Positions 1 through 64,000 of a stretch of 64,000 nucleotides of DNA are shown in pieces. The translations under genes and the position numbers were made by a program. The notes under the pieces are model-generated. The model had not been told where the DNA came from and did not search any database. It worked only from the letters and a program-made list of their open reading frames with translations. Location: positions 49,029,385 to 49,093,384 of the forward strand of contig NC_088295.1 in the NCBI RefSeq assembly GCF_032854445.1. Direction: 5' to 3'. Position 1 is the stretch's first letter. Every line of letters begins with the position of its first letter. The DNA comes from Liolophura sinensis. Taxonomy: Eukaryota; Mollusca; Polyplacophora; Chitonida; Chitonidae.

Positions 1-368
1 ACGTTAATATCTTCATGTTAATGGCTCCCGTCAGGGAAAAAATCTTGTTCATGGCCTTAAATAACAGTCAGAAAATTTAATAAATAAATAATGGCTCGTC
101 AACTTGCTGAGGGCAAGAGCTTCTTGACACTTTGTCAAGTTTGCACATAATACCTCTGTCACATTTTAAATCACATTTTGGACAATCCCCACCTATGTTC
201 GTCCATCCATCACTGTTACACGGTCAGAGGGACATTGTTCCTGGGTTGTTTATTGCCCAAGTATCATTAAAAGTACAAGTGTACCTAGGCCTTATGACCA
301 TAATATGGCTGAAGTATGGCCAATGTGGTGTTCAACTCAAATGATCCCTTCATTCCTTGCTGTTTCAG

Positions 369-1714
369 TTCCGATCGCTGTGGCGGCTGGAGCTACTCTG
401 GGACTTATTCTAATCATCTGTATTATAATCTGCTGTATATGGTAAGCAGCGCAGTAGAAGTTGTCATGCTAATCTCATTCCAGGGGAACATCAGTTCTGA
501 TATCAGTTTTCATTTGCATACATTTCATCCGTGGAAAGAAATTACGGCATGTTAAACCTTATATTATTACTTTGTTGTGTTTTTTGCAGTATGTTGCTGT
601 TTGTTTTTGTATGTTTGTCTTTTTCTTTTTTTTTTTTTTGAATTTTTCCTGAGCTTATTCTGAGCACAGATATTATCGGCAACAATGAATCAAAAACTGT
701 GCCAATATTGTCAACAGGAAGAGTCCTTTTAGGGGTGAAGTTCAAGTCGTGCTTTTTACTGTTGAAAACATTAAGTGTGTTTCGATGTTTTGTCAAACCA
801 GGATTGCCACATTCTAAAAACTAATGTCGTAAATTTAAAATAAAGCTTTTTCTGAGTGACCTCACAATAGATTGTTATTTGAACATAGTATTATGTTACA
901 GACAACGCAGTATCCTTTGCATCGACAAAAGAACAAGACCTGTAAAACATAATAGTTTGTAGCGATATGCCATCTCTCAGAAAACATAGCCTGTCATTTT
1001 AGCAGATTATTTTCTAGTGTGCATTCGACTGCTTTGCCGTGTTCTGTTGCTTCAACATACCTATTGTTTCACAGGCGTAACCGAGGCAAAACGAGTATAG
1101 ATCGTCCAGATGTCAGGAAAGAGAGCGTCACAGAAGTGAACATCGTCAAGAGAGGTGACGACAACAGGGTGAAAACAGCGCCCAGATTCAAAGAGGATTC
1201 CAACTGGAACCGTCCTGATCTCACCCCCAGCACTTTTGACGACAATGGACAAGTAGAAAATCCATCCTACCCTCAAGGCCTTTACGCGCTTCCTCATAAG
1301 AGCGCTAAGGCGGCAGTCGTTACCATAGAGACGGAGGAGCCCCAACCGCCTTCTCATTACGAGACAGTCTCACCCGAGAACGAGACGTCTCCGGGAAAGC
1401 CTCTAATCAGACAGAACTATGAAAAAGCTAAGCTGAGCAACGAGGGTTCAACCTACACCAACGTGGCTTTCACCCCCGATGACGTCAGTGATGACGAGGG
1501 TTCTCACGATCCCGATAAAAACTCTCCTCCTGGCGGAAATCGCGTCAGATTTGCTCCCGACGACGAATACACCGGCAGAGGGAGTCCGGACGGTGGTCAT
1601 TCTGAGCAGGTCACACTGCGCGAGGGTCTCTCCGAGGACAGGGACAAGGTGATCAGTGGAATGTACGCTAAGGTCAATAAGCAAGGGGTACAACTAAAAG
1701 AGGACCCTATGTAA
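369..1714 (+). CDS. Gene A: 3' end (membrane and cytoplasmic exons) of a SUEL-lectin-like receptor with ITIM-like tail, partial
   Basis: Only the last two exons lie in the window. The membrane exon is 369-441 (acceptor TTTCAG, donor GTAAGC); it encodes a hydrophobic helix of about 22 residues rich in Ile, Leu, Ala and Cys. The tail exon is 1075-1714, ending in TAA; the codon split across the junction gives Trp, then a basic stop-transfer RNRGK. The tail of about 213 residues carries NPSY (NPxY class), SHYETV and STYTNV (both fit S/I/V/L-x-Y-x-x-V/I/L; the latter is also YxN), NYEKA, DEYTG and MYAKV. The upstream exons should lie left of base 1, because the almost identical gene C at 45696-49642 has signal, lectin-like and Thr-rich exons before these two. 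The membrane and tail exons are intact. What is seen is the exon structure and motifs; a phosphotyrosine signalling role is inferred from the motifs. Confidence 0.8.
442..1074 (+). other. Intron of gene A
   Basis: GT-AG intron of 633 bases between the membrane and tail exons. It holds an AT-rich stretch with a T tract near 630-640 and an AATAAA at about 838-843. An AATAAA inside the last intron could in principle give a tail-less transcript, but nothing else supports that. Gene C has the matching intron at 48339-49002, with about 30 extra bases near 48650-48680. Confidence 0.7.
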
Positions 1715-4007
1715 ATACTGATGAAATAGATGTAAATGTGTCATATATGGGAAAGACTGTAATGTCTGTCCTGCAGTCAGTGTTGGTAAACGCTCCAGAA
1801 TTGCTTGAAATAGTTTGACAACTCTGTCTTGTTTTCTTGATTTGTCATATTCCATGTACATGGTTCAACCAGCAGAGAACCCAATGTAAATATATCCAAG
1901 ATGGCAAACACTGGACTAGGCATTCTGTGGTTAATACTGGTAAGCGTTCTAGAACAGTTCGAAACTGTTGTGCAACTGTCGGGGAGTATCGTGTTGTGTC
2001 ATGTTAAATGTACATGGTACAAGTTGTAGAGGATGCCGTATAAACATCGATGAAATGTAAACGTGTCCGATGTGGCAAACACTGGGCTGTGTATTCTGTA
2101 ATTAGTGTTAGTAAGTATTCCAGAACAGAATTGATGGAGTACGTGTAAATATACATAATTGTGCCATAGTCCCTTATGCCATGTGATGACGGTCAAGTTT
2201 TGTACATTTGACCAAATCAACAGTTGTTTCAATAAGTGCTTATACATATATAATGTTTTGCTGTATATAAATGACTATAGAAGTTATTGCTGCATGTGAT
2301 GGTTATGCTTTTGAAGTAGTACCAAAATATATAGTAGTTTAGATGTTAAAATATGTGGTTAATCCAATGTTTGCTATTATTTTCTCCTTCATGCCCGCTA
2401 TTTCTCGCTATGTAAAGCGTATATATTGCTGAACATGTATATAGTGCTATATAGTAGATAATAGTGCCATATGCAGATTGTGTTTTATGTTGAAAATATG
2501 TGATGTTGCTATAAACTTTTTGATGTATTGAATTAGCATTCAGGGGTACCAGTCCTTGCAGAGAAACACCGTCAGTCTGAGATACCAAATGCCTGACAGT
2601 ACTGTACAAAAGTTCAATTCATTATATAACAGAAGCATTTAGACGGTACACCTGTATACATACAATGGCTGAAACGGTGAAAAGATACTAAACCGGTAAA
2701 TCAAGTTATGTTTTTTATGTGCGAAAGAGATGAGCGGTTATATGTGTTATGTGGATTATACAAAGTGGAATAGCCTTTGTATAGGTCGTTAGAGCCAGTT
2801 CTACGCACATTTTCACACACGATTCCTAGAAGAAAACTTTTCACTAAGTACGCATGAGCTGCAGAAAAAACATCGACATGCACATAATTTAATCATTTTA
2901 TAGCTAATTTTGACCTATGGTTTCGTTTAATGATGGATGGATGCGTAATTGAACCCCGGACTAATGGGGAACCCTTTCACTTAATGTAAATAGACCTCAA
3001 GCTGTGTAAGGTATTATTCATTGTCTGTCTTTGCTATGACGTTTTGATAGCATATTACTCATTAAGTGAAAGAGCTAATGGCCTGTTCAGCTTGGACCCG
3101 AATCAACATTACACGGGATAAGCTACTTCATTGGTTGATTGAGGCGATTAAGGAAGATATTTGGAAACAGCGGACAATTTGATATCTATACCAAGCAAAA
3201 AATGGGCCAAAATCTTGGTGAACAGCTTGAAGACGTGTTCCTCAGCTGGCAAGTGACACAAGAGAGGGCCACTTATGTCATTTATTTTTATCACGAAAAA
3301 GCAACTAGTACAGGAATGTTCTAGCCAGGCTGCATTCAAGCTCGGTCGATTATAAATACAAATACTACTCCGAATAAAGAGCACGAATCTGTGTTTAAAT
3401 ATACGGAAGTCTGGGTAGTGTCTTCTGTGTATCGTTTTGGGGCAATACGGTAATGTGTACCACGCTGTAGAGGTGAAAACTTTCGGCTTCCGTAGTTTGA
3501 GTTTCTTCCCGATGAATTCATGTTTAAATGGCATTCAATTATACAACTTGTTCAACAATGAGAATCATCGAAATCCTGAAAGGGCTTGACAATGACGATG
3601 TTCATCCTTCCTGAATGTAAACAAAATGCATTATATATGGAAGCATCACATATGGTGTCATTTTATAAAGTTCTTTCTTGTCAGCAGGTTGTTAAGGATG
3701 TAACACATAAGTCTATAGTAGAAGTTTATGAGACCAGTCATGCGGAATGAATTTGTTTGGCTAGAATTACAAAATATAGTGTGCTTTGACTACAGGGAAC
3801 TACCATTCCGAATAGAACCTCTGCTGTAAACTTTGACTGTTACCACGTCGACAGGGAAGTTCTAATGGCCAATAGATGATATGAATTCTTTTATACTTAC
3901 AAATCTTTAAAACGTGTTTTTCTTACGCTTTTAGACAACTTCCAAACTGTGTATATATAATGCTACCTTTGGGGCTGAATCACATATAATCCGTTAAAGT
4001 AAAAGTT

Positions 4008-4172
4008 TTTCTCTCCAGCCGTGCATAGGAAGGTCTGACAGCAACCTGCGGATGGTCGTTTGTGTCTCCCGGGCTCTGCCTGGTTTCCTCCCACCATAGT
4101 GTTGGCCGTTGTCATATAACAGAAATATTTTTGAATACGGCATAAAAAATTCATCAAATAAATAAATGAATA
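4008..4172 (+). repeat. Type-1 tRNA-derived SINE, 5'-truncated core and tail
   Basis: Contains the conserved core ('gcaacctgcggatggtcg', then 'cccgggctctgcctgg', 'tcccaccatag') and ends in a degenerate AAAT tail ('catcaaataaataaatg'). The same core recurs at 8905-9130, 14504-14616, 52755-52905 and 58072-58195, and in the opposite orientation at several sites. The tRNA head is missing here. Confidence 0.7.
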
Positions 4173-6322
4173 AAGTAATATATCGTGTCCCTAGTAAATC
4201 ACCATGGACTATTCGCTGTTAAGACAAACTAACAAAACTTGGATTCGATCCAGCGATCATATTGGTCACAGGCCCATAAGTTGCGGTGAGATAAAGGCTT
4301 TATAGATGAATGTTCCGGCGGATGCCCCACGTTTATTCTTAAGAGAAAAATATCCATTCTTTAGAAATGGTATAATGTGATAAAATACAATAAAAGACCA
4401 AATATATAATAAAATAACATAGAAAGTGATTACAATGTGATACCTGGCAAATGGTTACACGTGTTACCGGTAAAATCCAATCACTTATCATCCTCAGATA
4501 GGTTTTTATTCTAATTGCTCGTGTAAATGCCTAAAAAGCAGTAACGTGTATAGCCCCTGGCACCATGGCTTAAGCAGGTAGGTAAAAAGTATGCAGTGAT
4601 GTTCATTGCAATATATTAGACGCCATTCGGGTAGAATTGATCAAAATACTGTATTGTCATCACTGTATTAAATTATCATTTAATTTAATAAAGAAAACAA
4701 TGCAGAAGTATCATACTGACCTGAGACGGCAGAAGATCTTAACTGAAGTATCCCCTTTCACGAAGATCATATAAATATTGACAATTATTTTATGACTCGT
4801 GGACGAATGTGGATCAACAGCATGCCTCTCTTGGAATTCGCTGAAATCCTTCAATGCTACATGCAGGTGTGTACCAGCTGGAATGCATGTACATGGATAC
4901 ATTGATCTTTAGATCAGAATGAGACACACGAGAAGACTGATGGATACATTGATCTTTAGATCAGAATGAGACACACGAGAAGACAGGCAGAACATTATAT
5001 ATATATAGTCTGAATACCTGACAAAACTGGTTTAATTAATTGGTTGCGTATGCTATTACCCGAATACAGTTGTAAATGCGGTTTTCTTATACAGCTGCTC
5101 ATTTTAAATCCAATCTTCAAAACGACTATATTTCTGTATCACTTGTAAACTGTAAAGATGTTTAAAAATCGATAGTCGTTTTTGAGATATCCGTAACACC
5201 AATTATGTTGTATCATAGGTGGTACTATTATATTTATTTCTCAGGGGAAGTCTACGGCTGGTTTCTCTGACCTTCAGCTGTAACTAAGGCATATAAGGGA
5301 ATCTATACCTGCCTTCAATTTGATCACGTCACAAAAAAGGCGGAATTAGTAAACGGTATCATTCGCGAAGAGTATCTACCTATTTAATTTTTACAAAGAG
5401 GAGCGTATAACCATCTAAAAATATACATCTTCAATGATATATACAACCGTTATGCCTTTGTTGCGGCCTGAGATTTATTAACCTCATAGAATAGCGAACA
5501 ATTTACACGAGAAGAAGATAAAACGGCCTATACAGTACATATGGTATCCGGTTTAAACCTGACGCTCGAGTTCAGTAATACAGTGTCTCTTTCAAACGGA
5601 CAATATCCCCCTGGTGTATATAATCTGTGCTAAACGAACACGGGAGGAGACACGCCCGTTTTGTAGGCTTTCTAAATCGAGGCATGCATTGAGTTTTTTA
5701 ATCTTTGAAAGGTGTTAAATCTATCAAATTCCATCGTCTTTCCAGTTTAGGTTCACAAAAGGTTCACAAGACATCAAAAAGTGATAGGGAATAGAAGACC
5801 TGCATTGCACTGTCTAGATCCGTAAACTGACAGTAATACGCAAGTAGGAACTGTGATGCTCATAGCTATAGGTAAAAAAAACCTATACTAAACTGGACTG
5901 AATATAGATAATTTGACCGTCTGGCCATCTCCACCCTGAGAAGAGCGAACTTGTTGGTTCGAGACTGGTAAGTTTCAAAAAACAATGGTTAAATCGTAAA
6001 AGTAATATTTAACACAGTCGGAACTCCTTTGTATGGATCACGCTTTCGCCCTGTTTGAATGGTTTCAGAAAAGAGGAGAAAAAAGTTTAATATGTTTGTA
6101 AGTATTTTCACATGCCTCTGCAGGTAAACCTGATTAAAGAAAGAAAGAAAGAATGTGTTCCTATTTTATAATGACGAAATTGTCATTGACAAATCTGTGA
6201 CAGGAATAAACCAGTTCTCGTACATAAAGTATAAACCTTATAATCCAGATCGATATATTCTGAAAAAAGTTATGTTAAGATATATGTAGTTATGAACGTG
6301 TTTCGCCTGTTATGGGGGAAAT

Positions 6323-6462
6323 TCCATGTTTGTTGTTGTTGAGGTCAGAAGGATAGAGTTTTTCAACCCACTGAACCAGAAATATACCATGGGAAATTCC
6401 ATGTTTGTTGTTGTTGAGGTCAGTAGGATGCAGTTTTTCGACCCACTGAACCAGAAAGAAAA
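6323..6462. repeat. Direct tandem duplication of about 75 bp upstream of gene D1
   Basis: The segment beginning 'ggaaattccatgtttgttg' and ending 'cccactgaaccagaaa' is present twice in a row with a few differences, and once in the sister copy at about 55001-55070. It lies about 150-280 bases upstream of the D1 start codon, so it could alter promoter spacing. It is a local duplication private to this copy. Confidence 0.75.
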
Positions 6463-6671
6463 GTGTGTTCTTCTTTTGACGATGTTCGCTAAACGTGTTG
6501 CTTATTGGTTGTACTTTCAGGGCTTGTCGAGTGTTGCGATTCCAGACGGTTAGATCTAACACATACACACGTGCGTATACACGGGCATATTAGACAGAAA
6601 CATGCGTCCAATCGTGCTTTTGCTGATTTCTTGGACATTCCTTTGTGGCAGTGGTCAAACAACGATACCAG

Positions 6672-7404
6672 GTGAGTGCTCAAATCTGTCGAACAACAGC
6701 CAAGTATTCTGAATCTATCATTCACTACATATATACATTGTCGACGATTATTCCATTAGTTTTTTTTTACCTTAGTATTTATCGTGCACTAAACATCTGT
6801 ACCATGTGTATGGTATCAATTACACCAGTGTCACTTGTAAAGAAACAGATCAATGCTTCCGTAAGTCGCAATAGTCCTAAGTGGTACGAGAAGATGCGTG
6901 GTTTTGTGTGATATAGCTTCATCTACAACGAATTGGCTCCTGTTTGTGTGATTACAGTCCAATGTATGACTAAAAGGCTTGTCGTTTATGCCCATACAAA
7001 TAGACTAGTGTTTGTGTAATATCAGTCCAGTGTTGTATGGACTGGGTTACGGTTCATGTCCCATAGTCTCACGTCGTACTTATGCGCTCATTTATTCATA
7101 TGATTATAGGCACGTGGATTTCGCAATATCATGTTTAAGAATACACTCATGTATTGATGATAGGCCTACGTATGATGGTAGGCCTATGTATTAATGATAG
7201 GTCTATTTATGGCACATTTCATAGTCTTTTTACGAAATGACGATTTTTTGGGGGGGAAAATTGAAGTCGCACAGCTTATTTTAAACCAAGGAAAATGAAG
7301 AGTATTCCCCCCCCCCCCCACACACACACACAAAAATGTACAAGTAATACGCAAAAAACATATTATAGTATTACCCTTATGATTGTGTTTTTTCACTTGG
7401 TCAG
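6672..7404 (+). other. Intron 1 of gene D1
   Basis: GT-AG intron with AT-rich sequence, a C tract followed by CA repeats (about 7308-7333), and repeated 'tgtattgatgataggcctacgtatgatggtaggcctatg'-like 14-18-base units around 7150-7200. No exon is recognisable in it. Confidence 0.55.
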
Positions 7405-7867
7405 CAAATCTAGAGAAATGGACATACACGTGCCAGTCCAAACTCGCCAAGTGCCCAGTCGGCTTTGAGGTCGCGGTGGATGAGTTGTACATGACAACAG
7501 ACCACAACTGTCCCACGGAAAGTCCTGTACTTGCCAAGTGCGCATGAACGTTATAATACTGACTATGCAGCAATCTCTGTGTAACGGTGTGCAAGTGTGT
7601 AACATCATTGATGTGAGCGGTTATCAGACAGAGTGCGGCATTACCACATTTGGGATCATTATCTACCGCTGTAACTTCAGTACGTATACAACAGAAGAGC
7701 TTTGCTAACGTCGAGGGTGGAGCTAGCAGAGCGAGTGTTACAGCATACAAGCAAATCATTTTTATAGACGAGCGAGTATGCATTTATGTTTTCTTTCTGT
7801 TTCTTGTGATTCAGTTTTTGTCGTACACTAATGGCTTATATTTACAAGTCTGCGTCAAATATTCGTT

Positions 7868-8050
7868 CACATATCCAGAAATGTTTATTTTTCTGATTGG
7901 TGTTTTACACCGTACTCAAGAATTTTTCACTTATACGACGGCGGACAGTATTATGGTGGGAGGAACCGGGCACAGCCCTGGGGAGACCCACGACCATCCG
8001 CAGGTTGCTGGAAGACCTTCCCACTTACGACCGGAGAGGTATCCAGAAAT
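7868..8050 (-). repeat. Type-1 tRNA-derived SINE fragment in D1 intron 2
   Basis: Reads on the + strand as 'gattggtgttttacaccgtactcaag...', followed by the 'cgaccatccgcaggttgctgg' core, so the element runs on the - strand. The D2 intron has the same insertion at 56546-56725, so it predates the block duplication. Confidence 0.7.
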
Positions 8051-8904
8051 AGATGAAAAAGTCAATGGAATGCCCATCGCAAGACTTTATAAGACAATAG
8101 CCGAATTTTCGTCGGGTTATTTATAGAGTCGTAATGCAACAAAACTACGATGTCTCTTCATTATTTGCTTTATTTCACAGGTGAGTTGATAATTCACTTT
8201 CAAGTAATAATTAACAACAAATATTTTTGATTCGTGTCATTCTGAAATTACCAACGATGGTTGAGCCTCCTATATTGCCTCGATTTATACAACTACAGCT
8301 CTTGATGAATGAGATCGGAAGTTCTAATCCAGGTAACGTTAACTCAGTAGCAGCTTATAGTCAGGAGGTTTGTCCCATATCTGTTGTTTCACTGGTTAGT
8401 CTTTGGGCTATTGGGCGGTTTCCTGCTCTTAATTTCACAGGCAGAAGCCAAGTCACGTTGTAAAACTGTTTTAAATCAACAAATGCAATTAAAACCATTA
8501 CATATGAAATTAGATATAGAGCAAATGTCCCGGGTTAAAGTCAAATTTAGGACGACAAATGACAAGTATATTCAGAATTACACAAACTGGCGCATCCATC
8601 AGCAAAGCGCAGAGGCCACATTACTAAAATTTCGTACATCCAGTTTATACGGGGGATTTGTACCTGTGTATTTTTAGGGGTAGCAATTTCACTGTATGTA
8701 TATGAACAGCTTTATTTAAAGGCCAAATGACATGTTTGATTTCTGCTTAAAATATGCGGACATATGTGTCTACCTGTATGTCATTTAAAAACTGAGTTTC
8801 AGCTGTGTTTTTCTGTTAAAATTGAAACCTGCTTATTGTTAGTTGTTAATCTTGTTTTCGCATTTTACGAGTGCTTTGTTTTTCCTATAGATATCAGTGA
8901 ATTG

Positions 8905-9135
8905 CAGATTCGAATCGATTTGGGTTTTTTTCTTCTATTAACACACTTCTTGAGTTTATTAGAGATTTCGTGTGACACAAGCCTACAAATATGTTTAATT
9001 CACCTTCTGGTCGTGGGTTTCCCTCGGGCTCTGCCCGGTTTTCTCTCACCATAATACTGGCCGGCGTCGTATAAGTGAAATATTCTTGAGTACGGGGCAA
9101 AACACTAATGAAATAAATAAATAAATAAATAATAG
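8905..9135 (+). repeat. Type-1 SINE fragment with (AAAT)n tail, before lectin exon 2 of D1
   Basis: The core 'ctggtcgtgggtttccctcg' through 'gcgtcgtataagtgaaatattcttgagtacgg' ends in repeated AAAT at about 9110-9133. The sister copy is at 58072-58195. It lies in the intron before lectin exon 2. The left boundary is approximate. Confidence 0.6.
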
Positions 9136-10111
9136 CCTTCTGAAGACAGAAAAGTTTTCAGATCTGATATATCTGCCTAAGCGCTCTAAAATATCACTTT
9201 CAAACCACTGTTCTATTGTAGCCACTGCCATGCCTGTTGCCAGCACTTACTGTGAGCCTGCTAATATGACCTGCCCTAGGGGACAACTGATTAATGTGAT
9301 AGAAGTCCAATACGCAGCGAAAACCGTTCCGTGTGAGCAGACGGCACAGATTGCGTAGAGCGAGTCTCGGGTCCAATATTGAGCATTCAGCGAAATATTT
9401 GTCTCAACAAAGCGGCCTGCTCGTCTATAGATTTGACAGGCTATGTGATGTTCTGCAATGGAATGCAATATTTAAGTTCCTACGGTATTGTCCGGTACAG
9501 CTGTTACGAAGGTATTCTGTCATTTTTATTCTGCTATAAAATTACCATGTTTCCCTGTCGTTGTCAGTCATGCTAAAAATACCGGTCTGTACGTTTGCAC
9601 GTGGAAAAGACTCTCTGAAGTTTGATTTTAGGTCAACATTTTTCAGTGTTCACAAGAGTTCAGCCTCACGCGGCTTGTATTCTACAAATCGTTTTCTATA
9701 ATGACAAAAGCAAAGAAATGCGTCTAGGATCATTCTTTAAAGCGGTAATCCTAATCACCTCATTTCTTTTTTTTTACTGTTCAAGTGAAAAAGCCAGTAT
9801 ATTTGATTGCCAGTGATGTCTTCTCCAAACAGGTCCCACAACAACCATTGCAACCAAGGTGTCGAGGACGGCAACAACAAAAACACCTACGTTGAAAACG
9901 CCAACAACAAAAACACCAACATCAAAAACGCTAACAACGACGACAATTAAAACAACAACAACATTGACCCCTGAGACTCCAACGTTACCAACTGTCACCA
10001 CTAGAAAGTCGACGCCTGTCTCTACGTGGGGTTATGTATCGAATTTCACCTCATCACCTACGTCACAACCGATACCTGGCTTGAATGAGGACCGTGAGAT
10101 TCCTGACAGCA

Positions 10112-10895
10112 GTAAGTAACCGATGCTCTGATAAGGAATCTTGCTGGAGCAGAAGCAGATTGACACAAGGTCAACGAGCATTTGAGGAATATTCGTCTAA
10201 GAACATTTTCGGAAGTATCCAATATCCACAGGATTTGATTTCTAAAATTTATTTTATGGGTCATCTTGACCGTGTTAAGCATCGATGACGTTCCAAATTG
10301 TTTCCTTTTTGTTCCTCTAAACACTGTATGCACGCTCAGGATAGATCTTTACATGCATTAATAAACGTTACTCGATACAAAGTAATTTTGTGAATGGCCA
10401 AACATAAATTTAAGAAAGTTCTAGTGACTTTATGGATAACCAGCATTAAATGTGTGGACATCAAGTCCTGTTTTAAAATTCATATATTTTAATGCGTGTA
10501 ATTCTGTTCCAAAAATATTTAAAACTTGAAAGTATATTTCGGTATCGTAGACTGTTATTGACTGCATTGAGACTGAGCCTCTATTGAGCCTTAGACTGAA
10601 TTTTACGAGACAGTACCCATATTTAATTCAAGTCAAAAATTCAAACATTGCTACAATTCACATTTTTGCTCTAGGAATTAAGTACAATATTTTTACACTG
10701 ATTATTTACTGCAGAACTATGCACCAAACACAATATTAGTTTTTTTCCGGTTTTTAGTTTGTCTTTTTTAAGCACGTGCAATTTATGATTAAAGTTAAGT
10801 TTTTGGTAAATACGAACCCTGGAGGTCTAATCATTCTATCACAAAGATACATTGTCTCCTATTTGAAGTACTTAACTAAATACTTTCCGTTGCAG
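10112..10895 (+). other. Last intron of gene D1
   Basis: GT-AG intron of 784 bases (donor GTAAGT, acceptor TTGCAG). AT-rich; no exon or known repeat recognised. It matches the D2 intron 59193-59979 closely. Confidence 0.65.
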
Positions 10896-11157
10896 CTCAT
10901 ATTGTCGTCAGCCTGATATCCGGGGGATCACCATTAGGACTGCTGGGCACCATTCTTATCAAGTTAGGCTGATGATTGACATGCGGTGTCAAGCTCACAC
11001 ATTAAAAGTGGCGGAGAAGCGATGATTGGCACTATAGAAAAGGCTAACAAACCCCTGCTGAGACTGCTCATCTTACCAACCCGACCCAAAATTACTTGAC
11101 ATCCAAGACCTGGATTTATCTGAAAATAGTGCCACAGCAAACATTGAAACTGCCTAA

Positions 11158-11163
11158 AATAAA
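11158..11163 (+). terminator. Candidate polyadenylation signal of gene D1
   Basis: AATAAA 186 bases after the TGA of the last exon, conserved at 60242-60247 in D2. Identified by hexamer and position only. Confidence 0.4.
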
Positions 11164-11499
11164 CATGGTGAAATGTTTCACGCATCTGGAGATCTTTCAT
11201 GAGCAATATGGCAGTATCAGTATACATGTATTCATATCGTCATCTGATCAGCGCCTTTGTTTTTTTGCTACTGATCTTAAACAGCTAAGCTGAGTTGTTC
11301 AAAAGCGTATTGGAACTCCCATTTAATCCCAGTATTAACATTAGTCCGGACTAAAGTGCCATCACCTTTGTATTGGGATGTAACTGCTATTAAGATTAAT
11401 TTAAGCCTGGATTAAATTTAATATAGTTTCGATCTACTTGCCTCTGTGGTTCTACCAGGTAATGTTGTTGTTTGTTCAGCCTTGTTCTCTGATAGTCTC

Positions 11500-11805
11500 G
11501 ACCGCTTCCGTAGCCTAATGGTTAGAGCGTCCATCTTGAATTCAAGAAACATTGGATTAACCCGGGTCGGGTCATACCAGACTCGTTGCTACCTTCCTTT
11601 GCGCTAATCACTGAGAGGTTAAATCAAGGAAACATGAGTGGTTGGTCCGGTGTCAGTATAGTGTAACTTGATGGCAATCATGTCTGGTGTCTTCGGCATG
11701 ATACTTCAGTGGCGGCAGCACAGCCACGAGAAGATATAGTATACAGACACATAGCTAATGACCCCTCCTCCTCATATGACTGAAAGATTGTCATAAGAGT
11801 TTGTT
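11500..11805 (+). repeat. Type-2 tRNA-derived SINE
   Basis: Begins with a tRNA-like head: an A-box-like TAGCCTAATGGTTAGAGCG, then a B-box-like GGATTAACCCGG. A body follows ('gtgtcttcggcatgatactt'), ending in a tail with 'catatgactgaaagattgtcata'. The head cannot be a working tRNA because the arms do not pair properly. The sister copy is 60580-60890. Tails of the same family occur at 18640-18705 and 31428-31490, and a longer - strand member at 26222-26573. Confidence 0.65.
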
Positions 11806-11831
11806 TGCTTGTGAGATCAAGTATTTTTCAT

Positions 11832-12500
11832 GCGTTCTCCTTAGGGAAAGCATGCCTCTTGTATCCTCAGGGAAAGCATGTGCCTTGTATCCCCAAGGAA
11901 AGCATGTGTCTTGTGTCCACAGGGAAAGCATGTGTCTTGTGTCCACAGGGAAAGTATGTCTAGTGACCTCAGGGAAAACATGTGTCTTGTGTCCTAAGGG
12001 AAAGCATGTGTCTTGTGTTCTCAGGGAGAGCATGTGCCTTGTATCCTTATGAAAGCATGTGTCTTGTATCATCAGGGAGAGCATGTGTCTTGTATCCACA
12101 GGAAAGCATGTGTCTTATGTCCTGAGGGAAAGCATGTGCCTTGTGTCCTCAAGGAAAGCATGTGTCTTGTGCTCTCAGGGAAAGCATGTGTCTTGTATCC
12201 ACGGGGAAAGCAGGTGTCTTATGTCCTGAGGCAAAGCATGTGCCTTGTATGCTCAGGGAAAACATGTGCCTTGTATGCTCAGGGAAAGCATGTGTCTTGT
12301 GTCCTCAGGGAAAGCATGTGTTTTGTATCCTCAGGGAAAACATGTGCCTTGTATCCTCAGGGAAAGCATGTGCCTTGTATCCTCAGGGAAAGCATGTGTC
12401 TTGTGTCCTCAGGGAAAACACGTGTTTTGTATCCTCAGGGAAAACATGTGCCTTGTATCCTCAGGGAAAGCATGTGTCTTGTGTCCTCAGGGAACACATG
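11832..12500. repeat. 26-bp minisatellite, about 25 units
   Basis: The unit is close to TCCTCAGGGAAAGCATGTGTCTTGTG (given here in one phase), with transitions at the T/C and G/A positions. Because 26 is not a multiple of 3, three units make a 26-residue translated repeat and several frames stay open on both strands. These long open frames (Cys/Ser/Gly/Lys-rich) are a by-product of the repeat and are not called as genes. The sister array at 60911-61658 is longer by about 79 bases, i.e. three units. Confidence 0.9.
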
Positions 12501-13440
12501 AAAGATGTTACAGGGTCTGTTTCGCAATGTCATTTTGGGATAAGTGCAGAAGTTTAATTTTTCCAACCAGATGTGCTGGATGCTCAAATCTGGCTTAACA
12601 CAGAATCAGGGCTTAACATTTTATAGGTCATGTATATATTAAAGAGTTTAGTTTGGACTACAATTTTAGACTAAAGCCTAAATCACTTTGTGAAACGGAC
12701 CCATGTACTAAAGCATATATGGTATAAATCAGAACTAACTAAGGGTAAACTGACGTTAAAAGCCTTTAGCCAGAACTTCAGTTGATATATACTCCAGATA
12801 CATGTATATCAACTAGATGACACAACCCTCCGTTAAGCTCCTGAATCAAAACTCGACAGAGACAGTCCACAAATAGCAAACCAGGGTTTTAGTGTTACAT
12901 GGAGAACCAGAATTTACAGTGAGTCCACAAGAAGATAAGCGCCGTTACCCCACTAATGACCCTCACATAATTGCACTGAACTGACGGAGTGTAACCACCT
13001 TACTATAACAGCGGGGTTTTCAAGAAATTAATGCCGTACATGATGAATCCTGTAAATATTACTATATACATGCATCTACATTTAAGCGGAATTAACAGTA
13101 GCACATAGTGTTTGGATTCTAACAGAATCTGTTTATGATTCTTTATCTACGAGAGAAAGAAATATGTTCTCGTATAAAACTGTTCTTTAAGTTATTCAAA
13201 TTCGTCCTGTGGAGAAATATATATTATTTAAGTTAGAGTTTTCTGTGCGATTTATTTGCAAAAAAGCATTTGATGGATCTATTACTGATGTAAACCGTCT
13301 GTGTCTGCTTACAAACAGGTATAATGAGACCAGCATTAGTCCATCGCTGTGGTAGTGTGTTGGAACAAGCTGCCAGATCAGTGGTTCAGGTTGTCAGACA
13401 CTTGGTTTGATTTTGAGGTATGATTGCTTCCCACATGGAC
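12501..13440. other. Unique AT-rich spacer between two minisatellites
   Basis: Nothing coding is recognised. It matches 61659-62640, with a small duplication ('gtcctgtgga') in the sister copy. Confidence 0.5.
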
Positions 13441-13469
13441 TTCCCGGTTACCTGGAGGTTAATTTGGAT

Positions 13470-14110
13470 GACGGTGGATGATGGGTGTGTGCTGGGTGGA
13501 TTGTGGGTGCGTGCTGGGTGAATGATGGGTATGGGTTGGGTAGACGATGGGTGTGGGCTGGGTAAACGATGGTGTGGGCTGGGTAGACCATGGATGTGGG
13601 CTGAATAGACAATGGGTGTGGGTTGGGTAGACGATGGGTTTGGGCTGGGTGGATGATGGGTACGAGCTGAGTAGACGATGGGTGTGGGCTGGGTAGACGA
13701 TGGGTGTGGACTGGATGGACCACGGGTGTGGGCTAGGTGGACGATGAGTTTGGGCTGGGTAGAAGTTGTGTATAGGCTTGGGCTGGGTGGATCATGGGAG
13801 TGGGTTGGGTGGATAATGGTGTAGGTTGAGTGGATCATCAGAATTGGCTGGGTGGATCATGGGTGTGGGCTGGGTGGATCATGGGTGTGGGATGGGTAGA
13901 GAATGGGTGTGGGCCAGATGGATCAGGGTGTGGGCTGGGTGGATGGTTGGTGTAGGCTGAGTGGATCATCAGTATGGGCTGATGGATCATGGGTGTGGGT
14001 TGACTGGATCATGGGTGTGGGTTAAGTGGATCATGGGTGTGGGCTGGATGGATCATGGGTGTGGGCTGGGTGGATGATGCGTATGAGCTGAGTGGATCAT
14101 GCGTTTTAGT
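13470..14110. repeat. 22-bp GC-rich minisatellite, about 29 units
   Basis: The unit is close to GGGTAGACGATGGGTGTGGGCT, with GGATCATGGGTGTGGGCTGGGT variants toward the right. There is strong G/C strand asymmetry. The Pro/His/Ser/Thr-rich open frames on the - strand (22-residue period, THRLPSPHPSSTQP-like) come from the repeat. The sister array at about 62650-63910 is about twice as long and contains an inverted insertion. Confidence 0.9.
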
Positions 14111-15902
14111 TTCTTGGATGATATTGGCCAAATGTATGTGTATATGTCTATATGTTGCCGGAGACAAATCAAAGGCGTTGCTATCATACTCTGAAGAAAC
14201 GCGAATTTCTCCGCTCCCACAAATATTTTACCCAACAATATTTTACCCAACAACGCCTACACAACTAACATAAACTGTTCAAGAATGTCTACCCATAAAC
14301 TACACACAGCAAAACACTTTGTGCTTTTTTGACATTTGGGCTTTTGAAACGTACAGCATATGTAGGCCAAATCTTCATGTTAGATCCCGCCCATATTGTG
14401 CCACAAAAATGACTGCCTATAATGTAAAGCTAAGAAACGCCTTATCATCTGAAGAGTGACATATATTTTTATGAAGATCATACATAATTTTTTCAACCTT
14501 TATGGTCGTGGGTTTTTCAGAGGCTCTTCCCGGTTTCCTTCCACCATAGTGCTGGCCGCCGTCATATAAGTGAAATATTCTTGAGTATGGCGTAAAACAT
14601 CAATCAAATAAAAAAATATATCAGTTTTTTAAAATCAACAGGGCAGTTTTGAGAGTGAACTGTTTTAAATGTTAAATGTTAGAAGAATTCATACTATACC
14701 ATACTTGCCAAAGGTGTAAGGCAACTTTTGAGGACCTTAATTAACCATTCACCTATTTCACTATATCATAAATAACACGTCTCTCATTCGGGAACTTCTG
14801 GTGTTCACAAACACCCGGCTTTTCGAATTTCTCCATCGATGGTCTGTTCGAAATTACTTTTCACACGCCTCAGGTTGTAGTATATGTAATCAAAAATAAC
14901 CACCTAATATTTCTGACAGGTCATGTCGTACAGCAGGACTTTTTTGACCTTTTTGACGATAAGAGTTCAAATTCGAAACTCCCCTTTTGCAATTGATCTA
15001 TCCATAAACGGCTTCTCTTTTAACTGAAATGAAATAGACAATGTGCATTAAATTACCTGGAGATATGGAAAATATTATTTTACACTAATATTTTGGTTCA
15101 GAATTAGAAGACGTAAGGTAAGCTGCCGTGAACGAGAATTGTACAGCGAATCTGAAAGAATTCCGTGCGTCTACTTTTAACATACCGGCAATCATACAAG
15201 GCGAGCAACCAAGAGGAGAATTATGCTTACTTTTTACATTAAAATTTCAACTCGGCCTCAGTTACAAAGGAAACGTAATACAATGGAGACTTGACCTCCA
15301 AAAGTTTAATATTTGAACAGTACTTTATGTAGCTGGTATCAATCTGACCAGCTGAGGGTATACCAGCTGAGGGCAATGATGTATTGTGAGCAATTACTGC
15401 ACCGCTACAATGCGCCTGTCAGTTCTTATGAATTCCAGGTTGTATACGAAAAAGTTATTAGGCTGACTAGACCCCTACCGGTTTTACTCAAAGAATCTGG
15501 GCGAGTTTTCCATGTCAGGGTTATTAAAAAGAGTTCTAAATAAAGCGTCTCGCTTAAACGGGTCAACACAGACGAGGGCGTCAAAGCTTAATCCCTCGTC
15601 ACACCAGCCACCACAACACGGTGCTTCATAATAACATCGACGAGTCCCAGTGCTTTCTGGTAGAGGGAGTGTCGACTCTCTCCCAAGAATACGTCCCAGG
15701 CGGGACAACGTTGGGTCAGGTTAGACCAATAATAGCGTAAACGTTTGGTAACAGAGCGTCGGGCAAAAACCACAACGAGGTGACCACTTTACGATGAATA
15801 TCTGATACCAGAAGGTCTGACTGGGAGAGAAAACTGGTGGATTACCTTTGGCAGATTTTGTAATATTACCACAGTGAAAAACTTTGATTTCGAAAGGTCA
15901 AA
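14111..15902. other. Spacer from the end of duplicated block A to the next exon-like remnant
   Basis: Holds a + strand type-1 SINE fragment at about 14504-14616. The sequence from about 15540 to 15800 is comparatively GC-rich. I recognise no gene. Short open frames at 15128-15316 and 15313-15543 have no splice sites or domain pattern to support them. The match with the right-hand block reaches at least 14195 (64000 in the sister copy, where the window ends). Confidence 0.45.
14504..14616 (+). repeat. Type-1 SINE fragment
   Basis: 'tggtcgtgggtttttcag...ctcttcccgg...gccgccgtcatataag...cttgagtatggcgtaaaac', then an AAAT-like tail. The 5' part is truncated. Confidence 0.65.
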
Positions 15903-15963
15903 ATGTTTATCAGAACAGTTGTCATCTTGATTGCCTGCCATGTTTGCCTTTCTTCCGTGGAGT
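15903..15963 (+). CDS. Candidate signal-peptide exon (MFIRTVVILIACHVCLSS...)
   Basis: ATG at 15903 opens a basic N-region, a hydrophobic core and small residues, a good secretory signal. If GTTAAG at 15964 is the donor, the exon is 61 bases and phase 1, as in gene B2. The stronger-looking donor GTGAGT at 15978 would put an in-frame TAA at 15964-15966 in the message. It could be the first exon of a decayed neighbour whose next exon is the piece at 16292. No family assigned. Confidence 0.35.
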
Positions 15964-16291
15964 GTTAAGTTACAGAGAGTGAGTATACCAGCTTGTGAAA
16001 GTATTCAGTAACATGGCAGTTATTCACTATACAGTTCATAATTAGTTATTAGCTGACTCATCTTTTCTTACATTGGATGGAAAGTGCGTGAATAAAGAAT
16101 TTATTATTTCATTGAACGATTAATTTGTCTGATAGCTAAATGCTAATTTAATGCTGATTTATTTATTTATTTCATTGGTGTTAAAAGGGAATATTTGATT
16201 GAGCAATTTTACTGGTATTTTATCATTTACTAACTCTCAAACTGTCTTCGCTGCTCTGGTTTTACTCTCTGTGCTATTTTTCACAATCATA

Positions 16292-16795
16292 GAGCTTGAA
16301 CGTCTTTACTGTGAAGAAGTTTACAGCTCACCAACAGAATCGCTTTTTGTAGAAATGGAAAATTTTCTATATTATAAGGAAGGCAAATATAGTAACACCT
16401 GGCTTTTACGGGTGTTGCACGCTCGAATAATGTCCAATCATACTGATAGCGACTATAGAAATTCCATCAGGATTATCATCTTGTCACTAGTGTGGCATTA
16501 GATAATGGCAGCTGTAACGTGTTAACAGGAGTCACGTGTGCTCTTCAGGATGAATTATGTTTCCATAGCGCTACCCTAACAACGAGTGGTCACTATCTAC
16601 TCCGGTTAGTGACACCATCCTGTCAAAAGAGGGATGTATTTATATATGACCTACACATTGTTGGAAACGAACCTCAAGCAAACCAAACATGGAGATACAA
16701 GAGCGAATTTTCATTCATCAGTATCATAGTACAGCGCCTATGTCAGGCTGTATGTGGAGTAGTGTACAGAAACAATGCTGAGAAATGACAACAGA
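16292..16795 (+). pseudogene. Unrecognised, probably frameshifted extracellular-domain exon(s)
   Basis: An acceptor-like pyrimidine tract ends in AG at about 16291. One frame runs LERLYCEEVYSSPTE... to a stop at 16499-16501. A second frame continues from about 16465 as HLVTSVALDNGSCNVLTG... to 16788, with cysteines and a TTSGHYLLRL stretch reminiscent of the end of an Ig-like domain. The two frames together look like one domain broken by a frameshift, but I cannot assign the family. A weakly similar stretch is at 17742-18010. Ig-like is a guess. Confidence 0.22.
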
Positions 16796-17215
16796 ACTTT
16801 GACTGGAAAATGATAGCAAAACACATGTTGAAATATACACCTTCAGAGATCCGCGTAGTCTCAACACAATGAATAGAACACAATGGCTGGAAAATGATAG
16901 CAAAACACACGTTGGAATATACACCATCAGAGATCCGCGTAGTCCCCAACACAATGAATAGAACACAATGGCTGGAAAATGATAGCAAAACACACGTTGG
17001 AATATATACCTTCAGAAATCCACATAGCCCCCAACACAATGAACAGAACACAATGGCTGGAAAATGATAGCGAAACACATGTTGGAATATATACCTTCAG
17101 AGGTCCACATAGCGCCCAAGCCCTGTTGGAATACATACCTTCAGAGATCCGCGTAGTCCCCAACACAATGAATAGCACACAATGGCTGGAAAATGGTGAC
17201 AGAACTTATACTGAA
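16790..17215. repeat. About 85-bp minisatellite, 4-5 units
   Basis: The unit runs 'tggaaaatgatagcaaaaca', then 'cgttggaatatacacc', 'ttcagagatccgcgtagtcc' and 'ccaacacaatgaatagaaca'. Units start near 16804, 16888, 16973, 17058 and, after a short partial unit, 17184. Overlapping open frames on the - strand are repeat by-products. It directly abuts the exon-like remnant at 16292-16795. Confidence 0.85.
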
Positions 17216-17741
17216 AAATGATGACAAAACACTTCCATATGACGCCCAACAAACTGAAAAGAACGTATGCTGGAAAATTCAAAGATATACATTTACAGAT
17301 TTGATGCGTGTGTACCAAAACATTGAATTGGCGACTCCTTTCCCACCCTTCTCTTCCCAAACATAGGGTTATCATGACCAGCTTGGTAAAGGTGGTTTTG
17401 GATTATCTTACATTTAGGTTTCTTTCGCTGGTGACAAATTCTTATCAGTAACATTTCACTTTGGGATATCTCCTCAAGCTTATCCGACACAACTGTGACA
17501 TTTTTGTGGAAACGTGTTCATTTCTTTAACCTTAAGGTTAACGCCTAGACAACACCAGACCACGTTCACCCAGAGAGGGTTGAAAATCTGAACTGTGACA
17601 CTAATCCTTTAAATACTGTCAAACAAAATGTCATCCTTATTTAACTTATTCTGCTTGAGTCATGGTTCCAGGGAACAGATAAGTTGATATATTTCATGCA
17701 TTTACATGAACAGTTAGAACAAAACCCTGAGGTAAAATGAC

Positions 17742-18014
17742 ATGAGGACGTATTTCACCGCTTATGTGCTATCGAACTATTGTTGCTACTCTGGTTTTAG
17801 TTTCTATGTTGTACGTCTGTTTATGCCGTACGAAGTTTACAGTTTTACCCACACTGGAAGAAAACTCCGCTGCACGTTTAACTCCGATGTAAAGATGGGC
17901 TCTAGTCGTTCAGGCCTATATTCTGACAATTACTGCAGATGACAACGATGTAACAGTTGAAGTCAGCGCATGGCTGTTGACAGCATGCATTCCAATAGAT
18001 ACCAACTGGTTATC
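17742..18014 (+). pseudogene. Second exon-like remnant, possibly Ig-like
   Basis: A stretch weakly resembling 16230-16330 (shared 'ctctggttttagtttctatg' and 'gtttacag' segments) is open to 17942. A different frame reads AYILTITADDNDVTVEVSAW, a pattern seen in the last strands of some Ig-like domains, and stops at about 18026. Frame switches mean it is broken if it was a gene. The assignment is tentative. Confidence 0.18.
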
Positions 18015-19572
18015 CATGGGTACATGAAATACGGGTTATATTTAGAGCATTGCATGCCCCTCAAAAGCTGAATCGAACAAAGCACAACCAGACAGGTCCC
18101 TGACCAAAAAGGTTATAGACTCGAATCCACTTCTTCCTGATTCGGATGCGGCATTAAGCCCCGGATTTGTTTTCGGGTGGTGTCGTGTTTGATACTGCAC
18201 TATACACAAGCCGGGATATAGATTTGAGGATATTTGGTTTTCGCTCTTTGCCACATGGATCTTAATCATTAGATTAGATATGTTTATTATATTTCTTATT
18301 TTTTCTTTTTGCCATAATCTTTATTGGTCACTGATTATTACAAATAAAGGGCCAACGAAAAGTAAAATGGTGGCCCAATATAAGGCATTACTATATTACT
18401 AGAGAAAAGGTCGTAGTTTGTAACTCTAAAAAGTGTTTTGAAGCTGTCATATTCCAGGTCTCTTGTGAGTCAGAGCGCATGACTGGGGGATGGGGAGATG
18501 GGGGGGGGGGGGGGGGGGGGGGCGTTGATAGTGTGGTTGTTAACCATTTCTGACCATGATACTTGCAAACTCAAGTAAAACGTCTAAACTTTGCCTTTGA
18601 TAATATAATACTTTTATGTCTATCTTTTTAAAATATATCGTCGTCATATGACTGAAAAATAGTTAAGTACGATGTAAAAACAAGTATTCATTCATTCTTT
18701 CTTTAAAAGAAAGGGCACAGCGCAGCCTTGCTCAATCTTAATTTCGACACCTTTATATCAGATCAGTGCCTCCTAACCATGTTGGACTACACAATACCAT
18801 GTGAAAGAGCTGTGTGTCTTCTTTAGTGGTTCTTTCTGTTAGGAACGTACAAGAAAAAATGTGTTGTTCTTCTTTATAATGTTACCTATCTACAGTTTTA
18901 CACCAATTAAATGATAAGAAGTCACCATTTATCGGTACATTTGTGTGATCAGCTGAATCTATTCAATTTGGTAACTTGACATTCTGCACCATCATACTGA
19001 ACTGGAGCCGATTTCACAAAGAATTGTAAGTCAAACTTTAAACCCTCATCACAAAGGCTAACTTTTTTCGTACTGCCTGGGAGGTGAAGTTTGAACATAT
19101 TTGTCCAAGGATAATATTTTTGATGTGGCAAACATTTGAATTTCTAAAAAATAGGTTGTAAAATTGCATTTGAACTTTTGGCTGTCGGAAAAGTCAGAAA
19201 AGGCCTTGTAGAATCGGCCCCTGTATAATCAACTTGTTTTCAGAGCATCGTGACAGAGTGGCTTGTGATGGACGGTATCGTTTGCATGTTGATACAGTGA
19301 GGCAGCATTACACATACAAACCTGAATAAGAATAAAATACTGTTAACTGGGTTTCTCAAGCAAACAAGAAATATACTTACTAATTTTGCATAATTTCGTC
19401 CGCTCAGTATAATATTTCTGCTCGGAACCAGAAGAGTGGTCTTAATGTAGGTTAATGTACGATACCATACTCATGATTCCGGTCTGCTATATAGTTACAC
19501 ACTTGTATGTCGATTTAATACAGCGGCCTCGTGCACATGTATATATATCGTCAATGTTGTTTATAATTACAG
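18015..19572. other. Non-coding stretch with poly-G tract and a type-2 SINE tail
   Basis: Contains a G run at about 18498-18522 and a SINE tail ('cgtcatatgactgaaaaatag', about 18640-18705). No gene recognised. Confidence 0.4.
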
Positions 19573-20468
19573 AGAACGATCAACCGGACTGGTTGTATGT
19601 ATGTAGGGAGAGTCCAGTACTCACCTGCCGATTTGGCTTCGTCTTAAACATTATCGAAATTTTTAATGGCGAACTTGAAATGTCAGACACGTTACTGTGT
19701 TAGAAATTATGCGGTCTACCAAGTAACTTCAGTTCTACCGTGCAGATCATTACGAATTACAAATACTTTCAGTCTTTGGCATTGTTTACTTGTTCGATTC
19801 ACGGGCGAACGTTGCATCTGGTTGGGTGGACAGTTTAATCCAGTGACGGATTTCCCCTTGTAATTCTTTCAACAGATTTTTCGGAAAATATAGGCCCAGG
19901 AGGTTTAGTTAGGATCAAATGCAACTCATTTTTGCATATAGCTAAACCAATTTCTGAATTTCTTTCGGTCGTAGGTCCAAAATGTGTCTATTTTGACCCT
20001 CGATGGCGCTCAGGTGTTTAATACCACAAAGTAATTCCGTTCCCTTCATCACTAAACCTAAACACTGCGCTCTATACTGTTACCTGAATCTGTCAACATC
20101 TGTCTGTTTCAGTTCCGATCGCTGTTGTAGCTGTAGCAGTACTGATGGGAATCATCATCCTCGTATCTATCGTAAATAAATTTCCGTATCCTATTACTAA
20201 GTAATCATGTATCGTTTTTATACCCTAACAAAGGGAGATAACCTAGTCAGAAGGCAGATATAACGTCGTCTACAATGTATTATTAATGTCTCCCACGTGA
20301 CCGATGCTGTCCAATGGAAAGTGGAGTATTTTGTCTCAAGCGGGATAAACTCCTATATTTGTGCTGAGTTGACCTGAAAGATTGTGCGGTACAATTGAAG
20401 TTATCATTGATACATTATAAATTTAAATCGTGTTGTTCACCCTTGTTACCTGTAGAGTTTGTTATATT

Positions 20469-20735
20469 TATTTATTCATTTGATTAATGTTTAACACAGT
20501 ATTCAAGAATATTTCACGACGGCGGCCACCATTATGGTGGGAAGAAACCGGGGAAAAGCGACGACCATCCGCAAGTTACTGACAGACTTTCCCATGTACT
20601 GCTGGAGAGCAAGCTAGCATGAGCTAGGTGACTTGAGCTCACAGGGATCGCATCGGCGAGAGGCTCTTGGTCATTGCGCCGCGCTGGCGCGATAACCACC
20701 TCCGCAAACAGAGGCCTCCGAGCTTGTTATAATGT
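20469..20735 (-). repeat. Type-1 tRNA-derived SINE, near full length
   Basis: On the + strand it runs from the tail ('ttatttattcatttgattaatg') through the core ('cgacggcggccaccattatggtgg') to the reverse complement of the tRNA head ('gcgccgcgctggcgcgataac...gaggcctccg'). A B-box-like GTGAGCTCAAGT is visible on the - strand. The paralogous insertion is at 40630-40915, so it predates the B duplication. Confidence 0.75.
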
Positions 20736-20756
20736 TGGAGACAAGTTTGAATGATT

Positions 20757-20880
20757 TAAGATTTATTGTTTATTTGATTGGTGTTTCACGCCATACTCAA
20801 GAACTTTTCACTTATAACATGGCAGTCAGCATAAATGGCGGAGTAAAGCCCAGTGCCTGGTGTAAACGGCCTATATTTGG
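20757..20880 (-). repeat. Type-1 SINE fragment
   Basis: 'tttattgtttatttgattggtgtttcacgccatactcaag' followed by a decayed core; paralogous copy at about 40938-41045. It is the second SINE of this family within 300 bases. Confidence 0.6.
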
Positions 20881-21555
20881 CAACCTTTCCCACATGTCAC
20901 GAACCGTTACATATGTCTTAAATGGACGTTGTACTTTGCAAAGGGCCAGGCAAGTGTTATCGATGGCTTATCGCCAAGACCACACAAATAGTGAGCGAGT
21001 TCGTATCATGTCCATTCCAGGATTTGCATCCGCACCTCTTGTGTCTTAAACTTTCAGGCAAGCTTAATTTATTTAAGGTCATACAGCTTAATATCTTGGA
21101 AATTTTACTGTTTGTTTTATAAGTGTATGCAATATCATGTATATAGATGACAGAGTTCTTACATTTGCAATGCACTCCACTGGCCCTTTCATTGTATAAA
21201 GCCTGATGACGGGTACTGCTTGGTGTTTTATAGACGCAACCGAGGGGACGAGAGCGTAGAACGTCTGGGAGCCCAGGAAGAGAGTGTCACGTACTACAAC
21301 GTGCAAATAGATAACTCGCCCATCCCCCCAGTTCTAAGTGACTCTGACTTGAGCACTAACATACCAGCCATATCTACAGAAAGTGAGGAGCCTCAACTTC
21401 CGTCAAATTACGAGGGCGTCTCGTCACAGAATGAACAGTCCACGGAAATGCCTCTCAGAGAACACAACTATGAGAAGATTAGCGTCAGCAACGAGACGTC
21501 GTCATACACTAGTATGGCCTTCACCCCTGATTACGTCAATGCTAAAGGGTATTGA

Positions 21556-24380
21556 CTGGCCAAAGTGGACGCAGAGCGGGAACTTGTGGTCGTCGCATCC
21601 AGTTTGCTTCCTGGAACCAGACAGGGAATCCTGGGCCTATCCTCTGATGGAGATGTAAATTGACAGCGAAAAAATTGTAAATGTTTCCAAGCTGGCAAAG
21701 TCTGTCGATGATTTAAAATATCCCGGACATGTATCATCTGTACCTTTGCACCTGTTTGTTCTCACTGTTTTGCGCTTAACCAGTTTGTGAGTGAAACGGT
21801 ATAATAAAACGTTCCAATCTAAGCGCCAACACAGACTTTTGTATGCTTGTTATATAGTGAAATATAGTGGACGTTTTAAATCTGCAATCCAAAGACCAGT
21901 TTCCAAATCAACAGTTTTCAATCATGTCGGAATGGATCACGGATGTTGTAGGCACCTAAATTTATGCGTGACGGAATGCATTTACACTGGTCGTAAATAA
22001 AACCTGACTATTCCCAGTCACAGTTGTATTCGTTCCACCTTAGTGCAAACTTGATCTTGAGCATCTCGCTATACCTTTAGAAAAAGAACTAGCCGTGTTT
22101 ATACAATAAAATGTGCAATCTAACATTATTTTAAATTAAATATTAATGGAATCGACAGAAAGGACAACTTGTTTTTGACAGCTCCAATCTGCTATTTTTC
22201 TTTTAGTGTATTTTGGTGGTGACACATAGTGCATATATGTGCATAACAATTAAACGTGTACTTTAACACGTATGTTTACACCTTGAATAATTAACATGCT
22301 CGGTTACTACACGCCTTTGTATAAATGTATCAGCTTTGTAGTTGCATCAAATACATCAAATGTATGGACATGTATCTCCAAGGTTGCAACCAACGCGCGA
22401 CTGTGATATCTGCATTGGAATTCGACCTGGACATTATCCACTATGAGTTTAAAATTGACTAGATATCATGTCGAGAATATATATTATATTTTTTCTATCA
22501 TTAAAATGGAGGAATTCTTTTCTCTTACATGTTACCAGCTATGTTTACTATTTATATAATTAATTCTTTGATATTCGTTTGAGAATTGGTGTTATAGGTT
22601 ATTTTTGGACATGGATCTTGTACCAGTGTCGGACTATAGATCGTGACAATTACATTCTACCTAAAAATGCTCAATATGACTGCGTTTTGCTCAAATGTTG
22701 ATGTTTGCTGTGTAACATTATATCAAGATATGTGGTTTTTCTTTGTCATTTTATTGGGGGAGGGGGGAGGGGGGATTTTTGTGCTCGGAAACAGCTGCAG
22801 TAAAAATGGAAAGCTTATTTTTATCATTCCCTAGAGGTCTGATTTTAGAGTGGTAGAGTGATGATAGGGACTTAAAATACTGCAATCATGAATATCTATA
22901 CTACAAGTTTGACCGAGATAAATGCCATTTAGTCTAGTTTGCACGAAGACATGATTTGGTCTGATTGTTATTTAAAATCGTATTTGATATTCGAAGCAGA
23001 GGAATCTCGAAAAGCCCGAATGGAAGAATGGAACTGAACAAACGTCTGGCATTACCCAGCATCTAGGAAGTCAACGACTTTAAGGGTATCCATATGCTGC
23101 ATTTGTCTGATAATTTACAGATCTGTATTTGACTATCTTTGACCCTATTTTGTCCCAACTGATCAAAATAATCATCTCAACACATGCATTAGATTATAGA
23201 TTAAACACTAATTAAATCCTGGCTAAGGCTGTCTTATAATGTATCACAATGCTATTGGTCAGAGCAAACAGAAATTTTCCTCTTAAATGATACATGAAAC
23301 TTTTGGTTTTTATTTCTCAATAAGCAGACTCGTTTTGACAAGAACAACACACTAACAGAGTCACCTTGCAGGGCCTATGTACACTTTTGCAAGTATAATA
23401 TTTCCACATGCTGCCGGCTGACACTTATCCCGGAAACTGATTAATTCGCTGCCTAGATGTTTTAGCAGCGACACTTTGCGTTTAAAACCGACCAGATGTT
23501 GATACAGACGCCGCATCTTTTAGACGTCTGTGATTAATTTGGCATACTAGTGTTTCCTCACTGACTCCCGCGGAGTATAATAGCCTCTTGTTGTAATGTT
23601 ATTGGGCAGTGTGTTTTATGATCAGCAAAAATCACAAGTCATTCACAAGTCATTGACAAGTCATTCACTGGTTGATTTCTTGTGTTATCGATCGCTTGAC
23701 CAGGAGGTAATGGTCATAATGTTAATTGTTGTGACAATGGTCATACAAACGATATATCATTCTGTGCTCGATTAACAGAGTTTTCAGCTTCATAGAGAGC
23801 GTAAACAGGATGGGTTTAACGGTAAATTTGGGGAGGTTGGAATATTTCGATCGTAAATTTGGCACTGTGTTTGGGTTATCGCAGTAGTATTTTGACAAAC
23901 ATGTGGATTTCTGTTATAAACAGTTTTGACTATTGCGTAAATGTCCATATAGTGTTGCATCCGACATAATATGTCATCTCAACTGAAGAATATATTATAA
24001 ACTTCACCTCAAAGTTCCATACAACGCGTCAAAAATCAAGGGAGACAATAATGTGAAGTGGTTGTACTTCACCGTATACGTGTCTTGTGCAGATATTGGC
24101 CTGTCTTTGGGATTGATGTCAAATTTCTGAGCATTTTTTAACCAATATCACTTGTAGGTGGTAATTGCTGTCCCATTTAACCATCTTGACCACATTTTGT
24201 TCATCAAGACATGCGTTTGAATTAATTAGTATATTAAAGTTAGACAGACTCAGTACAGTATGGATAAAAAATACATACACTTACCTAGGGTTTTTTTTAC
24301 AGTTTGCTCGGGTAAACCCTTCCATATATAGTACTCATAGCGAACCAGTCATACTGTATTTCCTTCTACTATATCAAGGC
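21556..24380. other. B1 3' flank, part of the duplicated B block
   Basis: Non-coding AT-rich DNA alignable along most of its length with about 41683-44730. It includes AATAAA at 21803 and 21996, a G-rich tract at about 22757-22774, and a triple 'caagtcatt' repeat at about 23635-23665. No gene seen. Confidence 0.55.
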
Positions 24381-26600
24381 CCATACTGTAGACAATGTAG
24401 AAATTGCGAAATTCTATGCCATTGCCTTATCTGGAAGACCTTTACCTTCTATTTTCGTTCTTGTTTCACACAGAAAATATGACATCTATTGTCCTCAGTT
24501 CAACCTGGAAAGGAGAAGTTTGTGTTGCTGCTATTTTTGTACATTTATGGTAATTAGAGTGTCTATAGAAACCGCACTTACAGGCTTTTAGAAATCGGAC
24601 CAAGATTTTCCCACCACAGTTTGAAAAGGAATTTATCATTTCATACCCTTGTGTGGAAATTGGCTATGCTTTTTGAGTACTATGGATAAAAATATGGACT
24701 TTTCAGACACTGACATTTACATTTTGGCTTCAAAGCAAAGCCATTATTTTGGAGTTCTTGGATGCGATCTTGATGACGTCATTGTGTCATCTGTGTTTAC
24801 AAACTGTCAAAAATTGCTCTTGTGACCAATCAGAGTCTCCTGATTTGGTTCATTGCTCCGCCCACACCATGTGCAAATCTATAAATAGGCTGATTATTTT
24901 GGCCTTGGAATCTGCCGAGAGTTGACACCAAATTGCTGGTAAGCATTCGCAGTAAGTAGCTATTTATTAAGAGTGGGGAAATTCTTGTACCGTGAATTGG
25001 GAAACAGTCCCAGTATCGGGAATAGTGATTTGTGATCCAGTTTAAAAATTCAGAGACAGTTGACACTTGGTGGGAATCAATCCCAGGAAGCAGGGAATAC
25101 AGTGTCAAAAATCTGGGAATTTTCCCAGTCCCCAAATTCTGCGACTCTCTAGTCCCGCGAAACCTGAGAATCCAGCTCCAGTGCCATGCAAGTAGAAATT
25201 ATCTGAGATATCCAAAGTTGACCACAGTGGACTATATACCAGAATATATCAACTGAACTTTGGTACCATAATTTGAGAAAAGAGTCTCATGAGACTGTCT
25301 GTCTCATAAGACACTCAACTGGGACTCTGTCCCATATGACACTCAACTGTTTGGTATTTGTGTCAACTGCTGGTTCTTCCCTCGTCATAATAAATGTTCA
25401 TCATCTGATTCACTGAAAATCTGTTGTTCCACAACTTTCATTTTTATGAGAATTTCGAATCTCATGTACAAATCATACTAGATAACAGCCCGAGTTCAGG
25501 AAATGTTATGAAATCGGATCCAAATAGTAGCGGCGTCTCCAAGTTCAGGGGAGAGAATCCTGATTGGTTTATTCATTTAAGAAGCTTCGCTTGGCACCTT
25601 AAATATCAAACGGGATTAGAGTGATTGAATGGTGTCGCATTCATAGGTACCTGCATATTTAAGAAATGAAATCACATAAGACAAATGCAACAATTCAACC
25701 GCTACACTATTAAATATATCTTCGTTGGTTCTCGATGAATTGCAGTATTCTTCCCATAGATTAGCTTTGAGTTACTTGAATGGCAATGGCTAAAATCCCG
25801 GACTCATGTTGCTTGCTGACTCATTCCTAAAGCGTTCCCCCGGGCTGCCGATAGGTTCAAGTCTATAACTAATCCGTGCTTCAAAATATGTATATTTACC
25901 TTTCAACCAAAGGTTTGTGTAGGCTGTTCCTTCTGAAAACCCATGCATACAGCATTTTTCTTTAAAACAAATCACGCTTGTTTGTGACAAAGACAATCGG
26001 TAACCATAGATCCAAGCTTTTGGAAGAAAACAGGTCAAAACCAGCAGATTCAGTTGTATTTAGCATAAATCACGACTTACATCAGTGTAAATTGAACGTT
26101 ACAACGACCTGCACTGAGGGTTTCTATTGTGCTGATATACGTGTTTAATGTGTGCTTTAAATCATGTCAGGTCGCACACATCCTGTGTGGTAGTTTTACA
26201 CCCTTTACATTCGTAAATGAATGAGTGAGTGGGTGCTTGGGGTTTAACGTCCTACTCAACAATTTTTCAGTCATATGACGACGAAGGAATCCTTAGGGTG
26301 TATGTAATGTGCCTGCTTGTCGCAGGACGGATTTCCACCGCTCTTTTGTCTAGTGCTGCTTCACTGAGACGACTTACCGAAGGTAAGTAAACCGCCCCGC
26401 CCGAGCCATTATACTGATACGGGTCAACCAGTCGTTGCACTATCCCCTTCATGCTGAACGCCAAGCGAGAAAGTTACAATTTCCAAAGTCTTAGGTGTGA
26501 CTCAGGATTGATCCTGGATCTACCACTCCCGAAGGGGATGCTCTACTGCTAACTGTGCTATCCGGGCCGGTCTTTACATTCGTAATATATACAGTGGGTA
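24381..26600. other. Intergenic DNA with remnants of B-type gene flank
   Basis: About 25708-25882 ('taaatatatcttcgttggtt' ... 'cccccgggctgccgataggt') is the same segment that follows B0 (29390-29545) and the half-domain of B2 (38708-38890), so a B-type gene probably once stood just to the left. No exon of it is recognisable. A type-2 SINE is at 26222-26573. Confidence 0.45.
26222..26573 (-). repeat. Type-2 tRNA-derived SINE, near full length
   Basis: On the - strand it starts with a tRNA-like head (A-box-like TAGCACAGTTAGCAGTAGAGC, B-box-like GGATCAATCC). It ends on the + strand left side with 'gtgagtgggtgcttggggtt', i.e. the 'aaccccaagcaccc' tail also seen at 31428-31490. Confidence 0.7.
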
Positions 26601-27716
26601 ATATGTATTCAACCATTCTGAGGAAATTAATGATCAGTTGTGGAAAGAAAGACCAAGTCTGTTTCTTTTCTTATGTATTATTTTTTTTTTTTTGGTTCTT
26701 TTAGTATTTGATTGTTTTTTACATTGTGATCAGGGTCAGATTTCATTGAAAGTTTAAACATCACCACAATATTAACGCTTTTTAGCTTTATGGAAATAGA
26801 GCTGGCGGTGATGTACTGGATAAAGTGACATATATAAAATAGCATTCCAGCATGTAAATTGCGTTATATATAAAAACGTGTGTATATTAAACAGTCTGCA
26901 TTGAAATAGGAAACTTTGACCCGCATTGTATACAAATATGCAAAGTAAGTCATATTAAGTAAATGATGAAATGTCAAATGACCGAACATAAAGCTCCTAG
27001 AAAACAGACAAATCAAAACCTAAATTCAATTCGCCAACAAGAAGGTGAGATAAAGGTCACCACCAATCCGCATCATGTGACTGCTGCTCGCACCTTTCTC
27101 TAAGCTATGATATCGTAAGCTGTACAATAGAAAGCTGAATGTTCGCCAATGTAAGGAGACAATGACTGGATGGTTTCAATGATCATGTCATTGTGTGCAA
27201 CTTTACATTCAGTTGTCTGAAGTTTGATAAAATATCATCACCTACACGTTCGTGCATTCATTTGTTCACACAGACAAAACGTGCGATCTCAGTACTGGCT
27301 GACGACCTGCTCGGCGATGAATTCTAAAGCCTTTCCACTTCTCTTTGATTGGTGGTTAAACCACTTAATACACAGGCAGCCGTGTGTGACAAAAACGTGT
27401 GTATGTTTGAGGCCGGTATGTTGTACCAATCCTACACAGTCTGTCAGACACGTCATCATGATGTACGCACATGGTTTGCACAAAAGTTGATATAGTCCTC
27501 CACAAATGAGCCGGAGAAATACAGACATAGGTCTGATTTAAGTGTAAGATCCATGATACGCCTTGACAGAGTGAGTTGTCCTGGATTCTAGAGTAACTAC
27601 ATCAACCGTTCTCCATCTAGAAGACGGATTTGTATTACATATATGCAAAGCAGAAGACTAGAGCTTTACAACAGTGGCCGTGTCACTTTTTCTTAAATTC
27701 TCCGCAATGGTTCAGA

Positions 27717-27742
27717 TGACGTAAAGACTGACCTATATATAG
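27717..27742 (+). promoter_or_regulatory. Candidate core promoter of gene B0 (CRE-like TGACGTAA plus TATA)
   Basis: CAGATGACGTAAA with TGACGTAA at 27717-27724 is followed 10 bases later by TATATATAG at 27734-27742, about 154 bases before the start codon. The same pair is at 31698-31723, and CAGATGACGTAAA recurs at about 45190-45201 upstream of gene C. A second TATA-like TATAGAAAG lies at 27751-27759. bZIP binding is inferred from the 8-mer alone. Confidence 0.45.
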
Positions 27743-27895
27743 CAATTGCCTATAGAAAGCCGCTGGGACCATAAATGAACTAATTCAAACCACTTCCTGC
27801 TATTTTCACACAAGAGCTAAAACTAATCATGCTTTTTGCTGGGTGGTACGTTGACAAAGTGACTGTTCCACAAACCTCTCCGACTCTGTCAAGCA

Positions 27896-29175
27896 ATGGA
27901 CCACCTGGACATGTGCAAGGTGTCCCTGCTCCTGGTAGCGAGACTGTTATCAACACTGGCGGCTTCACGAGGTAAACAGACAATTAAGTCGTGTTATTGA
28001 GTATATGAGTTAACTGGAAGCTGGATCTCTCAAATGCGCCGAGAGTAATGCGTTATATGCTCTTGAGTTAAACAAAAAGCTGACACAACTTTGTTCTCAT
28101 TGGTTCGTCTACTGTTTTAATGTAAATACGCTTTTCATTTGGCTGGAGCTTCAAATCAGATTTGCCATGTACCTTGCTAAAATGAAATAGCCTTGGATTA
28201 TTAAACCCCTGTCAAACAAATAAATAATTTTTTTTAATACTACTATGTTTGGATTGACATTCTGGATGTAAGTTTTCATCGGTATTATAGAATGCTTACT
28301 TAGTAATGATAAGTTTGGATAAAACGACAAACGTAATAAAACTACGAAGTAACTTCATCTATTCCATAGCCGACCGGTCTTTGCTAGTTTTGCAAATTCT
28401 ATAAGATGGGTACATATTTGCGAATACACCAATGTAAGGGTAACCTATTATTATGATTTATCTTCCAGATTTGATTCATGGTCCACTGATGTTGCTTTTA
28501 TTTTCACAGCCGACACAAGATGGACATATATATGCGAAAGCACCACAGTGACGGTGGCCTGTCCGGAGAGACACCTTTTCAACATAAATGATGTATTCAC
28601 AGCTTATAATGCAGAATTCTGTCCCAGTAACCTGACTGATCCGGTGTACTCTGTTGCTGATTGTTATGAGTCTTTCTCTGCAAAAGGGCAGTTTATATCT
28701 AACACACGCTTCCGGTGTAACGATAAACGTTTTTGTGACCTTGACTTTGACTCATCTGTTCTCCAAATATGTGCTACTTCCAGTACGGCCAACTTTTTAG
28801 CCGTCAGTTACACATGTTACAGGGGTGAGTATATATACAATATACTTTATGACTTCTACTCTACTCAACAAAGTTAATGTTATGGTCTCCAATAATGTAC
28901 TGATAATAGCTTATCGTTTTGAATTTTATGCTGGAAAAAGGATTTTAATATCTAACACACCCTCCTTGTGTAACGGTAGACGTTCTTGTGATGTTAGCTT
29001 TGGAGAATCTATCATGCTGATATGCACTGTTGTCCCTGTGGCCAACTTTTTGGCCGTTCGTTACATGTGTTATAGCGGTGATATATGTCAAATTGTCTCA
29101 GTACCATCGTGTCAAGATTTGGGAACTGCCGTTTTTCGTTGTGAAATGGAAGCCACCGACCACTTTAGTGCATGA
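27896..29175 (+). CDS. Gene B0: short, probably secreted SUEL-lectin-like protein
   Basis: Exon 1 is 27896-27971 (MDHLDMCKVSLLLVARLLS..., donor GTAAAC). Exon 2 is 28510-28824, 315 bases, phase 1 at both ends, with a complete 8-Cys lectin-like domain (DTRWTYIC ... VACPERHLFNIND ... RCNDKRFCDL ... YTCYR). A possible exon 3, 28910-29175, encodes the second half of another such domain and ends in TGA, overlapped by AATAAA (29175-29180). The three join in frame to about 218 residues with no membrane segment. The exon 3 acceptor (TAATAG) is weak. If exon 2 reads through its donor, the protein ends ...EYIYNILYDFYSTQQS at 28877. No stalk, membrane or tail exon follows before the next unit's promoter cassette. 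Ligand binding is unproven: the canonical YGR and DPC motifs of rhamnose-binding lectins are absent. Confidence 0.55.
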
Positions 29176-29786
29176 ATAAATACATTGATAAATGCTGATA
29201 TAATACATGTGCTTATAGTACTGAATGTGTCAAGAATGGAATAAAAAAGACATTATAGTGTTTTAGATTTACAAATGGGCAACTGACTTATCACGAAATA
29301 TAAAGTGATTTATTACATCTGTATTTTGAGCGAACTTTTTTTTCTGGATTTTGATTCCTTTCTTTGTGCAATTGTACTCTGTTAGAACGGTATTAAATAT
29401 ATCTTCGTTGGTTCTGTGGGAATTGCATTATTCTTCCCATAGAGCAGCTTTGAGTTATTCAGATTGCTTGCTGACTCATTCCCAAAGTATTCCCCCGGGC
29501 TGCCGATAGGTTCCAGTCTATAATTAATCCGTGCCTTGAATCGAGCTCTTACTTATTCAGCTGTGGTTTAAATTAAATATTCTGGAGACCAACAATGGAA
29601 GTTACACATTTTTAATTTAAAATATGGATGTACGTGTTATTCTACATCTGTCTTGCACAATGCATACTAAATGATGCAACTCTGCTTCACTGCAGTGGCT
29701 AATATACGTTTTTCACAAAAGTGTTGCTAGGATGCATTTTCGTGATTAGGTTAATACCTCAATTTGTCATCCCTACATTTTTACAG

Positions 29787-30276
29787 GGGATATAAGATGG
29801 TTACATATATGCACATACACCGTAGAGACGGTAACGTGTCCGGAGAAATACATTTTCGACATAAATGACCTATTCATAGCCTATAAACCAGAATACTGTC
29901 CCAGTAACCTGACTGATCCGGTGGACTCTTTTGCTGATTGCTGTGTGTCTTACACTGGAAAAAATATTGCTATAGCAGAGACGCTCTACTGATATAACGG
30001 TAGTCGTTCTTGTGATATTATATTTGATGGAGCTATCCTCCAGGCGTGTGATACTTCCAGTACGGCCAACTTTTTGTCCGTCGGTTACACGTGTTACAGT
30101 GGTGAGCTAGCTTAATTAAACTCAATATCCACTTGCCCGAGAGTTTTATATCTAACGCACGCTTCGTGTGTAACGATAGTCGTTCTTGTGATATTAACTT
30201 TGGCCAAGCTATCTTACAGATGTGTGCTTCCAGTAGGACCGCATCTTTAGTCGTCAGTAACACGTGTTACTGTGGT
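29787..30276 (+). pseudogene. Decayed lectin-like domain exons downstream of B0
   Basis: 29787-30101 keeps acceptor (TTTACAG), donor (GTGAGC) and the exact 315-base length, and reads GDIRWLHIC ... TVTCPEKYIFDIND, but an in-frame TGA at 29990-29992 replaces the region of the conserved RCN cysteine. About 30140-30271 is a further half-domain (SFISNARFVCNDSRSCDI...). Both are followed by the same 'ggtgagctagcttaattaaa' sequence (about 30101 and 30273), showing a local duplication of about 172 bases. Confidence 0.6.
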
Positions 30277-30499
30277 GAGCTAGCTTAATTAAATTCAATA
30301 TCCATATGCCAGACCTCTACCCAGCAGAATTATGCCATGGTTATCAATAATTCACAAAGTGCATTTATCTGTCTTCAATGGGGAAGCGAAACATATTTGA
30401 ACGGAAAATAGAATGTTTCAAATCTATAATAGCAATGTTCATATTACATGTAACACATGCTGTTCGGAAAGTACAAAGTGTATATGTATATTTTGCTTT

Positions 30500-31724
30500 C
30501 AGCCAAAGGTTTGTGTAATATAATATGTATTCTACCATTCTGAGGAAATTAAGGATCAGTTTCAGAAAGAGAGACCAAGTCTGTTTCCTGTTCTCATGTA
30601 TTAATTTTTTTTCTTTTAGTGTTTGATTGTTTTTACATCGTGTACAGGGTGAGATTTCATTGAAAGTTTTAATATTACCATTATATTAATGCCTTTTATC
30701 TTTATGGAAACTGAGTTGTCTGTGATGTACTCAGTAAAGTTACATATATAGAATACCATTCTAGCATGTAAACTGCATTATCTATAAAAACGTGTGTATA
30801 TGCCCATAAAACAGTCTGCATTAAAATAAGAAACTTTGACCGCCTTGTACACAAATATGCAACGTAAGTCATATTAAGTGAATGATGAAGTGTCAAATGA
30901 ACGAACATAAAGCTCCCAGAAAACAGATAAACCTGGACCCCAATTCAGATCGCGAACAAGAAGGTGAGATAAAGGTCATCACCAATCCGCATCATGTGAC
31001 TGCTGCTCGCACCTTTCTCTAAGCTATGATATCGTAAGCTGTACAATAGAAAGCTGAATGTTCGACAGTGTAAGGAGACAATTTCTGGATGGTTTCAATG
31101 ATTATGTCATTGTGTGCAACTTTACATTCAGTTGTCTGAAGTTGGATAAAGTATTATTACCTACACGTTCGTGCATTCATTTGTTCACACAGACAAAACA
31201 TGCGATCTCAATACTGGCTGACAACCTGTTCGACGATGAATTCTAAAGCCTTTCCCCTTCTCTTTAATTGGTGGTTACCCAACTGAAAACGCATTTAGCC
31301 GTGTGTGACAAAAGCATGTGTATGTTTGAGGCCGGTATGTTGTACCAATCCTACACAGTCTGTCAGATACGTCATCATGATGTATGTACATGGTTTGCAT
31401 ACAAGTTCATGTAGTCTTCCATAACTGAGGTCGTCGTCATATGACTGAAAAATTGTTGAGTACGACGTTAAACCCCAAGCACTCACTCACCATAACTGAA
31501 GCGGATAAAATACAGGCATGGGTCTGATTTAAGTGTTAGTTCCATGCATGGTGCGCCTTGACAGTGAGCTGTACTGGACTCTAGATTAACTCCATCAACC
31601 ATTCTTCATCTAGAAGAAAGATTTGCATTACATATATATGAGCCAGAAGACTAGAGTTTTACAACAGTTTTGCTTAAATTCTCCGGAATGGTTCAGATGA
31701 CGTAAAGACTGACCTATATATAGC
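30500..31724 (+). promoter_or_regulatory. Duplicated upstream cassette, now separated from gene B2
   Basis: Aligns base for base along most of its length with about 26600-27742, the DNA upstream of B0, including CAGATGACGTAAA (TGACGTAA at 31698-31705) and TATATATAG (31715-31723). After the TATA-like box the match stops and resumes only near 36990, just before the B2 first exon; the retrotransposon lies between. A type-2 SINE tail (31428-31490) interrupts the cassette and is absent from the B0 cassette. Around 31230-31300, 'gaattctaaagcctttcc' is also shared with the region upstream of gene C (about 44812). Confidence 0.6.
31428..31490 (+). repeat. Type-2 SINE tail fragment
   Basis: 'gtcgtcatatgactgaaaaa', then 'ttgttgagtacgacgttaaa' and 'ccccaagcactcactcac'. 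It is inserted in the upstream cassette relative to the copy at 27480-27540. Confidence 0.6.
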
Positions 31725-31791
31725 AGTCGGTGTGTTCTTGGGACGTTTCATTCTGGAGGTTATTCAGTAGAAGCCAATTAAGATATCTTAC

Positions 31792-32102
31792 TGTAACAGA
31801 GCAAGACGGAAGCCAGTCTGTTTGAGGTGTCTTTGTAGCCTTTATTAGCCCCCCCCCCCCCCCCCCCCCCCCTCCAATCCGCCAAGGAATGATTCAAACT
31901 GTCATATGGATGGGTCGTACTTAACATACTGGGCCATGACAGTTGTTCGGGCGGCCATAACAACGAGAGAACACAATGTTTTGGGCTATGTTTCGACAGT
32001 GATCACGGACATGTTGCTCTTCCCGAGAAAATGGCTGCGCCCCCATGACGTTACCTGACTCTGACATTACCTTACGCAAGGGAAATAACTCTGCCTGTCA
32101 CA
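31792..32102 (-). repeat. 3' LTR of the gypsy-like element
   Basis: Bounded on the - strand by TG (32102-32101) next to the purine tract and by CA at 31793-31792. It contains AATAAA on the - strand near 31838-31846, interrupted toward the left by a C run on the + strand (about 31848-31872). The segment 31812-31846 is also present in inverted orientation at 36826-36862. Confidence 0.6.
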
Positions 32103-32174
32103 TTCTCCCCTGCTTCATGTTCGACGCTTCGACGAACTAACACCCTTTTCTGCAATATTTTAACGTCTAATACT

Positions 32175-32836
32175 TCAGTGGATATTATAAAGGAGCTGAA
32201 TTTGATATATGGTGGCCAGAATTTGAGGATTCATTGACAGCATACATCCCTCAGCTATATCTGATCTGGGTTCGTGATGGAGGTTAGAGTGCTGTCCGAC
32301 AATCGACCGGGTCGAACGGCGCACAGACTGATGACCTGGAAAACCAGCTCGTCTTGCTCGCTCCCCTGATCTGTCCAAAGTACAATGTTCATCTCCACAA
32401 GAATCAGCGTTTCCTTGGGGCCGCAAGGTGCGTCCAAAAATCTGAGTCACATATACGTCAAACTCCTCATCGCTAGACAGTTCTAACTCTGCAGATTGCT
32501 CTTCGGGCTCCTCTGGTACGGCTGTCCTGGTAGGTTTTTCAAGAATGCCATCCTCAATGTGTCTTGCATCTAACATTTCTGCCCTATTTACTATCTTCCT
32601 GATGCCACTACCGTCGAGAGCTTCTACGACGTTAACATGATCTGAATCCGGGCGCTCAACGACCCTGTACAGTTATTCTCTGTCTTCCTGATGCCACTAT
32701 CATCGAGAGCTTCTACGCCGTAAACATGATCCGGATCCGGGCGCTCAACGACCCTGTACAGTTGATGACCCCAGACGTTCTGGATCCTGTGACGGCCTTG
32801 GTAACATGGGTTACGAAGGTATACTGGGCATCCCAT
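32175..32836 (-). pseudogene. Retrotransposon: integrase C-terminal (GPY-like) module and pol tail
   Basis: 32836-32690 reads YLRNPCYQGRHRIQNVW and ...VVERPDPDHVYGV, the pattern of the gypsy integrase C-terminal module. A tandem duplication of about 85 bases follows (32596-32672 and 32683-32764 carry the same segment), and then an acidic tail with a frame to 32175. Frames do not join. Confidence 0.6.
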
Positions 32837-33139
32837 TTTTTGGTTTAAATACTGGTTTTAGGGTCACTTTCCTGGCGGATATCGTGGCCCATCAAATCAG
32901 TGTTTTATTTTTTTTTAGCACATGAATATTTTGGGTACATAATAGCAGTGAGTTGGTATACTATTTACATATGTACATGAGTCATTTAGTGGGATTAAAC
33001 CTCTTTGTGGTAGCATGTGTATAGCTTATTGTACAGGTTCAAATGCTGCTATGGTTATTTAAAAGAAAGGGGATAAATAGTAAGCTATTTACAGAGATTA
33101 AGGGCATCCCACAGGTAAACCAGGCTCTTAAGCATTTTT

Positions 33140-34162
33140 GTCATAGATCTCTCTTCGGCGAAGCGCCTCACGTTCTGTTTTCGCAGAGACTGACGCAAAC
33201 GATTCCTTTATTCGATGATAATGATCAGCAACCCAGTCATCAACACAGAATGTATCCTGTTCTTCCATTCCCAATAAACTGTCTACTGGCAGTCCAGGAT
33301 CTCTGCCAAAGAATAGATAGAATGGCGACTACTTTGTGGATGAATGAGATGTGCAGTTGTATGCATACACAAGTTCGGGAAGGTACCTTGGCCACTTTGA
33401 CTTCTTTTGAGGCGGGAATGAACGGAGAAGGTCATGCATGCTCCTAATGAAACGTTCGCAAGCACCATTCCCCTGAGGGTGGTAGGCAGTGGTGCGACCC
33501 TTGGTCACGTTTCAAATAGAACAAAGTTGCTTTATCACTTCATTTTCTAAGTTCCTGCCCCAATCGATGTGAATTCGGCCAAACCGGAGAAACCATTCCC
33601 TTACTAGAATTCTTGCAACTGTCGGATCCGGAGTGGCCACAGCTTGGGTGTATTTGGTAAACACGTCCGTGTGAATCAACACGTTCTCCATTCCACAGGA
33701 CTTCTCCAATACTGTAAAATCGATAGCCAATATCTCTAAAGGTCTCTGGGCAGTAAGAAAACCCAGCGTTGGTCTCACCTTGGTCCCTGCCTTGGACAGA
33801 GCACATCTGCGACAGGTTCTGCAGTATTCCAGAACATCAGCCGTCATTCCAGGCAAATAACACCTCGAATGCAACAACTCTAAAGTGCGTTCAGTTCCCT
33901 GATGTCCGGACTTGTCGGGAATTTCCGTTAAAACTTGTTCTCGCAAACAGAGAGAGAGGAATAGCTGTCTGGTTTTAAGTCCATCTTTCCGCATCTTCCG
34001 GAACAGAACTCCATCAACTTCCTGAATCCTGTCCCATGACTGCACCAACTTACGAACCAACTTAGGTTCCACCTTTAGTTCACCCTTGGTTGGCCTGCGT
34101 TTCAGTGCCCAATAGTGATGCCTCCTACAAAGAAGGGGATCATCCAGTTGAAGCCTCTTCAT
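33140..34162 (-). pseudogene. Retrotransposon: integrase (H2C2 zinc finger and catalytic core)
   Basis: 34162-33512 is an open stretch with the H-x-C-x2-C region (GHQGTERTLELLHSRCYLPG ... CRTCRRC) and the start of the catalytic core (LEILAIDFTV with an Asp in the first catalytic position, then DVFTKYTQAVATPD). Beyond 33512 the frame changes; 33480-33140 on the same strand continues with the ELVYAYN and SPFYLFFGRDPGLP hallmarks, split by shifts and stops. It is a fossil of the integrase that inserted the element; no active product is expected. Confidence 0.7.
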
Positions 34163-34374
34163 GGCCTGAGGCTATATAGTAGGTAGTGTTGACACAGGTA
34201 GAGGGTCGGTCTTGCAGGAGAGAGCCTAAACCTCCTAGATCCAGTTATCTGATATAGTTTCCTGTAAACTGTTATAAATCTCCATTGGCATTGATGTCCT
34301 AATGTTGACAGGTAAGCTATCCAACATGGTTTCCTCCAGTCGAAAGGATTCCTTTCCATGGTCTAGCTTCCTGC

Positions 34375-34690
34375 TTAGGGCATCGGTGTTCTTGTTGCTC
34401 CTGTCAGACCTGTACTTAATGGTAAAGTCGAATTGTGCAAGAGCAGCTGCCCAACGTGATTCAGTGGCTCCAGTTTTGCAGTAGTCCTTAAATAACTCAG
34501 AGGATTACTGTCAGTATACTTGAGGCCAAGTAACTCCAGTTTCATGCTGCTATAGCCTTCCATGGACTTTTCACTTCCACGGAGTCCTCTGCTAGTATAT
34601 GCAATGACAACGTTCCTGTCTCTCTTTTGCTGGGAGAACACTGCTCCAAGTCCATAAAAGCCAGCATCAATATCTAGTACATCTGATGAA
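34375..34690 (-). pseudogene. Retrotransposon: RNase H domain
   Basis: Reads LDIDAGFYGLGAVFSQ, then IAYTSRGLRGSEK and MKLELLGLKY, the usual order of a gypsy RNase H (first Asp of the catalytic set in DID/A). It follows directly on the RT fragment, in a different frame, after a deletion. Confidence 0.65.
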
Positions 34691-35328
34691 AGTTGCCGGC
34701 GCGTTACATAGACCGAACGGCATGCGCTCATATTCATAAAGACCACCTTCCCCAACCGTAAAGGCGGTCTTTTCAACATCAGCAGGATCAACGGGTACTT
34801 CATGGAAGCAACGTGCAAGGTCCAGACGACAGAAGTATTTTGCTCCACTGAGGACTTGCAGTGCCTCCTGAATCCTGGGTAGTGGGTAGGCATCTTTCTG
34901 TGTCTTGGCATTCAGTGCACGGTAGTCCACACAAAGTCATCGACTGTTGTCCTTTTCCTCACAAGCACAACTGGTTACCCAAACGGGATGGTGGACTTTC
35001 TGATGATCCCTTTGCTTGAGCGCTGTCTTCAGATAGTTACGCACCTATGTGGTACTCGGACGGGTGCATTGTCACTTAATACGATGCGGTGGGATACTTC
35101 GTCACAGCAGCCAATGTCATCATCTGAAACGCTAAACGCTTCCACATGCCTGGACAGCAGACCCTCCACAACCTCTTGCTGGATCGAAATCAATCCATTG
35201 CCAAAACTGATCTTCGGTACAATGTTCCGCAATAAAGATGCATTGGCAGATATTTCATTCACATATACTTCACAGTTACACACATGGCTAATTTCAACAT
35301 CAGGGTGAGGAACACAATCTCTTAACAA
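34667..35328 (-). pseudogene. Retrotransposon: reverse transcriptase N-terminal part
   Basis: The 35328-35029 frame leads into RT (LLSRHVEAFSVSDDDIGC ... EVSHRIVLSD). The 34930-34667 frame holds DYRALNAKTQKDAYPLPRI, LDLARCFHEVPV, KTAF and YERMPFGLCNAPATF. The stretch then runs straight into RNase H. The YxDD box, thumb and connection are absent, so about 150 or more codons were lost by deletion with a frame change near 34690. Confidence 0.7.
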
Positions 35329-35879
35329 ACAAATGACAGTCCGGGCTGCAAATAGACATCAGAGTCAATAAAATTTGCTATCTGAACCGGTACATAACCA
35401 TTACTACCTACGGTTACCTACGATGGGCCCAGGGCTAACCCATTAGGCAATGGCCCTACGTGACAATCTGAATGTTCTATCAGCCCATTACACCGGAATC
35501 CTGCCTTGGCAGCTCTAGTCGAACCATCAATCACAACAACAGATCTAAGTGGGATTCTCACAGGTTTTCTGCCTCCAACTCTGTAGACCTTTCCAGTACA
35601 GTTATCCTCAGTCAGCATTATTTCACTCTGTAAAGCAAGAACATTGGCCAATATAATCTGAGAATTATTAACAAGTCTCTGAAGGAAACTAGGACCATCT
35701 GTTTCTCTGAAACACTCTAACATGCATTTAAAAATGTTACAACCTATAACAGCAGGACAGTCTGTTTTACGACTTGCCATAGTCACTAACATGGCATTTG
35801 ACCACAAGAAATCCCATCTGCGGAAACGTTCTGTCTAGGACAGTCAGGTCAAACTCAATCCAGTCCTTGTGGTACATCG

Positions 35880-35985
35880 AGGAGTTCCCCTTCGAGGTAC
35901 TCCCTGAAAAACGATTTAGTTGCAATCGATATCTGTGCCCCTGTGTCTAGAAGACACTTTACCTTACATCGACCTAACTCCACAA
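35880..35985 (-). pseudogene. Retrotransposon: aspartic protease active-site fragment
   Basis: On the - strand one frame reads ELGRCKVKCLLDTGAQISIA, the retropepsin DTGA signature, and ends at a stop at about 35860. This frame differs from the gag frame ending at 35974, as expected for a separate or frameshifted gag-pol junction. The stretch 35807-35418 downstream of it is open but has no recognised motif. Confidence 0.6.
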
Positions 35986-36560
35986 TTGCTTCTGGACACC
36001 GTCAACTGCTTTACTCAGTACTGAGCCCTGACGCACCTCACCTGCTGTGTAACTCTGATTTAAACCCTGCGACGAAACCTTCACCTGGGTGTTAGCTGGA
36101 GTGTGGGTGGGACAATTCTTACCGACGTGACCTGGTGCCCAGCAGTTCCAACAACGACGTGGTTTCTTACCACGAATAGCATTGGAGATGTTAGCAGCGG
36201 AGCGGCTGGCAATTTCCTTCAGCAGCCTCTCTATCTGATTTTGCTGAGCAGCAAGTTGCTGGCCCTGCTGACGGATTTGAGCCAGGGTATCATTTTCGTT
36301 TCTCATGGTCTCTTGAAGTGTCAACTCCTTAACCTTGACCGGTTTCAGCTCATCATGGCCAAGCCACTCTTGTGCACGGTCACACATATCAAAGAAGCTG
36401 AGTCACTCAGAGTGCATGTTAAGTCGACGAATTTCTCTTCGAAGACCTTCATCACAAACAGCCTCTGCTAACCGCCCTTTCAAGGTTGCCTCGCGACAGT
36501 TTATGAATGAGGGCTCTAGCAGAATAATCTTGTCAAACAAGTCAAGAAGGTTCAGGGAGC
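35974..36560 (-). pseudogene. Retrotransposon: gag with CCHC zinc knuckle
   Basis: The 36387-35974 frame contains a Gln-rich helix and CWNCWAPGHVGKNCP, a C-x2-C-x4-H-x4-C nucleic-acid-binding knuckle. The same frame extends upstream past one stop to about 36560 (KIILLEPSFINCREATLKG, LRREIRRLNMHSE). There it meets the LTR directly, so the primer-binding site and the gag N-terminus are deleted. Confidence 0.65.
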
Positions 36561-36564
36561 ATGT

Positions 36565-36850
36565 CACTAGCCTTTATTACGACACACACCCCCTTCACCT
36601 AAATCCGCCAAGGAATGATTCAAACTGTCAAGAGGTGATTATATGGACGGATCGTACTTAACATACTGGGCAGTGACAGTTGTTCGGGCGGCAGTAACAA
36701 CCAGAAAACCCGATGTTTTCGGCTATGTTGCGACAGTGATCACGGACCACATGCTGGTCTTTCACGGACCACATGGTGGTCTTTCCTAATAAAATATTCC
36801 TCTTTTCTTTGGGGTTTTCCTCATAAAGGTTACAAAGACACCTCAAACAG
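36565..36850 (-). repeat. 5' LTR of the gypsy-like element, rearranged
   Basis: Shares 'agcctttatta', 'ccgccaaggaatgattcaaac', 'cgtacttaacatactgggc' and 'cagttgttcgggcgg' with 31837-32010. Beyond 'gacagtgatcacgga' (about 36747) it diverges, contains two copies of 'cacggaccacatg' and ends in a segment (36826-36862) that is the inverted counterpart of 31812-31846. Confidence 0.5.
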
Positions 36851-36991
36851 ACTAAATTCAGCCTTATTTACATTACGCAGGAGTATGTGCATCTGATACA
36901 GAACATTTGCAATAATCAAAAATGCACAAATGGTATTAACTTGCCACGAGTTTTGACTACTGCCAATGGACGGGAGATATGATCCACTGTG

Positions 36992-37000
36992 TATAAAAAG
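36992..37000 (+). promoter_or_regulatory. Candidate TATA box of gene B2
   Basis: TATAAAAAG, 155 bases before the ATG at 37155 and aligned with TATAGAAAG of B0. With the upstream cassette now 5 kb away, this is the only core-promoter-like signal next to B2. Confidence 0.35.
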
Positions 37001-37154
37001 CCGCTGGGGCCAATCCATAGATGTACTTCAAGCTTCTTTCAGCGATTTTCACACAAGAGCTAAAACTAATCATGCATTTTGTTGGATTGTTACGTTGACA
37101 AAGTGACTGTTCCACAAACCTCTCCGACTCTGTCAAACAAAGGACCACCTGAAC

Positions 37155-37508
37155 ATGTGCAAGGTGTCCTTGCTTCTGGTAGCGGGACTGTTATCAGCGC
37201 TGGCGGCTTCTTTACGTAAACAGACAATTAATTCGTGTCACTGAGTACCTAAGTTAAGTGGAAGCTGGATCTATCAAATGCGCCAAGAGTGATGCGTTAT
37301 ATGCTCTAGAGTTAAACAAAGAGCTTACACAACTCGTCTACTGCTTTAATATAAATGCGGCTTTCATTTGGCTGGAGCTTCAAATGCAGATTTATTAAAC
37401 CCCTGTCTGCTATTTTTAGATTAACAATCTAGATGTAAGCTTTCATCGATATTATAGAATGCTCACTAAGTAATGCCATCACTCTTTGCTAGTTTGCAAA
37501 TTATATAT

Positions 37509-37539
<31 letters not shown>

Positions 37540-40500
37540 TTTGATTGGTGTTTAACGCCGTACTCAAGAATATTTTACTTATACGACGGCGGCCAGCATT
37601 ATGGGGGGGGGGTGGAAACCGGGCAGAGACCGGGGGAAACCCACCACCATCCGCAACTTGCTGACAGACCTTCTCACTTACGGCCGGAGAGGAAGCCAGC
37701 ATGAGCTGGACTTGAACTCACAGCGACCGCATGGGTACATATATGGGAATACACCAATGTAAGGGTAACCTATTATCATGATTTATCTTCCAGATTTGAT
37801 TCATGGTCCACTGATGTTGCCTTTATTTTCACAGCCGACACAAGATGGACATATATATGCGTAAGCACCACAGTGACGGTGGCCTGTCCGGAGAGACACC
37901 TTTTCAACATAACCGATGCATCTCTGGCTTATAAAGCAGAATTCTGTCCCAGTAACCTCACTGATCCGGTGGGTTCTGTTGCTGACTGTTATGAATCTTA
38001 CTCTGCAAAAGAGAATTTTGTATCTAACACTCGTTTCCGGTGTAACCGTAGTCGTTTTTGTGACCTTCACTTTGACCAAAGTGTTCTCCAAACATGTGCT
38101 ACTTCCCGTACGGCCAACTTTTTAGCCGTCAGTTACACATGTTACAGGGGTGAGTATATATACAATATACTTTCTGACTTCTACTCTACTCAACCAAATT
38201 AATGTCATTGCCTCCAATAATGTGCTGATATTAGCTGATCGTTTTGAATTTTATGCTGGAAAAAGGATTTTATATCTAACACACCCTCCTTGTGTAACGG
38301 TAGACGTTCTTGTAATCTTAGCTTTGACGGATCTATCATGCTGATATGTACTATTGTCCCTGTGGACAACTTTTTGGCCGTTCGTTACACGTGTTATAGC
38401 GGGGTGAGTTATGTCAACTTGTCTCAGTATCATCGTGTCAAGATTTGGGAATTGTCGTTTTTCGTTGTGAAATGGAAGCCACAGGCCACTTTACTGGATG
38501 AATAAATACATTGATAAATGCTAGTATAATACATGTGCATATAGTACTGACTGTTCCAAGTACGGGGTAAAGAAGACATTATAGTGTTTTCGATTTACAA
38601 ATGAGCATCTGGCCTATCAAGAAATAAGAAGTGCATTATCACATCTGTATTTTGAGCAAAGTTTTTTTTCTGCATTTTCACTCCTTTCTTTGTGCGATTG
38701 TACTGTGTTACAACGGTACTAAATATATCTTCCTTTGTTCTCGGGGAATTACAGTATTCTTCCCATAGAGCAGCTCTGAGTTACCTGAATGGCGATGGCT
38801 ATAATCCCGGATTCATATTTCTTGCTGACTCATTCCTAAAGCGTTCCCCCGGGCTGCTGATAGGTTCAAGTCTATAATTAATCCGTTCATCGAATCTAAC
38901 TCTCACTTATTCAGCTGTGGTTTAAATTAAATTCGTGGCCAAAATATGCTTCTTTGTTCATTGGCCAACCGAAAAGTTTTTTTAACCCCCCCCCCCCAAA
39001 ACAATAACAATAGCGCCTGTGTAGGCTAACCGACATATGTCCATGGTATGCTTCTGCTATTTCTAAACATAAAATCGGTTAAATTATGTAAAACACCGCT
39101 GTTACAAGTGCCATCGCAGTCTGGTGAATTTCCGGAAAATATTGTTTGTGGCCTTTTCAGTACATCTTTTCAATCTTTTGCCTATTGTTAGGTATTATCC
39201 TTTGTGTTTTCAGTATATTTTCCCTGCTTACCCTCCAATGCATTTTGACTAGTACATTTTCACTACCGGTACGTAATATCTGATGCCTTTTCAGTATATG
39301 GTGTTTGGTGGCTTTCTGAATATTAGAAAGGCAGCAACGTTTCCTACTAGATGACAACACAATATTCTTTTGGTCGTCAATTTTCCCTCAGATCCGAATG
39401 CTCCTACAACTACCCAGTCAACAACGACTCCAAACAGTACAGTCCCGGCATTCTCAGAGACTACAAGAGCCGCTTCTGCTACAGAGCCTTTACCATCCAC
39501 AAGTTAGTGTCTTCATTCTTTTCGTTACCGAATTTTCTATGATTCGTGCAGGACTACGCTGGTATTAAAGGGACATTCGGCTGACGTCGAAAATATGTGC
39601 TGTTATTTTAGACGTAATCTATATAAAGCTCAGGCTTCCAGGTTGTTTCGAGGTTTCCCATCGACCACCAATTCATTCAAGTCGCTGTATTTGGAACACC
39701 TGATGTTACCCCCATTTGTTGTCTAGACGACGGGAGATGTTCAGCAAACTTGAAATGTCAGACACATTATTGTGTTGTAATTATGCGGTCTACCAAGCAT
39801 CTTCTGTTCTACCGTGCAGATCATTACGAATTAGAAATACTTTCAGTCTTTGGCACTGTTTACTTGTTCGATCCACGGGCGAACGTTGCATCTGGTTGGG
39901 TGGACAGTTTAATCCAGTGACGGATTTCCCATTGTAATTCTTTCAACAGATTTTTCGGAAAATATAGGCCTAGGAGGTTTAGTTAGGATTCAAATGCAAC
40001 TCATTTTTGCACATAGCTAAACCAAATTCTGAATTTCTTTCAGTCGTAGGTCGGAAATGTGTCTGTTTTGACCCTCGATGGCGCTCAGGTGTTTAATGCT
40101 ACAAAGTTCATAACTCCCTTCCCTTCCTGTTTCAGTTCCGATCGCTGTTGTAGCTGTAGCAGTACTGATGGGACTCATCCTCCTCGTATCTATCATTATC
40201 TACCGAAAACGGTAAGTCTTGCTCTACCATCTGTATCCGATGAAATAGTTTTCGACAGGTTTTGCTGCTTACATGGTTACTAAGTAACATGATACAAAAA
40301 TACATGGTGTCAGTAACCCTCACATTGGTCGACGCATCAGCCGATAAATAATTTCCATATCCTATCACCAAGTAACCATGTAACGTTTTTATACCCGAAC
40401 AAAGGGAGATAACCTAGTCAGTAGGCAGATATAACGTCGTCTACAATGTATTATTAATGTCTCCCACGTGACCGATGCTGTCCAATGGAAAGTGGAGTAT

Positions 40501-41682
40501 CTTGTCTCAAGCGGATAATCTCCTATATTTGTGCTGAGTTAACCTGAAAGATTGTGCAGTACAACTGAAGTTATCATTTATACATTAGAAATTTAAATCG
40601 TGTTGTTCACCCTTGTTACCTGTAGAGCTTGTTATATTTATTTATTCATTTGATTAATGTTTAACACAGTATTCAAGGATATTTCACTTATACGACGGCG
40701 GCCAGTATTATGGTGGGAGGAAACCAGGCAGAGATCAGGGGAAACCGACGACCATCCGCAAGTTACTGGCAGACCTTTCCGCGTACGGCTAGAGAGCAAG
40801 CTAGCATGAGCTAGCTGACTTGAACTCACAGCGATCGTATCGGCGAGAGGCTCTTGGTCATTGCGCCGCGCTGGCGTAGTAATCGCCTCCGCCACAAAGG
40901 CCTCCGAGCTTGTTATAATGTTGTAATGACTTAAGATTCATTATTTATTTGATTGGTGTTTCACGCCATAAAGAATTTTTCACTTATAACATAGCATTAT
41001 ACTTTATTGTAAACCCCAGTGCCCGGTGTAAACGGCCTACCTTTCCCACGAACCGCTCCATACGTCTTAAATGGACGTTGTACTTCGCAAAGGGCCAGGC
41101 AAGCGTTATCGATGGCTTATCGCCAAGACAACACAAAAAGTGAGCGGGTTCAAATCATGTCCGTTCCAGGGTTTGCACCCGCACCTCTTGTGTCTTAAAC
41201 TTTCAGGCAAGCTTAATTTATTTAAGGTCATACAGCTTAATATCTTGGAAATATTACTGTTTGAATTATAAGTGTATGCAATATCGTGTATAAAGATGAC
41301 AGAGTTCTTACATTTGCAATGCATTCCACTGGCCCTGATGCCTGATGGCAGGTACTGTTTGGTGTTTTACAGACGCAACCGACGGGTCAAGAGTGTAGAA
41401 CGTCTGGGAGCCCAGGAAGAGAGTGTCACGTATTGCAACGTGCAAATAGATAACTCGCCCATCCCCCCAGTTCTAGGTGACTCTGACTTGAGCACTAACA
41501 TACCAGCCATATCTACAGAAAGTGAGGAGCCCCAACCTACGTCAGATTACGAGGGCATCTCGTCACAGAATGAAATGCCTTTCAGAGAACACAACTATGA
41601 GAAGATTAGCGTCAGCAACGAGACGTCGGCATACACCAGTATGGCCTTCACCCCTGATTACGTCAATGCTGAAGGGTATTGA
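37155..41682 (+). CDS. Gene B2: complete single-pass SUEL-lectin-like receptor with tyrosine-rich tail
   Basis: Five exons: 37155-37215 signal peptide (MCKVSLLLVAGLLS...); 37835-38149 lectin-like domain with 8 Cys; 39392-39502 Thr/Ser/Pro stalk (PNAPTTTQSTTTPNST); 40136-40211 membrane helix (PIAVVAVAVLMGLILLVS) with YRKR stop-transfer; 41373-41682 tail ending TGA. Lengths 61, 315, 111, 76 and 310 sum to 873 bases, 290 residues, with all phases agreeing (1,1,1,2). Tail tyrosines: VTYCNV and SDYEGI (both fit the ITIM consensus; the first is also YxN), HNYEKI, AYTSM, DYVNA (YxN). The ATG used by B0 and C reads AAG here, so the start moved to the in-frame downstream Met. A broken half-domain (about 38243-38400) sits in intron 2, a type-1 SINE in intron 1. 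AATAAA at 41925-41930. Signalling through SH2 proteins is inference from the motifs; the fold call is by cysteine pattern, not a profile search. Confidence 0.78.
37500..37740 (-). repeat. Type-1 SINE with (TTTA)n tail in intron 1 of B2
   Basis: About ten TTTA units at 37503-37541, then 'gattggtgtttaacgccgta', the core, and the head-proximal 'agctggacttgaactcacag' (the reverse complement is B-box-like). Absent from B0 and C, so it inserted after the duplication. Confidence 0.75.
38243..38410 (+). pseudogene. Broken lectin half-domain in intron 2 of B2
   Basis: Corresponds to B0 exon 3 (28910-29060) but lacks one A in 'ttttatatc' (B0 'ttttaatatc'), so the phase-1 frame hits a stop at about 38342-38344. 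A donor-like GGGGTGAGT follows at about 38402. An AATAAA at 38501-38506 matches the B0 polyadenylation signal, so an early-terminated transcript is conceivable. Gene C has lost this piece at about 46990. Confidence 0.55.
39735..39937 (+). pseudogene. Cys-rich remnant in intron 3 of B2
   Basis: Matches 19668-19862 in B1. Here one frame is open to 39937 (LEMSDTLLCCNYAVYQ ... CLLVRSTGERCIWLGG). In B1 this sequence directly continues a lectin-like exon start, so it may be the second half of an old domain exon. No splice sites support its use. Confidence 0.25.
40627..40915 (-). repeat. Type-1 SINE, near full length, in the last intron of B2
   Basis: Same insertion as 20469-20735. It includes 'cgacggcggccagtattatg' and the reverse complement of the tRNA head ('ttgcgccgcgctggcgtagt ... 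aggcctccgag'). Confidence 0.75.
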
Positions 41683-44600
41683 CTGGACAAAGTGGACGCA
41701 GAGCGGGGACTTGTGGGCATCGCATCCGGTTTGCTTCCTGGAACCAGACAATCCAGACCACTGAACACGTGACGAACTATCAATGAAGGCCTGTCCTTTG
41801 ATGTGGACATAAATTGACACTGTAAAAATTGTAGGCCTATATGTTTCCAAGCTTTCAAACAGTGTGTTTGCACCTGTGTGTCCGCGTTGTTTTGCGCTTA
41901 ACCAGTTTATGAGTGAAACGGTATAATAAAACGTTCCGATCAAAGCGTCAACACAGACATCTGTATACCTGTTGTCAAAAACATTGTGGACGTTTCAAAT
42001 CTTCAATTCAAAGACCAGTTTCCAAATGAACAGTTTTCAATCATGCCGGAATGGCTCACGGATGTTGTAGACACCTAAATTTACGCGTGGCGGAATGCAT
42101 TTACACTGGTCGTAAATAAAACCTGACCATTCCCAGTCACAGCTGTGTTCGTTCAACCTTAGTGCAAACTTGATCTTGGGCATCTCGCTATACCGTTTGG
42201 TTATACCTATTTAACAACTGTGGAAAAAGAGCTAACCGTGTTTATACAATAAAATGCGCAAGCTAACATTATTTCAAAGTTAGATTTCAATGGAATCGAC
42301 AGAAAGGACAACCTGTTTTTGACAGCTCCAATCTGCTATTTTTTCTTTAGCGTATTTTGGTGGTGACACACAGCGCATATATGTGCATTACGATTAAACG
42401 TGTACTTTAACACGTATGTTTACATCTTGGATAATGAACACGCTCAGTTACTATACCCCTTTGTATAAATGTATCAACTTTGTAGTTGTATCAAATTCAA
42501 CTGAAAGGTACAGACATGTACCTCCAAAGTTGCAACTAACGCGCGACTGTGATATCTGCATTGGAATTCGACCTGTACATTATCCACTATGAGTTTAAAA
42601 TCGACTAGATATAATACCTAGAATATATATTATAATTTTTCCATCATTAAAATCGAAGAATTCTTTTCTCTTACATGTTACCAGCTTTGTTTACTATTTA
42701 TGTAATAAATTCTTTGATATTTGTTCGGGAATTGGTGTTCTAGGTTGTTTTTAGACATGGATCTTGTGATAATCGTCTGAAACACCTCCTCGTTGCTTGA
42801 CAGTGTTATACCAATGTCGGACTTTAGATCGTGACAAGTACATTTTACCTAACAATGCTCAATATAACTTTAGGAAGATACAATATGTCACTAGTATGTT
42901 GTACATACGTCGCCTTTTGCTCAAATGTTGTTGTTTGCTGTTTAACATTATATCAAAAAACTGTTGTTTGTCTTTTTTATTGGGGGAGGGGGGAAGGAGG
43001 GGATCTTTCCCGGAAACAGCTGCAGTAAGAATGGAAAGCTGATTTTCATTATTCCCCAGAGGTCTGATTTAAAGTGGTAGAGTGCTGATAGTCACTGAAA
43101 ATCCTCCAATCATGAATGTCTGTCCTAAAAGTTTGACAGAGCTAAATGTCATTTAGTCTAATTTGCACGAAGACATGATTTGGTCTGATTGTTATTTAAA
43201 ATCGTATTCGATATTCGAAGCAGAGGAATCTCGAAAATCCTCAATGCAAGAATGGGACTGAACGAACATCTGGCGTGACCTATCACCTGGATAGGCAAAG
43301 ACTTTAAGGGTATCCATATGCTGCATTTGTCTGATAATTTACAGATCTGTACTTGACTATCTTTGTCCCTATTTTACACACGACCAGAACCAACCCATCA
43401 AAACAATCATCTGAACACATGCATTAGTTTATAGATTAAACACTAATTAAATCATTGCTAAGGCTGTCTTATTTTGGAACATAATGCTATTGATTACAGC
43501 ATGCAGAAATTATCCTCTTAATTTTTTTAATGAGAGATGAAACTTTTGGCTTTTATTTGTTAATAAGCAGGCTCGCTTTGACAAGAACAACACGTTAACA
43601 GAGTCACCATGCAAGGCCTACGTACACTTTTGCAAGTATAATATTTCCACATGTTGCCGGCTGACACTTATCCCGAAAACTGATTAATTTGCTACCTAGA
43701 TGTTTTAACAGCGACACTTTGCGCTCAAAAGCCAATAGACGTTGATACAGACGCCGCATCTTTTAGACATCTGTGATTAATTTGGCATGCTAGTGTTTCA
43801 ACACTGACTCCACTAGAGTATAATAGCCTTTGGTATAAGGTTTTTGGGGAATGTGTTTTATGGTCAGCAATAATCACACTGTTTAATTCACAAGCCATTC
43901 ACTGGTTGATTGCTTGTGTTATCGATCGTTTCACCGGGAGTTAATTGCCATAATGTTAATTGTTGTGACAATCGTTATACAAACGATATATCATTCTGTG
44001 CTCGATTAACACAGCTTTCGGGTTCACAGAAAGGGCAAAAAGGATGAGCTTAACGGTAAATTTGGGGAGGTTGGAATATTTCGATCGTAAATTTGGCACT
44101 GTGTTTGTTGGGTCATCGCAGTAGTGTTTTGACAAACGTGAATTTCTGTTATAAAGAGTTTTGACGATGACGTAAATGTTCATACAGTGTTACATCCGAC
44201 ATAATATGTCATCTCAACTCCTGATTCAACTGACGAATATATTATAAACTTCACCTCAAAGTTCCATATCAAGCGTCAAAATCATTTCTACAGGAACGTT
44301 CAAAACACGTTTTCTACAGTTTGTCTCCGATGTTTCTGAAAGACATTCACAATTTTAAACTTCCGCTTTGTCATGCATGGTCGTGCAGGATAAACCAAGG
44401 GAGATAATAATGTAAAGTGGCTGTACTTCACTGCATACGTGTCTTGTGCAGATACTGGCCTGTCTTTGGGATTAATGTCAAATTTCTGAGCGTTTTCTTA
44501 ACGTGGTAATTGCTGCCCCATTTAACAATCTTGACCACATTTTGTACATCCAGACATGCGTGTGTATTAATTAGTATATTAAAGTTAAACAGGCTCGGTA

Positions 44601-44730
44601 CAGTATGCACACAAAATACATACACTTACCCTGGGTTTTTTTTACAGTTTGCTCGGGTAAACCCTTCCATATATAGTATTCATAGCGAACCAGTCACACT
44701 GTATTTCCTTCTACTACATCTAGGCCTATA
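41683..44730. other. B2 3' flank, second copy of the B block
   Basis: Aligns with about 21556-24380; differences include a longer segment at 42770-42900 and extra sequence at 44275-44395. AATAAA at 41925. No coding region recognised; the divergence looks higher than between the A blocks. Confidence 0.5.
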
Positions 44731-44734
44731 CTTA

Positions 44735-45201
44735 CTCTTCACGCCTGCGCTCACACGAACAGAATATGTGTTCCTTACTGGCTGCTCGCATTTGCAACTG
44801 GACCGGGCGAAGAATTCTAAAGGCCTTTCAGCTCCTCTTTGATTAATGACTTTATAACTGAAAATACACACAACTGCGTGCCTCAAAAGCGTGTCTACGT
44901 TTGGTCAGGTAGGTTGTCGCAAACGTGAATGTGGGTATATGGTATACAAGCCCTGACTTTCTCTCAGCTGTACTGTGACTAAGACGGTCAAGTCTTACGT
45001 AGGACGACTGATCCACCCGGTGTCATTTGTACCTAGTCATATTGTGTGTATTACATGTTTTAATCCGTGTTATTACCATTTTAAAGTCACAACTTCTCAT
45101 GTGAAGGTGGTAAGAATATGTAGAAGAGAGCGGTAGACGACTAGAGTGTTTAAGTTTGGAGCAGATTGAGCTTAAAGTTCCAGGTACCAGATGACGTAAA
45201 A
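44735..45201 (+). promoter_or_regulatory. Upstream cassette of gene C
   Basis: Shares with the B0 and B2 cassettes the segment around 'gaattctaaaggcctttcag...cctctttgatta' (about 44812-44850) and CAGATGACGTAAA (TGACGTAA at 45192-45199). No TATA-like box follows directly. The start codon is about 500 bases downstream, so an untranslated exon or a different start site is likely. Confidence 0.4.
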
Positions 45202-45695
45202 CCTCGCCCACATGACGTGTTGTAGTCTTTTGTATTCGTACAGGAATTCGGGAGACACGGTTGCTGTTGGCGCCGGTTTAAACGTGGTTAAACCGGCAGT
45301 TGACATTTGGCTTAATGTGACAGCAAAGAGGCTGAGAGAAGGACTAATCTTACAACGAAGACCGTTCCAAGGAAGTAAAGACGTTCGGTGTAAAAGCGAA
45401 GAAATGTACAGTTGACAGCAGTAAATAACCATCTCACCTGTGAAAGACATCTTGGCACAAGAAAGGTGGCACAAGGAAGGACCAGTGATACAGGATTTTG
45501 AACCCTTACACAGAAAAAGGTCGTGTTAATATCTATTCTTCAAGGGATACTAGTCTCGTCTACTTCCTGGGAAAAGGTTTCACTTTTGTGTTTGTGCTAC
45601 ATGTAACGCTCAGCTCTGTTCGTGGATGTTAGCCATAATCATCTGACTGTTGTAGGCACAAACACATACAAACAAACTTCTGTTTTCCCCAAGCA

Positions 45696-48600
45696 ATGGA
45701 CCACCTGGGTATATACAAGCTGTCGCTGCTGCTGGTAGTGGGACTGTCGACGAAACTGGTAGCTTCTCAGAGTAAGATTTCATCATTTCTTTTTATGCCA
45801 AAAACTATCTGACCTTAAAGATGGCGGTCAATATGCTGTCATATTCTTGAAACATAACTGTCCTGATGTAAATTGCCATCTGTCTTACACTGTCTTACAA
45901 TATTGTATTTCACCTAAATTTTGGTATGTAAAAATGTACTTTCGGTTGCATATAAACACCGTAAACTGATTCCTTTGATGCAAAGCTTAAGTTTTGCCAA
46001 TAAAAAATTAACAATACGTTGAGTGATCCGATAAGACAGATGACTCAATCAGAATGAAGCAAAAAGTGTCACGTGAGAAAAGCTAAACTTAAGGTGAAAT
46101 AAAGTATCATTTAGCTTTGAATTGTGACTTCCCAACTGTTTCATACAACAAAGTTCTAACAGGTTTTCCTTTCCGCCATTGCAATAACGAGCGTACAACC
46201 GTCGTGTAAATGAAACCTTCTTGAGTAAAGCCCTGTTTCCATGGACATACAATTACTTGGCGCATTCGTCACTGTTCTCTTCAAGGCCCCTGCGTTGACA
46301 ACTGTATTTCCCTGTATAATCTAATACCTCCATCAAACCACCCCAGCAAATCCTTTCCAATGGTTTAAAATGGGTCATATTTCATTGGCTCTACATTCCA
46401 GCTTGTGTTGAAGAAACACCGCAGCGTACCTTATGTTATGAATTATCGTGCGAGTAATCGCAAAGCAATTGCCAATCCGTGGAAACAGCACATTGGGTGT
46501 TAACTTTAAATCCAGTACACAAATGTACGTGTTTCACTTCCACAAAATCTGAAGTGCCTTGTATTCTATTTGGTTATAACAAAACTCTATTTATGTTTAC
46601 AGACGACACAAGATGGACATATATATGCCTAAGCACCAATGTGACAGTGGCCTGTCCGGAGAGACACCTTTTCAACATAACCGATGCATCGGTAGCTTAT
46701 AAAGCAGAATTCTGTCCCAGTAACCTCACTGATCCGGTGTACTCTGTTGCTGATTGTTATGAATCTTACTCTGCAAAAGAGAATTTTGTATCTAACACAC
46801 GCTTCCGGTGTAACGGTAGTCGTTTTTGTGACCTTCACTTTGACCAAACTGTTCTCCAAATGTGTGCTACTTCCAGAACGGCCAACTTTTTAGCCGTCAA
46901 TTACACATGTTACAATGGTGAGTATATATACAAAATACTTTCTGACTTCTACTCTACGCAACAAAATTAATGTCATGATTTCCAATAATGTGCTTTCCAA
47001 CATCTTACAAAACTGTGCTCATTTATCTGTTATAAATAATAAAATTAGCTAAATTAGATAACACTTCGATATTACAAGTACAGTTTTGTTTGCTGTATTT
47101 CCAGAAAATATTGTTTGCCGTCGTTTCAGTATATGTTTTCTCTTTCCTTTTTATTAAGTATTATCTCTTGTCTTTTCAGGACACTTTTACGTGTTGCTCC
47201 TCTACTTCATTTTGATTCGAACATTCTTACTATCGTTTATCAATACCTGATGCCTTTTCAACATATGGTGTTTGGTGGCTTTATGAATATTAGGATGACA
47301 ACAACGCTTGTTAACAGATGATAAAACAATGTTATTTTGATCTTTAATTTTCCGTTAGATCCGAATCCTCCTACAACTACCCAGTTAATAACGACACCAA
47401 ACAGTACAGTCCCGGCATCTCCACAGCCTACAACAGCCGCTTCGGCTACAGAACCCTTCCCATACATCAGTGAGTTTCTCTCTTTATATGTATAGTTTTG
47501 AATGTCTTGCTATACTTCCATATAAATTCGTTAAATAAAGAGAACAAATGATGATTATTGTCTGTCGACTTGTGTGAAAGTGACCGCTTCATTTGATGGA
47601 TCCTCTGGAAAGGCCACCAATGAGAAGCCCAGTTGATTCGCCTGCAATTTCTTCACAGGTGGTTTTCTCCAGGATTCGCCAATCTTTCTTCATTCAGTAA
47701 CTTGAAACCCATCATACAAGTGAAATGTTTGTCAGTTCGACGTATAACACCAATCAAATTCTGTAATTCATGTTTCAGTATACCAAATAAGTCAGAGTGG
47801 GCTTTGTGCGAGAGTGTTGTCTAAAACTTCGATTTGTCCTTTTCGACAAATTCCAATCTTGATTCCTCCACCCACCAATCTTAACATCGGTTCTATGACG
47901 TTAATACCTTCATGTTAATGGCTCCTTTTAGGAAAAAAATCTTGTTTATGGCCTTAAATAACAGTCAGAAAATTTAATAAGTAAATAATGGCTCGTCAAC
48001 TTGCTGAGTGCAAGATCTTCTTGACACTTTGTCAAGTTTGCACATAATACCTCTGTCACATTTTAAATCACATTTTGGACAATCCCCACATATGTTCGTC
48101 CATCCATCAATGTTAGACGGTCAGAGGGGCATTGTTCCTGGGTTATTTATTGCCCAAGTATCATTAAAAGTACAAGTGTACCTAGGCCTTATGACCATAA
48201 TATGGCTGAAGTATGGCCAATGTGTTGTTCAACTCAAAGGATCCCTTCATTCCTTGCTGTTTCAGTTCCGATCGCTGTGGCGGCTGGAGCTACTCTGGGA
48301 CTTATTCTAATCATCTGTATTATAATCTGCTGTATATGGTAAGCTGCGCAGTAGAAGTTTTCATGCTAATCTCATTCCAGGGGAACATCAGTTCTGATAT
48401 CAGTTTTCATTTGCATACATTTCATCCGTGGAAAGAAATTGCGGCATGTTAAACCTTATATTATTACTTTGTTGTGTTTTTTGCAGTATGTTGCTGTTTG
48501 TTTTTGTATGTTTGTCTTTTTCTTTTTTTTTTTTTTGAATTTTTCCTGAGCTTATTCTGAGCACAGATATTATCGGCAACAATGAATCAAAAACTGTGCC

Positions 48601-49642
48601 AATACTGTCAACAGGAAGAGTCCTTTTAGGGGTGAAGTTCAAGTCGTGCTTTAATAGACTTAACATTTAAAATAGTTCAGATTTTACTGTTGAAAACATT
48701 AAGTGTGTTTCGATGTTTTGTCAAACCAGGATTGCCACATTCTAAAAACTAATCTCGTAAATTTAAAATCAAGCTTTTTCTGAGTGACCTCACAATAGAT
48801 TGTTTTTTGAACATAGTATTATGTTACAGACAACGCAGTATCCTTTGCATCGACAAAAGAACAAGACCTGTAAAACATAATAGTTTGTAGCGATATGCCA
48901 TCTCTCAGAAAACATAGCCTGTCATTTTAGCAGATTATTTTCTAGTGTGCATTCGACTGCTTTGCCGTGTTCTGTTGCTTCAACATACCTATTGTTTCAC
49001 AGGCGTAACCGAGGCAACACGAGTATAGATCGTCCAGATGTAAGGAAAGAGAGCGTCACAGAAGTGAACATCGTCAAGAGAGGTGACGACAACAGGGTGA
49101 AAACAGCGCCCAGATTCAAAGAGGATTCCAACTGGAACCGTCCTGATCTCACCCCCAGCACTTTTGACGACAATGGACAAGTAGAAAATCCACCCTACCC
49201 TCAAGGCCTTTACGCGCTTCCTCATAAGAGCGCTAAGGCGGCAGTCGTTACCATAGAGACGGAGGAGCCCCAACCGCCTTCTCATTACGAAACAGTCTCA
49301 CCCGAGAACGAGACGTCTCCGGGAAAGCCTCTAATCAGACAGAACTATGAAAAAGCTAAGCTGAGCAACGAGGGTTCAACCTACACCAACGTGGCTTTCA
49401 CCCCCGATGACGTCAGTGATGACGAGGTTTTTCACGATTCCGATAAAAACTCTCCTCCTGGCGGAAATCGCGTCAGATTTGCTCCCGACGACGAATACAC
49501 CGGCAGAGGGAGTCCGGACGGTAGTCATTCTGAGCAGGTCACACTGCGCGAGGGTCTCTCCGAGGACAGGGACAAGGTGATCAGTGGAATGTACGCTAAG
49601 GTTAATAAGCAAGGGGCACAACTAAAAGAGGACCCTATGTAA
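45696..49642 (+). CDS. Gene C: complete single-pass SUEL-lectin-like receptor with long ITIM-like tail
   Basis: Five exons: 45696-45771 signal peptide (MDHLGIYKLSLLLVVGLS...); 46603-46917 lectin-like domain, 8 Cys (RWTYIC, VACPERH, FCPSN, DCYES, RCNGSRFC, MCATS, YTCYN); 47359-47469 Thr/Pro stalk; 48266-48338 membrane exon (PIAVAAGATLGLILIICIII); 49003-49642 tail ending TAA. Lengths 76, 315, 111, 73 and 640 sum to 1215 bases, 404 residues; phases 1,1,1,2 all agree. Approximate residues: signal 1-25, lectin-like 26-130, stalk 131-167, membrane 168-191, tail 192-404. Tail motifs: NPPY, SHYETV, NYEKA, STYTNV, EYTGR, MYAKV. AATAAA at 50536-50541. An adhesion or recognition receptor signalling by tyrosine phosphorylation is the inference; ligand unknown. 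YGR and DPC motifs typical of rhamnose-binding lectins are missing. Confidence 0.82.
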
Positions 49643-52600
49643 ATACTGATGAAACAGATGTAAATGTGTCATATATGGGAAAGACTGTAATGTCTGTCCT
49701 GCAGTCAGTGTTGGTAAACGCTCCAGAATTGCTTAAAATAGTTTGACAACTATGCCTTGTTTTCTTGATTTGTCATATTACATGTACATGGTTCAGCCAG
49801 CAGAGAACCCAATGTAAATGTATCCAAGATGGTAGACACTGGACTAGGCATTCTGTGGTTAATACTGGTAAGCGTTCTAGAACAGTTCGAAACCGTTGTG
49901 CAACTGTCGGGGAGTATCGTGTTGTGTCATGTTAAATGTACATGGTACAAGTTGTAGAGGATGCCGTATAAACATCGATGAAATGTAAACGTGTCCGATG
50001 TGGCAAACACTGGGCTGTGTATTCTGTAATTAGTGTTAGTAAGTATTCCAGAACAGACTTGATGGAGTGCGTGTAAATATATATGAATGTGCCATAGTCC
50101 CTTATACCATGTGATGACTGTCAAGTTTTGTACATTTGACCAAATCAACAGTTGTTTCAATAAGTGCTTATACATCTATAATGTTTTGCTGTATATAAAA
50201 GACTATAGAAGTTATTGCCGCATGTGATGGTTATGCTTTTGAAGTAGTACCAAAATATATAGTAGTTTAGATGTTAAAATATGTGGTTAATCCAATGTTT
50301 GCTATTATTTTCTCCTTCATGCCCGTTATTTCCCGCTATGTAAAGCGTATGTATTGCTGTACATGTATATATTGCTATATAGTATATAATAGTGCCATAT
50401 GAAAATTATGTTTTGTGTTGAAAATATGTGATGTTGGTGTAAACTTTTTGATGTATTTTAATTGCTTTATTGCTGTGGCGATGCAACTTCCTGGGGAGTT
50501 TTTTTGATCTGAATATGTTTTCTGTGGTAGATTTGAATAAATGCTCAATGAGTCCTTATTAACGTATACTGTGTTTATGAAAAAAATATTTGCTTTATAA
50601 ACCACATTACACTACCAAAGGAGTCCATTTACCTGCATATAAATCCATGCACGTATATCACATGAGCACGTCAGAACAAGGTGATTTGGGGGGGGGGGGG
50701 GATTATTCGATTAGTCAGTGTTTCGAAAGCAACTGCACTGATGGTTAATGATTAAACTGATGTATTCCTTTCAAACGATGATTGCCTCACTTAACACCGA
50801 ATTGTAACATAATTAAAAAAAGATCTGTGGAAGTTGCTATGGTTATGCCAGTAGGTGGTAGCAATGTATATAAACGAGATCAGAGTCTCAGACATGAACC
50901 CAGCATTTGAATTTCCTTCTTCCTACAAAAACTGCAGCAGGAATGAAAACCAGCAGAAAATGTGCCTTCCCTAAATGTTCTGTTGACAGCTTGAAAAAAC
51001 AAAGAAACATTAAAATCAAAGGAAACGTTGGCTTCGTTTATGTTTGTGCTATGTTTTATTGGCTTCCTCGTATAAGTGAAATATTCTTTAATACGGTGTA
51101 AAATCAAATCAAATAAATAAATAAATTTACAAGGCATTAATTTATTGCACAGTCCAAACAGGGCACACTGCCTTAACAAAACAGGGGGGGAAACCTCCGT
51201 TCTGTCCCGTGAAATCCGATTGCACGAGTAAATGCCTGCAAAGTATTGAATTAGTATTCAGGGGTACCAGTCCTTGCAGAGAAACGCCGTCAGTCTGAGA
51301 TACCAAATGCCTGACAGTACTGTACAAAAGTTCAATTCATTATATAACAGAAACATTTAGACGGTACACCGGTATACATACAATGGCTGAAACGGTGAAA
51401 AGTTACAAAACCGGTAAATCAAGTTATGTTTTTCATTTGCGAAAGAGATGAGGAATTATATGTGTTATGTGGATTATACAAAGTGGAATAGCCTTGTATA
51501 TAGGTCGTTAGAGCCAGTTCTACACACATTTTCACACACGATTCCTAGAAGAAAACTTTTCACTAAGTACGCATGAGCTGCAGAAAAAACATCGACATGC
51601 ACAAAATCATTTTATAGCCGATGTTGACCTATGGTTACGTTTAATGATGGATGGATGCGTAATTGAAACCCCGGATTAATGGGGAACCCTTTCACTTAAT
51701 GTAAATAGGCCTCAAGCTGTGTAAAGTATTACTCATGTCTGTCTTTGCTATGACGTTTTGTTAGCAAAGAAGTAAACGTATTACTCATTAAGTGAAAGAG
51801 ATAATGACCTGTTCAGCTTGGACCCGAATCAACATTACACGGGAATAAGCTACTTCATTGGTTGATTGAGGCGATTAAGGAAGATATTTGGAAACAGCGG
51901 ACAATTTGATGTCTATACCTAGCAAAAAATGGGCCAAAATCCTGAAGGTGAACAGCTTGAAGACGTGTTCCTCAGCTGGCAAGTGATACAGGAGAGGGCC
52001 ACTTATGTCATTATTTTTATCACGAAAAAGCAACTAGTACAGGAATGTTCTAGCCAGGCTGCATTCAAGCTCGGTCGATTATAAATACAAAAACTGCTCC
52101 GAATAAAGAGCACGAATCTGTGTTTAAATATACGGAAGTCTGGGTAGTGTCTTCTGTGTATCGTTTTGGGGCAATACGGTAATGTGTACCACGCTGAAGA
52201 GGTGAAAACTTTCGGCTACCGTAGTTTGAGTTTCTTCCCGATGAATTCATGTTTAAATGGCATTCAATTATACAACTTGTTCAACAATGAGAATCATCGA
52301 AATCCTGAAAGGGCTTGACAATGACGATGTTCATCCTTCCTGAATGTAAACAAAATGCATTGTATATGGAAGCATCACATTTGGTGTCATTTTATAAAGT
52401 TCTTTCTTGTCAGCAGGTTGTTAAGGATGTAACACATAAGTCTATAGTAGAAGTTTATGAGACCAGTCATGCGGAATGAATTTGTTTGGCTAGAATTACA
52501 AAATATAGTGTGCTTTGACTACAGGGAACTACCATTCCCGAATAGAACCTCTTCTGTAAACTTTGACTCGTTACCACGTCGACAGGGAAGTTCTAATGGC

Positions 52601-55218
52601 CAATAGATGAATGAATTCTTTATGCTTACAGATCTTTAAAACGTGCTTTTTCTTTACCCTTTTAGACAACTTCCAAACTGTGTATATTATAATGCTACCT
52701 TTGGGGCTGAATCACATATAATCCGTTAAAGTAAAAGTTTTTCTCTCCAGCCGTGCATGGAAGGTTTTCCAGCAACCTGCGGATGGTCGTTTGTGTCTCC
52801 CGGGCTCTGCCTGGTTTTCCTCCCACCATAGTGTTGGCCGTTGTCATATAACAGAAATATTTTTGAATACGGCATAAAAAATTCATCAAATAAATAAATG
52901 AATAAAGTAATATGTCGTGTCCCTAGTAAATCACCATGGACTATTCGCTGTTAAGACAAACTAACAAAACTTGGATTCGATCCAGCGATCATATTGGTCA
53001 CAGGCCCATAAGTTGCGGTGAGATAAAGGCTTTATAGATGAATGTTCCGGCGGATGCCCCACGTTTATTCTTAAGAGAAAAAATATCCATTTCTTTAGAA
53101 TGGTATAATGTAATAAAATATAATAAAAGACTAAATATATAATAAAATAACCATAGAGAGTGATTACAATGTGATACCTGGCAAATGGTTACACGTGTTA
53201 CCGTAAAATCCAATCACTTATTATCCTCAGATAGGTTTTTATTCTAATTGCTAAAAAAGCCTAAAAAGCGGTAACGTGTATAGCCCCTGGCACCATGGCT
53301 TAAGCAGGTAGGTAAAAAGTATGCAGTGATGTTCATTGCAATATATTAGACGCCATTCGGGTAGAATTGATCAAAATACTGTATTGTCATCACTTTCAAT
53401 TTTTTTAAAATTTAATTTAATAAAAAAAAACAATGCAGAGGTATCATACTGACCTGAGACGGCAGAAAGATCTTAACTGAAGTATCCCCCTTCACGGAAG
53501 ATCATATAAATCTTGACAATTATTTTATGACTCGTGGACGAATGTGGATCAACAGCATGCTTCTCTTGGAATTCGCTGAAATCCCTCAATACTACATGCA
53601 GGTGTGTACCAACTAGAATGCATGTACATGGATACATTGATCTTTAGATCAGAATGAGACACACGAGAAGACAGGCAGAACATTATATATATATAGTCTG
53701 AATACCTGACAAAAACTGGTTTAATTAATTGGTTGCGTATGCTATTACCCGAATACAGTTGTAAATGCGGCTTTATGATACAGCTGCTCATTTTAAATCC
53801 AATCTTCAAAACGACCATATTTCTGTATCACTTGTAAACTGTAAAGATGTTTAAAAATCGATAGTCGTTTTTGAGATATCCGTAACACCAATTATGTTGT
53901 ATCATAGGTGGTACTATTATATTTATTTCTCAGGGGAAGTCTACGGCTGGTTTCTCTGACCTTCAGCTGTAACTAAGGCATATAAGGGAATCTATACCTG
54001 CCTTCAATCTAATCATGTCACAAAAAAGGTGGAATTAGTAAACGGTATCATTCGCAAAGAGTATCTACCTATTTAATTTTTACAAAGAGGAGCGTATAAC
54101 CTAATCTAAAAATATACATCTTCAATGATATATACAACCGTTACGCCTTTGTTGGGGCCTGAGATTTATTAACCTCACAGAATAGCGAACAATTTACACG
54201 AGAAGGAGATAAAACGGCCTACACAGTACATATGGTATCCGGTTTAAACCTGACGCTCGAGTTCAGTAATACAGTGTCTCTTTCAAACGGACAATATCCC
54301 TTTGGTGTATATAATCTGTGCTAAACGAACACGGGAGGAGACACGCCCGTTTTATAGGCTTTCTAAATCGAGGTGTGCATTGAGTTTTTTAATCTTTGAA
54401 AGGTGTTAAATCTATCAAATTCCATCGTCTTTCCAGTTGAGGCTTAAGGTTCACAAGACATCAAAAAGTGATAGGGAATGGAAGTCCTGCATTGCACTGT
54501 CTAGATCCGTAAACTGACAGTAATACGCAAGTAGGAACTGTGATGTTCATAGCTATAGGTGAAAAAAACCTATACTAAACTGGATTGCTTATATAGATAA
54601 TTTGACCGTCTGGCCACCTTCACCGTGACAACAGCGAACTTGTTGGTTCGAGACTGGTAAGTTTAAAAAAACAATGGTTGAATCGTAAAAAGTAATATTT
54701 AACACAGTCAGAACTCCTTTGTATGGATCACACTTTCGCCCTGTTTGAATGGCTTCAAAATAGAGGAGAAAGAGGTTTAATATGTTTGTAAGTATTTTCA
54801 CATGCCTCTGCAGGTAAACCTGATTAAAGAAAGAAAGAATGTGTTACTCTTTATAATGACGAAATTGTCATTGACAAATCTGTGACAGGAATAAACCATT
54901 TCTCGTACATAAAGTATAAACTTTATAATCCAGATCGATAAATTCTGAAAAAGTTATGTTAAGATATATGTAGTTATGAACGTGTTTCGCATGTTATAGG
55001 GGAAATTCCATGTTTGTTGTTGTTGAGGTCAGAAGGATAGAGTTTCTCGACCCACTGAACCAGAAATATACAAAGAAAAGTGTGTTCTTCTTTTGACGTT
55101 GCTCACTAAACGTGTTGCTTATTGGTTGTACTTTCAGGGCTTGTCGAGTGTTGCGATTCCAGACGGTTAGATCTAACACATACACACGTGCGTATACACG
55201 GGCATATTAGACAGAAAC
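49643..55218. other. Gene C 3' UTR and intergenic DNA up to gene D2
   Basis: Sister of 1715-6601. About 50460-51245 is absent from the left copy; it contains a G tract (about 50690-50701), the AATAAA at 50536 and a SINE tail fragment at about 51060-51125. A type-1 SINE is at 52755-52905. No exon recognised. Confidence 0.55.
52755..52905 (+). repeat. Type-1 SINE fragment
   Basis: Orthologous position to 4008-4172: 'gcaacctgcggatggtcg', 'ctcccgggctctgcctgg', ending 'catcaaataaataaatg'. Confidence 0.7.
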
Positions 55219-58200
55219 ATGCGTTCAATCGTGTTTTTGCTTTTGCTGATTTCTTGGGCACTCCTTTGTGTCAGTGGTCAAACAACGACACCAGGTGAGT
55301 GCTCAAATCTGTCGAACAACAGCCAAGTATTCTGAATCTATCATTCACTACATATATACATTGTCGACGATTATCCCATTAGTTTTTTTTACCTTAGCAT
55401 TTATCGTTCACTAAACATCTGTAGCTTGTGTATGGTATCAATTACACCAGTGCCACTTCTAAAGAAACAGATAAATGCTTCCGTAAGTCGCGATAGTCCT
55501 AAGTGGTACGAGAAGATGCGTGGTTTTGTGTGATATAGCTTCATCTACAACGAATTGGCTCCTGTGTTTGTGATTACAGTCCAATGTATGACTAAAAGGC
55601 TTGTCGTTTATGCCCATACAAATAGACTAGTGTTTGTGTAATATCAATCTAATGTTGTATGGACTGGGTTACGGTTTATGTCCCATAGCCTCACGTTGTA
55701 CTTTTGCGCTCATTTATTCACATGATTATAGGCACGTGGATTTCGCAATATCATTTCTATGTAGTACGAATACACTCATGTATTGATGATAGGCCTACGT
55801 ATGATGGTAGGCCTATGTATTAATGATAGGACTATTTATGGCACATTTCATAGTGTTTTTACGAATTGACAATTTCTTCTTTTTTTCTTTTTTTTTGGAA
55901 AAAGAAAAAATGGAAATGAAAAAATTGTGTTGAAGTCGCACAGCTTATTTTAAACCAAGGAAAGTGAAGAGTATTCCCCACACACACAAAAAAATGTACA
56001 AGTAATACGCAAAAAACATATTATAGTATTACCCTTATGATTGTGTTTATTCTCTTGGTCAGCAAGTCTAGAGAAATGGACATACACGTGCCAGTCCAAA
56101 CTCGCCAAATGTCCAGTCGGCTTTGAGGTCGCGGTGGATGAGCTGTACATGACAACAGATCGCAACTGTCCCACGGAAAGTCCCGTACTTGGACCATGCC
56201 AAGTGCGCATGAACGTTATAATACTGGCTATGCAGCAATCTCTGTGTAACGGTGTGCGAGTGTGTAACATCATTGATGTGAGCGGTTATCAGACAGAGTG
56301 CGGCATTACCACATTTGGGATCATTATCTACCGCTGTAACTTCGGTACGTATACAGCAGAAGAGCTTTGCTAACGTCGAAGGTGGAGCTAGCAGAGCGAG
56401 TGTTACAGCATACAAGCAAATGATTTTTATAGACGCGCGAGTATGCATTTATGTTTTCTTTCTGTTTCTTGTGATTCAGTTTTGTCGTACACTAATGGCT
56501 TATATTTACAAGTCTGCGTCAAATATTCGTTCACATATCCAGAAATATTTATTTATTTATTTATTTGATTGGTGTTTTACACCGTACTCAAGAATTTTTC
56601 ACTTATACGACGGCGAACAGCATTAGGATGGGAGGAACCGAGCACAGCCCGGGGGAGACCCACGACCATCCGCAGGTTGCTGGAAGACCTTCCCACTTAC
56701 GACCGGAGAGGTATCCAGAAATAGATGAAAAAGTCAATGGAATGCCCATCGCAAGACCTTGTAAGACAATAGCCCAATTTTCGTCGGGTTATTTATAGAG
56801 TCGTAATGCAACAAAACTACGATGTCTCTTCATTATTTGCTTTATTTGACAGGTGAGTTGATAATTCACTTTCAAGTAATAATTAACAACAAATATTTTT
56901 GATTCGGGTCATTCTGAAATTACCAACGCTGGTTGAGCCTCCTACATTGCCTCAATTCATACAACTACAGCTCTTGATGAATGAGATCGGAAGTTCTAAT
57001 CCAGGTAACGTTAACTCAGTAGCTGCTTATAGTCAGGAGGTTTGTCTCATATCTGTTGTTTCACTGGTTAGTCTTTGGGCTATTGGGCGGTTTCCTCCAC
57101 CTGTTAATATGTACAAAGGAGAACCATTCTTAAGTACGTTGTGAATAACAAGCTGTCAAGCCTCTGTACAGCCTACATGTAATCATTAACTCGTATGATT
57201 GTCTTATCACAGATGGATACCCTCTCTTTACGGAAACCACACCCGTACCAACCTCCACACAGCGTGAGTACCGGTACAACCATATACATAGTCTGTATGC
57301 TTATAAATTGTTTGTGATAAATGATTATTGTCATTATAAATTATGGTTTATGCGCGTCATAAGTTTAACCAACGCTAATGCATATATGACAAACCTATTT
57401 AATGTAAAATGTCTGGAAGCAATCGACATCTTGTCGTTAAAGCAAGGGATGGTCAGTTCTTGGTCAGTTGGTCAGTTCTTCCACAAGTTTTATGAAAACT
57501 GCTCTTAATTTCACAGGCAGAAGCCAAGTCACGTTGTAAAACTGTTTTAAATCAACAAATGCAATATAAACCATTACATATGAAATTAGATATAGAGCAA
57601 ATGTCCCGGGTTAAAGTCAAATTTAGGACGACAAATGACAAGTATATTCAGAATTACACAAACTGGCGCATCCATCAGCAAAGCGCAGAGGCCACATTCA
57701 TAAAATTTCGTACATCCAATTTGTACCTGTGTATTTTTAGGGGTAACAATTTCACTGTGTGTATATGAACAGCTTTATTTAAAGGCCCTATGACATGTTT
57801 GATTTCTGCTTAAAATATGCGAACATCAGTGTCTACCTGTATGTCATTTAAAAACTGAGTTTCAGCTGTGTTTTTCCGTTAAAATTGGAACCTGCTTATT
57901 GTTAGTTGTTAATCTTTTTTTCGCATTTTACGAGTGCTTTATTTTTCCTATAGATATCAGTGAATTGCAGATTCGAATGGATTTGGGGTTTTTTTCTTCT
58001 ATTAACACACTTCTTCAGTTTATTAGAGATTTGGTTTGACACAAGCCTACAAATATGTTTAATTCACCTTCTGGTCGTGGGGTTCCCTCGGGCTCTACCC
58101 GGTTTTCTTCCACCATGATACTGGCCGCCGTCGTATAAGTGAAATATTCTTGAGTACGGGGAAAGACACTAATGAAATAAATAAATAAATAATAGCCTTC

Positions 58201-59165
58201 TGAAGACAGAAAAGTTTTCATATCTGATATATCTACCTAAGCGCTCTAAAATATCACTTTCAAACCACTGTTCTATTGTAGCCACTCCCATGCCTGTTGC
58301 CAGCACTTACTGTGAGCCTGCTAATATGACCTGCCCTAGGGGACAACTGATTAATGTGATAGAAGTCCAATACGCAGCGAAAACCGTTCCGTGTGAGCAG
58401 ACGGCAGATGAGTGTTGTGCCTATGACGTCACAGATTGCGTACAGCGAGTCTCGGGTCCAATATTGAGCATTCAGCGAAATATTTGTCTCGACAAAGCCG
58501 CCTGCTCGTCTATAGATTTGACAGGCTATGTGATGTTCTGCAATGGAATGCAATATTTAAGTTCCTACGGTATTGTCCGGTACAGCTGTTACGAAGGTAT
58601 GCTGTCATTTTTATTCTGTTATAAAATTACCATGGTTCCCTGTCGTTGTCAGTCATGCTAAAAATACCGGTCTGTACATTTGCACGTGGAAAAGACTCTC
58701 TGAAGATTGATTTTAGGTCAACATTTTTCAGTGTTCACAAGAGTTCAAGCTCACGCGGCTTGTATTCTACAAATCGTTTTCTGTAATGACAAAAGCAAAA
58801 AATTACGTCTAGGATCATTCTTTAAAGTGGTAATCCTAATCACCTCATTTCTTTTTTTTTACTGTTCAAGTGAAAAAGCCAGTATATTTGATTGCCAGTG
58901 ATGTCTTCTCTGAACAGGTCCCACAACAACCATTGCAACCAAGGTGTCGAGGACGGCAACAACAAAAACACCTACGTTGAAAACGCCAACAACAAAAACA
59001 CCAACATCAAAAACGCTAACAACGACGACAATTAAAACAACAACAACATTGACACCTGAGACTCCAACGTTACCAACTGTCACCACTAGAAAGTCGACGC
59101 CTGTCTCTACGTGGGGTTATGTCTCGAATTTCAAACACCTACGTCACAACCGATACCTGGCTTGA
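55219..59165 (+). CDS. Gene D2: two-domain SUEL-lectin-like protein, frameshifted in the stalk (secreted as read)
   Basis: Exons: 55219-55294 signal peptide (MRSIVFLLLLISWALL...); 56063-56344 lectin-like domain 1, 282 bases, 8 Cys (WTYTC ... KCPVGFEVAVDELY ... LCNGVRVC ... YRCNF); 57213-57263 short Thr/Pro spacer, 51 bases; 58282-58596 lectin-like domain 2, 315 bases, 10 Cys (TCPRGQLINVIEV ... DCVQRV ... RYSCYE); 58918 onward, Thr/Lys-rich stalk (TKTPTLKTPTTKTPTSKT). All junctions are phase 1. Compared with D1 the stalk exon has a net loss of 4 bases near 59131 and runs into TGA at 59163-59165, giving about 323 residues with no membrane segment. Without the shift it would join the exon at 59980-60056. 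Either a soluble form or a recent null; a sequencing error is also possible. Neighbour of gene C, as D1 is of gene A. Confidence 0.65.
56546..56725 (-). repeat. Type-1 SINE fragment in D2 intron 2
   Basis: (ATTT)n at about 56546-56566, then 'gattggtgttttacaccgta' and the 'cgaccatccgcaggttgctgg' core; same insertion as 7868-8050. Confidence 0.7.
58072..58195 (+). repeat. Type-1 SINE fragment before lectin exon 2 of D2
   Basis: Sister of 8905-9135; ends in AAAT repeats near 58178-58192. Confidence 0.65.
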
Positions 59166-59979
59166 ATGAGGACCGTGAGATTCCTGACAGCAGTAAGTAA
59201 CCGATGCTCTGATAAGGAATCTTGCTGGAGCAGAAGCAGATTGACACAAGGTCAACGAGCATTTGAGGAATATTCGTCTAAGAACATTTTCAGAAGTATC
59301 CAATATCCACAGGATTTGATTTCTAAAATTTATTTTATGGGTCATCTTGACCGTGTTAAGCATCGATGACGTTCCAAATTGTTTCCTTTTTGTTCCTCTA
59401 AACACTGTATGCACGCTCAGGATAGATCTTTACATGCATTAATAAACGTTACTCGATACAAAGTAATTTTGTGAATGGCCAAACATAAATTTAAGAAAGT
59501 TCTAGTGACTTTATGGATAACCAGCATTAAATGTGTGGACATCAACTCCTGTTTTAAAATTCATATATTTTAATGCGTGTAATTCTGTTCCAAAAATATT
59601 TAAAACTTGAAAGTATATTTCGGTATCGTAGACTGTTATTGACTGCATTGAGACTGAGCCTCTATTGAGCCTTAGACTGAATTTTACGAGACAGTACCCA
59701 TATTTAATTCAAGTCAAAAATTCAAACATAGCTACAATTCACATTTTTGCTCTAGGAATTAAGTATAATATTTTTACACTGATTATTTACTGCAGAACTA
59801 TGCACCAAACACAATATTAGTTTTTTCCGGTCTTATATATATTAGTCTTTTTTAAGCACGTGCAATTTATGATTAAAGTTAAGTTTTTGGTAAATACGAA
59901 CCCTGGAGGTCTAATCATTCTATCACAAAGATACATTGTCTCCTATTTGAAGTACTTAACTAAATACTTTCCGTTGCAG

Positions 59980-60056
59980 CTCATATTGTCGTCAGCCTGA
60001 TGTCCGGGGGATCACCATTAGGACTGCTGGGCACCATTCTTATCAAGTTAGGCTGA
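59980..60056 (+). pseudogene. Membrane/GPI-signal exon of D2, out of reach of the current frame
   Basis: Acceptor TTGCAG, then THIVVSLMSGG... about 24 hydrophobic residues and TGA at 60054-60056, identical in length to D1 10896-10972. It follows the stalk exon end at 59192 (donor GTAAGT), but the -4 shift puts the stop upstream. AATAAA at 60242-60247. Confidence 0.55.
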
Positions 60057-60579
60057 TGATTGACATGCGGTGTCAAGCTCACACATTAAAAGTGGCGGAG
60101 AAGCGATGATTGGCACTATAGAAAAGGCTAACAAACCCCTGCTGAGACTGCTAATCTTACCAACCTGACCCAAAATTACTTGACATCCAAAACCTGGATT
60201 TATCTGAAAATAGTGACACAGCAAACATTGAAACTGCCTAAAATAAACATGGTGAAATGTTTCACGCATCTGGAGATCTTTCATGAGCAATATGGCAGTA
60301 TCAGTATACATGTATTCATATCGTCATCTGATCAGCGACTTTGTTTTTTGCTACTGATCTTAAACAGCTAAGCTGAGTTGTTCAAAAGCGTATTGGAACT
60401 CCCATTTAATCCCAGTATTAACATTAGTCCGGACTAAAGTGCCATCACCTTTGTATTGGGATGTAACTGCTATTAAGATTAATTTAAGCCTGGATTAAAT
60501 TTAATATAGTTTCGATCTACTTGCCTCTGTGGTTCTACCAGGTAATGTTGTTGTTTGTTCACCCTTGTTCTCGGATAGT

Positions 60580-60890
60580 CCCGACCGCTTCCGTAGCCTA
60601 ATGGTTAGAGCGTCCATCTTGAATTCAAGAAACATTGGATTAACCCGGGTCGGGTCATACCAGACTCGTTGCTACCTTCCTTTGCGCTAATCACTGAGAG
60701 GTTAAATCAAGGAAACATGAGTGGTTGGTCCGGTGTCAGTATAGTGTAACTTGATGGCAATCATGTCTCGTGTCTTCGGCATGATACTTCAGTGGCGCCA
60801 GCACAGCCACGAGAAGATATAGTATACAGACACATAGCTAATGACCCCTCCTCCTCATATGACTGAAAGATTGTCATAAGAGTTTGCTTG
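60580..60890 (+). repeat. Type-2 tRNA-derived SINE
   Basis: Sister of 11500-11805, with the same tRNA-like head (TAGCCTAATGGTTAGAGCG) and body. Confidence 0.65.
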
Positions 60891-60910
60891 TGAGATCAAG
60901 TATTTTTCAT

Positions 60911-61658
60911 GCGTTCTCCTTAGGGAAAGCATGCCTCTTGTATCCTCAGGGAAAGCATGTGCCTTGTATCCCCAAGGAAAGCATGTGTCTTGTGTCCACA
61001 GGGAAAGCATGTGTCTTGTGTCCACAGGGAAAGTATGTCTAGTGACCTCAGGGAAAACATGTGTCTTGTGTCCTAAGGAAAAGCATATGTCTTGTGTCCT
61101 GAGGGAAAGCATGTGCCTAGTGACCTCAGAGAAAGCATGTGTCTTGTGTCCTAAGGGAAAGCATGTGTCTTGTGTTCTCAGGGAGAGCATGTGCCTTGTA
61201 TCCTTATGAAAGCATGTGTCTTGTATCATCAGGGAGAGCATGTGTCTTGTATCCACAGGGAAAGCATGTGTCTTATGTCCTGAGGGAAAGCATTTGCCTT
61301 GTGTCCTCAAGGAAAGCATGTGTCTTGTGCTCTCAGGGAAAGCATGTGTCTTGTATCCACGGGGAAAGCAGGTGTCTTATGTCCTGAGGCAAAGCATGTG
61401 CCTTGTATGCTCAGGGAAAACATGTGCCTTGTATGCTCAGGGAAAGCATGTGTCTTGTGTCCTCAGGGAAAGCACGTGTTTTGTATCCTCAGGGAAAACA
61501 TGTGCCTTGTATCCTCAGGGAAAGCATGTGCCTTGTATCCTCAGGGAAAGCATGTGTCTTGTGTCCTCAGGGAAAACACGTGTTTTGTATCCTCAGGGAA
61601 AACATGTGCCTTGTATCCTCAGGGAAAGCATGTGCCTTGTGTCCTCAGGGAACACATG
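60911..61658. repeat. 26-bp minisatellite, about 28 units
   Basis: Sister of 11832-12500, with three more units, apparently inserted near 61075-61150 where 'gtcctgagggaaagcatgtg' and 'agtgacctcagagaaag' variants appear. Confidence 0.9.
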
Positions 61659-62649
61659 AAAGATGTTACAGGGTCTGTTTCGCAATGTCATTTTGGGATA
61701 AGTGCAGAAGTTTAATTTTTCCAACCAGATGTGCTGGATGCTCAAATCTGGCTTAACACAGAATCAGGGCTTAACATTTTATAGGTCATGTATATATTAA
61801 AGAGTTTAGTTTGGACTACAATTTTAGACTAAAGCCTAAATCACTTTGTGAAACGGACCCATGTACTAAAGCATATATGGTATAAATCAGAACTAACTAA
61901 GGGTAAACTGACGTTAAAAGCCTTTAGCCAGAACTTCAGTTGATATATACTCCAGATACATGTATATCAACTAGATGACACAACTCTCCGTTAAGCTCCT
62001 GAATCAAAACTCGACAGAGACAGTCCACAAATAGCAAACCAGGGTTTTAGTGTTACATGGAGAACCAGAATTTACAGTGAGTCCACAAGAAGATAAGCGC
62101 CGTTACCCCACTAATGACCCTCACATAATTGCACTGAACTGACGGAATGTAACCATCTTACTATAGCAGCGGGGTTTTCTCGAAACTAATGCAGTACATG
62201 ATGAATCCTGTAAATATTACTATATACATGCATCGACATTTAAGCGCAAGTCACAGCAGCACAGTGTGTTTGGTTTCTAACAGAATCTGTTTAGGATTCT
62301 TTATCTACGAGAGAAAGAAATATTTTCTCGTATAAAACTGTTCTTTAAGTTATTCAAATTCGTCCTGTGGATTTCCTGTGGAGAAATATATATTATTTAA
62401 GTTAGAGTTTTCTGTGCGATTTATTTGCAAAAAAGCATTTGATGGATCTATTACTGGTGTAAACCGTCTGTGTCTGCTTACAAACAGGTATAATGAGACC
62501 AGCATTAGTCCATAACTGTGGTAGTGTGTTGGAACAAGCTGCCAGATCAGTAGTTCAGGTTGTCAGACACTTGGTTTGATTTTGAGGTATAATTGCTTCC
62601 CACATGGACTTCCCGGGTTACCTGGAGGTTAATTTGGATGACGGTGGAT

Positions 62650-63910
62650 GATGGGTGTGTGCTGGGTGGATTGTGGGTGCGTGCTGGGTGAATGATGGGT
62701 ATGGGTTGGGTAGACGATGGGTGTGGGCTGGGTAAACGATGGTGTGGGCTGGATAGACCATGGATGTGGGCTGAATAGACAATGGGTATGGGTTGGGTAG
62801 ACGATGGGTTTGGGCTGGGTGGACGATGGGTGTGGACTGGGTGGATGATGGGTACGAGCTGAGTAGACGATGGGTGTGGGCTGGGTAGACGATGGGTGTG
62901 GACTGGATGGACCACCGGTGTGGGCTGGGTGGGCGATGAGTTTGGGCTGGGTAGAAGTTGGGTATGGGCTTGGTGGACGATTGGTGTGGGCTAGGTAGAC
63001 GATGAGTGTAGGCTGGGTGGACAATAGGTGTGGGCTGGGTGGACGATAGGTGTGGGCTGGGTAGACGATGGGTATGGGCTCGATGGGCCATGGGAATGGG
63101 CTGGGTATTCTGGGTGGATCATGGGTGTGGGCTTGGTAGACGATGGGTGTGGGCTGGGTAGATCATGGGTATGGGCTCTTTGGATCATGGGTATGGGCTG
63201 GGTAGACAATAGGTGTGGGCTGGGTGTATGATGGGTATGGGCTGGGTGAACGATGGGTGTCGGCTGGATAGACGATGGGTGTGGACTGGTTAGACGATGG
63301 GTGTGGGCTGGGTGTATGATGGGTATGGGCTGGGTGAACGATGGGTGTGGGCTGGATAGACGATGGGTGTGGGTTGGGTGTGTGATGGGAGTGGGCTGGG
63401 TGGATCATGGGTATGGGCTGGGTGGATCATGGGAGTGGGTTGGGTGGATAATGGTGTAGGTTGAGTATCCACTCAACCTACACCATTATCGACTCAACCC
63501 ACTCCCAAGATCCACCCAGCCCATACCTATGATCCACCCAGCCCACACCTATGATCCACCCAGCCCACTCCCATTATCCACCCAACCCACTCCCATCACA
63601 CATCAGAATTGGCTGGGTGGATCATGGGTGTGGGCTGGGTGGATCATGGGTGTGGGATGGGTAGATAATAAGTGTAGGCCGGATGAATCAGGGTGTGGGC
63701 TGAGTGGATCATCAGTATGGGCTGGTGGATCATGCGTGTGGGTTGGGTGGGTCATGGGTGCGGGCTGGTGGATCATGGGTGTGGGTTGACTGGATCATGG
63801 GTGTGGGTTAAGTGGATCATGGGTGTGGGTTGGGTGGGTCATGGGTGTGGGTTGGGTGGATCATGGGTGTGGGCTGGGTGGATGATGCGTATGAGCTGAG
63901 TGGATCATGC
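62650..63910. repeat. 22-bp GC-rich minisatellite, about 50 units, with an inverted insert
   Basis: Sister of 13470-14110, roughly twice as long. From 63467 to about 63600 the repeat runs in the opposite orientation (C-rich on the + strand), after which the original orientation resumes at 'catcagaattggctggg'. Open frames on both strands are by-products. Confidence 0.9.
63448..63489. repeat. Perfect 19-bp hairpin at the inversion junction
   Basis: ATAATGGTGTAGGTTGAGT (63448-63466), loop ATCC, then its exact reverse complement (63471-63489). Pairing continues outward, with a few mismatches, for roughly 60 or more bases per arm. Confidence 0.9.
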
Positions 63911-64000
63911 GTTTTAGTTTCATGGATGATAAATATTGGCCAAATGTATGTGTATATGTGTATATGTTGCCGGAGATAAATCAAAGGCGTTGCTATCATA

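Follow-up and report, generated by a model that had tools for sequence, protein, structure and literature searches.

A pattern taken as the hallmark of paired receptors, and set as a prediction, is an ectodomain exon homogenised between genes whose signalling exons have diverged. The pattern was found in a tandem gene cluster of the chiton Liolophura sinensis, a marine mollusc. Comparison of silent and shared sites suggests that two types of gene in this cluster, B and C, split long ago, and that their lectin exon has been kept alike by short tracts of gene conversion or exon replacement. By a small margin we favor the view that these single-pass receptors act as pairs, with a common ligand and with different signals from B and C.

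Layout of the cluster

The window (the whole stretch analysed, 64,000 nucleotides) does not contain the entire cluster, which extends over about 49005700-49099213 in contig coordinates. The cluster was built by duplication of a B-C-D-E unit, the region from -11.4 to 19.7 kb corresponding to that from 36.9 to 69.6 kb (window numbering). B and C are neighbors about 9 kb apart on the same strand, a distance at which homogenisation can be neutral.

Four genes in the cluster are intact (B2, C2, B', and C1), all with the same five-exon, same-phase structure, encoding a signal peptide, one SUEL-type domain, a Thr/Pro stalk, a membrane helix, and a tyrosine-rich tail. B' lies wholly to the left of the window and C1 partly so. 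The models of B2 (290 amino acids) and C2 (404 amino acids) have GT-AG splice sites and translate without internal stops, bearing out the membrane helix and tyrosine-rich tail that the initial annotation had given to both types. In B2, the position of the first ATG reads AAG, and the model starts at an in-frame ATG five codons on.

37155..37215 (+), B2 exon 1, signal peptide (ATG five codons after the lost one)
37835..38149 (+), B2 exon 2, SUEL-type domain with 8 Cys
39392..39502 (+), B2 exon 3, Thr/Pro stalk
40136..40211 (+), B2 exon 4, membrane helix
41373..41682 (+), B2 exon 5, tail
45696..45771 (+), C2 exon 1, signal peptide
46603..46917 (+), C2 exon 2, SUEL-type domain
47359..47469 (+), C2 exon 3, Thr/Pro stalk
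48266..48338 (+), C2 exon 4, membrane helix
49003..49642 (+), C2 exon 5, tail
-2537..-428, C1 exons 1-3, left of the window
369..441 (+), C1 membrane-helix exon
1075..1714 (+), C1 cytoplasmic-tail exon, intact (C1 encodes 404 amino acids)

The lectin-like exon of 315 bases said to be common to B0 (28510-28824), B2 (37835-38149), and C2 (46603-46917) was confirmed, with phase 1-1 copies in each. B0, B1, and the tail exon at 21 kb look like remnants.

20104..20171 (+), remnant A, truncated B-type membrane-helix exon
21235..21555 (+), remnant A, B-type tail exon with open frame
27896..27971 (+), B0 signal-peptide exon
28510..28824 (+), B0 lectin exon
28909..29086 (+), 3'-half copy of the lectin exon, following the B0 one
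29777..30106 (+), B1, diverged lectin exon with in-frame TGA

Comparison of the loci found no stalk, helix, or tail exon belonging to B0. It had been described as stopping after one and a half domains, and an extra half domain is indeed present, but it is a copy of the lectin exon's 3' half. B', B2, and C1 have such copies downstream of their lectin exons too; the frame is open in B0, carries one TGA each in B' and B2, and is split over two frames in C1. A B0 protein of 1.5 domains was rejected on account of this recurrence after several lectin exons. Differences between B0 and B' lean to replacement changes, 31 to 5.

The D genes have a signal peptide distinct from those of B and C, and the identity of their domains, both mutual and with the B and C domains, is only 20-31%.

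55219..55294 (+), D2 exon 1, signal peptide
56063..56344 (+), D2 exon 2, first SUEL-type domain
57213..57263 (+), D2 exon 3, short linker
58282..58596 (+), D2 exon 4, second SUEL-type domain
58918..59192 (+), D2 exon 5, stalk rich in Thr, with the frame lost and a stop at 59163-59165
59980..60056 (+), final D exon, encoding a short end of weak hydrophobicity that D2 does not reach in frame
6572..11002 (+), D1, broken D copy
19575..19676 (+), E1, lectin exon truncated at about 34 amino acids
69528-69836, E2 lectin exon, whole, outside the window in the other unit

D2 does have the pair of related domains, the Thr-rich stalk, and the final exon first annotated, but the frame is broken: the D2 stalk exon lacks 4 nt relative to its D1 counterpart, and its stop precedes the hydrophobic end. 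That end is also only weakly hydrophobic, with a best 19-residue Kyte-Doolittle mean of 1.68-1.82 versus 2.91-3.27 in the helices of B2, C2, and E2. D2 as it stands would be a predicted secreted two-domain protein. In D1, which the initial annotation of these genes did not include, the lectin exons carry 7-nt and 25-nt deletions, and no counterpart of D2 exon 3 was found. With both copies broken in this assembly, the proposal of D as a decoy or GPI-anchored member was rejected for it.

Divergence between B and C

The comparison of B with C comprises four pairs, B' and B2 against C1 and C2. Silent divergence (dS) over these pairs is 0.06-0.13 in the lectin exon, 0.15-0.32 in the stalk, 0.77-0.99 in the signal peptide, 0.91-0.94 in the helix, and 0.95-1.12 in the tail. 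Fisher tests on silent sites, setting the lectin exon against signal peptide, helix, and tail together, give P from 1.5e-9 to 7e-14. The initial annotation had both the lectin exon and the signal-peptide exon joined unchanged to different C-terminal ends. The first is near-identical in B and C, but a shared signal-peptide exon was rejected on the dS of 0.50-0.99 between B-type (B0 included) and C-type copies.

The homogenised tract does not stop cleanly at the exon borders. Within the exon, B and C are about 92-96% identical; in 20-base bins beyond the tract they match at only 3-9 positions, whereas B' and B2 match at 17-20 of 20 on both sides, the outermost upstream bin excepted. By local alignment, the tract in B measures 405 bases when compared with C2 and about 500 when compared with C1, starting about 13 bases upstream of the exon and extending about 75 (C2) to 177 (C1) bases into intron 2.

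B2 37822..38226 and C2 46590..46994 (+), tract common to B2 and C2, 92% identical, with unrelated flanks

Site patterns, counted with tails excluded, agree: over 61 signal-peptide bases, the stalk, and 55 bases from the start of the helix exon, 49 sites separate B from C and none supports either alternative grouping, while the lectin exon plus 71 bases has 3 sites separating B from C (all in its first 44 bases) and 3 and 2 for the alternatives. Support in the lectin-exon tree is 36-82, and the tree was set aside. The likeness of the lectin exons exceeds chance: a search with the C2 domain returned 11 matches, all at this locus, the copies in C1, B2, B', and B0 being 82-94% identical over 103-104 amino acids. 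Lectin dN/dS of 0.4-0.9 in the six pairs among the four intact genes does not clearly point to selection, whether for sameness or diversity, and clear positive selection was not found by this measure. As an alternative to conversion, there may have been one exon-replacement event close in time to the duplication of the unit.

Assignment of the ectodomain

Most of what is known of SUEL domains comes from egg lectins and neuronal receptors. Latrophilins, which have domains of this type, are seven-helix GPCRs. Profile comparison supports the assignment of the ectodomain to the SUEL-type fold family. There are eight cysteines per domain in B and C and in the first domain of D, and ten in the second; seven cysteine columns are invariant in all nine domains, the eighth being out of register in E2, and the cysteines align with those of latrophilin. 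Against the PDB (E<=10), all four hits of the nine-row family profile and all three of a seven-row profile are latrophilin-type. Two column-shuffled controls with cysteines fixed gave three unrelated hits and none, ruling out a latrophilin match from cysteines alone; the best of the three (E 0.021), a thioredoxin, indicates how far unrelated matches reach.

The Gal_Lectin family (PF02140) named at the outset is matched by five of nine members (best E 3.6e-4), but the bit scores among the matches listed, 13.4-20, are under the cut-off of 31.4, and a search of the whole genome with PF02140 gave five matches, none in this cluster. Also, the motifs ANYGR and DPC..TYKYL, which we take to mark the sugar site, have their letters in the latrophilin row of the profile alignment and are absent from B and C, which carry [AV][SF][LVT]AY and xxC..TANFL at those places. 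AlphaFold2 gave a mean pLDDT of 36.7 for five domains of the window, presumably from lack of depth. In rotifers, according to the available part of one report (PMC8878817), SUEL domains occur within large membrane proteins and signalling motifs are absent.

Tails, paired receptors, and alternatives

The B and C tails are 102-212 amino acids long, and each of the four intact ones has two sites of the ITIM consensus [SIVL]xYxx[IVL]; E2 has none. Relative to shuffled tails, this count has P 0.010 and 0.024 in B' and B2 and 0.018 and 0.016 in C1 and C2, and the ITAM-spaced pair of the B tails P 0.005 and 0.010 in B' and B2, values that span several patterns, are uncorrected, and in the case of B' and B2 come from duplicate genes and so are not independent.

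41548..41607 (+), ITAM-spaced pair YEGI-x12-YEKI of the B2 tail
49280..49297 (+), SHYETV, ITIM consensus in the C2 tail
49376..49393 (+), STYTNV, ITIM consensus in the C2 tail

The B tails also carry YxxM and YxN motifs. A motif scan found no ITAM in the C1 and C2 tails; the tyrosine pair of remnant A, with a spacing of 16, is not an ITAM, and the E2 tail has no ITIM, ITAM, or Yxx[ILV] motif, its helix having one Glu near the inner end. The distal B tail (residues 44-102), which holds the ITAM-spaced pair, differs between B' and B2 at 1 of 177 bases, versus 67 of 985 in the farther 3' flank (P 2e-4) and 9 of 294 in the nearest 300 bases of that flank (P 0.098); it is not clearly better conserved than the nearest flank. 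The genome has an SHP-2-like gene, with an SH2-SH2 open reading frame nearest PTPN11 (SHP-2; E 4.5e-74) and an adjoining phosphatase match.

If B and C act as pairs, their near-identical SUEL-type domains would recognise one common ligand, and the two would be expressed on the same cells, perhaps in defence or in self/non-self recognition. Their tail tyrosines would be phosphorylated, and we infer the direction of each signal from the motifs: the two ITIM-consensus tyrosines of C would recruit an SHP-2-type phosphatase, and the B tail, through its ITAM-spaced YxxI-x12-YxxI pair and its YxxM, YxN, and ITIM-type motifs, would attract kinases or adaptors, acting either alone or in a balance. Opposite signals from B and C are thus suggested; they are not established, because ITIM-type motifs occur in both tail types. 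More tentatively, the locus could be a mollusc paired system that arose independently of Ig and C-type-lectin folds, with an ITAM-type B, an ITIM-type C, and a SUEL-type exon without sugar-site motifs, matched by conversion like those of vertebrate CEACAM and Siglec pairs. The paired-receptor locus first proposed keeps its exon-restricted homogenisation and diverged signalling exons and loses the D decoy, the shared signal-peptide exon, and a tail-less activating partner, no short-tailed, charged-helix member being found among B', B2, C1, C2, and E2 (F set aside).

Perhaps, though we think it rather improbable, B and C are unpaired tandem receptors for adhesion or recognition, with both tails working alike (for example through SHP-2 or endocytic adaptors) and the lectin exon homogenised by neutral concerted evolution. 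The nearness of the genes on one strand, the two ITIM-consensus sites in both tail types, the partly homogenised stalk, and the inclusion of intron 2 in the tract all fit this account; it sits less well with a tract that begins just before the exon and spares signal peptide, helix, and tail, and with the different motif sets that the two tails retain. A role in gamete or cell-cell recognition instead of defence is unlikely. SUEL domains do occur in egg lectins and in axon-guidance receptors such as EVA-1. The latter, in an excerpt of its description (PMC4133157), is single-pass with two SUEL domains and a tail required for function, but that tail is short, unlike the long motif-bearing tails of the one-domain B and C, and the gain and decay of copies here would seem closer to immune receptor clusters. 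Lastly, it is quite improbable that the two B-C-D-E units are haplotypes misassembled in tandem, which would halve the family. Over long stretches the units are mostly 90-97% identical (some stretches 80-87%), and the genome is heterozygous, but at 1.24% in the consulted portion of its report (PMC11068029), which the 3-10% divergence of the units exceeds; moreover, remnants A, B0, and B1 sit between them. The main result is independent of this question, because homogenisation between B and C holds within each unit.

If B and C are indeed paired, the strategy would be tied neither to vertebrates nor to Ig folds, conversion would keep one recognition surface matched across tails with different outputs, and the SUEL family would gain a signalling role. 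The locus would also let arms-race models of decoy mimicry, conversion rate, and partner loss be tested directly on population data in a mollusc. The paired-receptor pattern is known already from vertebrate immune receptors; among the literature matches listed, neither a precedent on a SUEL-type ectodomain nor a recognised description of this architecture was found. EVA-1 and the latrophilins likewise have SUEL-type domains on membrane proteins. Pfam scans of the ectodomain exons detected no Ig family, unlike KIR, LILR, SIRP, and Siglec receptors.

As in the CEACAM family of Xenopus and mammals, the genes are clustered; there (PMC5112662), ITIM or ITAM lie in the members' own tails, and gene conversion between Xenopus pairs does not reach past the exon that binds the ligand and that exon's splice borders. 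CEACAM domains are Ig V-type and the pairs oppositely oriented, whereas here the domain is SUEL-type, all genes are on one strand, the tract adds 75-177 intron bases, and opposite signalling is suggested only by motifs. Siglec-11 and Siglec-16, as treated in part of one account (PMC5701461), are lectin-type pairs in which conversion has homogenised the ectodomain exons and a partner allele is broken, but they have Ig domains, bind sialic acid, and show a tract of several exons where here there is one. The Botryllus fester co-receptors and Hydractinia Alr are invertebrate recognition loci with ITIM/ITAM-type tails and haplotype clusters (PMC12065747, in part); the Botryllus ectodomains are Ig-type, and gene conversion has 0 occurrences in that paper. 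Among molluscs, two oyster immune receptors have Ig ectodomains: CgIgIT2 (PMC11999971), which carries an ITAM and a membrane helix, and the siglec CgSiglec-1 (PMC5877582).

Layout of the cluster

When a span of 124 kb (the window plus 40 kb to its left and 20 kb to its right, with positions outside the window negative or above 64 kb) was compared with itself, a unit B-C-D-E of receptor genes was found to occur twice, at about -11.4 to 19.7 kb and at 36.9 to 69.6 kb. The two units are mostly 90-97% identical, with some stretches at 80-87%.

Members of the cluster and an associated element (window positions)
Unit 1: B', C1, D1 (broken) and E1, the last cut at about 19.67 kb and fused to a B-type remnant, A
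Unit 2: B2, C2, D2 and E2
Between the units: two remnants, B0 (good lectin exon) and B1 (broken lectin exon)
33512-36402, minus strand, between B1 and B2: retroelement remnant matching integrase, RNase H and reverse transcriptase and, weakly, a zinc knuckle
69528-69836, just beyond the window: lectin exon of E2, with a Thr stalk, a helix at about 71.6 kb and a 196-aa tail (exon borders by eye)
About -23.7 kb: F, an additional lectin-like exon

Copy number hinges on the assembly; the result of comparing B with C is independent of it. Arrays of 26-base and 22-base tandem repeats lie at corresponding places in both units, in unequal copy number (window 11838-12494 and 60917-61652; 13473-14101 and 62643-63909). 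A short interspersed repeat (about 120-240 bases aligned) also recurs several times, at 37518-37732, 40629-40876, 56546-56718 and elsewhere, with one copy within intron 1 of B2.

The initial annotation had given B2 and C a membrane helix and a tyrosine-rich tail, and the gene models bear this out. B2 and C2 each have five exons, with identical phases and GT-AG at all borders: the first encodes the signal peptide, followed by a lectin-like exon of 315 bases, a Thr/Pro stalk exon of 111 bases, and one exon each for helix and tail. The predicted splice junctions are 37215-37835, 38149-39392, 39502-40136 and 40211-41373 in B2, and 45771-46603, 46917-47359, 47469-48266 and 48338-49003 in C2. B' and the C1 gene, which lie left of or across the left window edge, have open frames and the same structure. 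In single-protein searches of the whole genome (609,464,459 bases, 632 contigs), all listed matches with E up to 0.1 fell inside C1:49005700-49099219, on the contig that carries the window (C1:49029385-49093384): at least 11 with the C2 lectin domain, at least five with the C2 tail, at least five with the second lectin domain of D, and at least four with the E2 lectin domain. This chiton assembly, whose gene models drew on RNA-seq, was published as Liolophura japonica (PMC11068029), and the species was later corrected to L. sinensis (PMC12441733).

Comparison of the B and C genes

Across the four B-C pairs, the signal peptide shows a silent divergence of 0.77-0.99, the helix 0.91-0.94 and the tail 0.95-1.12, but the stalk 0.15-0.32 and the lectin exon only 0.06-0.13. 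Near-identity starts about 13 bases upstream of that exon. Against C2, the tract stops about 75 bases past the exon (405 bases in total, 92-94% identical to B2 and B'), and against the C1 gene it continues about 177 bases past the exon, into a copied 3' half of the lectin exon present in both genes (about 500 bases, 89-91%). An ungapped identity profile drops to chance on either side. Of the informative sites, all 49 in the signal peptide, the stalk and the opening 55 bases of the helix exon group the genes by type, as against three of eight in the lectin exon and the 71 bases beyond it, all three within the first 44 bases. How far such a lectin exon may drift is illustrated by that of B1, which bears a stop and is 56% identical to C2's.

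We read the shared tract as the probable product of gene conversion, or of replacement of the exon, no earlier than the duplication of the unit. Paired receptors have ligand-binding exons in common but not signalling exons, and in Xenopus CEACAM conversion is limited to the binding exon and its splice borders (PMC5112662).

The lectin-like domain and the cytoplasmic tails

A lectin-like ectodomain had been proposed, with a search against Pfam Gal_Lectin (PF02140) as the check. Five of nine members do match, but the listed bit scores (13.4-20) all lie below the 31.4-bit cut-off, and a whole-genome search with the Pfam SUEL model gave five places, every one elsewhere and none in the cluster. With an E limit of 10, a profile built from nine domains matched four sequences in the PDB, each of them latrophilin-type and the strongest at 1e-4, the alignments covering nearly the full domain with cysteines in register; a seven-row profile gave three matches, again all latrophilin-type (E 0.004). 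Of two control profiles with shuffled non-cysteine columns, one found three unrelated matches (best 0.021) and the other none. Because of the latrophilin-type matches, set against these controls, the ectodomain is, judged by sequence, probably a distant SUEL-type domain. In the profile alignment, the sugar-site motifs of the latrophilin row are not retained in the cluster domains, and therefore classical sugar binding should not be assumed. Structure prediction for five sequences yielded no usable model (mean pLDDT 36.7). A SUEL domain without the DPC motif lies 1.6 Mb away (C1:47461715-47462336), in a single open frame and above the Pfam cut-off at 34.9 bits; possibly it links the family to classical SUEL domains.

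The tails were read against the usual definitions of ITIM, ITAM and Yxx[ILV] motifs. Those of B (102 aa) contain VTY(Y/C)NV and SDYEGI, which match the ITIM consensus, as well as YEGI-x12-YEKI, which has ITAM spacing, and YTSM and YVN. Those of C (212 aa) match ITIM at SHYETV and STYTNV and have an additional YAKV; no ITAM was found in them. The two ITAM-spaced tyrosines of B2 are encoded at 41548-41550 and 41596-41598, and the ITIM tyrosines of C2 at 49286-49288 and 49382-49384. The E2 tail contains no ITIM, ITAM or Yxx[ILV]. Despite silent divergence of about 1, three of the six B2 tail tyrosines (positions 59, 75 and 87) do not vary across the aligned B and C tails. Between B' and B2, 19 of 129 bases differ in the proximal tail and one of 177 in the distal tail, the latter in weak contrast to the 300 bases of 3' flank that follow it directly (P 0.098).

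Relation to known receptors and possible partners

The suggestion of an invertebrate paired-receptor locus holds as regards pattern, with the lectin exon matched while signal peptide, helix and tail have diverged. The cluster most likely functions like a paired-receptor system. Membership in KIR, LILR, SIRP or Siglec was rejected, because Pfam scans of the ectodomain exons found no Ig domain, and architecture rules out identity with EVA-1 or with latrophilin. Neither a SUEL-type receptor with ITIM/ITAM tails nor conversion-matched SUEL exons turned up in the PMC open-licence literature, where long listings were covered in part, by titles and abstract openings; for that reason the absence of this architecture from print is likely rather than proven.

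The genome contains an SHP-2-like gene. At C7:35496600-35498400 (35.497 Mb), on another contig, SH2-SH2 is encoded in a single 162-aa open frame, nearest to PTPN11 (SHP-2), with phosphatase matches adjoining in pieces; at C9:22.23 Mb, SH2 and phosphatase matches lie on separate exons. The former looks like a retrocopy of the latter, exon-split gene.

Elsewhere in the assembly, the mitochondrial order is cox1-cox2-tRNA-Asp-atp6 (proteins recognised by eye), as would be expected of a mollusc. One contig of 108,685 bases, C99, has seven cox1 matches spaced 15.4-15.6 kb apart, and an eighth is on C632; these are tandem mitochondrial copies, perhaps an artefact of assembly.
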